From NCBI GenBank assembly GCA_944474755.1, contig OX104124.1, positions 42,733,342-42,797,341 on the forward strand: a stretch of DNA of 64,000 bases, written 5' to 3'. The notes below the pieces were generated by a model. It was not told the DNA's origin. It was given only the letters and a program-made list of their open reading frames with translations, and did no database searches. This stretch comes from Limnoperna fortunei. Taxonomy: Eukaryota; Mollusca; Bivalvia; Mytilida; Modiolidae. Numbering within the stretch: position 1 is the stretch's first letter; each line of letters starts with the position of its first letter. The translations under genes and the position numbers were made by a program. Positions 1 through 64,000 of the stretch are shown here, one piece after another.

Positions 1-325
1 TAACTTTATTGTAACTGTGATACTAAAGTCTTCCAGAGAATCTGAGTTCATTCTCATTTTCGTGAGAGTTTGTGTCACTGGCTATTGTTTGTGTGTTGTT
101 TTGTTCTGTATTTGTTGTTGTTTGTCCGATGGCTTTGTAGTAGTGTTTTAGACTTTGAATAAAAAATTTGATTGCCACTTTGGTATTTCTTTGTTTATTC
201 TTCTTTATTTGTTTAGTTGCTATGGATACTTTCAGTTTGTTACAAGGGGGTTATTACTTTGTTACTATGGATTTCCAATGCCAATTATTATAACAATGTT
301 TGTTCTTGTTGCTATGGAAACTTAC
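1..325 (-). other. Start of the intron after FBXO10 exon 10
   Basis: No gene seen. The donor of exon 10 is the GTAAGT read on the minus strand at 325-320. Three degenerate echoes of the exon motif TCCATGGCAAC occur at about 221, 265 and 312 (as CCATAGCAAC or CCATAGTAAC on the minus strand), spaced 45-66 bp. They may be decayed duplications of the exon interior, but the similarity is short. Confidence 0.4.
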
Positions 326-432
326 AGTTTTATTTACAAAAGTGATACCGTTGTCACCATTATTGTTTATCTGGTTGCCATGGATCATTGGTTGACATGC
401 CGTGGTTACCCATACTCCACAACCAGAATTAC
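326..432 (-). CDS. FBXO10: FBXO10 coding exon 10 (beta-helix rungs)
   Basis: This 107-nt exon starts after acceptor TATTGTAG (434-433) and ends before donor GTAAGT (325-320). It contributes two bases that complete the Gly codon split with exon 9, then 35 codons (about residues 868-903). The reading NSGCGVWVTTACQPM continues to HGNQINNNGDNGITF, which lines up with the GCGVW...NGLYGVAVF stretch of vertebrate FBXO10, a parallel beta-helix rung with repeated Gly and Asn turns. Only this copy runs into the full exon. The 98 neighbours at 436-9577 carry just its first 49 bases. The exon is followed by an intron leaving the window. An upstream-shifted donor (GTAAAT after ...ITF) is possible but weaker. 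Confidence 0.9.
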
Positions 433-3400
433 CTACAATAATGTTAGAAGTGTTTAAACGGTTAAAAAGGTGTTTAATCATTGGTTGACATGCCGTGGTT
501 ACCCATACTCCACAACCAGAATTACCTACAATAATGATAGAAGTGTTTAAACGGTTAAAAAGGTGTTTAATCATTGGTTGACATGCCGTGGTTACCCATA
601 CTCCACAACCAGAATTACCTACAATAATGATAGAAGTGTTTAAACGGTTAAAAAGGTGTTTAATCATTGGTTGACATGCCGTGGTTAACCATACTCCACA
701 ACCAGAATTACCTACAATAATGATAGAAGTGTTTAAACGGTTAAAAAGGTGTTTAATCATTGGTTGACATGCCGTGGTTACCCATACTCCACAACCAGAA
801 TTACCTACAATAATGATAGAAGTGTTTAAACGGTTAAAAAGGTGTTTAATCATTGGTTGACATGCCGTGGTTACCCATACTCCACAACCAGAATTACCTA
901 CAATAATGAAGAAGTGTTTAAACGGTTAAAAAGGTGTTTAATCATTGGTTGACATGCCGTGGTTACCCATACTCTACAACCAGAATTACCTACAATAATG
1001 ATAGAAGTGTTTAAACGGTTAAAAAGGTGTTTAATCATTGGTTGACATGCCGTGGTTACCCATACTCCACAACCAGAATTACCTACAATAATGATAGAAG
1101 TGTTTAAACGGTTAAAAAGGTGTTTAATCATTGGTTGACATGCCGTGGTTAACCATACTCCACAACCAGAATTACCTACAATAATGATAGAAGTGTTTAA
1201 ACGGTTAAAAAGGTGTTTAATCATTGGTTGACATGCCGTGGTTACCCATACTCCACAACCAGAATTACCTACAATAATGATAGAAGTGTTTAAACGGTTA
1301 AAAAGGTGTTTAATCATTGGTTGACATGCCGTGGTTACCCATACTCCACAACCAGAATTACCTACAATAATGATAGAAGTGTTTAAACGGTTAAAAAGGT
1401 GTTTAATCATTGGTTGACATGCCGTGGTTAACCATACTCCACAACCAGAATTACCTACAATAATGATAGAAGTGTTTAAACGGTTAAAAAGGTGTTTAAT
1501 CATTGGTTGACATGCCGTGGTTACCCATACTCCACAACCAGAATTACCTACAATAATGATAGAAGTGTTTAAACGGTTAAAAAGGTGTTTAATCATTGGT
1601 TGACATGCCGTGGTTACCCATACTCCACAACCAGAATTACCTACAATAATGATAGAAGTGTTTAAACGGTTAAAAAGGTGTTTAATCATTGGTTGACATG
1701 CCTTGGTTAATCCATACTCCACAACCAGAATTACCTACAATAATGAAGAAGTGTTTAAACAGTTTAAAAGGTGTTTAATCATTGGTTGACATGCCGTGGT
1801 TACCCATACTCCACAACCAGAATTACCTACAATAATGAAGAAGTGTTTAAACGGTTAAAAAGGTGTTTAATCATTGGTTGACATGCCGTGGTTACCCATA
1901 CTCTACAACCAGAATTACCTACAATAATGATAGAAGTGTTTAAACGGTTAAAAAGGTGTTTAATCATTGGTTGACATGCCGTGGTTACCCATACTCCACA
2001 ACCAGAATTACCTACAATAATGAAGAAGTGTTTTAAACGGTTAAAAAGGTGTTTAATCATTGGTTGACATGCCGTGGTTACCCATACTCTACAACCAGAA
2101 TTACCTACAATAATGATAGAAGTGTTTAAACGGTTAAAAAGGTGTTTAATCATTGGTTGACATGCCGTGGTTACCCATACTCCACAACCAGAATTACCTA
2201 CAATAATGATAGAAGTGTTTAAACGGTTAAAAAGGTTTTTAATCATTGGTTGACATGCCGTGGTTAATCCATACTCCACAACCAGAATTACCTACAATAA
2301 TGATAGAAGTGTTTAAATGGTTAAAAAGGTGTTTAATCATTGGTTGACATGCCCTGGTTACCCATACTCCACAACCAGAATTACCTACAATAATGAAGAA
2401 GTGTTTAAACGGTTAAAAAGGTGTTTAATCATTGGTTGACATGCCGTGGTTACCCATACTCCACAACCAGAATTACCTACAATAATGATAGAAGTGTTTA
2501 AACGGTTAAAAAGGTTTTTAATCATTGGTTGACATGCCGTGGTTAATCCATACTCCACAACCAGAATTACCTACAATAATGATAGAAGTGTTTAAACGGT
2601 TAAAAAGGTGTTTAATCATTGGTTGACATGCCGTGGTTACCCATACTCCAGAACCAGAATTACCTACAATAATGATAGAAGTGTTTAAATGGTTAAAAAG
2701 GTGTTTAATCATTGGTTGACATGCCGTGGTTACCCATACTCCACAACCAGAATTACCTACAATAATGATAGAAGTGTTTAAACGGTTAAAAAGGTGTTTA
2801 ATCATTGGTTGACATGCCGTGGTTACCCATACTCCACAACCAGAATTACCTACAATAATGAAGAAGTGTTTAAACAGTTTAAAAGGTGTTTAATCATTGG
2901 TTGACATGCCGTGGTTACCCATACTCCACAACCAGAATTACCTACAATAATGATAGAAGTGTTTAAACAGTTTAAAAGGTGTTTAATCATTGGTTGACAT
3001 GCCGTGGTTACCCATACTCCACAACCAGAATTACCTACAATAATGATAGAAGTGTTTAAACGGTTAAAAAGGTGTTTAATCATTGGTTGACATGCCGTGG
3101 TTACCCATACTCCACAACCAGAATTACCTACAATAATGATAGAAGTGTTTAAACGGATAAAAAGGTGTTTAATCATTGGTTGACATGCCGTGGTTACCCA
3201 TACTCCACAACCAGAATTACCTACAATAATGAAGAAGTGTTTAAACGGTTAAAAAGGTCTTTAATCATTGGTTGACATGCTGTGGTTAATCCATACTCCA
3301 CAACCAGAATTACCTACAATAATGATAGAAGTGTTTAAACGGTTAAAAAGGTGTTTAATCATTGGTTGACATGCCGTGGTTACCCATACTCCACAACCAG

Positions 3401-6400
3401 AATTACCTACAATAATGAAGAAGTGTTTAAACGGTTAAAAAGGTGTTTAATCATTGGTTGACATGCCGTGGTTACCCATACTCCAGAACCAGAATTACCT
3501 ACAATAATGATAGAAGTGTTTAAACGGTTAAAAAGGTGTTTAATCATTGGTTGACATGCTGTGGTTAATCCATACTCCACAACCAGAATTACCTACAATA
3601 ATGATAGAAGTGTTTAAACGGTTAAAAAGGTGTTTAATCATTGGTTGACATGCCGTGGTTACCCATACTCCACAACCAGAATTACCTACAATAATGAAGA
3701 AGTGTTTAAACGGTTAAAAAGGTGTTTAATCATTGGTTGACATGCCGTGGTTACCCATACTCCACAACCAGAATTACCTACAATAATGATAGAAGTGTTT
3801 AAACGGTTAAAAAGGTGTTTAATCATTGGTTGACATGCCGTGGTTACCCATACTCCACAACCAGAATTACCTACAATAATGATAGAAGTGTTTAAACGGT
3901 TAAAAAGGTTTTTAATCATTGGTTGACATGCTGTGGTTAATCCATACTCCACAACCAGAATTACCTACAATAATGATAGAAGTGTTTAAATGGTTAAAAA
4001 GGTGTTTAATCATTGGTTGACATGCCCTGGTTACCCATACTCCACAACCAGAATTACCTACAATAATGAAGAAGTGTTTAAACGGTTAAAAAGGTGTTTA
4101 ATCATTGGTTGACATGCCGTGGTTACCCATACTCCACAACCAGAATTACCTACAATAATGATAGAAGTGTTTAAACGGTTAAAAAGGTTTTTAATCATTG
4201 GTTGACATGCCGTGGTTAATCCATACTCCACAACCAGAATTACCTACAATAATGATAGAAGTGTTTAAACGGTTAAAAAGGTGTTTAATCATTGGTTGAC
4301 ATGCCGTGGTTACCCATACTCCACAACCAGAATTACCTACAATAATGATAGAAGTGTTTAAATGGTTAAAAAGGTGTTTAATCATTGGTTGACATGCCGT
4401 GGTTACCCATACTCCAGAACCAGAATTACCTACAATAATGATAGAAGTGTTTAAACGGTTAAAAAGGTGTTTAATCATTGGTTGACATGCCGTGGTTACC
4501 CATACTCCACAACCAGAATTACCTACAATAATGATAGAAGTGTTTAAACGGTTAAAAAGGTTTTTAATCATTGGTTGACATGCCGTGGTTAATCCATACT
4601 CCACAACCAGAATTACCTACAATAATGATAGAAGTGTTTAAACGGTTAAAAAGGTGTTTAATCATTGGTTGACATGCCGTGGTTACCCATACTCCACAAC
4701 CAGAATTACCTACAATAATGATAGAAGTGTTTAAATGGTTAAAAAGGTGTTTAATCATTGGTTGACATGCCGTGGTTACCCATACTCCAGAACCAGAATT
4801 ACCTACAATAATGATAGAAGTGTTTAAACGGATAAAAAGGTGTTTAATCATTGGTTGACATGCCGTGGTTACCCATACTCCACAACCAGAATTACCTACA
4901 ATAATGAAGAAGTGTTTAAACGGTTAAAAAGGTGTTTAATCATTGGTTGACATGCTGTGGTTAATCCATACTCCACAACCAGAATTACCTACAATAATGA
5001 TAGAAGTGTTTAAACGGTTAAAAAGGTGTTTAATCATTGGTTGACATGCCGTGGTTACCCATACTCCACAACCAGAATTACCTACAATAATGAAGAAGTG
5101 TTTAAACGGTTAAAAAGGTGTTTAATCATTGGTTGACATGCCGTGGTTACCCATACTCCAGAACCAGAATTACCTACAATAATGATAGAAGTGTTTAAAC
5201 GGTTAAAAAGGTGTTTAATCATTGGTTGACATGCTGTGGTTAATCCATACTCCACAACCAGAATTACCTACAATAATGATAGAAATGTTTAAACGGTTAA
5301 AAAGGTGTTTAATCATTGGTTGACATGCCGTGGTTACCCATACTCCACAACCAGAATTACCTACAATAATGAAGAAGTGTTTAAACGGTTAAAAAGGTTT
5401 TTAATCATTGGTTGACATGCCGTGGTTAATCCATACTCCACAACCAGAATTACCTACAATAATGATAGAAGTGTTTAAACGGATAAAAAGGTGTTTAATC
5501 ATTGGTTGACATGCCGTGGTTACCCATACTCCACAACCAGAATTACCTACAATAATGAAGAAGTGTTTAAACGGTTAAAAAGGTGTTTAATCATTGGTTG
5601 ACATGCTGTGGTTAATCCATACTCCACAACCAGAATTACCTACAATAATGATAGAAGTGTTTAAACGGTTAAAAAGGTGTTTAATCATTGGTTGACATGC
5701 CGTGGTTACCCATACTCCACAACCAGAATTACCTACAATAATGAAGAAGTGTTTAAACGGTTAAAAAGGTGTTTAATCATTGGTTGACATGCCGTGGTTA
5801 CCCATACTCCAGAACCAGAATTACCTACAATAATGATAGAAGTGTTTAAACGGTTAAAAAGGTGTTTAATCATTGGTTGACATGCTGTGGTTAATCCATA
5901 CTCCACAACCAGAATTACCTACAATAATGATAGAAGTGTTTAAACGGTTAAAAAGTTTTTTAATCATTGGTTGACATGCCGTGGTTACCCATACTCCACA
6001 ACCAGAATTACCTACAATAATGAAGAAGTGTTTAAACGGTTAAAAAGGTGTTTAATCATTGGTTGACATGCCGTGGTTACCCATACTCCACAACCAGAAT
6101 TACCTACAATAATGATAGAAGTGTTTAAACGGTTAAAAAGGTGTTTAATCATTGGTTGACATGCCGTGGTTACCCATACTCCACAACCAGAATTACCTAC
6201 AATAATGATAGAAGTGTTTAAACAGTTTAAAAGGTGTTTAATCATTGGTTGACATGCCGTGGTTACCCATACTCCACAACCAGAATTACCTACAATAATG
6301 ATAGAAGTGTTTAAACGGTTAAAAAGGTGTTTAATCATTGGTTGACATGCCGTGGTTACCCATACTCCACAACCAGAATTACCTACAATAATGAAGAAGT

Positions 6401-9400
6401 GTTTAAACGGTTAAAAAGGTGTTTAATCATTGGTTGACATGCCGTGGTTACCCATACTCCAGAACCAGAATTACCTACAATAATGATAGAAGTGTTTAAA
6501 CGGTTAAAAAGGTGTTTAATCATTGGTTGACATGCTGTGGTTAATCCATACTCCACAACCAGAATTACCTACAATAATGATAGAAGTGTTTAAACGGTTA
6601 AAAAGGTGTTTAATCATTGGTTGACATGCCGTGGTTACCCATACTCCACAACCAGAATTACCTACAATAATGAAGAAGTGTTTAAACGGTTAAAAAGGTG
6701 TTTAATCATTGGTTGACATGCCGTGGTTACCCATACTCCACAACCAGAATTACCTACAATAATGATAGAAGTGTTTAAACGGTTTAAAAGGTGTTTAATC
6801 ATTGGTTGACATGCCGTGGTTACCCATACTCCACAACCAGAATTACCTACAATAATGATAGAAGTGTTTAAACAGTTTAAAAGGTGTTTAATCATTGGTT
6901 GACATGCCGTGGTTACCCATACTCCACAACCAGAATTACCTACAATAATGATAGAAGTGTTTAAACGGTTAAAAAGGTGTTTAATCATTGGTTGACATGC
7001 AGTGGTTACCCATACTCCACAACCAGAATTACCTACAATAATGATAGAAGTGTTTAAACGGTTAAAAAGGTTTTTAATCATTGGTTGACATGCCGTGGTT
7101 AATCCATACTCCACAACCAGAATTACCTACAATAATGATAGAAGTGTTTAAACGGATAAAAAGGTGTTTAATCATTGGTTGACATGCCGTGGTTACCCAT
7201 ACTCCACAACCAGAATTACCTACAATAATGAAGAAGTGTTTAAACGGTTAAAAAGGTGTTTAATCATTGGTTGACATGCTGTGGTTAATCCATACTCCAC
7301 AACCAGAATTACCTACAATAATGATAGAAGTGTTTAAACGGTTAAAAAGGTGTTTAATCATTGGTTGACATGCCGTGGTTACCCATACTCCACAACCAGA
7401 ATTACCTACAATAATGAAGAAGTGTTTAAACGGTTAAAAAGGTGTTTAATCATTGGTTGACATGCCGTGGTTACCCATACTCCAGAACCAGAATTACCTA
7501 CAATAATGATAGAAGTGTTTAAACGGTTAAAAAGGTGTTTAATCATTGGTTGACATGCTGTGGTTAATCCATACTCCACAACCAGAATTACCTACAATAA
7601 TGATAGAAGTGTTTAAACGGTTAAAAAGGTGTTTAATCATTGGTTGACATGCCGTGGTTACCCATACTCCACAACCAGAATTACCTACAATAATGAAGAA
7701 GTGTTTAAACGGTTAAAAAGGTGTTTAATCATTGGTTGACATGCCGTGGTTACCCATACTCCACAACCAGAATTACCTACAATAATGATAGAAGTGTTTA
7801 AACGGTTAAAAAGGTGTTTAATCATTGGTTGACATGCTGTGGTTAATCCATACTCCACAACCAGAATTACCTACAATAATGAAGAAGTGTTTAAACGGTT
7901 AAAAAGGTGTTTAATCATTGGTTGACATGCTGTGGTTACCCATACTCCACAACCAGAATTACCTACAATAATGATAGAAGTGTTTAAACGGTTAAAAAGG
8001 TGTTTAATCATTGGTTGACATGCCGTGGTTACCCATACTCCACAACCAGAATTACCTACAATAATGATAGAAGTGTTTAAACGGTTTAAAAAGGTGTTTA
8101 ATCATTGGTTGACATGCCGTGGTTACCCATACTCCACAACCAGAATTACCTACAATAATGATAGAAGTGTTTAATCATTGGTTGACATGCCGTGGTTACC
8201 CATACTCCACAACCAGAATTACCTACAATAATGATAGAAGTGTTTAAACGGTTTAAAAAGGTGTTTAATCATTGGTTGACATGCCGTGGTTACCCATACT
8301 CCACAACCAGAATTACCTACAATAATGATAGAAGTGTTTAAACGGTTTAAAAGGTGTTTAATCATTGGTTGACATGCCGTGGTTACCCATACTCCACAAC
8401 CAGAATTACCTACAATAATGATAGAAGTGTTTAAACGGTTAAAAAGGTGTTTAATCATTGGCTGACATGCCGTGGTTACCCATACTCCAGAACCAGAATT
8501 ACCTACAATAATGATAGAAGTGTTTAAACGGTTAAAAAGGTGTTTAATCATTGGTTGACATGCCGTGGTTACCCATACTCCACAACCAGAATTACCTACA
8601 ATAATGATAGAAGTGTTTAAACGGTTAAAAAGGTGTTTAATCATTGGTTGACATGCCGTGGTTACCCATACTCCACAACCAGAATTACCTACAATAATGA
8701 TAGGAGTGTTTAAATGGTTAAAAAGGTGTTTAATCATTGGTTGACATGCCGTGGTTACCCATACTCCACAACCAGAATTACCTACAATAATGATAGAAGT
8801 GTTTAAACGGTTAAAAAGGTGTTTAATCATTGGTTGACATGCCGTGGTTACCCATACTCCAGAACCAGAATTACCTACAATAATGATAGAAGTGTTTAAA
8901 TGGTTAAAAAGGTGTTTAATCATTGGTTGACATGCCGTGGTTACCCATACTCCAGAACCAGAATTACCTACAATAATGATAGAAGTGTTTAAACGGTTAA
9001 AAAGGTGTTTAATCATTGGTTGACATGCCGTGGTTACCCATACTCCAGAACCAGAATTACCTACAATAATGATAGAAGTGTTTAAACGGTTAAAAAGGTG
9101 TTTAATCATTGGTTGACATGCCGTGGTTACCCATACTCCACAACCAGAATTACCTACAATAATGATAGAAGTGTTTAAACGGTTAAAAAGGTGTTTAATC
9201 ATTGGTTGACATGCCGTGGTTACCCATACTCCACAACCAGAATTACCTACAATAATGATAGAAGTGTTTAAACGGTTAAAAAGGTGTTTAATCATTGGTT
9301 GACATGCCGTGGTTACCCATACTCCACAACCAGAATTACCTACAATAATGAAGAAGTGTTTAAACGGTTAAAAAGGTGTTTAATCATTGGTTGACATGCC

Positions 9401-9577
9401 GTGGTTACCCATACTCCACAACCAGAATTACCTACAATAATGATAGAAGTGTTTAAACGGTTAAAAAGGTGTTTAATCATTGGTTGACATGCCGTGGTTA
9501 CCCATACTCCACAACCAGAATTACCTACAATAATGATAGAAGTGTTTAAACGGTTTAAAAGGTGTTTAATGACACTT
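388..9577 (-). repeat. 93-bp tandem array, about 99 copies, built from the exon 10 splice acceptor
   Basis: Head-to-tail units of 93 bp fill 9.2 kb; the marker TTGGTTG recurs at 388, 481, 574 and so on to 9480. Read on the minus strand each unit is 44 nt of intron 9 end (TAAACACC...TATTGTAG, with a branch-point-like TTTTTAAC and a pyrimidine-rich tract) joined to the first 49 nt of exon 10 (through CCAATGAT). The lowest-coordinate copy continues into the real exon, so the array grew from this junction into the intron. Common variants are a 1-bp loss (AATGAAGAAG, 92 bp), a 1-bp gain (GGTTAATCC, 94 bp), CCAGAACC for CCACAACC, and one 73-bp unit (8105-8178) that lost 20 bp between its two GTGTTTAA copies. 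Because 93 is 31 codons, runs of standard units stay open; the 92/94-bp units break the frame. Confidence 0.97.
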
Positions 9578-9826
9578 TCAGCCATATTTCAACTACTGGT
9601 ATATTGTGGCATCCAGATTTTATTGGGAGGGGGGAGGGGGAGGAAGCTGGAGTACCAGGAGAAAAACCCCCAATTTTGTTAGGAGCTCTGTCAATCCTTG
9701 CCAATTAGGATTGGATTAGATTACACCTTGCCCGCAGTGAGACTCAAACACACAACCACAGTATTGTCAGACCATGTGATCAATAATAGACTAAATAACT
9801 TAGCCACTTGGCCAGAAAGGACCCCC
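9565..9826 (-). mobile_element. tRNA-derived SINE, degenerate copy at the end of the 93-bp array
   Basis: This is the family seen many times in the window. Read on the minus strand it has a tRNA-like head (box A-like GGCCAAGTGGCTAAG, box B-like TGAGTCTCACTGCGGGC), then CCTAATTGGCAAGGATTG, a CCAG...CTTCCTCC block and a tail ending in the complement of GGTGTTTAA. This copy is worn and G-rich at 9627-9650. Its 3' end abuts the last 93-bp unit inside the shared word GGTGTTTAAT. Confidence 0.75.
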
Positions 9827-10196
9827 AATTAGAAATTTAAAGATACAGCAAGGACTGATTGTTTCATAATCAATAACCATGTGCTTTTATGGGAGGTCTT
9901 ACTATTTACATTTTTTCCTCTCAATTCAAGTAGAATGTCAACTGCATATTTACAAATTTATAAATACAGGTATTTTCATTTATTTTGACTGGTTTCACAA
10001 GTAGCCAGTAAATCTGCAACTAAACTGGATCCCTTTAACAAGTTCATACCAGCCACAAATTTTCTGTGCCAACTGGTTATTTTTCAGTTGTGTTGTTTTG
10101 TCATTAATGTTTGGTACTTTTTGTTTGTTGTTTAGTGTGAATAAATAATGTGATTTGTGTTCGTATTATCTCCCCTTTATATATTTAATATTTGGT

Positions 10197-10464
10197 GGTT
10201 TGTTTGTTTGAATGATGTTTAATAGTACTATTAGCTATTTTTCAGCTATATCATGTTGTCAAGTTTTTATTGGGGGAGGAAGCTGGAGTACCCAGAGAAA
10301 ACCCCGACCTTCAGTAGGAAAACTGGCAATCCTTGACAATTAAGATTGGAGTCACGTACACCCTGCCAGCAGTGAGACTTGAACCCGCAACCTCAGCGTT
10401 TACAGACCATGTGATCAATAGTAGACAAACTACCTTAACCACTTGGCCACCGAGTCCTCCTATT
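10197..10464 (-). mobile_element. tRNA-derived SINE
   Basis: Full-length copy in intron 9. On the minus strand it shows GGCCAAGTGGTTAAGGTAG (box A region), TGCGGGTTCAAGTCTCACT (box B region), ATTGTCAAGGATTGCCAG, and the 3' part with AGCTGAAAAAT and a TTTGTTTGTTTG-complement tail. It is a Pol III type head by sequence; a match to named bivalve SINEs such as RUDI would need a database search. Confidence 0.8.
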
Positions 10465-10754
10465 TAATATTAGTTCAAATACAGCTACAACTTCTTGCAT
10501 TGGAATGAAAACAAAGAATTACAGATTTTGTAGCTTCATAAGTGTATAAAAGATTGGATCAAAGCACATTTTGTATGAAACATTGTGTCTTATTTAAAGG
10601 GGTAACTTATATCTGACATATTAGAATTATAACAGAAAAAAACCCCACTTTTTTTACATTTATGCTATTTCTCAGTATCAACAACACGCAGTTGTGAATT
10701 ATATTTGAAAATTAAATTTTCTTTAAAATAGCCAGGTGTCATATACATGGTGAC
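10465..10754. other. Intron 9 sequence, nothing recognised
   Basis: AT-rich intronic DNA between a SINE and a TTAA-flanked element. I see no exon, repeat or RNA gene in it. Confidence 0.5.
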
Positions 10755-10758
10755 TTAA

Positions 10759-11710
10759 CTCATTCAGCCCCATCACTGTTATCAGAATCACTGCTGATAA
10801 TGCCCCAGCATCATTTTATATTTCTAGCTGCTTGTGCCCCAGAGATATTTTATCTAATTAGTTAGATTTGTAAACATCATGCACATGCATGCATTCTTAT
10901 CTTAATTTCTCTGTTAATATCCATCAGAAATCCATGAAATTTTCCCACAATGTTCAAAATAAAATTATCTACACAGTAATATAATTTTTTCTTCATAATT
11001 CCTGTTTTTTCTTAAGTTTATCAAACACTTTTTACAAAATTATGTACATTTATTTACAGTTTTTATATGTATTTTTAATTTCATTTACTGGAATAAATAT
11101 GGAAAAATCTGTATGGTATAGATTTGGACCTTTAAATTCCATGATTTTAATTGGTCTAATCTGATCTAATATGATCACTACATTGAGCAATCTCGGCCAA
11201 AACGGTGTCATCCTCTGAGTCAAAGTCGTCACTATTATATAGATGATTCCAAGTCGGAAATTTTAATATCGGAATAAAAATTGTTTAATACATTTAATTG
11301 ATTTAAATATCTTTCTTCTGATTCCCCTTAATTATCTAGATTGAAGCCAGTAAACTCCTCTGAATCACTTCCATCATCACTGAAAATTGCATCAAAATCC
11401 GCCATTGTTTACAATTTTTATGAATGAAACACGTGTGGAAAATCCTCTCTGGTAATTTAACCTTGCCATTTTAAATGACGAAAAAATATAAAAAGAACAG
11501 GAAAATCATTTCTTATTGGCTTATATTTGAAAGAATTCGGGAATTCCCTGCATTTAAACCAATCGGAGAACGTTTTACAACCACCTATTTGAAACACCTA
11601 TAGACGTGATCGGCCATTGAATGATGAAAAAAAAACACGCGTACAGACGGGATCGGCCACTGATTGCACAAATATAAACACGCCTGAAAGCGTGATCGGG
11701 GCTGAATGAG
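10759..11710 (-). mobile_element. piggyBac-like element, about 952 bp, flanked by TTAA
   Basis: TTAA lies at 10755-10758 and again at 11711-11714. The ends are inverted: CTCATTCAGCCCC on the left and GGGGCTGAATGAG on the right. A TTAA target site with inverted ends is the signature of piggyBac-type transposition. Inside, on the minus strand, are short acidic reading pieces (11328-11405 and a piece around 11168-11240 reading DDFDSEDDTVLAEI) that look like the acidic N-terminus of a transposase. No catalytic region is left, so it should move only with help from another copy. Confidence 0.8.
11328..11405 (-). pseudogene. Remnant of a transposase N-terminus (piggyBac-like)
   Basis: A 25-codon ORF starts at the ATG on the minus strand at 11405 and stops at 11328: it begins MADFDAIFSDDGSDSEEF. 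Acidic Ser/Asp/Glu-rich starts of this type are common in piggyBac-family transposases. A second acidic stretch lies downstream in another frame at about 11168-11240. Together they suggest a frame-broken remnant within the TTAA-flanked element. The assignment rests mainly on context; the peptide alone is too short to prove it. Confidence 0.4.
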
Positions 11711-11810
11711 TTAAAGTCCAGAAAATATTTTATTCATTCTTACTCCTCAGTAAACAAGAAGACAGATATCATCATTATTTAAATCTAATAAATAGAAATA
11801 TAAATCTTAT

Positions 11811-12070
11811 GTTTGTTTGACTATTGTTTAACGCCACTTTCAGCAATTTTTCAGCTATATCATGGCGTCCAGTTTTTTAATATGGGAGGAAGCCGGAGTA
11901 CCCGGAGAAAAACCCCGACCTGCAATGGGAAAACTGGCAATCCTTGTAAATTAAGATTGGAGTCGAGTGAATTCTGCTTGCAGTGAGTTTCGAACCCATA
12001 ACCTCAGTGTTGACAAACCGAGTGATCAATAGTAGATGAACTACCTTAACCACTCGGCCACCGAGGCCCT
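11811..12070 (-). mobile_element. tRNA-derived SINE
   Basis: A well-preserved copy. The minus strand shows GGGCCTCGGTGGCCGAGTGG then TTAAGGTAG, a box B-like GGGTTCGAAACTCAC, ATTTACAAGGATTGCCAG, the CGGGGTTTTTCTCCGGGTAC block and the AGCTGAAAAATTGCTGAAAG end. Confidence 0.85.
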
Positions 12071-12650
12071 TATATAAATCTTAGGAGCGTTAACTGAAGA
12101 TCAACTTACACAGTGTTAGTTCACCTTTTTCTCTAAATCTAATAAAATGTACAGGTAATTGAAGATAACTTATTATAGCAATTTAAGCACTGCCTCTACC
12201 AACTTAACCACGCCCCTAACTGTCACATATATATGTCAACAGTACAAACTGCATTTTTTACAGTAAAACTATGGTTAATGTCTCCAGTCATTTTGAATAG
12301 AATACAGTCCCTTTAACACTCTCCGGAACAGAAAACATAACTGGTTCTCAGATATAAACTCTCCCACAACTCATTCCCTGTTAATGTGGCAAAACATTTG
12401 TTGTCCACGTGTGACCTTTGTAAACAAAGACTTATGTTTGTAAAAACAATACATGAGATCTTAATTATTTGTATATAGTATATTTATATACTTTTGATAT
12501 GATTTTGCATAAAAAGTAATGTGTTTGTACCTGAGGTGTATCTGCCATGAGAGATATTTCATATAGGGTCAACCTATGGTATGACAGAGGTGATTGTGGT
12601 TGACATAGGATACCCAGAATCCTTTGCGTGGAGACTGTCTCTTTATTTAC
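12071..12650. other. Intron 9 sequence next to exon 9
   Basis: Nothing recognised except the exon 9 donor GTAAATAAAG, read on the minus strand at 12650-12641. Confidence 0.5.
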
Positions 12651-12803
12651 CTGATATAACGTTATTTTCTATACTTCCTTTCCCCTTTTCACCAATCACC
12701 ACACCATCGGACAAACCATTACAGATGACATTTTGTACAATAACTGGGTCACCACCATGTCGTATGTCAACTCCTCCCCACTGGTTCTCCGATATAATGT
12801 TAT
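12651..12803 (-). CDS. FBXO10: FBXO10 coding exon 9 (beta-helix rungs)
   Basis: This 153-nt exon lies between acceptor ATATTTTAG and donor CAG|GTAAAT. It completes the codon split with exon 8, adds 50 codons (about residues 817-867) and leaves one base for exon 10. It reads ENQWGGVDIRHGGDP and then LSDGVVIGEKGKGSIENN, nearly the family sequence ENQWGGVDIRRGG...SDGVVVG. It forms two turns of the parallel beta-helix, with the Gly/Asn-rich corners typical of carbohydrate-binding and sugar-hydrolase (CASH) repeats. This is the most conserved exon in the window and the best single marker for FBXO10. Confidence 0.96.
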
Positions 12804-14179
12804 CTAAAATATTTTTATAATATGAATATAGATGCAGCCTAAATGCGAGCATCAAATATTTTATGGTTCATGACGTTACTTCAGAGCACCCTAACAATGC
12901 CTCTGCATTCCATTGGTGAGGTAACGTTTTTTATTTAATGTGTTAGTGACGTCACAAAAATGTCAAAAATACAACGTTTCTGAGATTGGAAAAAATGTGT
13001 CGGACATTTTTGTTGTTATTTAAAAATTAAACACTTCAATTTTATATATGTCAAAATTATTTTCGTCTACTCTGACATTAATTTTAGTGCTCGTCTAAAA
13101 TATTTTCTTCTAATAGCTCAGCTACCATCTAAAATGGGTTTGTTCATATTGAACACGTTACTTTTTTTTTTACACACATACATTTAACCGTATAGCTTGC
13201 ATCTGCGATGCTCGCTATTATTAGTCTATAAGTAAGCATTTTTTCACTACAGATGTATTGCTCATACAACCTACACAGACTTTTTCTGTAATTTCATTAA
13301 TTAAAACCCATTTCAACAAATATACTAACAACGGCATAAATAAATCTAATTGTTGACAGTTCAAGCTACTTAAGTTTGACTTATGTCAGTTACACTGGCT
13401 TGAGGTTGGTAGGTTGATCAGACCTGAATCTTGAACATGGAATCTGGAACAGCCTAAAAATCGGAACAATCTTGGAATGGTTAATGTAAATGTAACATTT
13501 CCAAGATTTTTTAGGAATCTTCACAGAGGATACAGGTTCAGATTTCCTGTCTGTGTTTTATATTCCCTGAGCCTTCGAGACAGGGAATATAGATCCGTAT
13601 CCCATTTAAAGCCAGAATAACAAATAATATGCTGCTGAAGTCTTCTTGTACTAACATTCATTAGTATATCATTTATAGATTTGACATTTCTCATGATTGA
13701 AGATTTTGTTTTGACCACCAATGCTGAAGAACTGTCAACTGACCAATCAACACATTTAAGCTGAAGAATACTGCAACTGGTTTCACCATAGTTTAATTCC
13801 AATTAACTTTTTATGGCGTTGTAAATTTTATAATTTTGTTATTTTTGACGACTTTGTATGTTGTAAGATTCCATAAAATGAATGTATTAAAAAATGGGTA
13901 TTTCATATATTTATATTATGTTCAAATTTTTATATTATGTAAAACAAATAAATTAGAAAGTGAAAAGTTGCCATTTTGAAACTAATGTTTCAATATCCCC
14001 TTTCACAGTGAATATGGTCTGATATCCCCATCTTGATTAACCAATCATATTGTAGGGATTCACAGGATAGATTACTTTAACACAGTATTATTACACACTT
14101 ATTGGATCCATGCATTGTTTAGCACTTCTGGTCGTATTTGCTATGATGGAGTACCTATTCCATAAATAGTAATGCATAC
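12804..14179. other. Intron 8
   Basis: No clear element. An open stretch at 13521-13802 (minus strand) has no family resemblance and no splice context that fits FBXO10, so I leave it out. The sequence is AT-rich with short T runs. Confidence 0.5.
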
Positions 14180-14250
14180 CAACTATATAGCCTGTACCGC
14201 CCTCATTGACTGCTATTCCGGCAGCTTTACCACTGTGTATGTGGTTCTTA
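14180..14250 (-). CDS. FBXO10: FBXO10 coding exon 8 (beta-helix rung)
   Basis: A small 71-nt exon, too short for ordinary ORF calling. Acceptor TTATTTCAG precedes it and GTT G|GTATGC ends it. The first base completes the Ser codon begun by exon 7, then comes KNHIHSGKAAGIAVNEGG, matching the family stretch GNHIFKGRAAGIAVNENG. It ends with one base of an Asp codon finished by exon 9. About residues 793-816. The phases on both sides agree, which is strong support despite the short length. Confidence 0.93.
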
Positions 14251-15543
14251 CTGAAATAACCAATCAAATTACAGATTTATTACGCAAGTTAATGTATTCA
14301 GCCAATGAAATTAGCTTTATTATTATATTAAATATAAACCACCAATAAAAATTGGTGTAATTACATTTAGTAAGTGTCTTCAGCCAATCAACATGGTTGC
14401 TGAACTAAAGGTATCAAACTAATACAATTATCTTAATAAATTTTATAAATTAGCACAACTTATGAAATTACATCACAATTACTGAACTTCATAATACAAC
14501 CAATCAAATTCCATCTCGATAACTGAACTAAATGCATTAACCAATAAATTTACAGATGTCATACAGAATTATGGGTACGCAAAACGTGAATGATCTTTAT
14601 AACTTAACTAGCTGTAAAGAACCAAGACATTTATAACTTTTTTACATTGAACTTTGGAGTTACAGCTAACTATCAAGGATTTTAAACATATTAGGAAAGA
14701 TCAAGGTCTACATCTAATGCTGTTTTTATTTTGTATTCTTTGTGTGTTAGAGACCTTTGGACAGTATAACCATAACATCTGACCTCTGCCTACTCAACAT
14801 CACAAATTGGGTGTGTACATTTTTTCCATATAAAAAACCAAACACATATGTGTTTTAATTTCAAATGTTCAATTTATAGTACTTTATAGGTCTTGATAGC
14901 AGGAAATTTATATTTGGGGATGTTCCAGATATTTATATGTAAAAAAAACAAAATTGTGTACAGCTGTTGTAATTGATTGCCTTGGCATGGCTTCAAATAC
15001 TATCTCACCAAAGATAAAATAACAAAACAAATAAAGTTACTACAGAAACAAGTATGACAACTCATTTGGCCAATTATGCATTTGATAAAAGTTGATATAT
15101 CAGGTAATAATTCTATTCATGCTGTAATTTATTTATATTAAGTGCTTTGATTGGATAAAAACACTTAAATGGCGTCTTCTCAGATAATTTATATGTCGAT
15201 ATTTCCTCTGAGCGGACTACTTTCAGTATCCAATGGAAACAAGATGGCGTCCTCCTAGCGTATCGTCAGGGAGAGGGGACAATGTTTTCTCTGCCCCAAT
15301 GATTTCCAATTAAATCGATTGAGATTTCAAATAAAATATAATATATATACAATTTAGTGTTTCATTTTGTTTTTTTCCTATCAACATCAACAGAACCGCG
15401 ATTCCTTTGGTACCATGTTTTGCATATCCCTACGCTTTCCGGCCTATGTACGTTTTGAGGTCTAGATGGGGTTCTGTAACTGTTTTTGCTGTTTTAAAAA
15501 TCGCAACGATTATTTCACAGAATTATAAGGATTAAACACTGTG
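14251..15543. other. Intron 7, first part
   Basis: No gene, SINE or array seen. The motif CCAATCA/CCAATAA recurs loosely between 14270 and 14560 without a fixed period. Confidence 0.45.
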
Positions 15544-15666
15544 TTTTAGGAAATTATCAATGTGTAAACTCCGGCGACTCCCTCACAAACTTGACATTAA
15601 GTCCTTCGGACTTTATTTAGTTTGTGAGCGAGTCGCCGGAGTTTACACATTGATAATTTCCTAAAG
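15544..15666. repeat. Long fold-back repeat, about 48-bp arms
   Basis: The left arm 15544-15593 (TTTAGGAAATTATC...CTCACAAAC) pairs with the right arm 15617-15666 with only a few mismatches. The spacer itself has a small hairpin AAGTCCTTCGGACTT. It is probably a fold-back MITE, but I found no convincing target duplication. Confidence 0.85.
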
Positions 15667-16100
15667 AAATAATTAATGGAGGCTGTAGGGATGACCATTT
15701 ATGGCGTAATATTTTATCCCAAGCAACAAGGAGGCATAAAATAACAACATAAATGGCTATCCCATTGTAATACAATGATAAAACACAGCCTTGGTGAATT
15801 ATATCTATTCTTATAAGTCAATTACAGTACATTAAGGATATTTTGTGCCTACACCATTTTCACCATTAACTGGCTGTTCCGTCAATATAATATACAATAT
15901 ATTGCAACAGATAATTATAGTGTGTTCGCAATTTTAAGATTAATACGTCATATGCAATAGCTTTCCAGTGGGAGTTACCGTTTTGTAATTGGAACAGCCT
16001 TAAAGACATGCCCTCCTTGTTGTGTGTAGCTCATACATAAATTTTTTTTACCACTGTTATAGTCTCAAAACATTTAAAGCATGTCTTATTAGAATATTTG
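15667..16100. other. Intron 7, second part
   Basis: No exon or array recognised. A weakly FBXO10-like peptide around 15850-15890 was rejected because it has no splice sites and is not needed for frame. Confidence 0.45.
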
Positions 16101-16121
16101 ATAATATTTTTTTTTCATGTA

Positions 16122-16540
16122 CATTAATCAATTACCTGACTACAGGGCTACCCCGGTACAGTATGTATACCATTAATCAATTACCTGACTACAGGGCTAC
16201 CCCGGTACATACATTAATCAATTACCTGACTACAGGGCTACCCCGGTACATATATTAATCAATTACCTGACTACAGGGCTACCCCGGTACATACATTAAT
16301 CAATTACCTGACTACAGGGCTACCCCGGTACATACATTAATCAATTACCTGACTACAGGGCTACCCCGGTACATACTTAATCAATTACCTGACTACAGGG
16401 CTACCCCGGTACATACATTAATCAATTACCTGACTACAGGGCTACCCCGGTACATACATTAATCAATTACCTGACTACAGGGCTACCCCGGTACATACAT
16501 TAATCAATTACCTGACTACAGGGCTTCCCCGGTACAGTAT
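16122..16540 (-). repeat. 41-bp tandem array, 10 copies, built from the exon 7 splice donor
   Basis: The marker TTACCTG recurs at 16132, 16181, 16222, 16263, 16304, 16345, 16385, 16426, 16467 and 16508, that is at 41 bp with one 40 and one 49. On the minus strand each unit is about 27 nt of exon 7 end (TGTACCGGGGTAGCCCTGTA then GTCAG) plus 14 nt of intron starting GTAATTG. The highest-coordinate copy belongs to the real exon and has GGAAGC where the others have GGTAGC. The copy farthest into the intron (16131-16171) carries extra exon sequence, GGTATACATACTG. Each copy is a complete donor context CAG|GTAATT. Confidence 0.96.
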
Positions 16541-16648
16541 GTATACTCCTGCTTCTTTGTTCTGATAAATCTCATTACTTTTTATATGACCACGCCCACT
16601 TCCTAAAACAACAACTCCTGACCTCTTACTGTGATGAATTCTATTACA
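16512..16648 (-). CDS. FBXO10: FBXO10 coding exon 7 (beta-helix rungs)
   Basis: This 137-nt exon follows acceptor TTTATTACAG and ends at GTC AG|GTAATT. It supplies 45 codons plus two bases (about residues 748-793). It reads NRIHHSKRSGVVVLGSGRG and continues through SNEIYQNKEAGVYILYRG, matching the family's NQIHHGLRSGIVVLGNGKG and NKEAGIYILYHGNPVV. These are two beta-helix turns. The last 25 or so bases and the donor are repeated nine more times downstream in the intron, so the spliceosome meets ten near-identical donors in a row. The first is in the right phase for exon 8. Confidence 0.95.
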
Positions 16649-16904
16649 CTGTAATAAAGTTAAATGTTGATTAAAAATTTTTTAAGGTAATCTATAGCCT
16701 AAAGATTCTCATTCTAAATTTTGGTAACAGCTGGTTTAGCAGCAGATTGCCTCATTACTTATATTTTATTCTTTATTATAATTCTTATATTTCTTTAATA
16801 CTGTTTAGATAGTCAACAAATTTGAAAGGTGTTCATTTTTTCAATGAATGACATTGGTGGAAATATTTTTTCCTGGATAAAATTCCTCCATGAACTGAAA
16901 ATTT
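16649..16904. other. Intron 6, between exon 7 and a 35-bp minisatellite
   Basis: AT-rich sequence with the exon 7 acceptor at its left edge; nothing else recognised. Confidence 0.45.
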
Positions 16905-17878
16905 GACAGCACAACAAGATTGTGAAAAAAATGGCAGCTGATAACACAACAAGACTTTGACAAAAATGGCCGCTGAATACACAACAAGATTGTGACAAAT
17001 ATGGCAGCTGACAACACAACAAGAGTGTGACAAAGATGCCAGCTGACAACACAACAAAACTGTGACAAATATAGTAGCTTCCAACACAAGACTGTAACAA
17101 ATATGGCCATTGAAAACACAACAAGACTGTGACAAAAATGGCAGCTGACAACACAACAAGACTGTGACAAAGATGGCAGCTTCTAACACAAGACTGTAAC
17201 AAATATGGCCACTGACAACACAACAAGACTGTGAAAAAGATGGCAGCTTCTAACACAACAAGACTGTGACAAAGATGGCAGCTTCTAACACAAGACTGTA
17301 ACAAATATGGCCACTGACAACACAACAAGACTGTGACAAAGATGGCAGCTTCTAACACAACAAGACTGTGACAAAGATGGCAGCTTCTAACACAAGACTG
17401 AGACAAAGATGGCAGCTGACAACACAACAAGACCGTGACAAAGATGGCAGCTGACAACACAACAAGACTGTGATAAAGATGGCAACAGACAACACAAGAC
17501 TGTGACAAAGATGGCAGCTGACAATACAACAAGACTGTGACAAAGATGGCCACTGACAACACAACAGGACCATGACAAAGATAACAGCTGACAACACAAC
17601 AAGACTGTGACAAAGATGGCAGCTTCTAACACAAGACTGTGACAAAGATAACAGCTGACAACACAACAAGACTGTGACATAGATGGCCACTGACAACACA
17701 ACAAGACCATGACAAAGATGACAGCTGACAACACAACAAGACTGTGACAAAGATAGCAGCTGACAACACAACAAGACTGTGACAAAGATGGCAGGTGACA
17801 ACACAACAAGACTGACAAAGATGGCAGCTGACAACACAACAAGACTGTGACAAAGATGGCAGCTGTCAACACAACAAG
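16905..17878. repeat. 35-bp minisatellite, about 28 copies, in intron 6
   Basis: Units of the type GACAAAGATGGCAGCTGACA with ACACAACAAGACTGT follow each other with a 35-bp period. Shorter variants have CTTCTAACACAAGACTGT. The minus strand is open in all three frames because the unit has few stops, giving artificial Cys/Leu/Ser-rich peptides. Unlike the arrays at exons 6, 7 and 10, this one starts 250 bp from the nearest exon and carries no exon sequence. Confidence 0.9.
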
Positions 17879-18158
17879 CTTGTTTGTGCATGCTATGAAA
17901 TAATGACAACTTAAAAAATTATGTGGTTTTGTTCCAAGCAAATAGTTTATAAATAGACTTTTTTCTTAATTTTGTGTGATTTGTTGTCATGATTGTGAAT
18001 GTATATTATTGTTATGTTTAGCTGATCTATTATAATTATATGAAGTATTGCATGTGAACAAAATATAAAATATAAATGTTTTGATAACAGATTTTAAGAT
18101 GTTTAAGATTGTTTAAAATTTAGGAAAAATGCATGATTTTGAGTTTCACAGTACTAAC
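17879..18158. other. Intron 6 beside exon 6
   Basis: AT-rich, no feature except the exon 6 donor GTTAGT, read on the minus strand at 18158-18153. Confidence 0.5.
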
Positions 18159-18226
18159 CTGTACTATTGGGTCAGCATTCTTCCTTATGTCAATCCCTGC
18201 TTCACAGTTGGAGTGTATATCATTGC
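18159..18226 (-). CDS. FBXO10: FBXO10 coding exon 6 (beta-helix rung)
   Basis: A 68-nt exon with acceptor CATTGTAG and donor ACAG|GTTAGT. Two bases complete the Gly codon from exon 5, then 22 codons read NDIHSNCEAGIDIRKNADP and end in IVQ. This matches the family's NNIYHNAEAGVDIRKKSNP. About residues 725-747. It sits between exon 5 (ending VIAG) and exon 7 (starting CNRIHH) in the expected order. Its first 14 bases and acceptor have been tandemly copied upstream in the intron. Confidence 0.93.
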
Positions 18227-18427
18227 CTACAATGATACAGTTACAGTTAGTTCATATCATTCGTTGCCTACTATGATACAGTTACAGTTAGTTCATATCA
18301 TTCGTTGCCTACTATGATACAGTTACAGTTAGTTTATATCATTCGTTGCCTACTATGATACAGTTACAGTTAGTTTATATCATTCATTGCCTACAATGAT
18401 ACCGTTACAGTTAGTTCATATCAATGT
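18213..18427 (-). repeat. 41-bp tandem array, about 6 copies, built from the exon 6 splice acceptor
   Basis: The marker ATATCA occurs at 18217 (inside the exon), 18254, 18295, 18336, 18377 and 18418: one 37-bp step and then four of exactly 41. On the minus strand a unit has GAACTAACTGTAACTGTATC (containing a near-ideal branch-point motif ACTAAC), then ATAGTAG, then 14 exon-like bases GCAACGAATGATAT. The real exon copy lacks CGTT. Each unit is therefore a compact branch point plus acceptor plus exon start. Confidence 0.94.
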
Positions 18428-18518
18428 TCTTACAAGTGATATAATTGATTCAGTTAAGGTATCCGACCCATAATTGTAAATATATGTTCTTTTACTAATT
18501 AAGAACAGAGGGAGGGGG

Positions 18519-18783
18519 TCCTCATTGGCCCAGTGGTTAAGGTAGTTTGTCTACTATTGATCACGTGGTCTGTCAACACTGAAATTGCAGGTTCAATTCA
18601 CACTGCAGGCAGGGTGTACTCGACTCCAATCTTCATTGACAAGGATTGCCAGTTTTCCTACCGCAGGTCAGGGGTTTTCTCTAGGTACTCTGGGCTTCCT
18701 TTCCCAATAAAAAAATGGATGCCATGATATAGCGGAAAAATTGCTCAATGTGGTATTAAACACCATCAAACAAACAAACAAAC
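18519..18783 (+). mobile_element. tRNA-derived SINE
   Basis: Plus orientation: TTGGCCCAGTGGTTAAGGTA (box A region), GCAGGTTCAATTCACACTGC (box B region), TTGACAAGGATTGCCAG, TCAGGGGTTTTCTC, AATAAAAAAATGGATGCCAT, and a CAAACAAACAAAC tail. Confidence 0.85.
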
Positions 18784-18786
18784 TAA

Positions 18787-18909
18787 TTAAGGGCCTCTGT
18801 GCCGGAGTGGTTAAGGTAGTTCTTCTACTATTAATCACATGGTATGTCAACACCGAGATTGCAGGTTCGAGTCTCAATGCTGGCAGGGCGCACTCGACTC
18901 CAATCTTAA
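18787..18909 (+). mobile_element. tRNA-derived SINE, 5' part (split by a transposon)
   Basis: Head of a SINE: GCCGGAGTGGTTAAGGTAG, then GCAGGTTCGAGTCTCAATGC and CACTCGACTCCAATCTTAA. It stops at TTAA (18906-18909), exactly where the intact family continues TTAATTGACAAGG. The missing 3' part resumes at 21735. Confidence 0.85.
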
Positions 18910-19316
18910 AGGGAAACTTCGCGAAAAAATGAAAATTTGATATGTTATTCTTCAACTAAAAAGAAACACATTTGCCTCTTGATGTTTTATTATATTTTCA
19001 GTGGTTAAGTTTCTGCGTAGAATTTATCGTGTAAAAAAATGCACTTATGGAGGTCCGCCATCTTGTCACCATCTCGTCACTAGATGGCGATACTAGACAT
19101 CCAAGTACCTTAAAAGTCGTCGAATGATAATAACGCGAAACGGTCAATAACAGAAGGTTGTACTATAAGACAAGGTTGTGGAAAGATTACGTTTCGTATT
19201 CCTAATCTATATATAAGCAAAACAAGTGTGGACACAGAAAAACGTCTCGCCTGCATTCCGCATCAGTAACGAAAATAAATTTCGTCATAAGCATTACGTA
19301 AATAGCATTAAATATC

Positions 19317-20312
19317 AGCAGCGGCCTGTATACAAAATATTGTCACCATACCCTGCATAGTTACAGGGGAACAGCCATAACCCAAAAACTTAAACGTAGT
19401 CACTGGACCGTGAAATTGAGGTCAAGGTCAGGTGACACCTACAAGACAGTCATGTACTAGTCATCAGCAACCTATACACCAAATATTGTCATCCTACCAT
19501 GCGTAGTTACAGAGGAACTGTCGTAACCCCAAAACTTTAACGTAGTCGCTGGACCGTGAAATTGAGGTCAAGGTCAGGTGACACCTACCAGACAGTCATG
19601 TACTAGTCATCAGCAACCTATACACCTAATATTGTCATCCTACCATGCATAGTTACAGAGGAACTGTCGTAACCCCAAAACTTTAACGTAGTCGCTGGAC
19701 CGTGAAATTGAGGTCAAGGTCAGGTGACACCTACCAGACAGTCATGTACTAGTCATCAGCAACCTATACACCAAATATTGTCATCCTACCATGCGTAGTT
19801 ACAGAGGAACTGTCGTAACCCCAAAACTTTAACGTAGTGGCTGGACCGTGAAATTGAGGTCAAGGTCAGGTGACACTTACCAGACAGTCATGTACTAGTC
19901 ATCAGCAACCTATACACCAAATATTGTCATCCTACCATGCGTAGTTACAGAGGAACTGTCGTAACCCAAAAACTTTAACGTAGTCGCTGGACCGTGAAAT
20001 TGAGGTCAAGGTCAGGTGACACCTACCAGACAGTCATGTACTAGTCATCAGCAACCTATACACCAAATATTGTCATCCTACCATGCGTAGTTACAGAGGA
20101 ACTGTCGTAACCCAAAAACTTTAACGTAGTCGCTGGACCGTGAAATTGAGGTCAAGGTCAGGAGACACCTACCAGACAGTCATGTACTAGTCATCAGCAA
20201 CCTATACACCAAATATTGTCATCCTACCATGCATAGTTACAGAGGAACTGTCGTAACCCAAAAACTTTAACGTAGTCACTGGACCGTGAAATTGAGGTCA
20301 AGGTCAGGTGAC
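19317..20312. repeat. 146-bp tandem array, about 7 copies, inside the TTAA element
   Basis: CAGTCATGTACTAG recurs every 146 bp (19447, 19593, 19739 and on). Each unit includes GAGGTCAAGGTCAGGTGAC, a cluster of nuclear-receptor half-site-like words, and CAACCTATACACC. Copies are very similar; the first is more diverged. A CCG microsatellite follows. Confidence 0.93.
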
Positions 20313-20416
20313 AGGTGACTGACTGGCAAGTACTCATCATAAGCTACCTCTGGACCAAATTTGATGGACCTAGGGCTTGGGCTTACAAAGATATGAAGCA
20401 AGATGTCAAGTGTTTA

Positions 20417-20448
<32 letters not shown>
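20417..20448. repeat. CCG trinucleotide repeat
   Basis: About ten GCC/CCG triplets in a row, next to a hairpin of TCTCGCCTCCAGCGAC and GTCGCAGGCGAGA. Confidence 0.95.
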
Positions 20449-20449
<1 letters not shown>

Positions 20450-21734
20450 ATTCCCATACATATGTCTCGCCTCCAGCGACTTTCGTCGCAGGCGAGACAA
20501 AAACCCACTTGTTTAACAAGTAGTTAACCAAATTAAAGCTTCTACTTAAGATTATTTCCACAGCAGTAACAACGGTAAACGGAAAGAAAGTCACAGGAAA
20601 AAAATCACAGTTTTGATAGGAAAAAAAGTCCATAAATATTAATTAAATTGAAAATTATTCGTATTATTATTTTCAACTTAATCAGATTAAGCAACTTCTT
20701 GAACGAAACTTTTGCGAAGTTGACTATTTAAGAAATAGCGGTCATTAAATGAAATATTTTTAAATACTCTGGTTTTCGCGCATCAAAATTTCACTTCACG
20801 TTTAGTACGTTTATAATTATTATTATTGTTATTATTATAATTATTATTACTGGTAACATTTATTGTGCGTGTGCGTAACACAGTTTCCAAAATTTTACAT
20901 GTCATATATTTGAGTTAACGTGTAAGTTTTACGTTTCCTCTGACATCTAAAGGTATTCGAAATCTTATATACATCCTGTGTTCTGACACTTCGGTGTATT
21001 CAAATCATACCTGTCTTGGCAGGAGGCTGTGTGCCTTTCTAATTTCGAATTACATTATTAACCTTTAATCTGGTTAGCTTTTGAAAAAGTCCGAATATTC
21101 ATACTTCAAAGTCGGCGTCAAATGATCTAGTAATTGCAATAAACATCCTGTTTGTTTACCTGCTAATTCTGTTAATTACCCTTCATAAACGAGTAATGAT
21201 TTACCTGTAACATTTTCACGTCCAGGTACAACTGCCGTTTCAAGATGTGCAAAATTATTCACGGAATTTTTTTTTATATAAAAATAATCTTATAAATATA
21301 TCTTTTATTACAATTATTATTTATGTAAATTATATCTGAGTTAAATAAAGACAGGTTAAAATTTGTGTCTAAAAATACTTCTATTACAACAAAGATCATT
21401 AAAGCATTAAAACGTATTTGGTAATCTTATGTTGTCAGCCGGTCATTAGTCATCGCCACAGTTTATATATTCTTCAATAAGCTAAGGCAGAAAAACATAT
21501 TTTTTAACTGAATTATTTATCATATTTACTGGATAATTACATTTATCACGTCACAAACGCAGTCACGTGATAAAATGCTGTCAATATGGCGGCCCCATAC
21601 ACAAAATTTTACCACCTTTAATCCACTCTAGAAGCGTAACGGTAAAGAATACAATAAAACATCAAAAGGCAATTATATTTCTTTTTATTTGAAGAGTAAC
21701 ATATCAAATTTTCATTTTTTCGCAAAGTTTCCCT

Positions 21735-21872
21735 TTAATGCACAAGTATTGCCAGTTTTCCTACCGAGTTGTTTTTTCCAGGCACTCCGGCTCCCTCCCT
21801 CAATAAGCCATGATATAGCTGAAAAATTGCTAAAAGTGGCATAACAATGTAAAAAATAACAAACAAACAAAA
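21735..21872 (+). mobile_element. tRNA-derived SINE, 3' part (split by a transposon)
   Basis: Continues the SINE begun at 18787: TTAATGCACAAGTATTGCCA, TTTTCCTACCGAGTTG, CATGATATAGCTGAAAAATT and a CAAACAAAC tail. It ends 20 bp from the exon 5 donor. Confidence 0.85.
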
Positions 21873-21892
21873 TCTTCTAATTAAGAAATTAC

Positions 21893-21974
21893 CTGCAATT
21901 ACACCTGTGGCTGCCAGTCTCATGAATATCCCAGAGGTTCTACAATGGTGAATCTCATTCTTTAAAATCACAAC
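21893..21974 (-). CDS. FBXO10: FBXO10 coding exon 5 (beta-helix rung)
   Basis: An 82-nt exon with acceptor TTACATTTCAG and donor TTGCAG|GTAATT. It gives 27 codons plus one base (about residues 698-724): VVILKNEIHHCRTSGIFMRL then AATGVIAG. The family counterpart is IIMLRNDIYRCRASGIFLRL...GLIAG. It follows exon 4 in phase 0. A 31-bp minisatellite begins about 42 bp upstream of the acceptor, just outside the polypyrimidine tract. Confidence 0.95.
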
Positions 21975-22015
21975 CTGAAATGTAAACCAGAAATCTATAC
22001 AATGGAGAAACTCTG

Positions 22016-23117
22016 TAGTCTGTTGGTTGAAAACTTGGTGGACAAATGGTCTGTGTGTTGAAAACTTGGTGGACAAGTGGTCAGTGTGTTGGAGGGCTTG
22101 GTGGACAAATGGTATGTGTGTTGGAGGGCTTGGTTGACAAATGGTATGATGGTTGGACACTTGGTGGACAAATGGTCTGTGGGTTGGAGGGCTTGGTTGA
22201 CAAATGGTCTGTTGGTTGAAAACTTGGTGGACAAATGGTCTGTTGGTTGAAAACTTGGTGGACAAATGGTCTGTTAATTGAAAACTTGGTGGACAAATGG
22301 TCTGTGGGTTGAAGGGCTTGGTGGCCTAATGGTCTGTTGGTTGAAAACGTGGTGGACAAACGGTCTGTGGGTTCGAGGGCTTGGTGGCCAAATGGTCTGT
22401 TGGCTTAAAACTTGGTGGCCAAATGGTCTGTGGGTTGGTGTGCTTGGTGGCCAAATGGTCTGTGTGCTGGAGAGCTTGGTTGACAAATGGTCTGATGGTT
22501 GAAAACTTGGTGGACAAATGGTCTGTGTGTTGAAAACTTTGTGGACAAATGGTCTGTGTGTTGGAGGGCTTGGTGGACAAATGGTCTGTGGGTTGGAGGC
22601 CTTGTGGGCAAATGGTCTGGTGGTTGAAAACTTGGTGGACAAATGGTCTGTGGGTTGGAGGGCTTGGTGGACAAATGGTCTGTTGGTTGAAAACTTGGTG
22701 GACAAATGGTCTGTGTGTTGAAAACTTGGTGGACAAGTGGTCTGTGTGTTGGAGGGCTTGGTGGACAAATGGTCTGTGTGTTGAAAACTTGGTGGACAAA
22801 TGGTCTGTGTGTTGGAGGGCTTGGTGGACAAATGGTCTGTGGGTTGGAGGCCTTGTGGGCAAATGGTCTGTTGGTTGAAAACTTGGTGGACAAATGGTCT
22901 GTGGGTTGGAGGGCTTGGTGGACAAATGGTCTGTTGATTGAAAACTTGGTGGACAAATGGTCTGTGTGTTGAAAACTTGGTGGACAAGTGGTCTGTGTGT
23001 TGGAGGGCTTGGTGGACAAATGGTCTGTGGGTTGGAGGCCTTGTGGGCAAATGGTCTGTTGGTTGAAAACTTGGTGGACAAATGGTCTGTGGGTTGGAGG
23101 GCTTGGTGGACAAATGG
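22016..23117. repeat. 31-bp minisatellite, about 35 copies, in intron 4
   Basis: Two unit types alternate, GAAAACTTGGTGGACAAATG and GGAGGGCTTGGTGGACAAAT, each followed by GTCTGTGTGTTG or GTCTGTTGGTTG. The period is 31 bp. Since 31 is not a multiple of 3 and the unit has no stops in several frames, both strands show long artificial ORFs in all frames. Blocks of several units recur (for example GGAGGCCTTGTGGGC at 22595, 22850 and 23035). Confidence 0.93.
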
Positions 23118-23136
23118 GCCAGATAGTTTTGTTGCA

Positions 23137-23262
23137 GGCATGTCAACACTTGGTTTGTTAGTTCAAGCCCAGCTTTGGAAGGTGTGCTAACTCTAAGCTT
23201 AATTGACAAGAATTATTTTCTCTCATTTGCATTTAATTGGGGTTTGGAAATTTTGGATGGAA
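23137..23262 (+). mobile_element. Degenerate SINE fragment
   Basis: Only parts of the family are readable: GTCAACACTTGG, GTTCAAGCCCAGC, AAGGTGTGCTAACTC and CTTAATTGACAAGAATT. Confidence 0.5.
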
Positions 23263-23462
23263 AACCTTCAGACAAATAAACAATTTCAAAGATCTCTGTG
23301 TAAAAAATGTGGCCAAAATAAGGATTAGGCTTTAAAAAAACACAAATCTGGATATAGACAAACATTCATGTATAGAACGCAAAGCAAAAATCAAAAACAC
23401 AAAAACAGAAAGTGAGTAACCCAAGCCAAATAAAAACCATGGGTGCACGATGAAAACCTTAC

Positions 23463-23830
23463 CCTTGAATTCTGAATACATCTGATGCCATAACCAACTG
23501 AATTAATATCACAGTTGGATATAACAGCATGAGCCTGGAGTCCAACCATCACAGCCCCTTTACTCTGTGTGATCCGACATCGGTGGATCATACATCCACG
23601 GACTTCATTCAAAACTTTCTTCATATCATTATCTTCAATGATTTTTATGTGTTCTGATTGGTTCTGACTGCAGATTGATTGCACGTCTGCTCCCAGGCTA
23701 ATGGATGATATAGACCTGGGCATCTGATGTTCTGGATAAGACAACATAATGACAGATTCTTCCTCGGAAGAGAAATCGTCTGTAGAGTAGGAAACATCTT
23801 CAATGTCAATGCTGCTGGTAGAACTACCAC
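23463..23830 (-). CDS. FBXO10: FBXO10 coding exon 4 (linker end and first beta-helix rungs)
   Basis: A 368-nt exon with acceptor TATATGTATAG and donor AAGG|GTAAGG. Two bases complete a Gly codon, then 122 codons (about residues 575-697). The first half is an acidic serine-rich linker (SYSTDDFSSEEESVIML). The second half, VLNEVRGCMIHRCRITQSKG and then SVGYGIRCIQNSR, matches the family's NSVQGCLIRKCLFRDGKGG...TYAVRCIHNSK and opens the main beta-helix. An alternative donor 6 nt further on is unlikely because exon 5 continues the conserved reading exactly. Confidence 0.94.
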
Positions 23831-24180
23831 CTATACATATAAACAAAAAAATAATTTGCTAACAACTGTTCTCATTTTTTCATTTAATTTGTCAGCTGTT
23901 TAAATGACTTCAATAATAATGTCTATGTTAGTAACGACCTTGTCAGCTTTTTGTTTAGGTCACGCGCTTAAAGGAAAAGATGACAGTACCAAACTAAAAG
24001 TTTTGTTGGTTTGTTCTGATAACAAACACAATGTCTCCCTCAAATTCTCTAATGTTATGTGAAAAAAAACTACAGTAAAAAGAGAGAAAATATTCCGTTA
24101 AAAGATATTGCAATTTTAAATTTAAATATTACCAGATTCTCAATTATAAAGTTACATTTCCAACATCTGTTCTAGAACAG
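23831..24180. other. Intron 3, left end
   Basis: AT-rich, nothing recognised beyond the exon 4 acceptor. Confidence 0.45.
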
Positions 24181-24183
24181 AAC

Positions 24184-26795
24184 AAAACTAGATATCAGTG
24201 AGATGGTACTCATCTCTGTGGGCCCTGCGGACCTTAAGGTCAAGGTCAAAGGTCATCAACCATCGTATGGGACACATCGCCTTGATATTATCTACCCACA
24301 TTTCAAATATCAAAGCGTACCTCGAAAAATAAAAAAGTTACAGCCCGGACATGAATTTGTCATTGAGAAAGCAATAATGTGACCTAAGATTAAAGTTCAA
24401 GGTCAAAGGTCAACAATCATGGCATGCAACACATCGCCTTGATATTATCTACCCACATTCCAAATATCAAAAGCCTACCTCGAAAGATAAAAAAGTTACA
24501 GGGCAGACATGAATTTGTCATTCAGAAAGCAATAATGTGACCTTAAGGTCAAAGTTCAAGGTCAAAGGTCAACAACCACTGTATGCGACACATAACCTTG
24601 ACATTATCTACCCACATTCCAAATATCAAAAGCCTACCTCAAAAGATAAAAAAGTTACAGCCCGGACATGAATTTGTCATGCAGAAAGCAATAGTGTGAC
24701 CTTAAAGTCAAAGTTAAGGTCAAAGGTGATCAACCACGGTATGCGACACATCGCCTTGATATTATCTACCCACATTCCAAATATCAAAAGCCTACCTCAA
24801 AGGATAAAAAAGTTACAGCCGGACATCAATTTGTCATTCAGAAAGCACTAATGTGACCTAAGGTCAAAGGTCAACAACCATGGTGTGCGCCACATCGCCT
24901 TGATATTACCCACCCACATTCCAAATATCGAAAGCCTACCTCGAAAAATAAAAAAGTTACAGCCAGACATGAATTTGTCATTCAGAAAGCAATAATGTGA
25001 ACTAAGGTCAAAGGACACATCGCCTTGATATTATCCACCCACATTCCAAATATCAAAGCCTACCTCTAAAGATAAAAAAGTTACAGCCCAGACATGAATT
25101 TGTCATTCAGAAAGCAATAATGTGACCCAAGGTCAAAGGTCAGCAACCATGGCATGCGACACATCGCCTTGATATTATCTACCCACGTTCCAAATATCAA
25201 AACCCTACCTCAAAAGATAAACTAGAGGCTCCCAGGAGCTTGTATCGCTCACCTGAACCTCAAACCAAACAACCCTTTTTATCCAGCTTTTCTTTGCTAT
25301 AAGGAATTGCCGAACACTTCTGCAAAAATCATTAATTTTGACCTTTTAAGGGAATTAACTCCTATAAGAAGGAGCTTTTGATGCTTAGAGGGAGAAGGGA
25401 GGTTTACTTCAAATTTGCTGTACCTATTATACTTTTTTAACTATCAGTCGAAAACTCTCTCAACTCCCGCCCCCCCTCCCCAATCCCCCCCCCCTTTTCG
25501 TAGCTATGTAGTCAGGTGTCATGATTTTTGGTAGAGGAGGTCCTAAAGATGATGTGTGCAATGTTTCAAAGCAGTCCTTTCATTGGTTAAAGAGAAGATT
25601 TTTTTAAATCAAGTAAAATTGATTAAAAAAATGTTCAAGGAGAATAATTCCTAAACGGTTCATCAGACAATCTTGACCCTTAAGTCATTTTTGTAGCCCT
25701 CATAGAGCAGAACAATTAAGCAATGCTAACTTTTTCTCTAGTTCTAATAATTTTCAAGATTTTGAGGCAAAAATGTCAAAAATAATCAATTTAGACAATT
25801 AAAGGGCAATAACTCCTATAAGGAGTCATCATACAACTTCAACCCAATGGAGTGTTTCGTAGAGCTTTTGATGCAGATGAAGGCATGTCCCTTCGGTTTT
25901 CCCGTATCTGTTACACTTTTTTAAATATAAGCCAAAAACTGTATTTTACCCCCCCCCCCTTTTCAGTCCTATTTTTAGCCATGGTGGCCATGTTGGTTAA
26001 TCTGCAGCCATGGTTGGTGCAAACTTGGTTGAGGACATTTGATGGATGATGTTTACAAAGTTTCAAAGCATTACTTTCAGTTGTTTCAGAGGAGAAAATT
26101 TTAAAAAATCAATTAAAACCGATTAAAAAAAAAGTTCAAGGGGAATAACTCTTAAACGGTTAATCAGACAATCTTGACCCTTAAGTCATTTTTGTAGCCC
26201 TCATAAAGCAGAACAATTAAGCAATGCTAATTTTTTCTCTAGTTCTAATAATTTTCAAGATTTTGAGGCAAAAATGGCAAAAAATCATCAATTTTGACAA
26301 TTAAAGGGCAATAACTCCTACAAGGAGTCATCATACAACTTTGACCCAATGGGGTGTTTTGTAGAGCTTTTGATGCTGTAAAAGGAATGTCTCTTCAGTT
26401 TTCCTGTATCTGTTATACTTTTTGAACTAAAAGCAAAAAACTGTATTTTGACCCCCTTGTTCTATTTTTAGCCATGGCGTCCATGTTGGTTGGTCTGAGG
26501 CCATGATTTGTGCAAACTTGGTAGAGGACATTTTACTGATGATGTGTGCAAAGTTTCAAAGCAATCCCTTCAGTGGTTTTGGAGGAGAAGATTTTTGAAG
26601 AAAAGTTAACGACGACGACGACGGACGACGACGGACGCCAAGTGATAGCAATAGCTCACATGACCCTTCGGGTCAGGTGAGCTAAAAAGTTGCAGTCCGG
26701 ACACAATTAGTTTTGGACAGACGGAGGGATGGACGGACAGAAGGAAAGATGGATCACTATAGGGCGTTCGCCACAAAGTGGCGGAGCTCTAATTA
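24184..26795 (+). repeat. Dispersed repeat with about seven internal tandem copies, split by another element
   Basis: Units of about 125-160 bp repeat GACATGAATTTGTCATTCAG, AATAATGTGACC, AGGTCAAAGGTCAACAACC, CACATCGCCTTGATATT and CCAAATATCAAAAGCCTACC, followed by GATAAAAAAGTTACAGCC. After the 1462-bp insertion at 25222-26683 the unit resumes (AAAAGTTGCAGTCCGGACAC) and ends in GGACGGACAGAAGG...GGCGGAGCTCTAATTAT. This ending is of a kind common in molluscan dispersed repeats. Half-site words AGGTCAAAGGTCA form DR1-like pairs in every unit. Confidence 0.85.
25222..26683 (+). mobile_element. Long dispersed repeat with CTAGAGGCTCCC and GGTGAGCTA ends (copy 1)
   Basis: It starts CTAGAGGCTCCCAGGAGC, soon has ATCGCTCACCTGAACC, and ends GGGTCAGGTGAGCTA, so it has inverted CTCACCTGA/TCAGGTGAG words near both ends. 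Its interior contains a duplicated part of about 500 bp (CAATAACTCCTATAAGGAGT at 25807 and near-identical text at 26308) and a GAC-rich run at 26610-26637. It interrupts the unit GATAAA|AAAAGTT of the surrounding tandem repeat. Two more copies lie at 54551-55994 and 56172-57369. No ORF of note; class unknown. Confidence 0.75.
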
Positions 26796-27193
26796 TTAAC
26801 AGGGCTTACATCAATGTCTTGATACAAACCCCAATGGTGTCACAAAAGTACAAAGCTGAAATGAAGGAAATTATAAAGAGGTCTTCCATCAACTTCTTAA
26901 TAAAAACCATAATGATGTCACAAAATTTAACAAAGCGAAAATGAAGGTCTTCACCACACGTCAGTATTTAAGACATATACTATAAACAGGATGTTGCCGA
27001 CAGATGAATATAGCAGTGAAACCTGCCTAAAACCAAATAACTGATTTTTCCAAATAGACTGCAAAGTACATGTATCAACAGGTTTAAGTTCAAATATTGT
27101 GACAAAATGTACATGTATGTTAAGTTTACACAGAATCATATGGTTTATTCTGGGTTCAGTTTAGACAGACTTCACTGTATAATAGGTAGGTAC
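26796..27193. other. Intron 3 beside exon 3
   Basis: A repeated phrase, CATCAATGTCTTGATACAAA / CATCAACTTCTTAATAAAAA at 26811 and 26888, forms a two-copy tandem of about 77 bp. Otherwise nothing recognised. Confidence 0.45.
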
Positions 27194-28277
27194 CTGCAAC
27201 CTCATTAGAATTCACACTGTTGACAGAACCTGAGTCAAACTCATCAGAGTCTTCCTGATCAAACAAGCTGTCACTGCTTCCTGATAACTGTGATCTGTTT
27301 GACAAATTATCATTGTTTACATCATTGTTATTAGAATTGTGTGGGGTAGATCTTTCATCCTCAGGATGGTCCTGTAAATTATCCAGATTTTCATTGACAT
27401 AGGGGGCACATTGTTGTGAATTATTTACTTCATTTTGATTGTTTGAAGAAGAAACTGTTTCAAAATGTGATGATGAAGGTTCTTGTTTACTTGAGGTAGC
27501 ACTGTCTAATTTTGGTATAGAGTGGTCGTAGGAGTTATCTCCCATATGAGAACTCTTTGGTAATGATTCCTTTCCATTTGAATTATATGTGTCTGAAGTA
27601 TTAGTCGCTATACTACTGACATCTGCTGACTCTCTATTTTTTAGGTTTTGACCACTTGGATGAAATTCATATTCTAATTTTGGTAGCAGACTCGGAGTCA
27701 TTATATTGATAGATGGCAGATCACAGAGAACTGATGTTGGAATCGGTAAATGATCCAAAACATCAGAATTGATCACAGATTCAAAATGCAATGACCCATT
27801 TGAACTTTGGCCACAAATCCCATGATCCTCTGTTGTTACCATACTGGAAAATTTTCCTGAACTACAAAAACTTTTTCGTCTTTGATCATTGTCCCCTTGA
27901 TCTGTTGAAAATGTATATGACTTTTCCAATGTTTTCTGTCCAGATGTTAAAGCAGAAGATGTAGAATATGCAGATGTAGGGGCCACTTCCTGTTTCTGCT
28001 TACTGAAATTTTGTATGTTACAATTTTGTGCAATTCTATCCAGCAGACTATTGTAAGTCCAATTTCTCTCGTCCTTCGGATGACCTTCAATAGTGACAGC
28101 GGCCGTATCAGTCTGAGAAAATTCACAATTTTCAATTATACTGGCACTCAGGTGTTGGAATATAACAGTGGCATGTCTAAAGGTACAATATTTAATATGA
28201 CATGACCCTGGACTCTGTACATAGACCATACCATCTTCTAGTATACAGTTATCAACCTGGAGATACCCAAATCTAAC
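27194..28277 (-). CDS. FBXO10: FBXO10 coding exon 3 (conserved block and long linker)
   Basis: At 1084 nt this is the largest exon, from acceptor TTGTTTTCAG to donor TTGCAG|GTACCT. It carries 361 codons plus one base (about residues 214-575). The first 75 or so residues are conserved: VDNCILEDGMVYVQSPGSCH, KYCTFRHATVIFQHLSASI, ENCEFSQTDTAAVTIEGHP and WTYNSLLDRIAQN match the family's early beta-helix. The remaining 285 residues are Ser/Asn/Asp-rich and low in complexity (NSNNNDVNNDNLSN, DQEDSDEFDSGS). Vertebrate FBXO10 has an acidic linker at this point, but it is clearly shorter as I recall it. The linker is probably disordered and may carry phosphorylation sites. Confidence 0.95.
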
Positions 28278-29029
28278 CTGAAAACAATTTTAAAAACAGA
28301 AATCATTTTTAATTTGCTTTGTAAGCTGAATTCAGATTGGCTAATTCAAATGGAGTAACCCATATTATTGTGTTTGTCAAATGACATATTCTTACACTAT
28401 TACATATTTAAATAGTCCCATGACATCATCGATGACAATTAAAATTGTCAAGACTTATAGTTAAAACTTAATTAGAAGAAATATTTTCATGGTTTTGTAG
28501 GTACAAACAGACCCAAACCACGTTATATCGTATAAACTGTTAAGAAATTTGAAATATTTTTAATAAATTACTTAATTTTGGGTGTAAAATATTTTATGAT
28601 TGGTTGAAAAATTGTGTGGATACTCCAATGAACAATAAATGCAAAGTGAGGGGCAGCGAGCTGGAAACTTTTAATTTTACTACTTTTTTCCCTCTTTGTA
28701 GCATGTTTCCCTAAATAAAGTGTTTAAATAAAAAATTATTAGAACTGATTATAATTATTTGGTTGGTTCATTTAAAATTTACTTAGTTATACATGTGTTG
28801 TACAAGATCATTATTACATGTAAATTTATTTCTTATGAACCCTAAAAAATTTTTAATCCATCATTAAAACAATAAAATGTTCTATCAGATGAAGCTAAGA
28901 ATCAGAAGAAATATCATTCATACATTTATATTTAATAAAGCAGATAGCAACACAAAAACAACTGTCAATGGTCAAGATAGTTTTAGTCATCTTTTTTTTT
29001 CTTTTTTGATTACATGACTCTTGATGCTC
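28278..29029. other. Intron 2, left part
   Basis: AT-rich; no gene, array or element recognised. Confidence 0.45.
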
Positions 29030-29200
29030 CATGAGGTTGCAGGATTCAGTCTTACTATGACAGATTGTGCTTGACCACAGACTTAATTAACAAGGATGGA
29101 CAATTTTCCTTTAGAAAGTCAGTGGTTTTCACCTACTATCACAGCAGCATCACCCCAAAAAACTGTTGCTGAAAGTGGTGTTAAACCTCTGTTGAACAAA
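29030..29200 (+). mobile_element. Degenerate tRNA-derived SINE
   Basis: Readable family parts: GAGGTTGCAGGATTCAGTCT, TTAATTAACAAGGATGGACA, AGTCAGTGGTTTTCACC and GCTGAAAGTGGTGTTAAACC. Confidence 0.55.
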
Positions 29201-29397
29201 AAACTGTCTGATAGTCCAAATTCTAACAAACTCTCCTTATTATCTGAGAAAACAATCAATTATTTATGCACGTGCTAATATGACAATATGAAGGAATACA
29301 CAAGAAATGTTTTTACTACATAAATACAAATGTAGCAGTGTAATGTTATACAAGGACTGTTTCATAAATAGTGTTTAAACAAATTCTGTAGATTTGT

Positions 29398-29652
29398 TTA
29401 TTTGTTTGAATGGTGTTTTAACGCCCCTTTCAGCAATTTTCAGATATATCATGGCATCCATTTTTTTATTGGGGAGGAAGCTGGAGTACCTGCAGAAAAC
29501 CGCCGACCTGCATTAGGAAAACTGGCAATGCTTGTCAATTAAGATTGGAGTCGAGTACACCCTGCCCTGGCCCATTAAACTCAGTGTTGACAGACCATGT
29601 GATCAATAATAGGTGATTAACTACCTTATGCACTCGAGCACTGAGGTCCCAC
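29398..29652 (-). mobile_element. tRNA-derived SINE
   Basis: TTTGTTTGAATGGTGTTTTA, CAGCAATTTTCAGATATATC, GGGGAGGAAGCTGGAGTACC, GTCAATTAAGATTGGAGTCG and ATGTGATCAATAATAGGTG mark a nearly full-length copy with a damaged head. Confidence 0.8.
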
Positions 29653-29779
29653 AAATTCTGTTGAAAATGTATGTTGTATTGATTAACATTTACCTATGCC
29701 TAGCTATATAAATAATATAACTTGTTTGTGTCTATGTGAATTACATGAATTTAAGCACATTCTTAAAGCTGGAAAAATT

Positions 29780-30030
29780 GATTGTTCATTTGAATGGTGC
29801 AACTTTCATAGATTTTTAGCTATATAACATCTACTTTGTATTGGGGAAGGAAGCCAGAGTACATAACGAAACCCCCAACCGACAACAGGGGAACTGGCAA
29901 TCCTTTACAATTAAGACTGGAGTCGACTAAACCATGCCTGAATTGAGACTCAAACTAGCATTCTCAGTGTTGACAGACTGGTGATCAATAATTAATGACT
30001 GACTACCTAAACTGCCGGCCACCATGCCAC
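29780..30030 (-). mobile_element. tRNA-derived SINE, diverged
   Basis: TTCATTTGAATGGTGCAACT, GGGGAAGGAAGCCAGAGTAC, GGGGAACTGGCAATCC and GATCAATAATTAATGACTG identify an older copy just downstream of exon 2. Confidence 0.7.
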
Positions 30031-30127
30031 TGCAAAACTTTCATATTTTCATGTATTTCCATACGGTTCTCAAACACTGAAATTTACTGATATATAATTT
30101 CTACATGTCGTAGGCAACATATATTAC

Positions 30128-30584
30128 CTTTAAGATAAAATTAGTGAACCATGGAGCCCTGAATACCAAATTACTGACTCGCCCTGTGAGACCAATTTGT
30201 TCAATACACACCACCAATATGATGCTTCCAAGCTCTCCTACTCCAATCAGTTCAAAGGGTATTTTTGAAGACATTTCAAACTGTTCGTCATATATCCCAG
30301 GATACACTTCAATTCTATCGTAATCATTAGCGACAGCCAGGGCACTTTTTAATGTACTATGTTCCATATCTCGACCAACTCTGATCACCTTACGGTCCTT
30401 TCTGCGTTTTAAGACATACAAGCAGTTAGTTGAAGGATCCGGCTCTTTTGAATATCGACTCCAAAATCGCAGTGACATTATTTGATCTTTGTAAGCTTGT
30501 CGCCATGACTGCGGTTCCGAGTCTGTGTTTAGTGGCCAGAATGGATGCTTCCAATCAGAGCATCTCAGGTAAAGCTCATGCCAT
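30128..30584 (-). CDS. FBXO10: FBXO10 coding exon 2 (after the F-box)
   Basis: A 457-nt exon with acceptor ATCATTTGTAG and donor TTAAAG|GTAATA. Its first base completes the Arg codon of the motif DSTRW, then 152 codons follow (about residues 61-213). Family landmarks in order are WHELYLRCSDWKHPFWPLN, DSEPQSWRQAYKDQ, RKDRKVIRVGRDMEHSTLKS, ALAVANDYDRIEVYPGIYDE and VSNLVFRAPWFTNFILK. These match vertebrate WRQLCLG...HPNWP, EPESWREAFK, SLYDRIVLFPGVYEE and NLVFTPAWF. It bridges the F-box and the beta-helix and includes its capping strand. Confidence 0.96.
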
Positions 30585-31445
30585 CTACAAATGATAATGT
30601 TTAAACTGTAACATTAATACATGTATGTGGATGTGGATATAAGTCTTCAAGAAATCTTAACCATTTTCTTATTAGAACATATGTTAGCTTCAGAATCCAG
30701 TCTTTTCCCTGCTATGAACTTTGTTCATTTAGAAAAAACATTGTTGAGGTTTTTGCTTATATGATTAGAGGGGATAAAATTATGTTTAAACAAATAAACA
30801 CAGTCTTACCCTGAGCATAACCACCAACTGAATCACATATATAATGTAAGGCTGTCTGTACAGTATAATAAACTATAAAAAAAAGTTGTCGTCTGTCTGT
30901 AGAGTATAATAAATTGCACAAAAAAGTTTAAAGTGTAAAATACATCATAAGTACTGACATCATAATGTATTTCCCTTTAATCTTTCAATACTTAAGATAG
31001 ATTTTACACTTACCATTTTTGTGACTACAGGTGAGGGTATGGTGTTTCTTTTGCTTTATCATAAAGGAAACACATGCAAGTACTACGAAAACAAGAATTG
31101 TCACTGCAACACTGATGTCTCGCTTGGCAAATATAGGTAAATACCCCCTTTTTTCTAAGTTCACTCAACCTTGAAAATTTGGCATACAGAATTTTTTACC
31201 AAAGGCAAGAAACATCCTTTGCTATGCTTTTGTACAACCTTGATTGAACCCAAACCGATGTGAGCACAAAAACTCAATTTACTTTAAAGGGCCTTTTTTA
31301 ATGGTCAAACTTACAACATTTCTGCAAAAAATTCATTAGAGCACAATGTAACTTCTAAACAGAAAAAAGAGAGACTACACCTTCCAATGTTAATACATTC
31401 TAAAAAGCATAATTATTTTGGATTGATGAATAAGGTTATGCATAC
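30585..31445. other. Intron 1 of the coding region
   Basis: AT-rich. GTCTGTCTGTA...AGTATAATAAA occurs twice near 30850 and 30895. Nothing else recognised. Confidence 0.45.
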
Positions 31446-31627
31446 CTTGTGCTATCCAGACTTATAACCAGGTCACTCCATGTTTTACATACACAAGCTG
31501 ATCGACAAAGATCTTCTGCAGAAAGGTAGGAAAGTATAATTCTCCAGATCTCCCATGGTAACCCAGACTTATCACCTGGTAAAACTTTACTCCCATTCTC
31601 CGCCTTAAAACTGGGAGAAGACATCAT
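31446..31627 (-). CDS. FBXO10: FBXO10 coding exon 1 (F-box)
   Basis: The reading frame opens with two consecutive ATG codons (31627-31622) and runs to donor ACAAG|GTATGC at 31446: 60 codons plus two bases. After a short polar leader comes the F-box, about residues 20-60, with LPWEIWRIILSYLSAEDLC and CVCKTWSDLVISLDSTR; the family has LPLELWRMILAYLHLPDL and LVCRAWYELILSLDSTRW. The F-box binds SKP1 and so links the protein to CUL1 ubiquitin ligases. The exon extends upstream as 5' UTR to an acceptor TTATTTGTAG at 31649, so at least one untranslated exon must lie further right. A short upstream ATG-AGT-TGA sits in that leader. Confidence 0.95.
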
Positions 31628-31648
31628 CTTTGCTCAACTCATGTTTAT
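31628..31648 (-). promoter_or_regulatory. FBXO10 5' UTR part with a three-codon upstream ORF
   Basis: Between the acceptor (TTATTTGTAG) and the start codon the leader contains ATGAGTTGA, a minimal upstream ORF that could mildly reduce translation. The true promoter and first exon were not found. Confidence 0.5.
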
Positions 31649-32171
31649 CTACAAATAAACAAAGGCAGAAAATTTACTGAATAGTAATTTTAATGTGGTT
31701 TGTGTGTGAGTATAATTGCTAGGTTTATATAAAATCAAATAAAAATTTGTTTTTTGTTTATTGCTACCATACAATTTAATTTGATCTCCCACTACTTCCG
31801 TTTCACTGATATGTCAGGTGGGAGATCTATCAACATCTTGTTACAGTTCATCAAAGTTTCACCAACATCCAAATTTGTACAGCCCCAATTGGAGATGGAG
31901 AATTCTTAGTGTTTCAGAAGTATTGTAGTATTACTGAAACTAAAATTTAGAATTGCACAATTTTACATGTTATCCAAAATGTCATGTTGAGTAAAAGTGA
32001 ATCCAAATACATGTAGTAAAATATGCATGCAAACTCTTGTTTCAAATAGGTCCTGATGTTAATGCCAAAGAGAGGTTGAATAATGACAAAAGATTTTACA
32101 CAAAAAACCTAATTTTTGTCTGGTCAATATAAAAGGTCAAAAACTATGGAGAAGTCTGAACATTCCAAGAT
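31649..32171. other. Sequence upstream of FBXO10 coding exon 1
   Basis: Probably 5' UTR intron. No TATA-like core promoter or CpG-rich start region stands out. Confidence 0.35.
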
Positions 32172-32453
32172 AACCCCATTGCAGAATGTTCTACGATTTT
32201 ACTTGGAGCAAAAAAACATTATTCTTTAACATGATGATGTAATTATGTATAACAACATTCAGTGTGTGGAGTATTAAAAACAATTAAATGCCATGCAAAC
32301 TCCTTAAAATTAAACCCCATTGCAGAATGTTCTACGATTTTACTTGGAGCAAAAAAACATTATTCTTTAACATGATGATGTAAATCTGTATAACAACATT
32401 CAGTGTGTGGAGTATTAAAAACAATTAAATGCCATGCAAACTCCTTAAAATTA
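32172..32453. repeat. Two-copy tandem duplication, 141 bp
   Basis: AACCCCATTGCAGAATGTTC starts copies at 32172 and 32313. They differ by only a few bases (GTAATTATG against GTAAATCTG), so the duplication is recent. Confidence 0.95.
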
Positions 32454-33147
32454 AACCATGTTTTTATCAGATGTTTGATCAATTCTAATCTATTACTGCT
32501 CTATACCGGTAATTGTTTTTGGGGACAAATTACCACAACTTATAATACTATATTAATATGCTACGATATGTAAGTTCATGTTGTATGTGTAAGCAGTAGC
32601 ACTTGATCCGAATAATTTTTGTATTGCCCACAATTGTACACACCCATAAAATTTTACAATTTTCATAAAAATAAGTATTAATTAAAAGGTAACCTTAAGA
32701 AAATCCAAAATCCAGCACAATGATTTTTTTGTTGATTTAAATTCCTAACAGTAAATGTTGTTTGTGCACTAAGGCCATCTAGAAAAATTAGTCCATTGAG
32801 CTATTTAACTATGAAAATCAGTTACACTGAATAAGTTTACTAGTTAAAATTGTACATTGGATTTATTTTACTCTTATGTTAAGTAATAATTGTAAACAAA
32901 TCTTTTGTTAAATGAAATATGGTTGTTGTATACTAAAACAAACATTTTATCCACAGTAACAATGTATATTTATGTGTCCTTCATCACTTATTATAGTAAC
33001 TACTTTCAATCGACCCTTCAGAATGCATATGTAAAGTTCAATACTATTAAACTCATGTTTGTTGCAATATAACAGTTTGTATATATTTGAAAAGTTAATA
33101 AAATGTTTGTTGATGCAATGTTCATGCTACGTCAGAATGATATGTTT
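32454..33147. other. Gene-free AT-rich stretch
   Basis: I see nothing identifiable here. Confidence 0.4.
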
Positions 33148-33408
33148 GTTTGTTGGTTTGATGGTGTTTAACTCCACTTTCAGCAATTTTTCAGCTATAT
33201 CATAGCATCCAGTTTTTATTGGGGAGGAAGCCAGAGTACCCGGAAAAAAACCCCGACCTGCGTTAGGAAAACTGGCAATCCTTGTCAATTAAGATTGGAG
33301 TCGAGTATGCCCTGCCTGCAGCGAGAATCGAACCCGCAATCTCAGTGTTGACAGACCACGTGTTCAATAGTAAACAAACTACCTTAACCACTGGGCCACC
33401 GAGGCCCC
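33148..33408 (-). mobile_element. tRNA-derived SINE
   Basis: One of the best-kept copies: TTTGTTTGTTGGTTTGATGG tail, AGCAATTTTTCAGCTATATC, AAAACTGGCAATCCTTGTCA, and a head whose complement reads GGCCTCGGTGGCCCAGTGG. The box B region is GATTGCGGGTTCGATTCTC. Confidence 0.87.
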
Positions 33409-33990
33409 GCAGAATGATATGGATGGTCACTTTTCATTTTTAAAGGTAATCTGATTGTAAGTGGTACTCCTGGTCAATGACAACATACTTGCCAACATAT
33501 TTTTGGTAGAATTCCTGATAATTTTGCCAAGGGGTATGGGGACCACTAAAAGACCCCAGTGGGTCCTAGGAAAAGTCTTGATGGGGGCAGAGACCCTGAC
33601 TGAAAACTATATTAGAGTATTTCTATGGTATTTGAGAGGGTCTCCAGGGTTTTTTAGCTGACATACCCATGTATTTTGATAATGCAAGATAAGAAAGGCT
33701 GTTTTAACACAAATTTTACAATTATTCCTGAAAAAAGAAGAAATCCTGGAGATTCCAACAACCTACCCGGTAGCCCGGACACGGGTTACAAATTCTGGAG
33801 ATTCCGCGCAAAATCCGGAGCATTAGCATCTATGTGATAATAGGCCAAAAAAGTACACAGACTTCCACCTTTTGACTAAAAATGTAATGCAAATAAATAA
33901 TTTCAAAGATTTTGAAGATTTAACTAATTTTTCATATTTGTGTTTCAAATGGATTACGCGCTATTGGTTCCGAGAAGCATATAATTAACG
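33409..33990. other. Gene-free stretch
   Basis: No element recognised; CCGGAGCATTAG and CCCGGTAGCCCGGACACGGG give a few GC-rich words in AT-rich sequence. Confidence 0.4.
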
Positions 33991-33999
33991 ATACTTTGG

Positions 34000-34395
34000 A
34001 AAAGGGGAGTATAATGGTCCTGAATGGAAAAAGGAGAGTACAATGGCCCTAAATGAAAAATTATAACTGCTTTTAAATTAGTTTTAAAAAATTAAAGTTC
34101 TTTCATATAAACATATTTTATTTTATATATTGTGTTTTTTTTTAAATAAATATAGCTGCAATTGAAAGAATATATCTGGTTATAGTGTACAAATATGTCA
34201 ACATGACAATGAATGATTCTTAGCTAATGCTTATACAGCGCAACGCAAAAAATGACTTGTTTTGGATAGTGAAATCTATCAAATGAAGCCTTTTTATCGA
34301 TTTTAACAGCTCTGTCATCAAAATATAAAGAACTGCCTCTGTCATTTTGATGGCCAGAACAACTCCCTGACCAGTTTATCGTTTTTATATGTCAC
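34000..34395. repeat. Dispersed repeat shared with 51770-52650
   Basis: Its left part (CTGCAATTGAAAGAATATA and CTTATACAGCGCAACGC) matches the plus strand near 51900-51990. Its right part (TGACTTGTTTTGGATAGTG, CTATCAAATGAAGCC and CTCTGTCATTTTGATGGCCA) matches the opposite strand near 52530-52640. The type of element is unknown. Confidence 0.7.
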
Positions 34396-34656
34396 TAAAC
34401 ATAATTGTACCTTTTTTATTATAATTTTATATAAATAAATTTTGCGAGAATACTGACTTTTGATTGGCTGGAAAATATTTTCTATCAGAGGATGGAAAAC
34501 AAATTTGATCGTCATGGAGACACGCGCCGTTTGACGTCATATATTACTCCACTGGAAACTAACAGTTTTTGTGTTGATCTCTTTTTTCAAAAATATCCAG
34601 TTACATAAATAAAATTGTTGAGTTTATTCTATTGTTTGAATTTATTTAGAAGTATA

Positions 34657-34786
34657 AACTACAAACAATATTTTCTCCATCGAGGGATAACAAAATTTCC
34701 GTTGTGCACATTTAATATAATCCGCGTAACAATGTGCAAAACGGAAATTTTGTTTTCCCTCGATGGAGAAAATATTTTTTGTAGTT
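34657..34786. repeat. Fold-back repeat, arms of about 54 bp
   Basis: AACTACAAACAATATTTTCT...TCCGTTGTGCACA on the left pairs with TGTGCAAAACGGAAATTTTG...TTTTTTGTAGTT on the right, around a 20-bp spacer. Probably a fold-back MITE. Confidence 0.85.
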
Positions 34787-35388
34787 AATCCTTAAATAAC
34801 AATAAAAGTTACACCTCTCCCCCTTTTTTGACCAACTCGCAAGGTGCGTGACAGTTTGCTTATTGATATATATCTGGATTAAGAATAGCAATACAATTAT
34901 TCATTTGCGTACTTAACATTAAAATATTGTCATATAAACCTTATTTTGTTGATTTCTGTTATCAAGGTGACCAACATCACAGTTTTGTTTACTTCGATAT
35001 AATATCTTAATCGTTACCGGTTCGAACTACTTATCCGGATTTGAGCAATTAACTGACTTGGTCATTGCTATGAGAAATATCGGATGATGCCGATCCGCCA
35101 CTAACAGTAAACTCTTTTACAATAAGCTTTAAGTTAAAGAAAAAAGTTATTGGCAGTTTCAACGTTTTCCACCAAAATAGCTTGGTTCAGATCTGCCTCT
35201 GAGATGCGTATTCAGATCTATACAGCGTGCCGTTTTGGAATAAATAGTAATTTCACACATAACGATAGAACGGAATCTAGTCCACATAACTATCGCTTTA
35301 GGCCACAGTCATATAATATTGTACATATAGTTATGCTGCCAATTCTAAGTTTTAAACGAAGACCAATGTCCTCACTGGGGGGGAGGGG
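34787..35388. other. Gene-free stretch
   Basis: Nothing recognised; no splice-bounded ORF stands out. Confidence 0.4.

Positions 35389-35389
<1 letters not shown>

Positions 35390-35442
<53 letters not shown>
35390..35442. repeat. CAAT tetranucleotide repeat
   Basis: About 13 perfect CAAT/AATC units, preceded by a GGGGGGGAGGGG run. Confidence 0.97.
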
Positions 35443-35443
<1 letters not shown>

Positions 35444-36285
35444 AATTAATATTATTAAAAATAATACAAGTTTTTTTCCTGTTCTCAGCGCGGGAGTGAC
35501 GTAAGAGCATAAACTAAATGAAATACGTTAACACACTACTGAATACTCCCCATCCCTACACACCCCATTCTGAAAAAAATTAACACACCTATTTAATGCA
35601 TACATTTTGCCGACATGTAGTCTACATATATCTGCATGATTACGTATATTACATTACGATTTAGTATAAACCACAATAAAAGATAGCAAGCGCTAAACAG
35701 CCAATTCAGAAAAATGGGCACTATTAGAAACAAAAACATGGAAAAAATTAAGTTTTCAATTTCTTTAAATTGTTAATATTGTTTGCTTGTAGACTTTCTA
35801 CAGTATACATTTGCAGATTTTCTTACAAACAATATAAATAGTTTTGAAATTATACTATGTTGATCGGTACCATTTTTTTAAGGGAGTTACAGTCTGCCTT
35901 ATAAAAGTGTCTAAAATTTTTCAAACTTAATAACTCCATTTAATTTGCATGGCAGTATCAAAAATTGATGAGATACTCATTAATTACTGCCGCGATATCG
36001 GGGATAAGCATTGAAAAATGAAGAGTAAAACGAAACTTGAATTTATTTTATAAACGAACATCATACAACACCATGAAACAACAATCATTAAGACGTTTCC
36101 AATAAAAATAAAGCTTTTACTGTCTAGAGAAACATGTTCAGAAAAAAAGGTTTATAGTAGATCCATTAAATTAGAATTTTACACCATAACATTTTTTATG
36201 AGCACATAATTCTCCGTAACATTGGTGACTTTTGACATCCGTAACGAAATCCGTAATGTGTTAAGAATAAGATAGTTTGAGCATA
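35443..36285. other. Gene-free stretch
   Basis: AT-rich; I see no gene or repeat. Confidence 0.4.
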
Positions 36286-36290
36286 TACTA

Positions 36291-36400
36291 CAGGGGCGGA
36301 TACAGGATTTTCGAAAGGGGGGGCGTAAAAAGGGGGATATCGGAAAAGGAGGCCACGACGTTCGCCCCTTACGCCCCCCCCCCCTTTGGATCCGCCACTG
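36291..36400. mobile_element. hAT-like MITE, 110 bp
   Basis: Ends CAGGGGCGGATACAGG and (complement of right end) CAGTGGCGGATCCAAAGG. It is flanked by TACTA at 36286-36290 and 36401-36405, with G and C homopolymer-rich subterminal parts. Short inverted ends beginning CAG are typical of hAT elements, although the usual target duplication there is 8 bp. Confidence 0.75.
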
Positions 36401-36405
36401 TACTA

Positions 36406-37778
36406 CATAATTGATTGTTATGGATTATTTAAAGTGATTATGCAAAGTGAAGTTATATTCGTCTGACATCCATAACGTTAATTATTTTGTGGATGTTTCC
36501 TCAAATGCAGTAAAACCTAAAATTTATAAGGGCTTTTTCACTACTTCAAAAGAATGCGAAAACATGTTTATAAAAATACATATTTCGGTGTCATTATAGA
36601 ACAGAATTTAAAGCTGTGTTTTTGATATGACCTTCGTTATATTTAACCAGTCTGACGTAAATCAGTATAATTCTTTCTTTCACTTGCAATATGACGTCAT
36701 TATTATTGCAAATGATTTTCCCGATCTTCAACGACAATTTTGTCTATAAACATTAAACAAAACATGAAATCACCCACTTCGGCGTATATAATACATAGCA
36801 ATATATAAAAAAACTACTTGATTTTGTCGTCTATCCAAATTTGTTGGCAATAAAATCGCTTAAAAAATGTCATAGTTATAGTTCTTGTCGTCTGCATATA
36901 CCGGTGGCAAACAAAATAATACACTTGTGAAAAGTCAGATACGTCCAGTTCGTTTTCTTAATAAAGATCTATTGTTATGGATATCAGAGGTTACGGATGT
37001 CAGATCAATAATTATTTTTTGAAAACAAAATAAGATGAATCTGGATTTGTACAGAATAAATACGTAGTTTTATTCTATATAGCGTACCCAATTCCAATGA
37101 ATGATCTCCATTCATTCTTTCACTTTCTTATTTAAAAACATGCGTTATGTAGGTCAGAGCCTTAAGTGTGACATTCATAGCTTCTTATTCTTTGTCTAAT
37201 TTCAACTTATAAACAAGAGTATTACCCTCAAATTTTCGCTAAAGGCTTCTCGTGCTGGTCTAGATTCTTGTTGTATACAGATTGTAGACAACAGTATAAA
37301 ATCAAACACAAAGATAGATTCTTGTTGATATTTTCTATGCTAATGCTGTTTGAATCTATATAGTTACCAGTAACTTTTCTAGCAAACAACTTCCACATTT
37401 CATATTTAAAATCTGCGTATTCCGCGATCGTTTTTCTGTTATTACCGATGCGACACAGAAAAATTTAATTTTCCGGTACATTTCCGACTCCAGTGAGATA
37501 AAATGATAGGTTCTTATTTTTTTTCTTCTCTTGACTATAGTCTAAAGAATGAAACTATAAAACATTTTATTATATCATTGTAATTGCACAACCAGCAAGC
37601 GACATGTAGACGAATTTGAACGAAAAAAGAAGGCCCATTTTTCCGGAATGACTGTAAACCCATGTATTTAAAATCAAAATTTTTGGAAGATCTAATTCCC
37701 AAATTATTTGATTTGCATAATATGTGTGCATGCCCCAATTGGGTAAGCGCGTTATGTTCTCGAACGTTGTATGTCAGT
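36406..37778. other. Gene-free stretch
   Basis: No gene or known repeat seen. The text CATCCGTAACG / GACATCCATAACG recurs loosely at 36236, 36463 and 36990. Confidence 0.4.
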
Positions 37779-37858
37779 AGTCCGAGAATCCTCTGCCGTC
37801 CAACGCTTTTTTTTAGTCCTACACAAAAAAGCGTTGGACGGCAGAGGATTCTCGGACT
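37779..37858. repeat. Perfect 34-bp hairpin
   Basis: The arm 37779-37812 (AGTCCGAGAATCCTCTGCCG and TCCAACGC with six T) is the exact inverse of 37825-37858, with a 12-nt loop TTAGTCCTACAC. A diverged one-armed relative, GTCCGAGGATCCTCTGTCGA, lies at about 42185. Confidence 0.95.
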
Positions 37859-38105
37859 ATATGTCAGGTAAGGGGTTTTAGTATATGAGTTATGTAAAAA
37901 CATACATAACGATGGGTGTTATACATTGTACAGCGTTTCCACTTCTATTTTTCAGGAGTTGACTAGATATTATTGATTATGAATCTTTCGGTGATGCATT
38001 TAATAAAATTAAGAATAATTTAAAATCTAAGTTTAATAATGTTATAAGTGAGCACTACAAAGAAAAAACTTTAAATTAATTATCATCACTCTCTGAAAAT
38101 TCTAA

Positions 38106-39083
38106 AGCCACGCCGAATTAATTGCTTGTTCGTCGGACCGTCCGCACGTAGAATTATTTTTCAGAAAGAAAAAAAACTAAATTTCTTCCGACCGCATTAA
38201 CCGGAAACCCGCCCGCGTCCAGAAACGGAAGTTGTCTTTAAAAAAAGATCTCCGCGTTCTACGAATTCACCCAACTGCTCCGATAGCTGGAGATTCAGTC
38301 AGAACTTAGAAGGTTAAAATACCGTTTCAGTCGTCCCCTATAAAATCAAAACCGAAAGTAAAATGTAGAAAACAATGACAGAAAACAAGAGTGTGGTTGT
38401 GGCAGCAGTTGCCACCCAGTTTAAAGTACTGCTACCAAATACAGCATTAGAATGTCGAATTGACGACACCTTTATCGACCTATTTAAATGCATACAAGGG
38501 AAGCCTTCAACGCACGCAAATGTTTCTAACCTTAGTTATGACAACATTATGAGAATCAAAATTAAGGACAATTCCAAGCTTTTGGGAAGGGAAAATGATG
38601 ACATAGGTAGTCTTTTATTATTTCTTTTTAATCAATCTTGAAATTATGCCTTGTCAAAAAGATTTGGAGACAAAACTGAATAGTGGTATAGGCTGTCTGT
38701 TGGTCAGTCTGTACCTATTGATAGAAAGCCAAGGCAGCATCTTTTTAGAAGTTCTTTTCTGCTATATTATTTACTAATCAATTAATTAAGTCATAAAACA
38801 CTGAGAACAAGCACTTGTTTAATATCAAATACATTTTTTTTAATTTCATTTATTTTCTTCAAAATTAGAAAAAAATCGCTCGCTCGCATCAGTTTAACCA
38901 TGAAAACATGGAACAAATCTTTTTAAAAAACTAAAAACATGTTGCTCGCCTTAAAAAAAATTATTCGCTCCACAAAATCAGAATTTCAACCAAAAAAAAA
39001 ATAAGAATAATAAAAATTTCGCTCGCTCGCTTCTTATTTTCAAAGTTAAAGTCCGACGAACAAGAAATTAATTCTGTGTGGCC
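38106..39083 (+). mobile_element. PIF/Harbinger-like element, 978 bp, in a LINE copy
   Basis: The inverted ends are GCCACGCCGAATTAATTGCT with TGTTCGTCGGAC on the left and GTCCGACGAACAAG with AAATTAATTCTGTGTGGCC on the right. TAA flanks it at 38103-38105 and 39084-39086. A 3-bp TAA duplication with GGCCAC-type ends is what PIF/Harbinger elements leave. It contains the ORF at 38375-38641 and an odd AT-rich region with repeated CGCTCGCTCGC words near the right end. Confidence 0.75.
38375..38641 (+). CDS. Unrecognised 88-codon ORF inside the TAA-flanked element
   Basis: It starts MTENKSVVVAAVATQFKVLL and reads on through ECRIDDTFIDLFKCIQGKP and SYDNIMRIKIKDNSKLLG to GRENDDI. After the codons GATGACATAG comes GTAGTC, so this may be a first exon ending at GACATAG|GTAGTC, with the last 11 codons being intron. 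I do not recognise a family. Position and inverted-repeat flanks suggest it belongs to the mobile element and not to the host. It could be a remnant of an accessory (DNA-binding) gene, but there is no direct sign such as a Myb-like tryptophan pattern. Confidence 0.45.
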   Translation: MTENKSVVVAAVATQFKVLLPNTALECRIDDTFIDLFKCIQGKPSTHANVSNLSYDNIMRIKIKDNSKLLGRENDDIGSLLLFLFNQS

Positions 39084-39567
39084 TAAGTTATTTTTATACA
39101 GTCTGTTGAAGACAGAATTTAAGATGGAAGATTACCTAGTTAATCAACCTTTTAAAATAAGGCAACTGATCACTGATTTAGAGTTAGTGATCATACCCTT
39201 GAAATTGAAACGTTTATTGTCACGAGCACAAAATCGAAGATGAGCTCCATTTTTTCATACACTGCGTGAAATATTCAAATATAAGATCTACACTTTTTAA
39301 AAATATATCTGATTTTAAACGAAATTTTTTGTAAATTGAACCTGCTCAACAGTTAATTATTATTCTCTCTCCTGAAAATGAACTTTTGCCATTTATAAAC
39401 GACTTTATAAAGCAGTCCTTGGAACTGCGAAGATAGGGTCCATATCAGTCAAAGTTCTCTTTCGATTATATGTTAGTACATTGTCTGGTTTGTATACATT
39501 GTAAATATGTTATATGTTTTGTATTTGTATTTGCTTGACCCATATGGGTGAAATTTTGCAAATAAAG

Positions 39568-39648
<81 letters not shown>
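39568..39648 (+). repeat. ATT trinucleotide tract (LINE tail)
   Basis: About 27 triplets follow CAAATAAAG. It probably began as the 3' tail of the LINE copy. Confidence 0.97.
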
Positions 39649-39649
<1 letters not shown>

Positions 39650-39896
39650 TATTATTGTTAATTTCTGTAGATTAAAGTCCAATTCTGAAAGGCTTTCAAC
39701 GTCACATACATACTGCTATCGTGTGCAAATTGGGCTGTATCATTGACATATCTGTTTGATTTTTGTCCTGTTTATTTTTGTATTTTAACTGATCATAAAC
39801 AGTACGTGTATTTACGCTGTATTTATTTTGAACGCAGTACAAAAGTTCAAGGTCAGTCTGGTCAATACGAGACCAATCTAGAACAGGCATGAGAAT

Positions 39897-39905
39897 TATA
39901 TAAAA
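39897..39905 (+). promoter_or_regulatory. TATA box of the small heat-shock gene
   Basis: TATATAAAA lies 60 bp upstream of the ATG at 39966, which leaves a leader of about 30-40 nt. I saw no textbook array of inverted GAA/TTC heat-shock elements in the 150 bp upstream; only single AGAAC and GTTC words are present. Confidence 0.7.
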
Positions 39906-39965
39906 AGTGTTGTAACGTTCTTGTGATTAAAAACATTAGCAGCGACCACACGTCAGATAACTAAC

Positions 39966-40658
39966 ATGGCGTATATACCAGTCTTGTGGAACCAAATGCA
40001 ACACGATGTTGACGACATGTTCCATCTCATGGACCCTTGGTTATACGGGGCACCTGTTCATTCTGTTTCAAGGAGAAGACCGCGGCGACACGAAACCTCA
40101 TTAGCTGACAAAAAATGGACGTTTGGTGTGAAGATAGGAGATTTTGATCCTGAGCACGTTAAAGTGAAAGTAGAAAATGGAAAAGTAGAGATAGTTGCAA
40201 AGTACCAGGAAGGAAATGAAGAATGGGGCGATACTGTGGAAAGACGAAGGATGGTGAAAATCCCGGAAAATGTCGACGCGGACAAAATTCACAGCGTTAT
40301 GAGGTCAGATGGCACACTGATGTTGGAAGCTCCTTACCGTGTATCAGAAGAACACACCCTCGCAGTAACTCCTCTTGAAGGGGGAGCTCTTGTCCCAACA
40401 GAGGGTAAATGCAACCTTATGAAGTTCTCCGTTGGAAATTTTAGCCCGAACGAAGTGAAAATATCATGCAAGGACGGCGTCTTGACTGCCCAAGGAAAAC
40501 ATCAGAGATCAGAGGACGGACACGAAATCCAAGAAACGTTCTTTCGTCAAATGACTATGCCAGATTCCGTTGATGTCGGCGATGTTGAATGCTTCATGGA
40601 CAAAGATGGTTTCATCACAATCCGTGCACCTACTGTAGGTGATGATGACGACATCTAA
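39966..40658 (+). CDS. Small heat-shock protein with two alpha-crystallin domains
   Basis: A complete, intronless 230-codon gene. The short N-terminus (MAYIPVLWNQMQHDVDDMFH) is Met/Trp/Phe-rich as in other HSP20 proteins. Domain 1, about residues 50-123, runs from KWTFGVKIGDFDPEHVKVKV through ERRRMVKIPENVDADKI to SDGTLMLEAPYR. Domain 2, about 150-222, has MKFSVGNFSPNEVKISCKDG, TFFRQMTMPDSVDV and MDKDGFITIRAP. The tail is acidic (GDDDDI) and lacks the usual IXI motif. Such proteins are ATP-independent chaperones that hold unfolded clients; one domain is the norm, and tandem-domain forms are known in flatworms and molluscs. TATA box and AATAAA fit a single-exon stress gene. It is unrelated to its repeat-rich neighbours. 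Confidence 0.95.
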   Translation: MAYIPVLWNQMQHDVDDMFHLMDPWLYGAPVHSVSRRRPRRHETSLADKKWTFGVKIGDFDPEHVKVKVENGKVEIVAKYQEGNEEWGDTVERRRMVKIPENVDADKIHSVMRSDGTLMLEAPYRVSEEHTLAVTPLEGGALVPTEGKCNLMKFSVGNFSPNEVKISCKDGVLTAQGKHQRSEDGHEIQETFFRQMTMPDSVDVGDVECFMDKDGFITIRAPTVGDDDDI

Positions 40659-40898
40659 AGTCAAAAATTGCGACATTTAAAAGTACAGCATGTCACGGCA
40701 CGTTTTGATCATGTTTATTTTTGTGACATTTCTGGATTTGATTTTGTTGTTATTATTTCATTCATGACGAAAGAAGGACATTTCGACTATTTGCATATAT
40801 TCAGGTCATTTGAAACAGTATTTTACATTTTGTTATTTACTTGTTTTTTTTGGTAAAATGGAGAACAATTGTGTTTTCTGTTAAATGCCATTTATAGT

Positions 40899-40904
40899 AA
40901 TAAA
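40899..40904 (+). terminator. Poly(A) signal of the small heat-shock gene
   Basis: AATAAA 241 bp after the stop codon, the first one downstream, followed by TTGTATTTGTTTTATTTG, a plausible GU-rich element. Confidence 0.7.
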
Positions 40905-41049
40905 TTGCGTTTCATGTTAAACATTATAATTTGTATTTGTTTTATTTGTATAAGAAAGAATAAGGAATCGGCGTGCACGAAACTGGTCAATATTACGAAA
41001 TTGTCATAAGATATGTCAAGTCCGCATGTCAAGAAAACTTTTACCTTTA

Positions 41050-41312
41050 CGACCGAGTGGTTAGTCTACTATTATTCGCGTGCCTATCAATACCGAAGTT
41101 GCGGTTTCAGTCCCACTAAGGGCAGGGTGTACTCGACTCCAAGCTGGATTGACAAATTATTGCCAGTTTTTTTTCTACGCTCTATTCCTACCGAAGGTCG
41201 GGCTTTTTACCCATGTATTCCGGATTTCTCACAAATAAAAAACTGGACGCCACTATATAGCTGAAAAATTGCTGAAAGTAGCGTTAAATACCGGCAATTC
41301 AAACAAACAATT
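41050..41312 (+). mobile_element. tRNA-derived SINE
   Basis: Plus orientation: GACCGAGTGGTTAGTC (box A region), GTTGCGGTTTCAGTCCCACT (box B region), GGGCAGGGTGTACTCGACTC, ATATAGCTGAAAAATTGCTG and an AACAAACAA tail. Lies 390 bp downstream of the heat-shock gene. Confidence 0.82.
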
Positions 41313-41605
41313 GTGCTTTTGGTCGATAACAATGAAATGGGGTGTCATCATTATGCGTCTGTCGTCCATATTCATAGTCGGTAACTTAAAAGTTCCCTCC
41401 TTTTCTCAAAACAATTTGACAAAAAATTATTAAATTCAACTTAGGAGCATTATATATTGTGCGGTATACTTGGTCTTGTTTGTTGTTTTTTTTTTAATGT
41501 CGATGACAAATTGGTTGCGGAAAGTAGGCTTATAGTGGGTTCTTATTGCCAGAAATGTCTCTAATTTTCTAAAAAATACGTCTAGTAATTGCGATTGGGT
41601 CGCCC

Positions 41606-41742
41606 AATATTCCGACACCCCATTAGTCCGACACCCCGTTGGTCCAACATCCCATTAGTCCGACAACCAATTGGTCCGACGCCCAAATAGTCCGACACCC
41701 CATTGTCCAAAACCGTAATAGTTCGACACCCTGACACAATTC
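41606..41742. repeat. 16-bp minisatellite (CCGACACCCCATTAGT)
   Basis: About eight degenerate units alternate CCCATTAGTCCGACA and CCATTGGTCCAACA. Confidence 0.9.
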
Positions 41743-43884
41743 CTATTGTTAGATATGATCGTTTGTATGTTAAACTAAGTTCTGTTCAATTTCTGATAGA
41801 CATAAAATATTAATTTGTCGAAGGGACCACCCAATACATATTGATTTTTTATTTCAATTGATTGAACGGGTTCGGATAAAGCATTTTTCCAATTGGTTAT
41901 GTTAAACGAAGTTCTGCGATAGGAAACATTACCATCAAATAAACATTTACATAAATGAGGCTTTAGCTTTGCATTAAAAAAAATGTATATGAATCTTGTC
42001 CTCATATTTTCCTATGTTAAACTATGTCCTGCGGTGTTGCTAATTTTATAACTTTTTATTGGAATACAAATATAAATGTTGTAAAAGGACCTTAAATAAA
42101 TAAATGTTTTGTTTCTAATGGTTCCCCAGTTTCATTAAAGAAGCCTTTAAAAATTAACATAGGGGTCTATGTTTAATAAAGCCTCGTCCGAGGATCCTCT
42201 GTCGACCAAGTTTTGTTTCAGTTATACCAGTTGTATCCGACTAGGTACAAAATTATTAGACAGCGACAATGATAAACAATTTACTCAAACTGATGGCAAT
42301 AGCTAATCTGAACTACGCATCGTCAAAACGTTTTAATTCATTAATCTACTCATTGTTACAATTGCATTATATCACATCCATCAATCCGTTTTGCTAAAGA
42401 GCATGGGACAAATTTTGTTTGTCGTATCCCATGGAAACGCTATTTATAGTATATTTAGCCGTTCGTGTAAATATTGCGAAATCTGTCCATGTGATAAATG
42501 CCGGGAGTGAAGCACACCCTGCTCAAACTCGCAACCTTATTGTTGACATAGTAGATGATTAACCATTTTAATCTACTATATTTTCTTTATACAGCATCAG
42601 AGTATATAAAAGTACTAAATGCGCGTGTGCGAAGTGGGGATATATCGGGTAATATATCGTTTGACGTTATAATTAATACTTGGAATGTTTTAGATTAATT
42701 CGTCTTCATCTCATCCGTATTTTTCTCTTTGTGTCATTTTCTCTCTATTCTCTCCAAGCACAGGCTAGTGCTAAATGTCATGACCTAGGCTTGGACTGAA
42801 ATAAGACTATGGCTGCTTATATTTACATTTCTCTCCTCCAAATAACTTTATTTCCTCCGTCATTATCGTCATTTTAAAATTACTGTTATTAGTTTGAGAG
42901 AAATAAAAAATGTTAAGCTGTTAATGGACCCCTCCCACTCCCCCTCTTCTATTCGTATTCAAAGGATGATTACAAAGTCGGATTAATACAACATACATAA
43001 TTCAAAATGAAACACAAACGCCGCTAACAAATATTGATGTGGAATTACAATGGATTATCAGTGCCGGTTGGATTTTTGACATAGTATGGATCTACTTCTA
43101 ACTAATTTTAGACCAGATGTGTACTTTTCCTCCATTATACTTTTCACATAATCAAGGAGCGATGAATGACATATGCCCGATATTTACTGTTAGAAGTCAT
43201 ATGCCATACGGACAGTTAGAGGGCAACTGACGCTCCAATGACTATTGATGAAAAATATACAAGACCGTTTACATACAACAGAGGATAGAACGAATAATCG
43301 TACCCTCTTTTCTTTGTTAATCCGACAAATCACAAAACTAATTTCGGAATATAACGCCAGTAAAATTCCGCCTACACCAGAGGACTGTTCAATGATTCCT
43401 GTCCAGAGCATCTATGTAGGACATGTGTACCGATGACGTAACTATAGGTGGGATGCCTTTGTTGAAAATCAGACGTTAGAAGTAGGCATTACTTACTCGC
43501 TCGAGCACCTGAGTGCACCTGTTTTGTTATACTGAGTTAGAGTTACTCAATTTGTGCTTATGTTTGATTGTTTATTTTATTTTAATTTTTTTGTTCCCTT
43601 GAAGAATCTTGTTTTTTTTCTCTATTAGGATTTTATAAAACGTTCATTATGGTTGCTCGTTGATGTGTTTCCTGACCTAATTCTTCTTCATGGATACCAA
43701 GTATACGTAGACCTTGATAATTTGGCGGGAGTCATCTGCCTATCTTTAGTTTTCTAAACGAGATTCAAGCATTATATGATATTTATATGGTGTACTTTGT
43801 GAGGGATATCGGAGTCTCGAGAATCATGCAGGACTCTATACATGTCTGATCGAAAAGGGACTCTTTTCCGTGGCATTAGTTGTG
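41743..43884. other. Gene-free stretch
   Basis: A short SINE-like fragment occurs near 42508-42570 (ACACCCTGCTCAAACTCGCA, TTGTTGACATAGTAGATG). A relative of the hairpin at 37779 lies at about 42185. Otherwise nothing recognised in 2.1 kb. Confidence 0.4.
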
Positions 43885-44122
43885 TTTGTTTGTTTGTTTG
43901 AATGTTGTTTAACGCCACTTTCAGCAATTTTTCAGCTATATCATGAAGTCCAGTTTTTATTAAGAGAGGAAGCCGGAGTACCTGGCGAAACCCCTGATCG
44001 TCAGTAGGAAAACTGACAATCCTTGTCAATTAAGATACTCGAACCCGCAATCTCATGCAGTGTTGACAGACCACGTGATCAATGGTGGACGAACTACCTT
44101 AAACACTCGGCCTCCGAGGATA
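43885..44122 (-). mobile_element. tRNA-derived SINE
   Basis: GTTTGTTTGTTTGAATGTTG, CAGCAATTTTTCAGCTATAT, GAAAACTGACAATCCTTGTC, then a small deletion (the TTGGAGTCGAGT block is missing) and a head complement with GGCCGAGTGTTTAAGG. Confidence 0.83.
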
Positions 44123-45067
44123 CAGACTTTTGTTGAGTAGTGTGAAGAATGTATATGAACATGTTCTTATGTTCAAATGACATTTTCTTATGTATAAAAA
44201 CCAAGGGATATTAATAAACACCTATTTTAACACATCTTCGAGGTGTTGGATAATAACTGCTATTTTGTTACATAATGAAGTAGAGTAAAGGGTAGTATAG
44301 GTCCCCAGCTTCACACTTGCTACACAAAATTATTCGTCATTGATTTACATCAATAAAAGTTCATTCTCTAACATTTACGAGTAAATGACGTGCAATAAAT
44401 AGTTTTATTTCTGATAAAATATGTGTTATGTAAAACTCTCTTTTCTTAATTTTTGTTTATTTGTCTGTTTTTTTTCTAATCCATGTGTGTGGTTTAAGTT
44501 GCTATTGTCTCGTTAGGTTTTTTATAGAAAAGAAAATATTATATTCCAACGAAGGGCCCTTTACAGAGCATGGTACAATACAGACGATTGAAGTACTTGT
44601 AAATAATACGGAAGTCGAATTATATTGTATTTTTAAAGGAAAGCAAAAATAAAAATGTCTAAGTACAGTAAAAAGTCACTATGCTTATTCATACTCTGTA
44701 AACGCCACAATTTTGTTTCGAGAATTTCACAAAAATGACTGATAAAAATTGTTTATCATCTGTGGCGCTACAGCGATCAATTATGTTCTGGTTATGCCCC
44801 TTTGTCCATAAAACTGAGTATTTTTCGAAAAAAGGAACGACACTCAAAATAAATTACCATTATTTGCTCAGTTGTATCACATTTTAAAGTAAAAATGTAC
44901 GATGTATTCACGGTATAAAAGGATTGAAAGTTTTTCTACGGTACTGGGACAGTTCAAATGGCTCAACAAGACTACCCCTCGAGTTCATATGTGACGGATG
45001 GGTTCTCTCGTTTGTCATGCAGATTATATTATAGAATGACGGGCTGTTGATAATAGTTTTTGTAAAA
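44123..45067. other. Gene-free stretch
   Basis: Nothing recognised. Confidence 0.4.
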
Positions 45068-45205
45068 AGTCAAGCTCCTTGCACGATAAAAACCCCTTTG
45101 TAGATATAGAAAGAGAGTATAACCGACATATCTAAATTTCCGTTGGTCCATCCCATTATTTATTGTTTGTAAACTTGTTCTCGTCCTGACTCTGAAATTC
45201 TACTT
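45068..45205 (+). repeat. Second short dispersed family, fragment
   Basis: GTCAAGCTCCTTGCACGATA, ACCCCTTTGTAGAT, CGTTGGTCCATCCCATT and GTTTGTAAACTTGTTCTCGT also occur, in the same order and more completely, at 59990-60310. Confidence 0.7.
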
Positions 45206-46193
45206 AGAATATCTCTTTTCCTTAAAGTAAAATAATAATACGTAGACTCTAGTTTCAGAATTTCTTCAAATGTACTCAACACAGTGTTAGTTGTTGAATG
45301 AAGCCGGGCCAGTCGTTATATCTTCTTGATCTGTCTACTTTCTGTCTTCTTATCATGGCTAAAGATGATGCTTCTTGAAGACGAAAACGTACGTTTGGGT
45401 CCTAAGACTGACGGTTTGATTCTTGACCACTTAAGAAAGCAAAGTCCGCTTCTATCAGGGCTTCGATCATTGTATGCTCGACTACTACGGCTTCCTTCAT
45501 AATACAATGTTAGATGTTAAAGTCGATGGTTTACGAAGAAATGTGTTCTCTCATGCTCTCTGTGATCTAGGCTTAAGAACGTCTAAAAGAATAGCGTTAA
45601 ATAATATTAAACTGTAACGTAGTCTACTTGAGGTGCGATGGTTTAAATCCAAATATGGTGTTCTATAATTTTACATTTATTTATTTATTTATTATATTCA
45701 TTATTAAAGCACAGTTATACTCCTTGAGGGCTTAAAGGAAGATATAAGCAAAAATTAACAAAAGATAAATCATATAGTAGAATCATGCATTCTTCAAGTC
45801 CACTTTCCACAGTATTAAAGAATTTTTAATAAATGGAACAACAAACTGCAAATGACTGAAAAAGACATTATTATATTTATATTTTTTATATCATTTTCAT
45901 AACTATTTTTAATATTATTTTCTATTTTTTTTTTATATCTGAGTATTTCGGACAATGTAAAAAGGAGTGAATTTCATCTTCTAACACATTGTTTGTACAT
46001 TTTGACTCTTTTGTATCTTCCTCTTTCAATTTCAAGGAAATGATCACGGGGAAAATCGCCCCGATATATAACAAAATATCCCCACCGTAAAATCAAACTA
46101 TGCAAAGACACATTCTTGTTTCACTAAATCGCTACTCGTTATAAAATTGCTCGACTAAAATCTACATAAATTATGATAATAATTCCAAATGCT
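45206..46193. other. Gene-free stretch
   Basis: A few TTTATTTATTTATT words near 45675; nothing else recognised. Confidence 0.4.
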
Positions 46194-46452
46194 GGTTTGT
46201 TTGAATGGTGTTTAACGCCACTTCTATCAAGTTTTCAGCTATATCATGGAGTCCAGTTTTTATCAAGGAGGAAGCCGGAGTAACCGAAGAAAACCGCGCG
46301 ACCTTCGTTAGAAAAACTGGTAATCCTTGTCAATTAAGATTGGATTCGAGTAAATCCTGCCGTTGTGAGACTCGAACCCGCATTCTCAGCGTTGACAGAC
46401 CACGTGATTAATATAAGACAAACTACCTTAACCACTTGGCCGCCGAGGCCCT
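46194..46452 (-). mobile_element. tRNA-derived SINE
   Basis: TGGTTTGTTTGAATGGTGTT, TCAGCTATATCATGGAGTCC, AGGAGGAAGCCGGAGTAACC, TCAATTAAGATTGGATTCGA, and a head complement GAGGGCCTCGGCGGCCAAG. Confidence 0.85.
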
Positions 46453-46841
46453 CAGTTTACATATTACGACAGACTACCACATTGTTGGACAGTACTGTGC
46501 TGGCCACATGCATTTAATGGATTGTCTTCGAATTTACTATCTTTATTTTCTTAGAAGAACTTATAAGTAATATTTTAGCGATCTTTCGCTACGTGTGAGC
46601 ATTTTGTTTACTGTTTTTTTTTAAACTATAGAAATGGACAGAAACTCTTATATATAGTTACAAGAACAAGGAACAAGCAGAAACCCTGGATTATGGCGAC
46701 AATGACAAGAGAGGAACAAGAGGCGTGAAGGGGCTTTATCATTCCCCTCGTGTGGATATAGACCGTTTTAAACGTACATCTTATGCCGTTCCGAATTTTA
46801 AATTTTCTAACATAACCTCTACTTTCTATTCTGGTAACGAT
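46453..46841. other. Gene-free stretch
   Basis: Nothing recognised. Confidence 0.4.
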
Positions 46842-47027
46842 GAATGTTTGTTTGTTTGATGAGACAAACCCGATCTTCGGTGGGAAAACTGTCAATCCTT
46901 GTCAATTATGATTGGAGTCGAGTGCACCCTGCCCGCAGCGGGACACAAACAAGCAACCTCAGTGTTGACAGACCACGCGATCATCACAGTAGACTAACTA
47001 CCTTAACCACTCGTCCTCCTCCAAAGC
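46842..47027 (-). mobile_element. tRNA-derived SINE with an internal deletion
   Basis: It goes from GTTTGTTTGTTTGATGAG directly to AACCCGATCTTCGGTGGG, so about 70 bp of the 3' region are missing. The rest (AACTGTCAATCCTTGTCAAT, GACCACGCGATCATCAC) is normal. Confidence 0.78.
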
Positions 47028-47909
47028 CCCAATAACGATGAATGGATGTCTCCTCTATAAATGGAAAAACTCACACTGGTAAATTCATAGGTATGTCAAA
47101 CCTATTCTAACTTCTATAAATTTGTGTACAAATGATGCGAGACATTGGATTTCTAAAAACCAATTACAAATGTTTGGCGTATGAATTGTTCGAATTTTGT
47201 TTGTAATCAACATGGAAGTCACAGCTGCGCTAAAGGTGATAACGCGAGAAGGCAGCAACATGCTTCTACAAGAGAAATTGTGCAAAAGACGATAACGCGA
47301 AAATGCGGCAACATACTCCAGGAAGTTAATTTTAATGTACTTTTATCATTTTTAAAAAATTATTATTGTGGCATTTATACAAAGACACCAATAGTTTTTC
47401 TCATTTTGTAAGATAGTCAATCTCGCAGTTTAAAATACACAATAGTAATTCACCAGCAAAAGGATAAAATTAACACAAAATATTTCTGATACTGACATAA
47501 ATCTGGTACTAACAATGTGCCTCTGGTACATACTTGTATACAAAAATGTACCTCGCCGTTTTTTTTAGCGAGAAATTGCACTTACGCTGAATTGGTCTTC
47601 TCGCCAAAACAAACGGCGAAGTACATTTTTATGTACCTTATGTACCCTAGGTACATTTTTTAGCACCCTATACGACAAAGACCAATTCAGCCTTATAAAA
47701 ACAAAAGTACAAAATATAAAGGCCATAGAACCATATACCAAGCTGAGATTGAGTCACGACATTGCTTGATAGTCGCGTTAAAATAACAAATTATGCATTC
47801 GTCGTCAAAGTTGACTTTGAAAATGAAATTTTCCATATACAAAGTCAAATACACCATACAGTAGTATACCCAATTAAAGCACCATAAATATTAGGACAGA
47901 AGCACCATG
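47028..47909. other. Gene-free stretch with a nested inverted repeat
   Basis: At 47548-47695, GTACCTCGCCGTTTT pairs with AAAACGGCGAAGTAC, and GCTGAATTGGTCTT pairs with AAGACCAATTCAGC. No ORF of note. Confidence 0.55.
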
Positions 47910-48103
47910 CAGTGACGGATTCGGGATTTCTCATAAAAGGGGGGGGGGCACTGCTGTACACATTATTTTGGATTACAAGGGCTTAAAAATCTGACAAATC
48001 ACAGAACTTAAATCGGATTTGTGTACCGCAGAAAAACTGCCTTTAGACGCATTTTATAGATGCTTCCCGTACATAGGACAAACCACCCTTGGATCTGCCA
48101 CTG
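47910..48103. mobile_element. hAT-like MITE, 194 bp
   Basis: Ends CAGTGACGGATTCGGG and (complement) CAGTGGCAGATCCAAGGG, akin to the element at 36291. Flanks CCATG and CCAAG are a near-match 5-bp duplication. A G run follows the left end. Confidence 0.65.
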
Positions 48104-51100
48104 CCAAGCACATAAATAGTCGAACGTACTAGATTATTAGATAAAGCACTGCAAACGAAACGTACAACGCGTCTTGTGAAGTAGTTCTATTAACCTTGGT
48201 ATTTTTGATGACATTTTATTTTCACGCATAAGGCAGTTCCGGTGTTCCACAACATTTTCACACTTTCTAACGTGATAATCATGGAAAAAAGATTGTATTT
48301 TTCCATAAATGTCGTTAAATCTAGACGTATATAGAATGCAAAGATGTTTCCAAAAGTTGAATTCTGTTAAAGGTAAGAATAAACTCAAATATACTTGTAA
48401 ACGAGAAAGTTTAAGATTAATAAATAATTATGAGTTAAGTTGTCCACTATTATTTCGGTTAAGATTTAATTTACTTATATTTTTCGGTTGACGGAAATTA
48501 CGAAAATAAGGCAGTGCAAACAAATTGAAGCATCTGACCACTATGCTGTTGTCATTTGTTTGTTTAAAATACAAGTTTATAAAATTAATAAAGGGCGTTC
48601 TTTAATAAACAAACAAACAAACAAATGATTTATTTGCCAGTCATGGCGCATAAAGGGGGATGGGGGCTGCTGAATCACAATAATACAGAACGTATATGAA
48701 CATAAAATATATGTTCATAGTGAATATTTGGTGGACAAATAGTTATACGCAACTACACAATAAAAATATTGCGTTCAACCAGAGACATATAAATGTCTCT
48801 GCTTCAACTTCTGAAACCTTTGTCACAATATATTGACGATTTCGAAACCCCCAACTCTTGCGCACGAGATTCGCCGAGAATGAGGCATAGGGAGTGGGGA
48901 GTGGGTAAGAGATATTCTGTGACGTAATTGTATATTAAATGTGCCTTGTTTATTCGTTAACTAATAACCTAACACTTAACTTTGATGTAAGGTAAAAATT
49001 TAAAACCAATAAAAGACCGGCAACAAGCCGCGAAAATGTAAATTTAGATTATGATTTTTATACAAAAATTATATTTAAAAAACAGGTATGTTGTAAAAAA
49101 AATATGTATAAATCGCTACAATCAGGGGTAAAATGCAATAGCAAATAGAAGGAAAATAAATTTCTTTATAATAAAATAAAGTCATAAAAGACACTGATTT
49201 TTATTTATTTCAAGATTTAAAAATGTTGATGTAAAACTATTTAAAAAAATGCAAGTTATTTTTAGATACTCATAGAACGAAATTAAACATTCCTTGAATC
49301 GTATTTGAAGTCCTGAAAACTAACACAGATTAAAAAAGGTAAACGAAATTTTTTAAAATGTAATTAAAAATACTAACTAAAATAAGTCAGTTATTATTTT
49401 TTTTTAATGTCATCAACCGTTTAGCCACAAAAGTTAATTACATTTTTCAAAAATACGGCTCTTCTAACATTTGTTGTTGTTTTTTTAATTTCTGAAAATA
49501 TGATTATTAAGTTCTTAAAAATGTTTATGCACATGAATGTTAGTTTTCCGTTTGAAATAAGTGTCAATTGCAAATCTTTTGAAACAATTTTAACTACTGT
49601 AAAAAAAAAATTCAATGGAATTAGTAATGTGTCGATGTGTCTATTTTTTCTTTGATCATCCTACGATGTTCGACGGAAAGACACGATAACTGTCGATCTG
49701 TCGATCTTAACACCCCCCGACCCCCCCCGCACCACGTGACCATAGGGATTTCGAAAAGGAAGTAAAAACAATGTCAACATAATCATATAATCAAATTTAA
49801 ACGACTGAGGTTCCGATTATGTGGGGAGCCTTTATTGTTTTGTGTAGTACTGTTTATTGTCCTGTATACTTCTGCTTGTTGTACACTGCTGAATGCTAGT
49901 TCTGAGATATGTCGGTCTTCGAGGTTTGACTCCACCATGGAGCACCCGAGTGCACCCATGGTCAGTTTTCGATTGGGTTCCGGTTAATCAATTTCTGTTT
50001 TTGTGCTTTTGGTTTTTGTTTCTTGTTGTTTTGTCTAAATCCAGATTTATATATAATATTCTCTTGTATTTCGGCTTTTGTTACCCGGTCGATTTCTTGC
50101 TATTTTTTTCAGTATTTCATCCAACTGAATTCTTGAAAGTTGCAATCTGAACTAAGTTGATAACTTTTTTTTAACATCATACCGCTTTAAAGATGATGTG
50201 TTGTTATTGAACAAATCGATAAAAATCGTGTGAGCAGGAGCATAACTTTTGTTTCCATGAATTTATGTCAAAATAAAACAACATGACTAGCTACAGGCAG
50301 TAAATAATAACTTGATGATTTGATTGACAGCTTCCAACCAGCTCAACTTTCAACATGTTTTTTGTGAAAACGGATTCTGTTCCGATAATGATGCGAATTA
50401 GAATTGCACTTCCGGTCATTTTAAAGGAGGCCCCGATTCGGCAGCAAACAGTTTTACAGTCTTTTCAACATACATTCATTTGTTTTATAACATTTACTTG
50501 AATTGGAAGACGATGTATACATGAATATGACAATGTGCATTCATGTCAGTCGCCGTTGCATTCAGAGAATGATACTGTGTTAGACGAAGTTTGCGTTCTC
50601 TATTACGTAACATGCAAATCAATATCGGATCTCCAATATGGCGACTACCAGTTCGCTTACTTTTTGGTAGATGAGAAAATAAAGATCAAAACAGTTATAT
50701 AGTAAGTTTTTTTTCAGATAGCCAGATTTGTGAAACCACTTGCAAGCCTGTTCAAATTTTTTAAAATGTTGTCACGCTTAAAATAAATTAATTGACAAAG
50801 TTATTCGTGTGAAATGTCATGATCGTTTTCGCTGCTGAGTATCATATATTTCATGAAATAGCAAATCATAGTATTTTGTTATATAAAGTTTAAAAATGTA
50901 TATTCGCAGCTTGTGTTTTCTAAGTTTATTATGGAGTATATTGATTTGCAGTCAAAGGGCTTAAAAACATTTAAAGCTGTTATGTGATGAGCCAGAGCTA
51001 TCCCCTCAGCGTTGACGACTTACTCTGTCGCTGTACATAAGCCATGTCACATGAAAAACATTTGGGTTCACTTTGTCTTCAATATTGACGAAATCATTTG

Positions 51101-51638
51101 AAAATTGACGATAGATTTCTAAATTAATTTCGTCACTTGTTTTCCAACAAGTACAAAAAGTTTTTTGTTACAAATTCATTCCACAAATTGTAAAACTACA
51201 TATTTATGACCCCACAAGCCAATTAACAGGAAATTTAATTATTTCACATCGATAGTTTTAAACAGCAGGTGTCAATCGTCGAATCAGTGTTTTTACCACA
51301 GGCACCTGGGGTCAGATAAATTTTTTTTTATGGAATAAAAAGCCAATAAATGAGTTTACAGTGTGTATTCACTCGTTTGGTAACTAGTCTGACATGTCTC
51401 ATTGTGAAATATTGACATTAGAAAAATAATAATTTTTTCTTTATTATATAAGAACAAGGCATGAATCTTATCCAAGTTCTAAAAATAGCTCAAGTTTTAT
51501 TTACTGGAATCCCCATGTTTTATTTAAAAACATACTGTTCCAAGTGTCCAGTCAGGATTGAGCTATGTCCGTTTAATATTCTCTTGATAACTACCACTTA
51601 ACTTCACTATGTTACATCGTATTTCATTAAAATTTTGT
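48104..51638. other. Gene-free stretch
   Basis: 3.5 kb of AT-rich DNA. A 20-bp inverted pair (CATTTGTTTGTTTAA / TTAATAAACAAACAAACAAA) lies at 48553-48627. Around 49900-50050 the text GAGCACCCGAGTGCACC resembles 43505 (GAGCACCTGAGTGCACC) and suggests an old dispersed repeat. A short ATG frame at 50638 (MATTSSLTF) has no support as a gene. Confidence 0.4.
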
Positions 51639-51672
51639 GTTTTCTTCTATCCAAGCTTGGATAGAAGAAAAC
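51639..51672. repeat. Perfect 34-bp palindrome with no spacer
   Basis: GTTTTCTTCTATCCAAG followed directly by its inverse CTTGGATAGAAGAAAAC, centred on AAGCTT. Confidence 0.97.
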
Positions 51673-51769
51673 ATGATGTTGCATATTTAACTCGTATGTT
51701 TTGCTGGTTTCGAAAGGATTACGTGCCATTTGTTTACATCTGAGATACCTTTATTTATCGATGGTTACC

Positions 51770-52650
51770 ACTTATAAAATGAAGAGTACGACCCTTAATG
51801 AAAAATTGTAACCGATTGATATACAAACACTTTTTAAATAAGTTTTATAATTAACATTCTTTGAAAATTTATAAACATTTTGTTACAATCATTTTTTACA
51901 CTGCAATTGAAAGAATATAGTTGTTTATACTGTACAATTATATTTCACCTGTACAATGAATTCATGCTTCTGTGCAGATGCTTATACGGTGCATCTGCTA
52001 AAGTTACTAAAGCCCTCAACATCCTAAAAAATTCCCTGTATTGGATAGACACCAATTCAGTTTATTTCCGGCTTTTTACCCTTAGCGTGTTTAATAATCA
52101 GGGAATTGAACTAAACTTGCAGAGATGCCAACCCCTCCGATTTAGTCGGAGTTACCCCGATTTTTCTACCTAAAATCCGCGCTCTGATCTTGTTACTCCG
52201 ATTAAAAAAAAATCCGGATTTTTTCCCGTCATTGGTTTCGATTTAGAAAAATCCGGATTTTTATACGGTGCCGGTCCAGTATTTGTTGCCACTAAGTTAA
52301 AAATGTTTTTCTGAAAGCCCTTATTAACTGCCAGGAGAGCCCCAGAATGCAGGATTTTGCTTCATTTAGCCTAGAGCTTCTGACGGCCCCCAGACCCAGA
52401 GCCACAAAAACGCCGCGCACCTCATAGTTAAAATTTTTCTGTACTTAGATTTTCCATTGTGTGGGGTTGGCATCTCTGAACTTGTCATTTTGTAAGTTTT
52501 TATACGTACTGGTCAGATAACAGTTCTGGCCATTAAAATGACAGAGTCAGTTCTTTTTATTTTGGTGAATGTGTCGTAAATTTTCCATAAAAATTTGTGG
52601 CAAAGGCTTCATTTGATAGTTTGACTATCTTCCATCCAAAACAAGTTACA
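51770..52650. repeat. Dispersed repeat shared with 34000-34395, interrupted by a MITE
   Basis: See 34000-34395. The part before the MITE is in the same orientation as there, and the part after it is inverted. Confidence 0.65.
52120..52478. mobile_element. hAT-like MITE, 359 bp
   Basis: Inverted ends CAGAGATGCCAACCCC and GGGGTTGGCATCTCTG match perfectly over 16 bp. AACTTG flanks both sides (52114-52119, 52479-52484). Its interior repeats TCCGATT/TCCGGATTTTT. No ORF. Confidence 0.85.
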
Positions 52651-54550
52651 CTTATCACTTTTAAAATGCCAATTTTTCATTAAAAAAACTGTTAAAACCG
52701 GGTGACATGGATTACTTGCCGAAGAAAACTACTCTATGATTAGTAAGCTCAAAATTTTCCAAGTGCTGTCATCCAGCTCGGCAAATTATGTTGGTCATGT
52801 CATAAAATTTTTCAAAGATATAAAATTTTATCTGTCAGTAAATCAATATAACTGACAATAGTTCAAACTACATGTATTGAAAACTTGGGTGAACTCCCAG
52901 TGTTCTAGGATTCCCTTCTCCCTCACCCATGGTAAATGATATTTCAGCATGGGAAAGTCCTTTTTTATTCCTGGTCACCAGAGGCTAAATACATTTTGAA
53001 AGTCAAGATTGTTGTAATACTTGCTCTGTCATGATAATTTTTTTGAAATAGTCGTTTGTATTTATTATTCAATCTGTGTTGTACATGTATAGGCGCTTGC
53101 GATTTGTGAGTTTTCACCACTGCTGCAAAACATTTTTAAGATCAAGGTATAAATGCATGTTGGAGAAGACTTCATAAGTATGTTTAACTTGTTTTTTATC
53201 TATTTGCATTTGAAACTCGCATTTATACTGATAATGAAGTGGATGGTGGCACTGAAGATAATTTTGATTTTTATCGGAAGGAGAATCAGAGGAAGCTAAT
53301 TAGTCTTCAGTCATTAAGTTACATAAGCTTTTGAAGAATTTTAAAAATAAAAATGTTTTAACATTTAAAATGCTTAATCTTGTTTTCAGATTTAGATGAA
53401 TTTTTAAGTTCTGTAGACCCCCAAACTGGCAAAAAAACTATTTTCTCCCTCCCATGATTGACAAATAGAACAAAATTAAGATTTTGCAAGCTCTGCTAAT
53501 GCACCTGTCATATTGACTTGCCTATACATATATGGAGTAGAATAAAAATAATTATTTTTCATTAATGAATAAAACTTGTAGAAATGATTGATTGTTGTTT
53601 TACGTCTAGAAAGCAATATTTCAGGATGTGAATTGTAGAAATGAGAAATTATGAAATGTAAGTTGAATAAGTTAAAATACTTTTAATGATGAATTTTACA
53701 ATTTTACATTAAACTAATATATTACGTTTCATATTGATGTAATTTTCTACTTCTGGTTCTAATAGTACTTCATTATAATTCAATGAATTTGTGTACCACC
53801 GACAAAGAAACATTAATTTAATGAACAGTTTTGTGACAGTTGATTTTTTTGTTGTTGTTATGTTTAATACATGTATTTATAAAAATGTGTTATATATGTA
53901 TACTGAATAGATAATAAAATCTTTATACTTAGTAAATTAAACTGCCACTTATCCCTGTTCTATCCCCTCTTCTCCCTGTCAGCCCCCCAAATGAGAGGTG
54001 ACTTCTCCCTATAATTTTGTGTGATCCCTGGTACATTTGTAAATGTATTACATGTATCTAAGAAGACAACAGTTTGTGTTGTAATGGTAGTTGGCTGTAT
54101 CCTGTAGCTGAAGATTAATCCACTTCGTCACATGTCCTTGGCTATTGGTTTTGCCTCTCCCTATGTTTTTTCGATCTTCTGTAGGTCAGATGTCAGTAAT
54201 TTTCCAATCTTTTTTCAAATGGGGCCTAGGCCCCTGATAATTGAGAAATTATCAGGTAAACTCCACAATTGGGAAAAAAGTCTTCAGTCTGAATAAAGTA
54301 AAAACATTGCTTTTTAACATCAATCTTCTTAACAAAATGTTTGATAGAAACTTTATTTGAAGTCGGATTATACATAAAAAATCTTGTCTGTACCAAGAAT
54401 GACAAGATGAATGTACATGTACATGTATAAGCTTGACACTCAAACTGTTTTCATAAAGAGTTTGGAAAAAGTTAGCAAAATTTACATTTATGGCCAACTG
54501 TGCTGACATAATACTTAAAGAGAAAAATTTCCTGGAATCTTGGTGGAATT
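52651..54550. other. Gene-free stretch
   Basis: 1.9 kb of AT-rich sequence; I see no gene, splice-bounded ORF or repeat. Confidence 0.4.
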
Positions 54551-55994
54551 GTTCTGCTCTATGAGAGATACAAAAATGACTTAAGGGTCAAGATTGTCTG
54601 ATGAACCGTTTAGGAGGAATTATTTTCCTTGAACATTTTTTTCAATCAATTTTAATTGACTTTAAAAAATCTTCTCCTCTTTAACCAATGAAAGGACTGC
54701 TTTGAAACATTGCACACGTCATCATTCAGGGATCCTCGCAACGCGTCTAGATGCGTATTGTACGCGTCTTTTCAGTTTTGGACGCGCCTTTTCAACATCT
54801 AACGCGTCCCAGTACGCGTCCATGTCAGTTGTCGGACGCGTACGAATTTCCGTCATGTCAATTCTGTCTCCGATGCGTGATTACATATTCTTACAAATGG
54901 CGACCGATGTTTACCTGTTTCGTCTGATTCTCAGCAGGTAGCAATCACTCGGGCGGCAAATATGCCATAATTAAGATGTTTATTAAACAATAAACGTTCG
55001 GTATTGATGGACAGTTTTTACAGATAAATTTAAGCGTTGATAATACACTCGTGTTTTCAAATTTCAATACACGGTCGGAACCTTGCAGTTGCAATTCTTA
55101 CGCTTTTTTAAAGTAAGAATTCTTGACCGGTGAAAGATATCTTCAGTATGAACATTAGATTAGTTATCTAATAAACTTTTAATTTTTGTATATATCAAGA
55201 AGATAATCTGCTATAGACTAGAATCTGAAAGGGGGGGTATGAGTTGTTTGGAAGAAATATTAATGTCAGCATCTGACATTCAATTCTAAGAAGAGCCAGG
55301 TAACTTGTAATACACAAGTCTCTCTTTAATGGGCAAACATCAGCATGTTTCAAGTAATGAATGCAGTTCAATCATACTCCAGAAGACTGTGAAACTCAAC
55401 TACATTAACTACTAATATAACATAGCATGACATAAACATACTAGTAAGCCATATTATATCTTTTTATAAAAAGACATTTAATGGGTCGGTAATCAAAGAA
55501 AACGGCTGTATGCATGCACTTAGCTGGACTCATCTGTGATATGTGGGACTCATGAAAATTTTTTGGGACTCACCATTCTCAAAAGTGATGAGTCCAGGAC
55601 TCACCATAAAAAAATCCTACAAGTATCACTGATCATTTGGATGTCCTCTAACAAAATTGTGCAAATCATGACAGCTGACTACCTACCTACCTATGTTGGC
55701 TTAAAATAGAAAAGGGGGGGGGGGGGGTTCAAGAGAGTTTTGGGCTGATAGTTAAAAAAGTATAACAGGTACAGCAAATTTGGAGTGAACCTCCCTTCTC
55801 CCTATAAGCATCAAAAGCTCCTCCTTATAGGAGTTATTTCCCTTAAAAGGTCAAAATTGATTGATTTCCCTTAAAAGGTCAAAATTGATGACTTTTGCAG
55901 CAGTGTTGGGCAATTCCTTATAGGAAAGAAAAGCTGGATAAAAAAGGATTGTTTGGTTTGAGCTTCAGGTGAGCGATACAGGGAGCCTCTAGTT
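54551..55994 (-). mobile_element. Long dispersed repeat (copy 2), truncated and interrupted
   Basis: 54551-54726 is the inverse of about 25545-25715 (TTGTTCTGCTCTATGAGAG, CGGTTCATCAGACAATC in the other copy). 55632-55994 is the inverse of 25222-25530 and ends AGGTGAGCGATACAGGGAGC then CTCTAG. The gap is a separate insertion. Confidence 0.8.
54727..55631. mobile_element. hAT-like element, about 905 bp, in copy 2
   Basis: The left end CAGGGATCCTCG and the inverse of the right end CAGTGATACTTG are loosely inverted. ATCATT flanks it at 54721-54726 and 55632-55637, and copy 1 shows the empty site. The left end holds six ACGCGTC-type words within 120 bp; the right end has GGACTCACCAT three times. 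Confidence 0.7.
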
Positions 55995-56171
55995 TTTAAA
56001 TTGCACTGGAATAAACATATTGTTATAAAACAAGCAAGCTCTGATATAAAACTGGTTCCTGTTATGATTAGAAATAGATACTGGGAACAGTATATAAACC
56101 AAAGTTTGCGAAGTAATCAGATTTTGATATCTTTGGTAATATTTCGGCTTTGCATGATTGAATTACTTTTT

Positions 56172-57369
56172 AGCTCACCTGGATTGAAGGTTCGTGTGAG
56201 CTTTTGCCATCACTTGGCGTCCCTCATCCGTTGTAAACTTTAAAAAAAAATCTCCTCTGAAACCACTGGGCCATTTTTTTCAAACTTGGCCACAATCATC
56301 CTTAGGGTTCCTAGTTTCAAATTTTTAACCAGGGTGTTGATCAACAGACAAAGATGGCCACTGTTACTAAAAATATTAACATGGGTGTCAACAGTGTTGG
56401 CTCAACACACATGATGTTTTTGATCATTATCTAAAAAATTATAATAGCTATAAAGAAAACCGTTACTTCAAATTGATCAGCACATTATGGTGTACAATAG
56501 TTGTTATTAGTGTGAAGTTGTGTATTAGCTTCTTGTAGGAGTTATTGCCCTTTAATGACAATTTTTGACAAAATTTTTGGTATTTACAATATAACTTGAA
56601 AACTATAAGAGGTAGATTGAAACTGTAAAGTGCAAAAATGATCAGCAATAAAGGCCCTACAATTCACTTAATTGGTCTGAAATTGTCAGATGACTCCTTC
56701 TATTAGTTATTGCCCATAAATGACAATTTTTTATGAATTTTTCTGTTTTTGTCCTGTAACTTAAAAACCATAACAGCTAGAGTGAAACTGTTAATAGCAA
56801 AAATGATCGGCAATTAAAGCCCTACAATTCACTTAATTGGTCTGAAATTGTCAGATGACTCCTTATACACATGTAGGAGTTATTGCCCTTATGAGAATTT
56901 TGTTAATGAAATTTGCCATTTTTGTCCTGTATCTTGAAAACTATAGCAACTAGATTGAAACTGTAAAATTGCACAAATGATCAGCAATCAAGGCCTACAA
57001 AAGATTACTTAGTCCAAAATTGCAAGATGACTCTGTATAGGAGTTATTGCCCTTTAATTATGAATTTGGACAAATGATCAGTTTTTGTATTATAAATTAG
57101 TTTATAACACACCTAGAGTAAAACTGTAAATGTCTAAATTACCCTAAAGGACAAGGTGTACAAACCATTTAATTTTCCAAAATTGTCTGATGGCACCTTA
57201 TAGGAGTTATTGTACTTAAATAAAATGTTTGAAGAAATGTTTAGTTTTTGCACAGTAACTTAAAAGCTATAACAACTAGACTGAAACTGTAAATTTCTAA
57301 AATTTAAATAAAGTTAAACTCATTTGGGTTCCAGGTGAGCAATTACATGCTCCTGGGAGCCTCTAGTTA
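56172..57369 (-). mobile_element. Long dispersed repeat (copy 3), about 1.2 kb
   Basis: It begins TAGCTCACCTGGATTG and ends CCAGGTGAGCAATTACATGC and CTCCTGGGAGCCTCTAG, the same ends as the 25222 element in inverse orientation. Five internal units of about 160-200 bp repeat AGGAGTTATTGCCCTT, ACTAGATTGAAACTG and CAAAATTGTCAGATGACTC. Confidence 0.75.
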
Positions 57370-58429
57370 TAATCAGTTTGGCAAATCCTTCTGCATTGGG
57401 AATTGCAGAAAATTGGGTAAAAAATATGGTTTTTGTCGTTGGGAATAGGGCCGAATATCCGCCCTAAAATAAAGGGGGTTAGGCAGGAAAATTCCTGGAT
57501 GTTAGGTCCCTACACCAGATGTTCTTTGGTCTGCCTCGTTTGCAATCTCCTTGAGGTTCCATTCTAGTGCCTGTTCGTCACATTGCTGCTGTTCTTTCTC
57601 AATGTGTGACCAATCCATTTCCACCTTCTTTCTATGATTGTTCTTTCAATAGGCTCTTGTTTTCTTTATTTCCACAATCTACATTACATTCTGTAGTTAA
57701 GGCTGTAAAATGACCAAAGCTGAATAACAACCTATAATGATCACTCATTGGATGTTATATGACAGTATAACTGTACTACTAATAAAGTTTATTGAAAATG
57801 GTCATGAAGTGTGCTGATAAATGATGTATTAGACCTTAGTACACCTTAATTAGTCTAAAGAGTGAACAGAATTTTAGGGGAGTAACATTGGAGGAAACCA
57901 TCCCTCCACTCTGCTCTATCTCCTCTGCGATGAGTTGAAAAATGGCATTTTGCTGCAACTGCACAGTATGTAATTATACCAACTCTTAAGACAGTTGATA
58001 GAGTATTTCCATCAGGAGACTCTGGCAGAACAGGAGACTCCGGCAGAAATTCGGTACAGATGTTAGAATTCAGAATCTTGTTCATCTCCTTTTGTAAAAC
58101 CTACTGTCGGATAAATACTTTATAAAACAGAAAAAGTCAATTAAACATTAAAAATATACTTGTGCATAGGAGCAAAATTTCTGTACAAATTAATGTTTGA
58201 AAACTTCTTAAACATGTGTTAAAGCCATGTTCATTTAATTTTACAATACTTGTGATTGTGTGCAAGCATATTTCTATCAAAGTCGAGTAAAGAGTAATAT
58301 TTATTTTAAGTCGGTGCACATGTAACGAAATAATATAAGCTCCATAATCCTTTTAAACCGACATGATTTGGATATATACTAGTAGGCTGTTTATAGTGTA
58401 ACTTAACAGGACTTAAATTTTATCCTGCT
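57370..58429. other. Gene-free stretch
   Basis: The text at 57500-57660 (GGTCTGCCTCGTTTGCAATC, AATGTGTGACCAATCCATTT) resembles the 3' part of a LINE reverse-transcriptase unit, but I cannot establish a frame. Confidence 0.35.
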
Positions 58430-58672
58430 TTCTCTCCCAATCAAAACTGGATGCCAGGGCTCACCACACTGGGCGAAGTGGGCGACAAAGTCGCCCCACT
58501 AGGACCTGAAGTCGCCCTAAGGCGCCTCAAAAGCGAAGTCGAAGTCGCCCTGTCATTTCCCTTAAGTCGCCCGATGGTTCGCATAAGATACTTGTAAATC
58601 CGATGCCATGATATATATTGAGCTGAAAAATTGCTGAAATTGGCGTTAATCAACATTCAGACAAACAAAGAA
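58430..58672 (+). mobile_element. SINE 3' part with a 150-bp insertion
   Basis: TCTCCCAATCAAAACTGGAT, then after the insertion CGATGCCATGATATATATTG and AGCTGAAAAATTGCTGAAAT. The insert (about 58455-58600) starts CAGGGCTCACCACACTGG, is rich in AAGTCGCCC words and is flanked by GATGC on both sides. Confidence 0.65.
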
Positions 58673-59989
58673 AGCAAATGTAATGATTGCAGTATAAAAT
58701 TAAAAAATAACCATGGTGATAAATTTTATTTTTTCTGTAAGATTATAAACCACCAACAAAAAATGGAAGAGATACACATAGTTCTTGGTATAACCTCGGC
58801 CAGATTTAACTATGTTCATCAGTTTGCTGGCTTGTTTGATGAATATTTTTTAATCAATTATAAAATAAGCTACCAATGTAGATGTCTTCTTGTTACCTGG
58901 TTAAACAAATCTGTATTGATTTTTAATGCTATAGACAATAATGGATTTCTACCATTATATGGTAAGTTGTTATGAAATAAAACACTTTGATGACATCTTG
59001 TATCAGTACTGGTTTTATCTGGATGTATCACAAGGGTTGAGTGATAATGAAAAAATTAAGAAAAATTGAAACTGATTTCTTTGAATCCTCAATTTTTTGT
59101 TTATAATTGTTGTCAACCTAAATTTTTTTTGCAAGTTTTATTATCCAGAATTGTTTCTGAAAAAAATACTTGGACGTTGATTGTGTCTTATAGTATAACT
59201 GTCATAGGATTGATTTGGACATCTAATATTTTATAAATCTTTTATATTTTATTTCCTCTTCAGAAAGCATATTCTAGTAGCCTTAAATTACCAAACTTGT
59301 CACCCATTTTGATTTGATCAACTTTACAAAATTTCATATTTGTATGCTAATCTGCAATTAACCGTTAGCAATTTTTGTTTCCGTCTCCTAGCTCAGTCAC
59401 AAATTTTGTGGATTTGTTCATAAATGTCTTCGTTTAGTTTACTGCACATTTTTATAAACAAACTCTCGTAAGCCTCAAGTTATACAGTGTTCAAGGCATG
59501 AACATTTAGTTTGCTTTCATCCTGTTTATAATCTAAAAATAGTAAATTTAAAACAAAGAATTCACTACTGAGTCGATATAATACAATTAAAAAAACTTTC
59601 TAATGATGACACGAATATGACAGAAATAGCATTGTTTTTCAGGAAGTTTTGTCATCAAATAATTCTGAAGTTGTTATTGAAGCCAATTTGATGATAATCT
59701 GTGAATAAAATACAATTGGAGATGTTTACAGTTAGGAAAATGGCAGCACGTGTCGTTGCACATTTTTCCAATTTTATAGCAGAAAATTAGGTATTATTTG
59801 TTGGACTAATAGAGCCATAGTTTTTTGTCAATATTTATTATTTTATGATTAACTTGTCATATTGTAACCATCATTTATCTGCACACTTCATCTAGCTTTT
59901 AAAAAATTTAACTTGCAGGGACTTAAATCATGAAGGTTCCTTATCACTTTGTGTGGTTTAAAGGGGGATGATTTAATCCTCATCTCCGG
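58673..59989. other. Gene-free stretch
   Basis: An open frame at 58631-58975 (plus strand) begins in the SINE and has no family resemblance. Nothing else recognised. Confidence 0.4.
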
Positions 59990-60310
59990 TGGCGGATAGG
60001 GGAGACCCTCTCGTTGGGGGGTTGTCAGGAAAGCCTGACGCGGACAGTAGTGGGTAACGTGTTTGGAGAGTGCCACGCTCCTTGCACGATAAAGATCCCT
60101 TTTGTAGATTTTGAAAAAATAGTAGGCTCATTGTAGCTGCTACAAAAGGCTAAATTTTCGGCCCTTACCCAAAACTCCATACTTTTCCAGTGGCAGTCAA
60201 AATTCTATTTGCTGTGACCCATCCCACCCCCATTTTCCGTTGATTTATTGTTTGTTTACTTGTTTCCGTCCTGAATATAGCTGAAATACAGCTCGCTGGA
60301 TGTAAAGCAT
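59990..60310 (+). mobile_element. Second SINE-like family
   Basis: TCCGGTGGCGGATAGGGGAG, CTCCTTGCACGATAAAGATC, CAGTGGCAGTCAAAATTC, GTGACCCATCCCACCC and GTTTACTTGTTTCCGTCCTG, ending ATATAGCTGAAATA. A shorter copy lies at 45068. The end resembles the AGCTGAAA end of the main SINE. Confidence 0.6.
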
Positions 60311-60499
60311 ACATCAATCATAGGGTTCAAAGTTGTTTCACATTTTGTTGATGTTGTTTTTGTAAAATACAGGTACATTATTTTTGTTATTAATTTTAAA
60401 TATTTTACTAATTCATTTTAGAAGGATTACCCAGGAAAATGTTTAATTAGGATGTTTACTTGTCATTTTGAGTTCTCGCTAAATAGTTAATTAAGTTAA

Positions 60500-61213
60500 T
60501 TGTCACACATGTTAATTTAGCACTTAAGTTTTATTAATTAAGTTTCTCAGATAAAGGTAAATTAATTTAATTTGGAATTTAAAATCAAATCCTCTATAAT
60601 CCTTTTGAATACATGTTCATTTGTCAGTTTTAATATTTTAGTATAAAAAGAGTTAGAAAATTGTAGAATGAGAGAAGTAGAAGAGTAGAAGATTACTATA
60701 CGAGATTAGTAGATAAGTACTGCTAGTAGAAAACAGTATTAGAGTTAGCCGCATACACAAGACTGTTAGTGAAACAGAGACGTCAACGGTGGAACCAAAA
60801 ACAGTTAGCACAACATCGCAGCTGGATGGTCAACTGGTTTTAATGGTATATGGTTACAAAGGACCTGCCGTCAGTCTACCAGTACCACACCTGACTTGGC
60901 TCATCTGAACACACAATACAGGAGAAGTGCTGACTCAACCGACAACTGCAGTATTTAGAGTGACATACAAATTCTTTAGGACATTTTATACACATTGACA
61001 ATTGATTTGTTTACATTTTGTGCTATTTCATTTTGAACTTGTTTTATTTTTGGCTATTTATTCTTTGTTAAATTAAATTGTTACAAATTTTGGTTGCTGA
61101 GTTATAGCTGTGCTTTGCCATATTTACGTCTAAGTTCTAGACTGACCCCCTGTTTGCTGAGGGCTATCGCATGCAGAGCTAATTCCCCATGGCTTATTCT
61201 GGCATGCAACCTG
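60500..61213 (+). mobile_element. Possible solo LTR
   Basis: The stretch starts TGTCACACATG and ends CTCTCGGTGACACA, with TATAAAAAG at 60642 in a promoter-like position. No convincing target duplication and no internal region were seen, so the call is tentative. Confidence 0.25.
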
Positions 61214-61867
61214 GCTCTCGGTGACACATCCAATCAATCAATTTAAGAAGTATTTGAAGATTACCTCCCTTGGTTAGCTATGGTTATACCTCTTAAATAT
61301 TAAATCTTGTAGCGCTTTTTCTCAACTTTTAGTTAATTTTACAAGTATAGCCATTTGCAAGACATTTGGTATATATTTATTTTATTAGAGTTATAAAATT
61401 AAGGTCAAGTTCTGTCTGATGTTTTTTTTAATCAAATCTGGTACATACAGTATTAAGTATGCCTTTTAATCCCCTGTTAATAATTTGGATGCACATATAC
61501 AAAATTATGTTTTATCACAAGTTAAAAGAAGAAAATCTGAAACCTTTGAATTGTCTTTAAATTCTGTGTTGAAACATTAATTATGTCATGAACTCGTGTT
61601 CCATTACAAATATCATTTTTCACTATATAATTATGTCCCACTTGTACGAATAATCATACCCTTGTTTTTTTATTTATATTTTTATCGTGAGGGTACGAAA
61701 CTCCCATTACCTGTAATAATTGAACACTCATGACACTTTAATGTCACAATGCAGTTGCATATACATGTATAATCAATCCAGTCTACTGTCAGAAAACTAC
61801 GTAGAAAAAAGCAAAAGTGCAAAAAACTGGTCCTTCATATACATAATGAAATGTTTTCGTTAATCAG
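61214..61867. other. Probable intron upstream of the 61.9-kb exon
   Basis: No element recognised. It ends with the acceptor-like GTTTTCGTTAATCAG at 61867. Confidence 0.4.
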
Positions 61868-61965
61868 GACAAACAGTAAAAACATGCTACCAAGGAGAAA
61901 ACCGTCATGACTGAGTCTTCTCCACAGAAAAGGGAAATCTTAGAAGAGAGACAGCAAGCCTTAAG
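61868..61965 (+). CDS. First coding exon of an unrecognised gene
   Basis: After the acceptor-like TTCGTTAATCAG comes a leader and an ATG at 61907. It encodes MTESSPQKREILEERQQAL and two more bases, then TTAAG|GTAGGA, a good donor in phase 2. Coding positions are 61907-61965. The peptide is polar, charged and probably helical (KREILEERQQAL), which fits the start of many coiled-coil or adaptor proteins; I cannot name it from 19 residues. Support comes from ATG plus donor plus the fact that the array that follows has copied exactly this donor, as happens in FBXO10. The rest of the gene should lie beyond 62.85 kb or outside the window. Confidence 0.55.
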
Positions 61966-62852
61966 GTAGGACGATTCCTTATTTATACCCCCTTCCTGGC
62001 CCTAGGGTAGGACGATTCCTTATTTATACCCCCTTCTTCGCCCTAGGGTAGGACGATTCCTTATTTATACCCCCTTCCTTGACCTAGGGTAGGACCATTT
62101 CTTTATACCCCTTCCTCGCCCTAGGGTAGGACCATTCCTTATTTATACCCCCTTCTTCGCCCTAGGGTAGGATGATTCCTTATTTATACCCCCTTCCTTG
62201 CCCTAGGGTAGGACCATTTCTTATTTATACCCCCTTCCTCGCCCTAGGGTAGGACGATTCCTTATTTATACCCCCTTCCTTGCCCTAGGGTAGGAGCATT
62301 TCTTATTTATACCCCCTTCCTCACCCTAGGGTAGGACCATTCCTTATTTATACCCCCTTCCTCGCCCTAGGGTAGGACCATTCCTTATTTATACCCGCTT
62401 CCTCGCCCTAGGGTAGGACCATTTCTTATTTATACCCCCTTCCTCGCCCTAGGGTAGGACCATTCCTTATTTATACCCCCTTCCTTGCCCTAGGGTAGGA
62501 CCATTCCTTATTCTTCCTTGTCCTAGGGTAGGGCCATTCCTTATTTATACCACCTTCCTCGCCCTAGGGTAAGACCATTCCTTATATATACCTTCTTCCT
62601 CGCCCTAGGGGAGGACGATTCCTTATTTATACCCCCTTCCTCGCCCTAGGGTAGGACGATTCCTTATTTATACCTCCTTCCTTGCCCTAGGGTAAGACCA
62701 TTCCTTATTTACACCCCCTTCCTCGCCCTAGGGTAGGACGATTCCTTATTTATACCTCCTTCCTTGCCCTAGGGTAGGGTCATTCCTTATTTATACCCCC
62801 TTCCTCGCCCTAGGGTAGGACCATTCCTCATTTATACCCCCTTCCTCGCCCA
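61958..62852 (+). repeat. 41-bp tandem array, about 21 copies, built from the 61.9-kb splice donor
   Basis: GGTAGG recurs at 61965, 62006 and 62047 and continues at about 41 bp. The first copy is the exon donor GCCTTAAG|GTAGGACG; later units have GCCCTAGG|GTAGGACG followed by ATTCCTTATTTATACCCCCT and TCCTC. So each unit keeps about 8 exon-end bases and 33 intron bases. A few units are shortened (62097, 62500). Confidence 0.93.
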
Positions 62853-63369
62853 ACCTCAGTAGTAGGTGTTGTATCGTACACCAATTACATTTAACATTGA
62901 TGAGTCCATTTTGATTTTCTATTAAGTAACTTACGACAATTACAGTGGTTTTTTTTCTAAAATCCGTACTTGCATTTTGTATGGGTACTATGCAATTGGC
63001 ATTGAGTAGCTCTGGGATGATTTTTTGGGAAAAAGATTGGATTTAAGTATTTGCTCAGGTTTCAACTTTGTACAACTCTTTTAAAAGATTCTTATGTGGA
63101 AAATGAGTGGGATTGCCAAATACTATTTATAGGATTGGTACTAGTACTGTCAACACTGTGATTGGGATCCGAAAGTTGTACTAATCCTCAAAGTGGAGTG
63201 AAACAATGAGAAAATTTTCTGTAGCATTCTTAGATTGGAACTGAAGCTTTTTCCATTTCAAAAGGTGCAACATACAATTTTAAAATGGCGAAAGATAATT
63301 TAGGATGTACTGAGTATTCAGGGTTCAGTTTCCTATGTTTTGGACTTGTTTCCTTGTATGACTGTGCAT
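62853..63369. other. Probable intron, nothing recognised
   Basis: No exon could be supported here. Confidence 0.4.
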
Positions 63370-63742
63370 TAAAATGATTATCTAGGTATTTCACTGATTT
63401 CAATATGCATGAAACTGGTTTCCTGTGTATTTGACAGATTTTACTTTGTATTAGACTTGTTTCCCTGTGTATTAGACCAATTTTACTATGTATTAGACTG
63501 GTTTCCCTGTGTATTAGACCATTTCACTATGTATTAGACTGGTTTCCCGGTGTATTAGACCATTTCACTATGTACAAGACTGGTTTCCCTGTGTATTAGA
63601 CCATTTCAATATGTATAAGACTGGTTTCCCTGTGTATTAGACACATTTCACTATGTACTAGTATTAGACTGGTTTCCCTGTGTATTTGACTGGTTTCCTT
63701 GTGTAGAAGACTTATTTCCCTGTGTATTAGACTGGTTTCATC
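63370..63742. repeat. Minisatellite, about 39-bp dimer
   Basis: TTAGACTGGTTTCCCTGTGT alternates with ATTAGACCATTTCACTATGT, about nine dimers or single units of 19-20 bp. Older and more diverged than the other arrays. Confidence 0.88.
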
Positions 63743-64000
63743 AAGTAACCACACTGTCTAATGTACCATTTGTGTTCAGTATACATGTATATGTACATGT
63801 AGCTTATACAAAAAGATTTTTTTCTAAAATTAAATGTTACTCACTGAGAATGAATAATTTGTTTTTTAGCATATTGCTGGGCACTATGGGACATTTTAGT
63901 TGTAATTTATATTGAGTACAACATCAAAGACGAAATGTGTGCTTTGTTATATCTTGTTCTGTTAAAAAGATAAGACAAGACAATGAAACAAAATCCTGAT
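63743..64000. other. Right edge, nothing recognised
   Basis: AT-rich with GTATACATGTATATGTACAT near 63779. Confidence 0.4.

Follow-up and report, generated by a model that had tools for sequence, protein, structure and literature searches.

The DNA studied here is a window of 64,000 nucleotides from contig OX104124.1 of Limnoperna fortunei, and it raises the question of why several tandem arrays in it lie across exon-intron borders, and whether this position calls for a process that seeks out splice sites. The minus strand carries an FBXO10-like gene, for which a frame-consistent model gives 15 coding exons and 28 internal junctions (Table 1). The GT-AG borders and the phase of exon 10 match the neighboring exons, and the longer version of exon 11 is the one given by the reading frame and the protein of a relative (P0001). 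According to the model coordinates of exons 10, 7, and 6, three arrays run into exon ends. A fourth, with a 102-bp unit and eight donors found, lies at the donor of exon 12 just beyond the window.

Table 1. Exons and tandem arrays in the window (positions are those of the window; the basis of each feature is given in the last column).
Feature	Position	Strand	Basis and remarks
FBXO10-like coding exon 1 (F-box)	31446..31627	-	gene model
FBXO10-like exon 2	30128..30584	-	gene model
FBXO10-like exon 3	27194..28277	-	gene model
FBXO10-like exon 4	23463..23830	-	gene model
FBXO10-like exon 5	21893..21974	-	gene model
FBXO10-like exon 6	18159..18226	-	gene model; first 4-8 bases belong to array
FBXO10-like exon 7	16512..16648	-	gene model; final ~25 bases belong to array
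FBXO10-like exon 8	14180..14250	-	gene model
FBXO10-like exon 9	12651..12803	-	gene model
FBXO10-like exon 10 (107 nt)	326..432	-	borders, phase; 5' 49 bases belong to array
Exon 6 acceptor array	18223..18423	-	Tandem Repeats Finder; 41 bp, 5 copies with AG followed by GCAA
Exon 7 donor array	16120..16536	-	Tandem Repeats Finder; 41 bp, 10 copies
Exon 10 acceptor array	384..9570	-	Tandem Repeats Finder; 93 bp, 99 copies
Short ORF with donor-like end, putative	61907..61965	+	unverified; codon score
41-bp array, 22 copies	61958..62851	+	Tandem Repeats Finder; starts 8 bases before putative donor

At all four FBXO10 junctions (exons 6, 7, 10, and 12), the repeat unit spans the exon-intron border. 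The exon 10 unit joins the end of the intron, its AG, and the start of the exon, with TAG followed by GTAATTCTGG in 99 copies, and the exon 7 unit joins the end of the exon to GTAATT, giving 10 donors. At either end, the exon 12 unit resembles a splice border. Inner units are alike within the arrays, and the distal copy of the exon 7 array differs in seam and spacing; the exon 7 unit pattern has seven matches in the genome, every one of them inside this array. The first-pass annotation assigned a full splice-site module to every unit; junction arrays with a splice site in nearly every unit are real and recur in unrelated genes. A 63/94-bp array (22018-23117) ends 44 bp upstream of the exon 5 acceptor, without overlap.

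The FBXO10 reading frame closes when the outermost array copies are used. In our alignment, the relative's protein P0001, whose coding source is an apparently spliced contig of 1,120 bases, reads straight on through exons 9, 10, and 11 without an insert. Mytilus coruscus FBXO10 (P0060) likewise runs across the exon 5/6 border, and the homologues compared are free of insertions at the junctions of exons 6, 7, and 10. At exon 7, where a TAA is met at once beyond the donor and 41-bp steps shift the frame, the frame favors use of the upstream-most donor. From the conserved frame and the insert-free protein of the relative, we infer that normal splicing probably uses the outermost copies in this species. 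It might instead be proposed that some copies are used, alternative splicing adding in-frame units to the FBXO10 beta-helix (31 residues from exon 10; 34, or 26 as a cassette, from exon 12). Both 93 and 102 are divisible by three, the exon 12 unit has splice-border-like ends, and the exon's frame stays open through five extra copies of the 31-codon unit at exon 10 (200 codons in total) and two further full copies at exon 12. However, repeats of 31 or 34 amino acids are absent from P0001 in the alignment, and the exon 10 array, taken over its full length, is interrupted by stops, its longest open run over the three frames being 382 codons. Nor is there a consistent advantage of exon-derived over intron-derived halves, which are kept at 0.989 vs 0.982 (exon 10) and 0.967 vs 0.990 (exon 12). 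We regard such use of the copies as very improbable.

An array beginning at a donor at 61965, in another gene, had also been counted, making four such borders in the window. The borders of exons 10, 6, and 7 are upheld by the FBXO10 model and homologues, but the donor at 61965 ends a 19-codon ORF for which no homologue was found. The codon score of this ORF (61907-61965) exceeds that of 97% of random open 60-nt stretches. Inspection by eye of the ORFs in the 30 kb downstream, to identify its gene, recognized none, and a search giving lower bounds found the unit of the adjoining array nowhere else.

Arrays at splice junctions are real and of a known kind, already described in lancelets and in two human genes (F7 and CBS). 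The amphioxus "mirage" minisatellites occur in Adh3, the globins BflGb6 and BflGb9, troponin C, and PGBD5, with units of 10-160 bp; in these reports they were suggested as an origin of new introns, the data suggest that splicing is undisturbed, and one globin array has six and three units in two haplotypes (PMC3087553; PMC3902484). As in those arrays, the unit here spans the exon-intron border, and splice signals are repeated at donors as well as acceptors; unlike them, the present arrays belong to the mollusc phylum, reach 99 copies and 9.2 kb, include four within one gene, and are known from the DNA of one assembly. In intron 7 of human F7, where 37-bp repeats carry donors, normally just the most upstream one is reported to be used (PMC6627357), although this is a single locus with experimental work, and its sequence and unit length differ from ours. 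The 31-bp VNTR of human CBS, c.1444_1467+7(16_21), likewise lies over a donor, its coordinates giving a unit with 24 bases from the exon and 7 from the intron; in the 844ins68 variant of the same gene, a 68-bp insertion is reported to duplicate a splice border, the distal copy being used (PMC2630376). Both are human polymorphisms, and 844ins68 is a single duplication, unlike the present arrays. One lancelet draft array was apparently assembled aberrantly (PMC3087553), which might suggest an assembly artefact here too. We find this scarcely credible: point changes and small indels distinguish the copies, and divergence varies among arrays (mean kept 0.86-0.99).

We consider it likely that the arrays are minisatellites of this mirage type, arising where a genome rich in minisatellites undergoes ordinary tandem duplication and filtered by splicing with the outermost copy. 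Tandem duplications would by chance sometimes cover an exon-intron border, and slippage or unequal exchange would later multiply the duplicated unit. The gene would keep working, splicing taking only the outermost copy (at a donor the first, at an acceptor the last), which is still continuous with the remainder of the exon, and all other copies, exon-derived halves included, would become neutral intron DNA with many decoy splice sites. Because arrays lying wholly within exons would modify the encoded protein and vanish, whereas those at borders can be spliced out, the survivors that touch exons would be expected at borders. Their position "always at the border," previously read as a possible sign of a process recognizing AG- or GT-bearing DNA, would then require no border-recognizing process, the loss of interior arrays being sufficient. 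The lancelet phenomenon is extended here to a mollusc genome, which suggests that other genomes dense in minisatellites may commonly show it.

The same anatomy recurs in unrelated genes on other chromosomes. A kinesin donor has an array of at least 17 copies of a 94-bp unit, an arylsulfatase B-like gene has donor arrays of 73 and 31 bp at exons 1 and 3, and one probable donor has a 38-bp array; the unit spans the exon-intron border in the kinesin and in both arylsulfatase exons. The frame of sulfatase exon 1 matched Pfam when joined to exon 2 and found nothing there alone, and the probable exon in L015 had no meaningful Pfam match. Two acceptor and five donor arrays in total have homology support, and two donor arrays are without it. 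Such copies are a trap for annotation, in that gene prediction may report spurious duplicates of exons.

An alternative is that splice junctions, or transcription through them (for instance by R-loops or stalled forks), seed duplication, with arrays starting at borders several-fold more often than elsewhere. The window holds 13 arrays with a score of at least 100 and a period of at least 20 in Tandem Repeats Finder, three of them verified at junctions, and not the four of about seven first reported. In the FBXO10 region, 4/13 arrays straddle a junction where random founder placement predicts 0.59 (P 0.0018), although this region was chosen after the fact, having drawn attention by its arrays. 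Random sequence (200 kb) has 3/22 arrays that straddle junctions (one just probable) against 0.5-1.0 expected, an expectation that rests on assumed junction densities. These figures make a few-fold border preference possible, and the two arrays within one sulfatase gene point the same way. Against seeding, the junction-based kinesin sample (31 exon matches, ~62 junctions) has one straddler where 0.54 is expected, and unit lengths and seams have no common feature. Arrays occupy 7% of the random 200 kb; at this density and the mean unit length, about 1/115 junctions would be straddled by chance. Case numbers outside the window, from samples chosen irrespective of arrays, fit chance or a modest, few-fold excess. 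Seeding by splice junctions seems to us unlikely, and we set no greater store by its widest form, in which exon borders, made fragile by transcription or splicing, duplicate in tandem several-fold more than other DNA, together with a regional 41-bp preference and in-frame beta-helix units. If this widest form were true, decoy splice sites, new introns, and protein repeats would continually arise from borders. Whether borders are preferred can now be counted directly.

A common mechanism had also been read from an exact 41-bp step and a 14/27 split of the unit. The step is not exact: the exon 7 array includes one spacing of 40 and a last one of 49 with a different seam, and the array at 61958 includes steps of 37, 74, and 82, of which 74 and 82 may be missed anchors or inserts. 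The 14/27 split varies with the point chosen to divide the units, since exon coordinates give other proportions (~25 exonic and 16 intronic bases at exon 7; 4-8 exonic bases at exon 6). With the array at 61958 excluded, the eight verified or probable cases have units of 31, 38, 41, 41, 73, 93, 94, and 102 bp, so that 41 is no marker of junction arrays, and a shared mechanism signed by it finds no support. There is nevertheless a regional run: among arrays with a period of 25-60, period 41 was found in 7/21 from the 114 kb around the window vs 0/22 from the random sequence and the kinesin loci (Fisher P 0.004), or 4/18 (P 0.03) without the three arrays noted earlier, and random duplication does not explain it. 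Two of the seven lie over verified junctions, one lies over an unverified junction, and one ends 11 bp before the exon 15 acceptor of FBXO10, so that four touch a splice site or come within 11 bp of one, which might suggest a real regional or enzymatic preference common to unrelated arrays. On the other side, no known junction is found at three of them, two comprise just 2.0-2.8 copies, one consists of a 20+21 dimer, the exon 7 array itself includes the 49-bp unit, and the period is absent from the random 200 kb and from the kinesin loci. We judge such a preference quite improbable. The units are unrelated in sequence; 21 pairwise tests gave no convincing kinship (lowest shuffle P 0.005).

The arrays had further been proposed as raw material for intron gain. 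Gain by tandem duplication is described in the Rogers AGGT model, for 24-bp repeats in fission yeast, and for potato RdRp, where the duplication spans an intron-exon boundary (PMC4974935), and as in these models tandem duplication here multiplies AG and GT signals. Unlike them, the present units copy an existing border. The proposal agrees with what has been published on lancelet mirages (PMC3087553), but no new intron was seen within a former exon here, and homologous proteins cross the FBXO10 array borders without insertion. The arrays may serve as natural experiments on the step from junction duplication to intron gain and on splice-site choice, at the extreme the choice of a single acceptor from 99 near-identical copies. 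The two most diverged arrays kept the 5' and 3' sides of the junction at 0.879/0.883 and 0.869/0.849, and among nine aligned arrays decoy GT and AG were kept about equally to other positions; both halves of the extra copies drift like intron DNA.

The window covers C14:42,733,342-42,797,341 in the 1.335-Gb assembly searched. The FBXO10-like gene was modelled on the minus strand as 14 coding exons with AG/GT borders, which together read as a single open frame 1,124 codons long. Exon 14 can splice to a 15th exon in the flank, the end of which matches the C-terminus of a Pinctada protein, and the gene has 28 internal junctions with exon 15 counted (the 1,124-codon frame covers exons 1-14). The protein contains an F-box and a right-handed beta-helix (Pfam, 903 residues scanned), and the homologue closest by percentage comes from Mytilus coruscus (94% identity across 11% of the query length), which suggests a bivalve, probably a mytilid. 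The phases agree at all modelled borders. Exons 9/10/11/12/13 are contiguous and insert-free in P0001, a relative's protein encoded on a 1,120-base contig, the exon 5/6 border is crossed by P0060, the M. coruscus FBXO10, and the exon 7/8 border by the Lottia and Lymnaea proteins.

Arrays that repeat the splice site itself, as the first-pass annotation had claimed for the acceptors of exons 10 and 6 and the donor of exon 7, were verified at all three borders, where phases and homologues back the junctions; a fourth lies at the exon 12 donor, and two further arrays stop short of acceptors (see table). The search pattern for the exon 10 copies included TAG, and an independent wrap-around alignment gave 99.0 copies with the AG kept in all. 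Splicing at an inner copy of the exon 6 or exon 7 border would move the frame by 41 bases, and read-through of the exon 7 donor runs straight into a TAA. An inner acceptor at exon 10 would add 31 residues in frame, in which five extra copies are open; no such insert was found in P0001.

Junction arrays and other features (window positions; negative values lie in the flanking locus L008)
Feature	Position	Copies	Spacing in bp, or remark
Exon 10 acceptor array	384-9570	99	93 (65x), 92 (17x), 94 (15x), 73 (1x)
Exon 7 donor array	16120-16536	10	41 (7x), 40 (1x), 49 (1x)
Exon 6 acceptor array	18223-18423	5	41
Exon 12 donor array	-1992 to -1121 (L008 8008-8879)	8 donors found	102, one 109
Array before exon 5 acceptor			ends 44 bp before acceptor, not crossed
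Array before exon 15 acceptor			ends 11 bp before acceptor, not crossed
Array at putative donor 61965 (+)	61958-62851		41
Open frame ending at donor-like site	61907-61965		19 codons
Single open frame, + strand	39927-40658		243 codons
tRNA-like or SINE-like element	18520-18780, 11820-12070, 10260-10460, elsewhere	several	both orientations
Reverse-transcriptase-like open frame	about -2184 to -3179 (L008)		in FBXO10 intron
Kinesin-exon matches	G000:C15:10214256-10313772	34, and 1 to next exon	steps about 1.9 kb and more

In the exon 10 array, a 279-bp (3 x 93) row outscores the 93-bp row, which may reflect a higher-order structure or the mere bridging of the one 73-bp step. In the exon 12 unit, the donor and an acceptor-like end (TTATACAG) enclose 78 bases; these make 26 in-frame codons, roughly as long as one coil of the beta-helix, and would provide a ready cassette exon were they ever used.

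Junction arrays were also found in other genes. Among 31 of the 126 matches to the kinesin family that were read (20 stretches with 25 matches, then 6 more, all outside the repeated cluster at C15:10.2-10.3 Mb), one exon, on contig C5 (Pfam kinesin, E 2.9e-29), ends in a 94-bp array whose unit takes about 63 bases from the exon and 31 from the intron, with at least 17 donors spaced exactly 94 bp apart; the array continues off the stretch, and the junction is known from the exon side alone. A random sample of 20 stretches of 10 kb held 22 arrays of score >=100, covering 7.3% of the sequence, and its junction cases are a lower bound, with 96 reading frames beside arrays judged by eye. Stretch L019 contains a gene that resembles arylsulfatase B (Pfam Sulfatase, E 1.3e-13; N-acetylgalactosamine-4-sulfatase 1fsu, E 2.2e-27, aligned without gaps over the exon 1/2 border). 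It carries a 73-bp array at the donor of exon 1; at the donor of exon 3, a junction known from the exon 3 side alone, lies a 31-bp array with about 40 units. In stretch L015, a plausible exon, for which no family match was found, has a 38-bp array that begins at its donor.

Under null models that are all without selection, 4 of the 13 FBXO10 arrays straddle junctions where random founder placement expects 0.59 (P 0.0018, 200,000 simulations), a value qualified by the region having been singled out beforehand for its junction arrays. For the random stretches, 0.52, 0.78, and 1.04 straddlers are expected at an assumed 0.3, 0.45, and 0.6 junctions per kb; the three observed, including the probable L015 case, give P 0.016, 0.044, and 0.087, and the two without it, both of which belong to the one L019 gene, give 0.096, 0.18, and 0.28. 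The kinesin exons show one straddler vs 0.54 expected (about 1 junction in 115; P 0.42). Together these counts fit chance or a few-fold border preference alike.

Most likely, random tandem duplication sometimes covers an exon-intron border, and the duplicated unit would then be amplified into an array in which the outermost copy is spliced and the inner copies drift as intron sequence. An array within a coding exon would make the protein longer or change its frame, and selection would eliminate it; therefore, the placement "always at the border" emphasized in the first-pass annotation would be a survivor effect. Seams with both original edges visible share, in our reading, 0-6 bases (exon 10, 2; the 49-bp seam of exon 7, about none; exon 6, up to 6; sulfatase exon 1, up to 4), as expected for ordinary tandem duplication. 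In nine arrays, the putative 61958 case included, each aligned to its own unit, there was no sign of protected extra exon halves or purged decoy splice sites, because the splice dinucleotides are kept about like other positions (whose mean conservation is 0.86-0.99) and, in the two most diverged arrays, those of sulfatase exons 1 and 3, both sides of the junction are kept alike (5'/3', 0.879/0.883 and 0.869/0.849). The dinucleotide is intact in every copy of five of the nine arrays (exons 10, 12, and 7; kinesin; L015) and is kept base-wise at 1.00/0.83 in exon 6, 0.88/1.00 and 0.85/0.93 in sulfatase exons 1 and 3, and 1.00/0.95 in 61958.

Border-spanning minisatellites are already known as a kind, and the mussel cases are further instances. 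Such "mirages," named from amphioxus Adh3, are described also in globin, troponin C, and PGBD5 genes, with splice signals in many units and variable array length; the data are said to suggest undisturbed splicing, and mirages were put forward as an intron source (PMC3087553, PMC3902484). The mussel arrays share this kind with those of amphioxus but stand out by how large they are and by the occurrence of four in a single gene; no mollusc example was found in the open-licence literature by a search that was mollusc-specific in small part only. In human F7, the most upstream repeated donor alone is described as normally used (PMC6627357), which by analogy would support the outermost-copy rule for donors.

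A 41-bp period does not mark junction arrays, whose unit lengths span 31 to 102 bp, and of the three exact 41-bp steps proposed earlier, that of exon 6 stood, that of exon 7 is mixed with 40 and 49, and that of the 61958 array with 37, 74, and 82, the latter two perhaps from missed anchors or inserts. Among arrays of period 25-60, period 41 accounts for 7/21 across 114 kb centred on the window region vs 0/22 in the random stretches and kinesin loci (Fisher P 0.004), or 4/18 without the three first proposed (P 0.03). Two of the seven straddle verified junctions, one the putative 61965 donor, and one ends 11 bp before the exon 15 acceptor. Despite this regional enrichment and the four arrays that lie at a splice site or no more than 11 bp from one (one of these sites putative), we consider it very improbable that a real regional or enzymatic preference common to unrelated arrays set the step: three of the seven lie at no known junction, two reach only 2.0-2.8 copies, one consists of a 20+21 dimer, and a 49-bp unit with a different seam also occurs in the exon 7 array. 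No kinship was found among the 41-bp units.

The donor at 61965, assigned earlier to another gene, is retained as a putative site: the 41-bp array does begin 8 bases before a donor-like end, and no homologue of the putative exon's open frame was found. The frame's codon score exceeds that of 97% of random open stretches (score trained on FBXO10 coding sequence only), which may lend weak support to the exon. A 124-base piece of the array has at least nine genome matches, all inside this array, and the unit thus looks local to it.

Other elements were noted by eye. The 243-codon frame looks like that of a small heat-shock protein bearing a pair of alpha-crystallin domains, the tRNA-like or SINE-like copies are of the 'ggtggccgagtggttaaggtag...'-like type, and the intronic frame in L008 resembles the reverse-transcriptase end of a non-LTR retrotransposon. 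The C15 matches, of which 34 cover one kinesin exon from profile position 222 mostly up to 292, run along the minus strand through the first half of the region and along the plus strand through the second; the region would be a large exon-bearing satellite or gene cluster.
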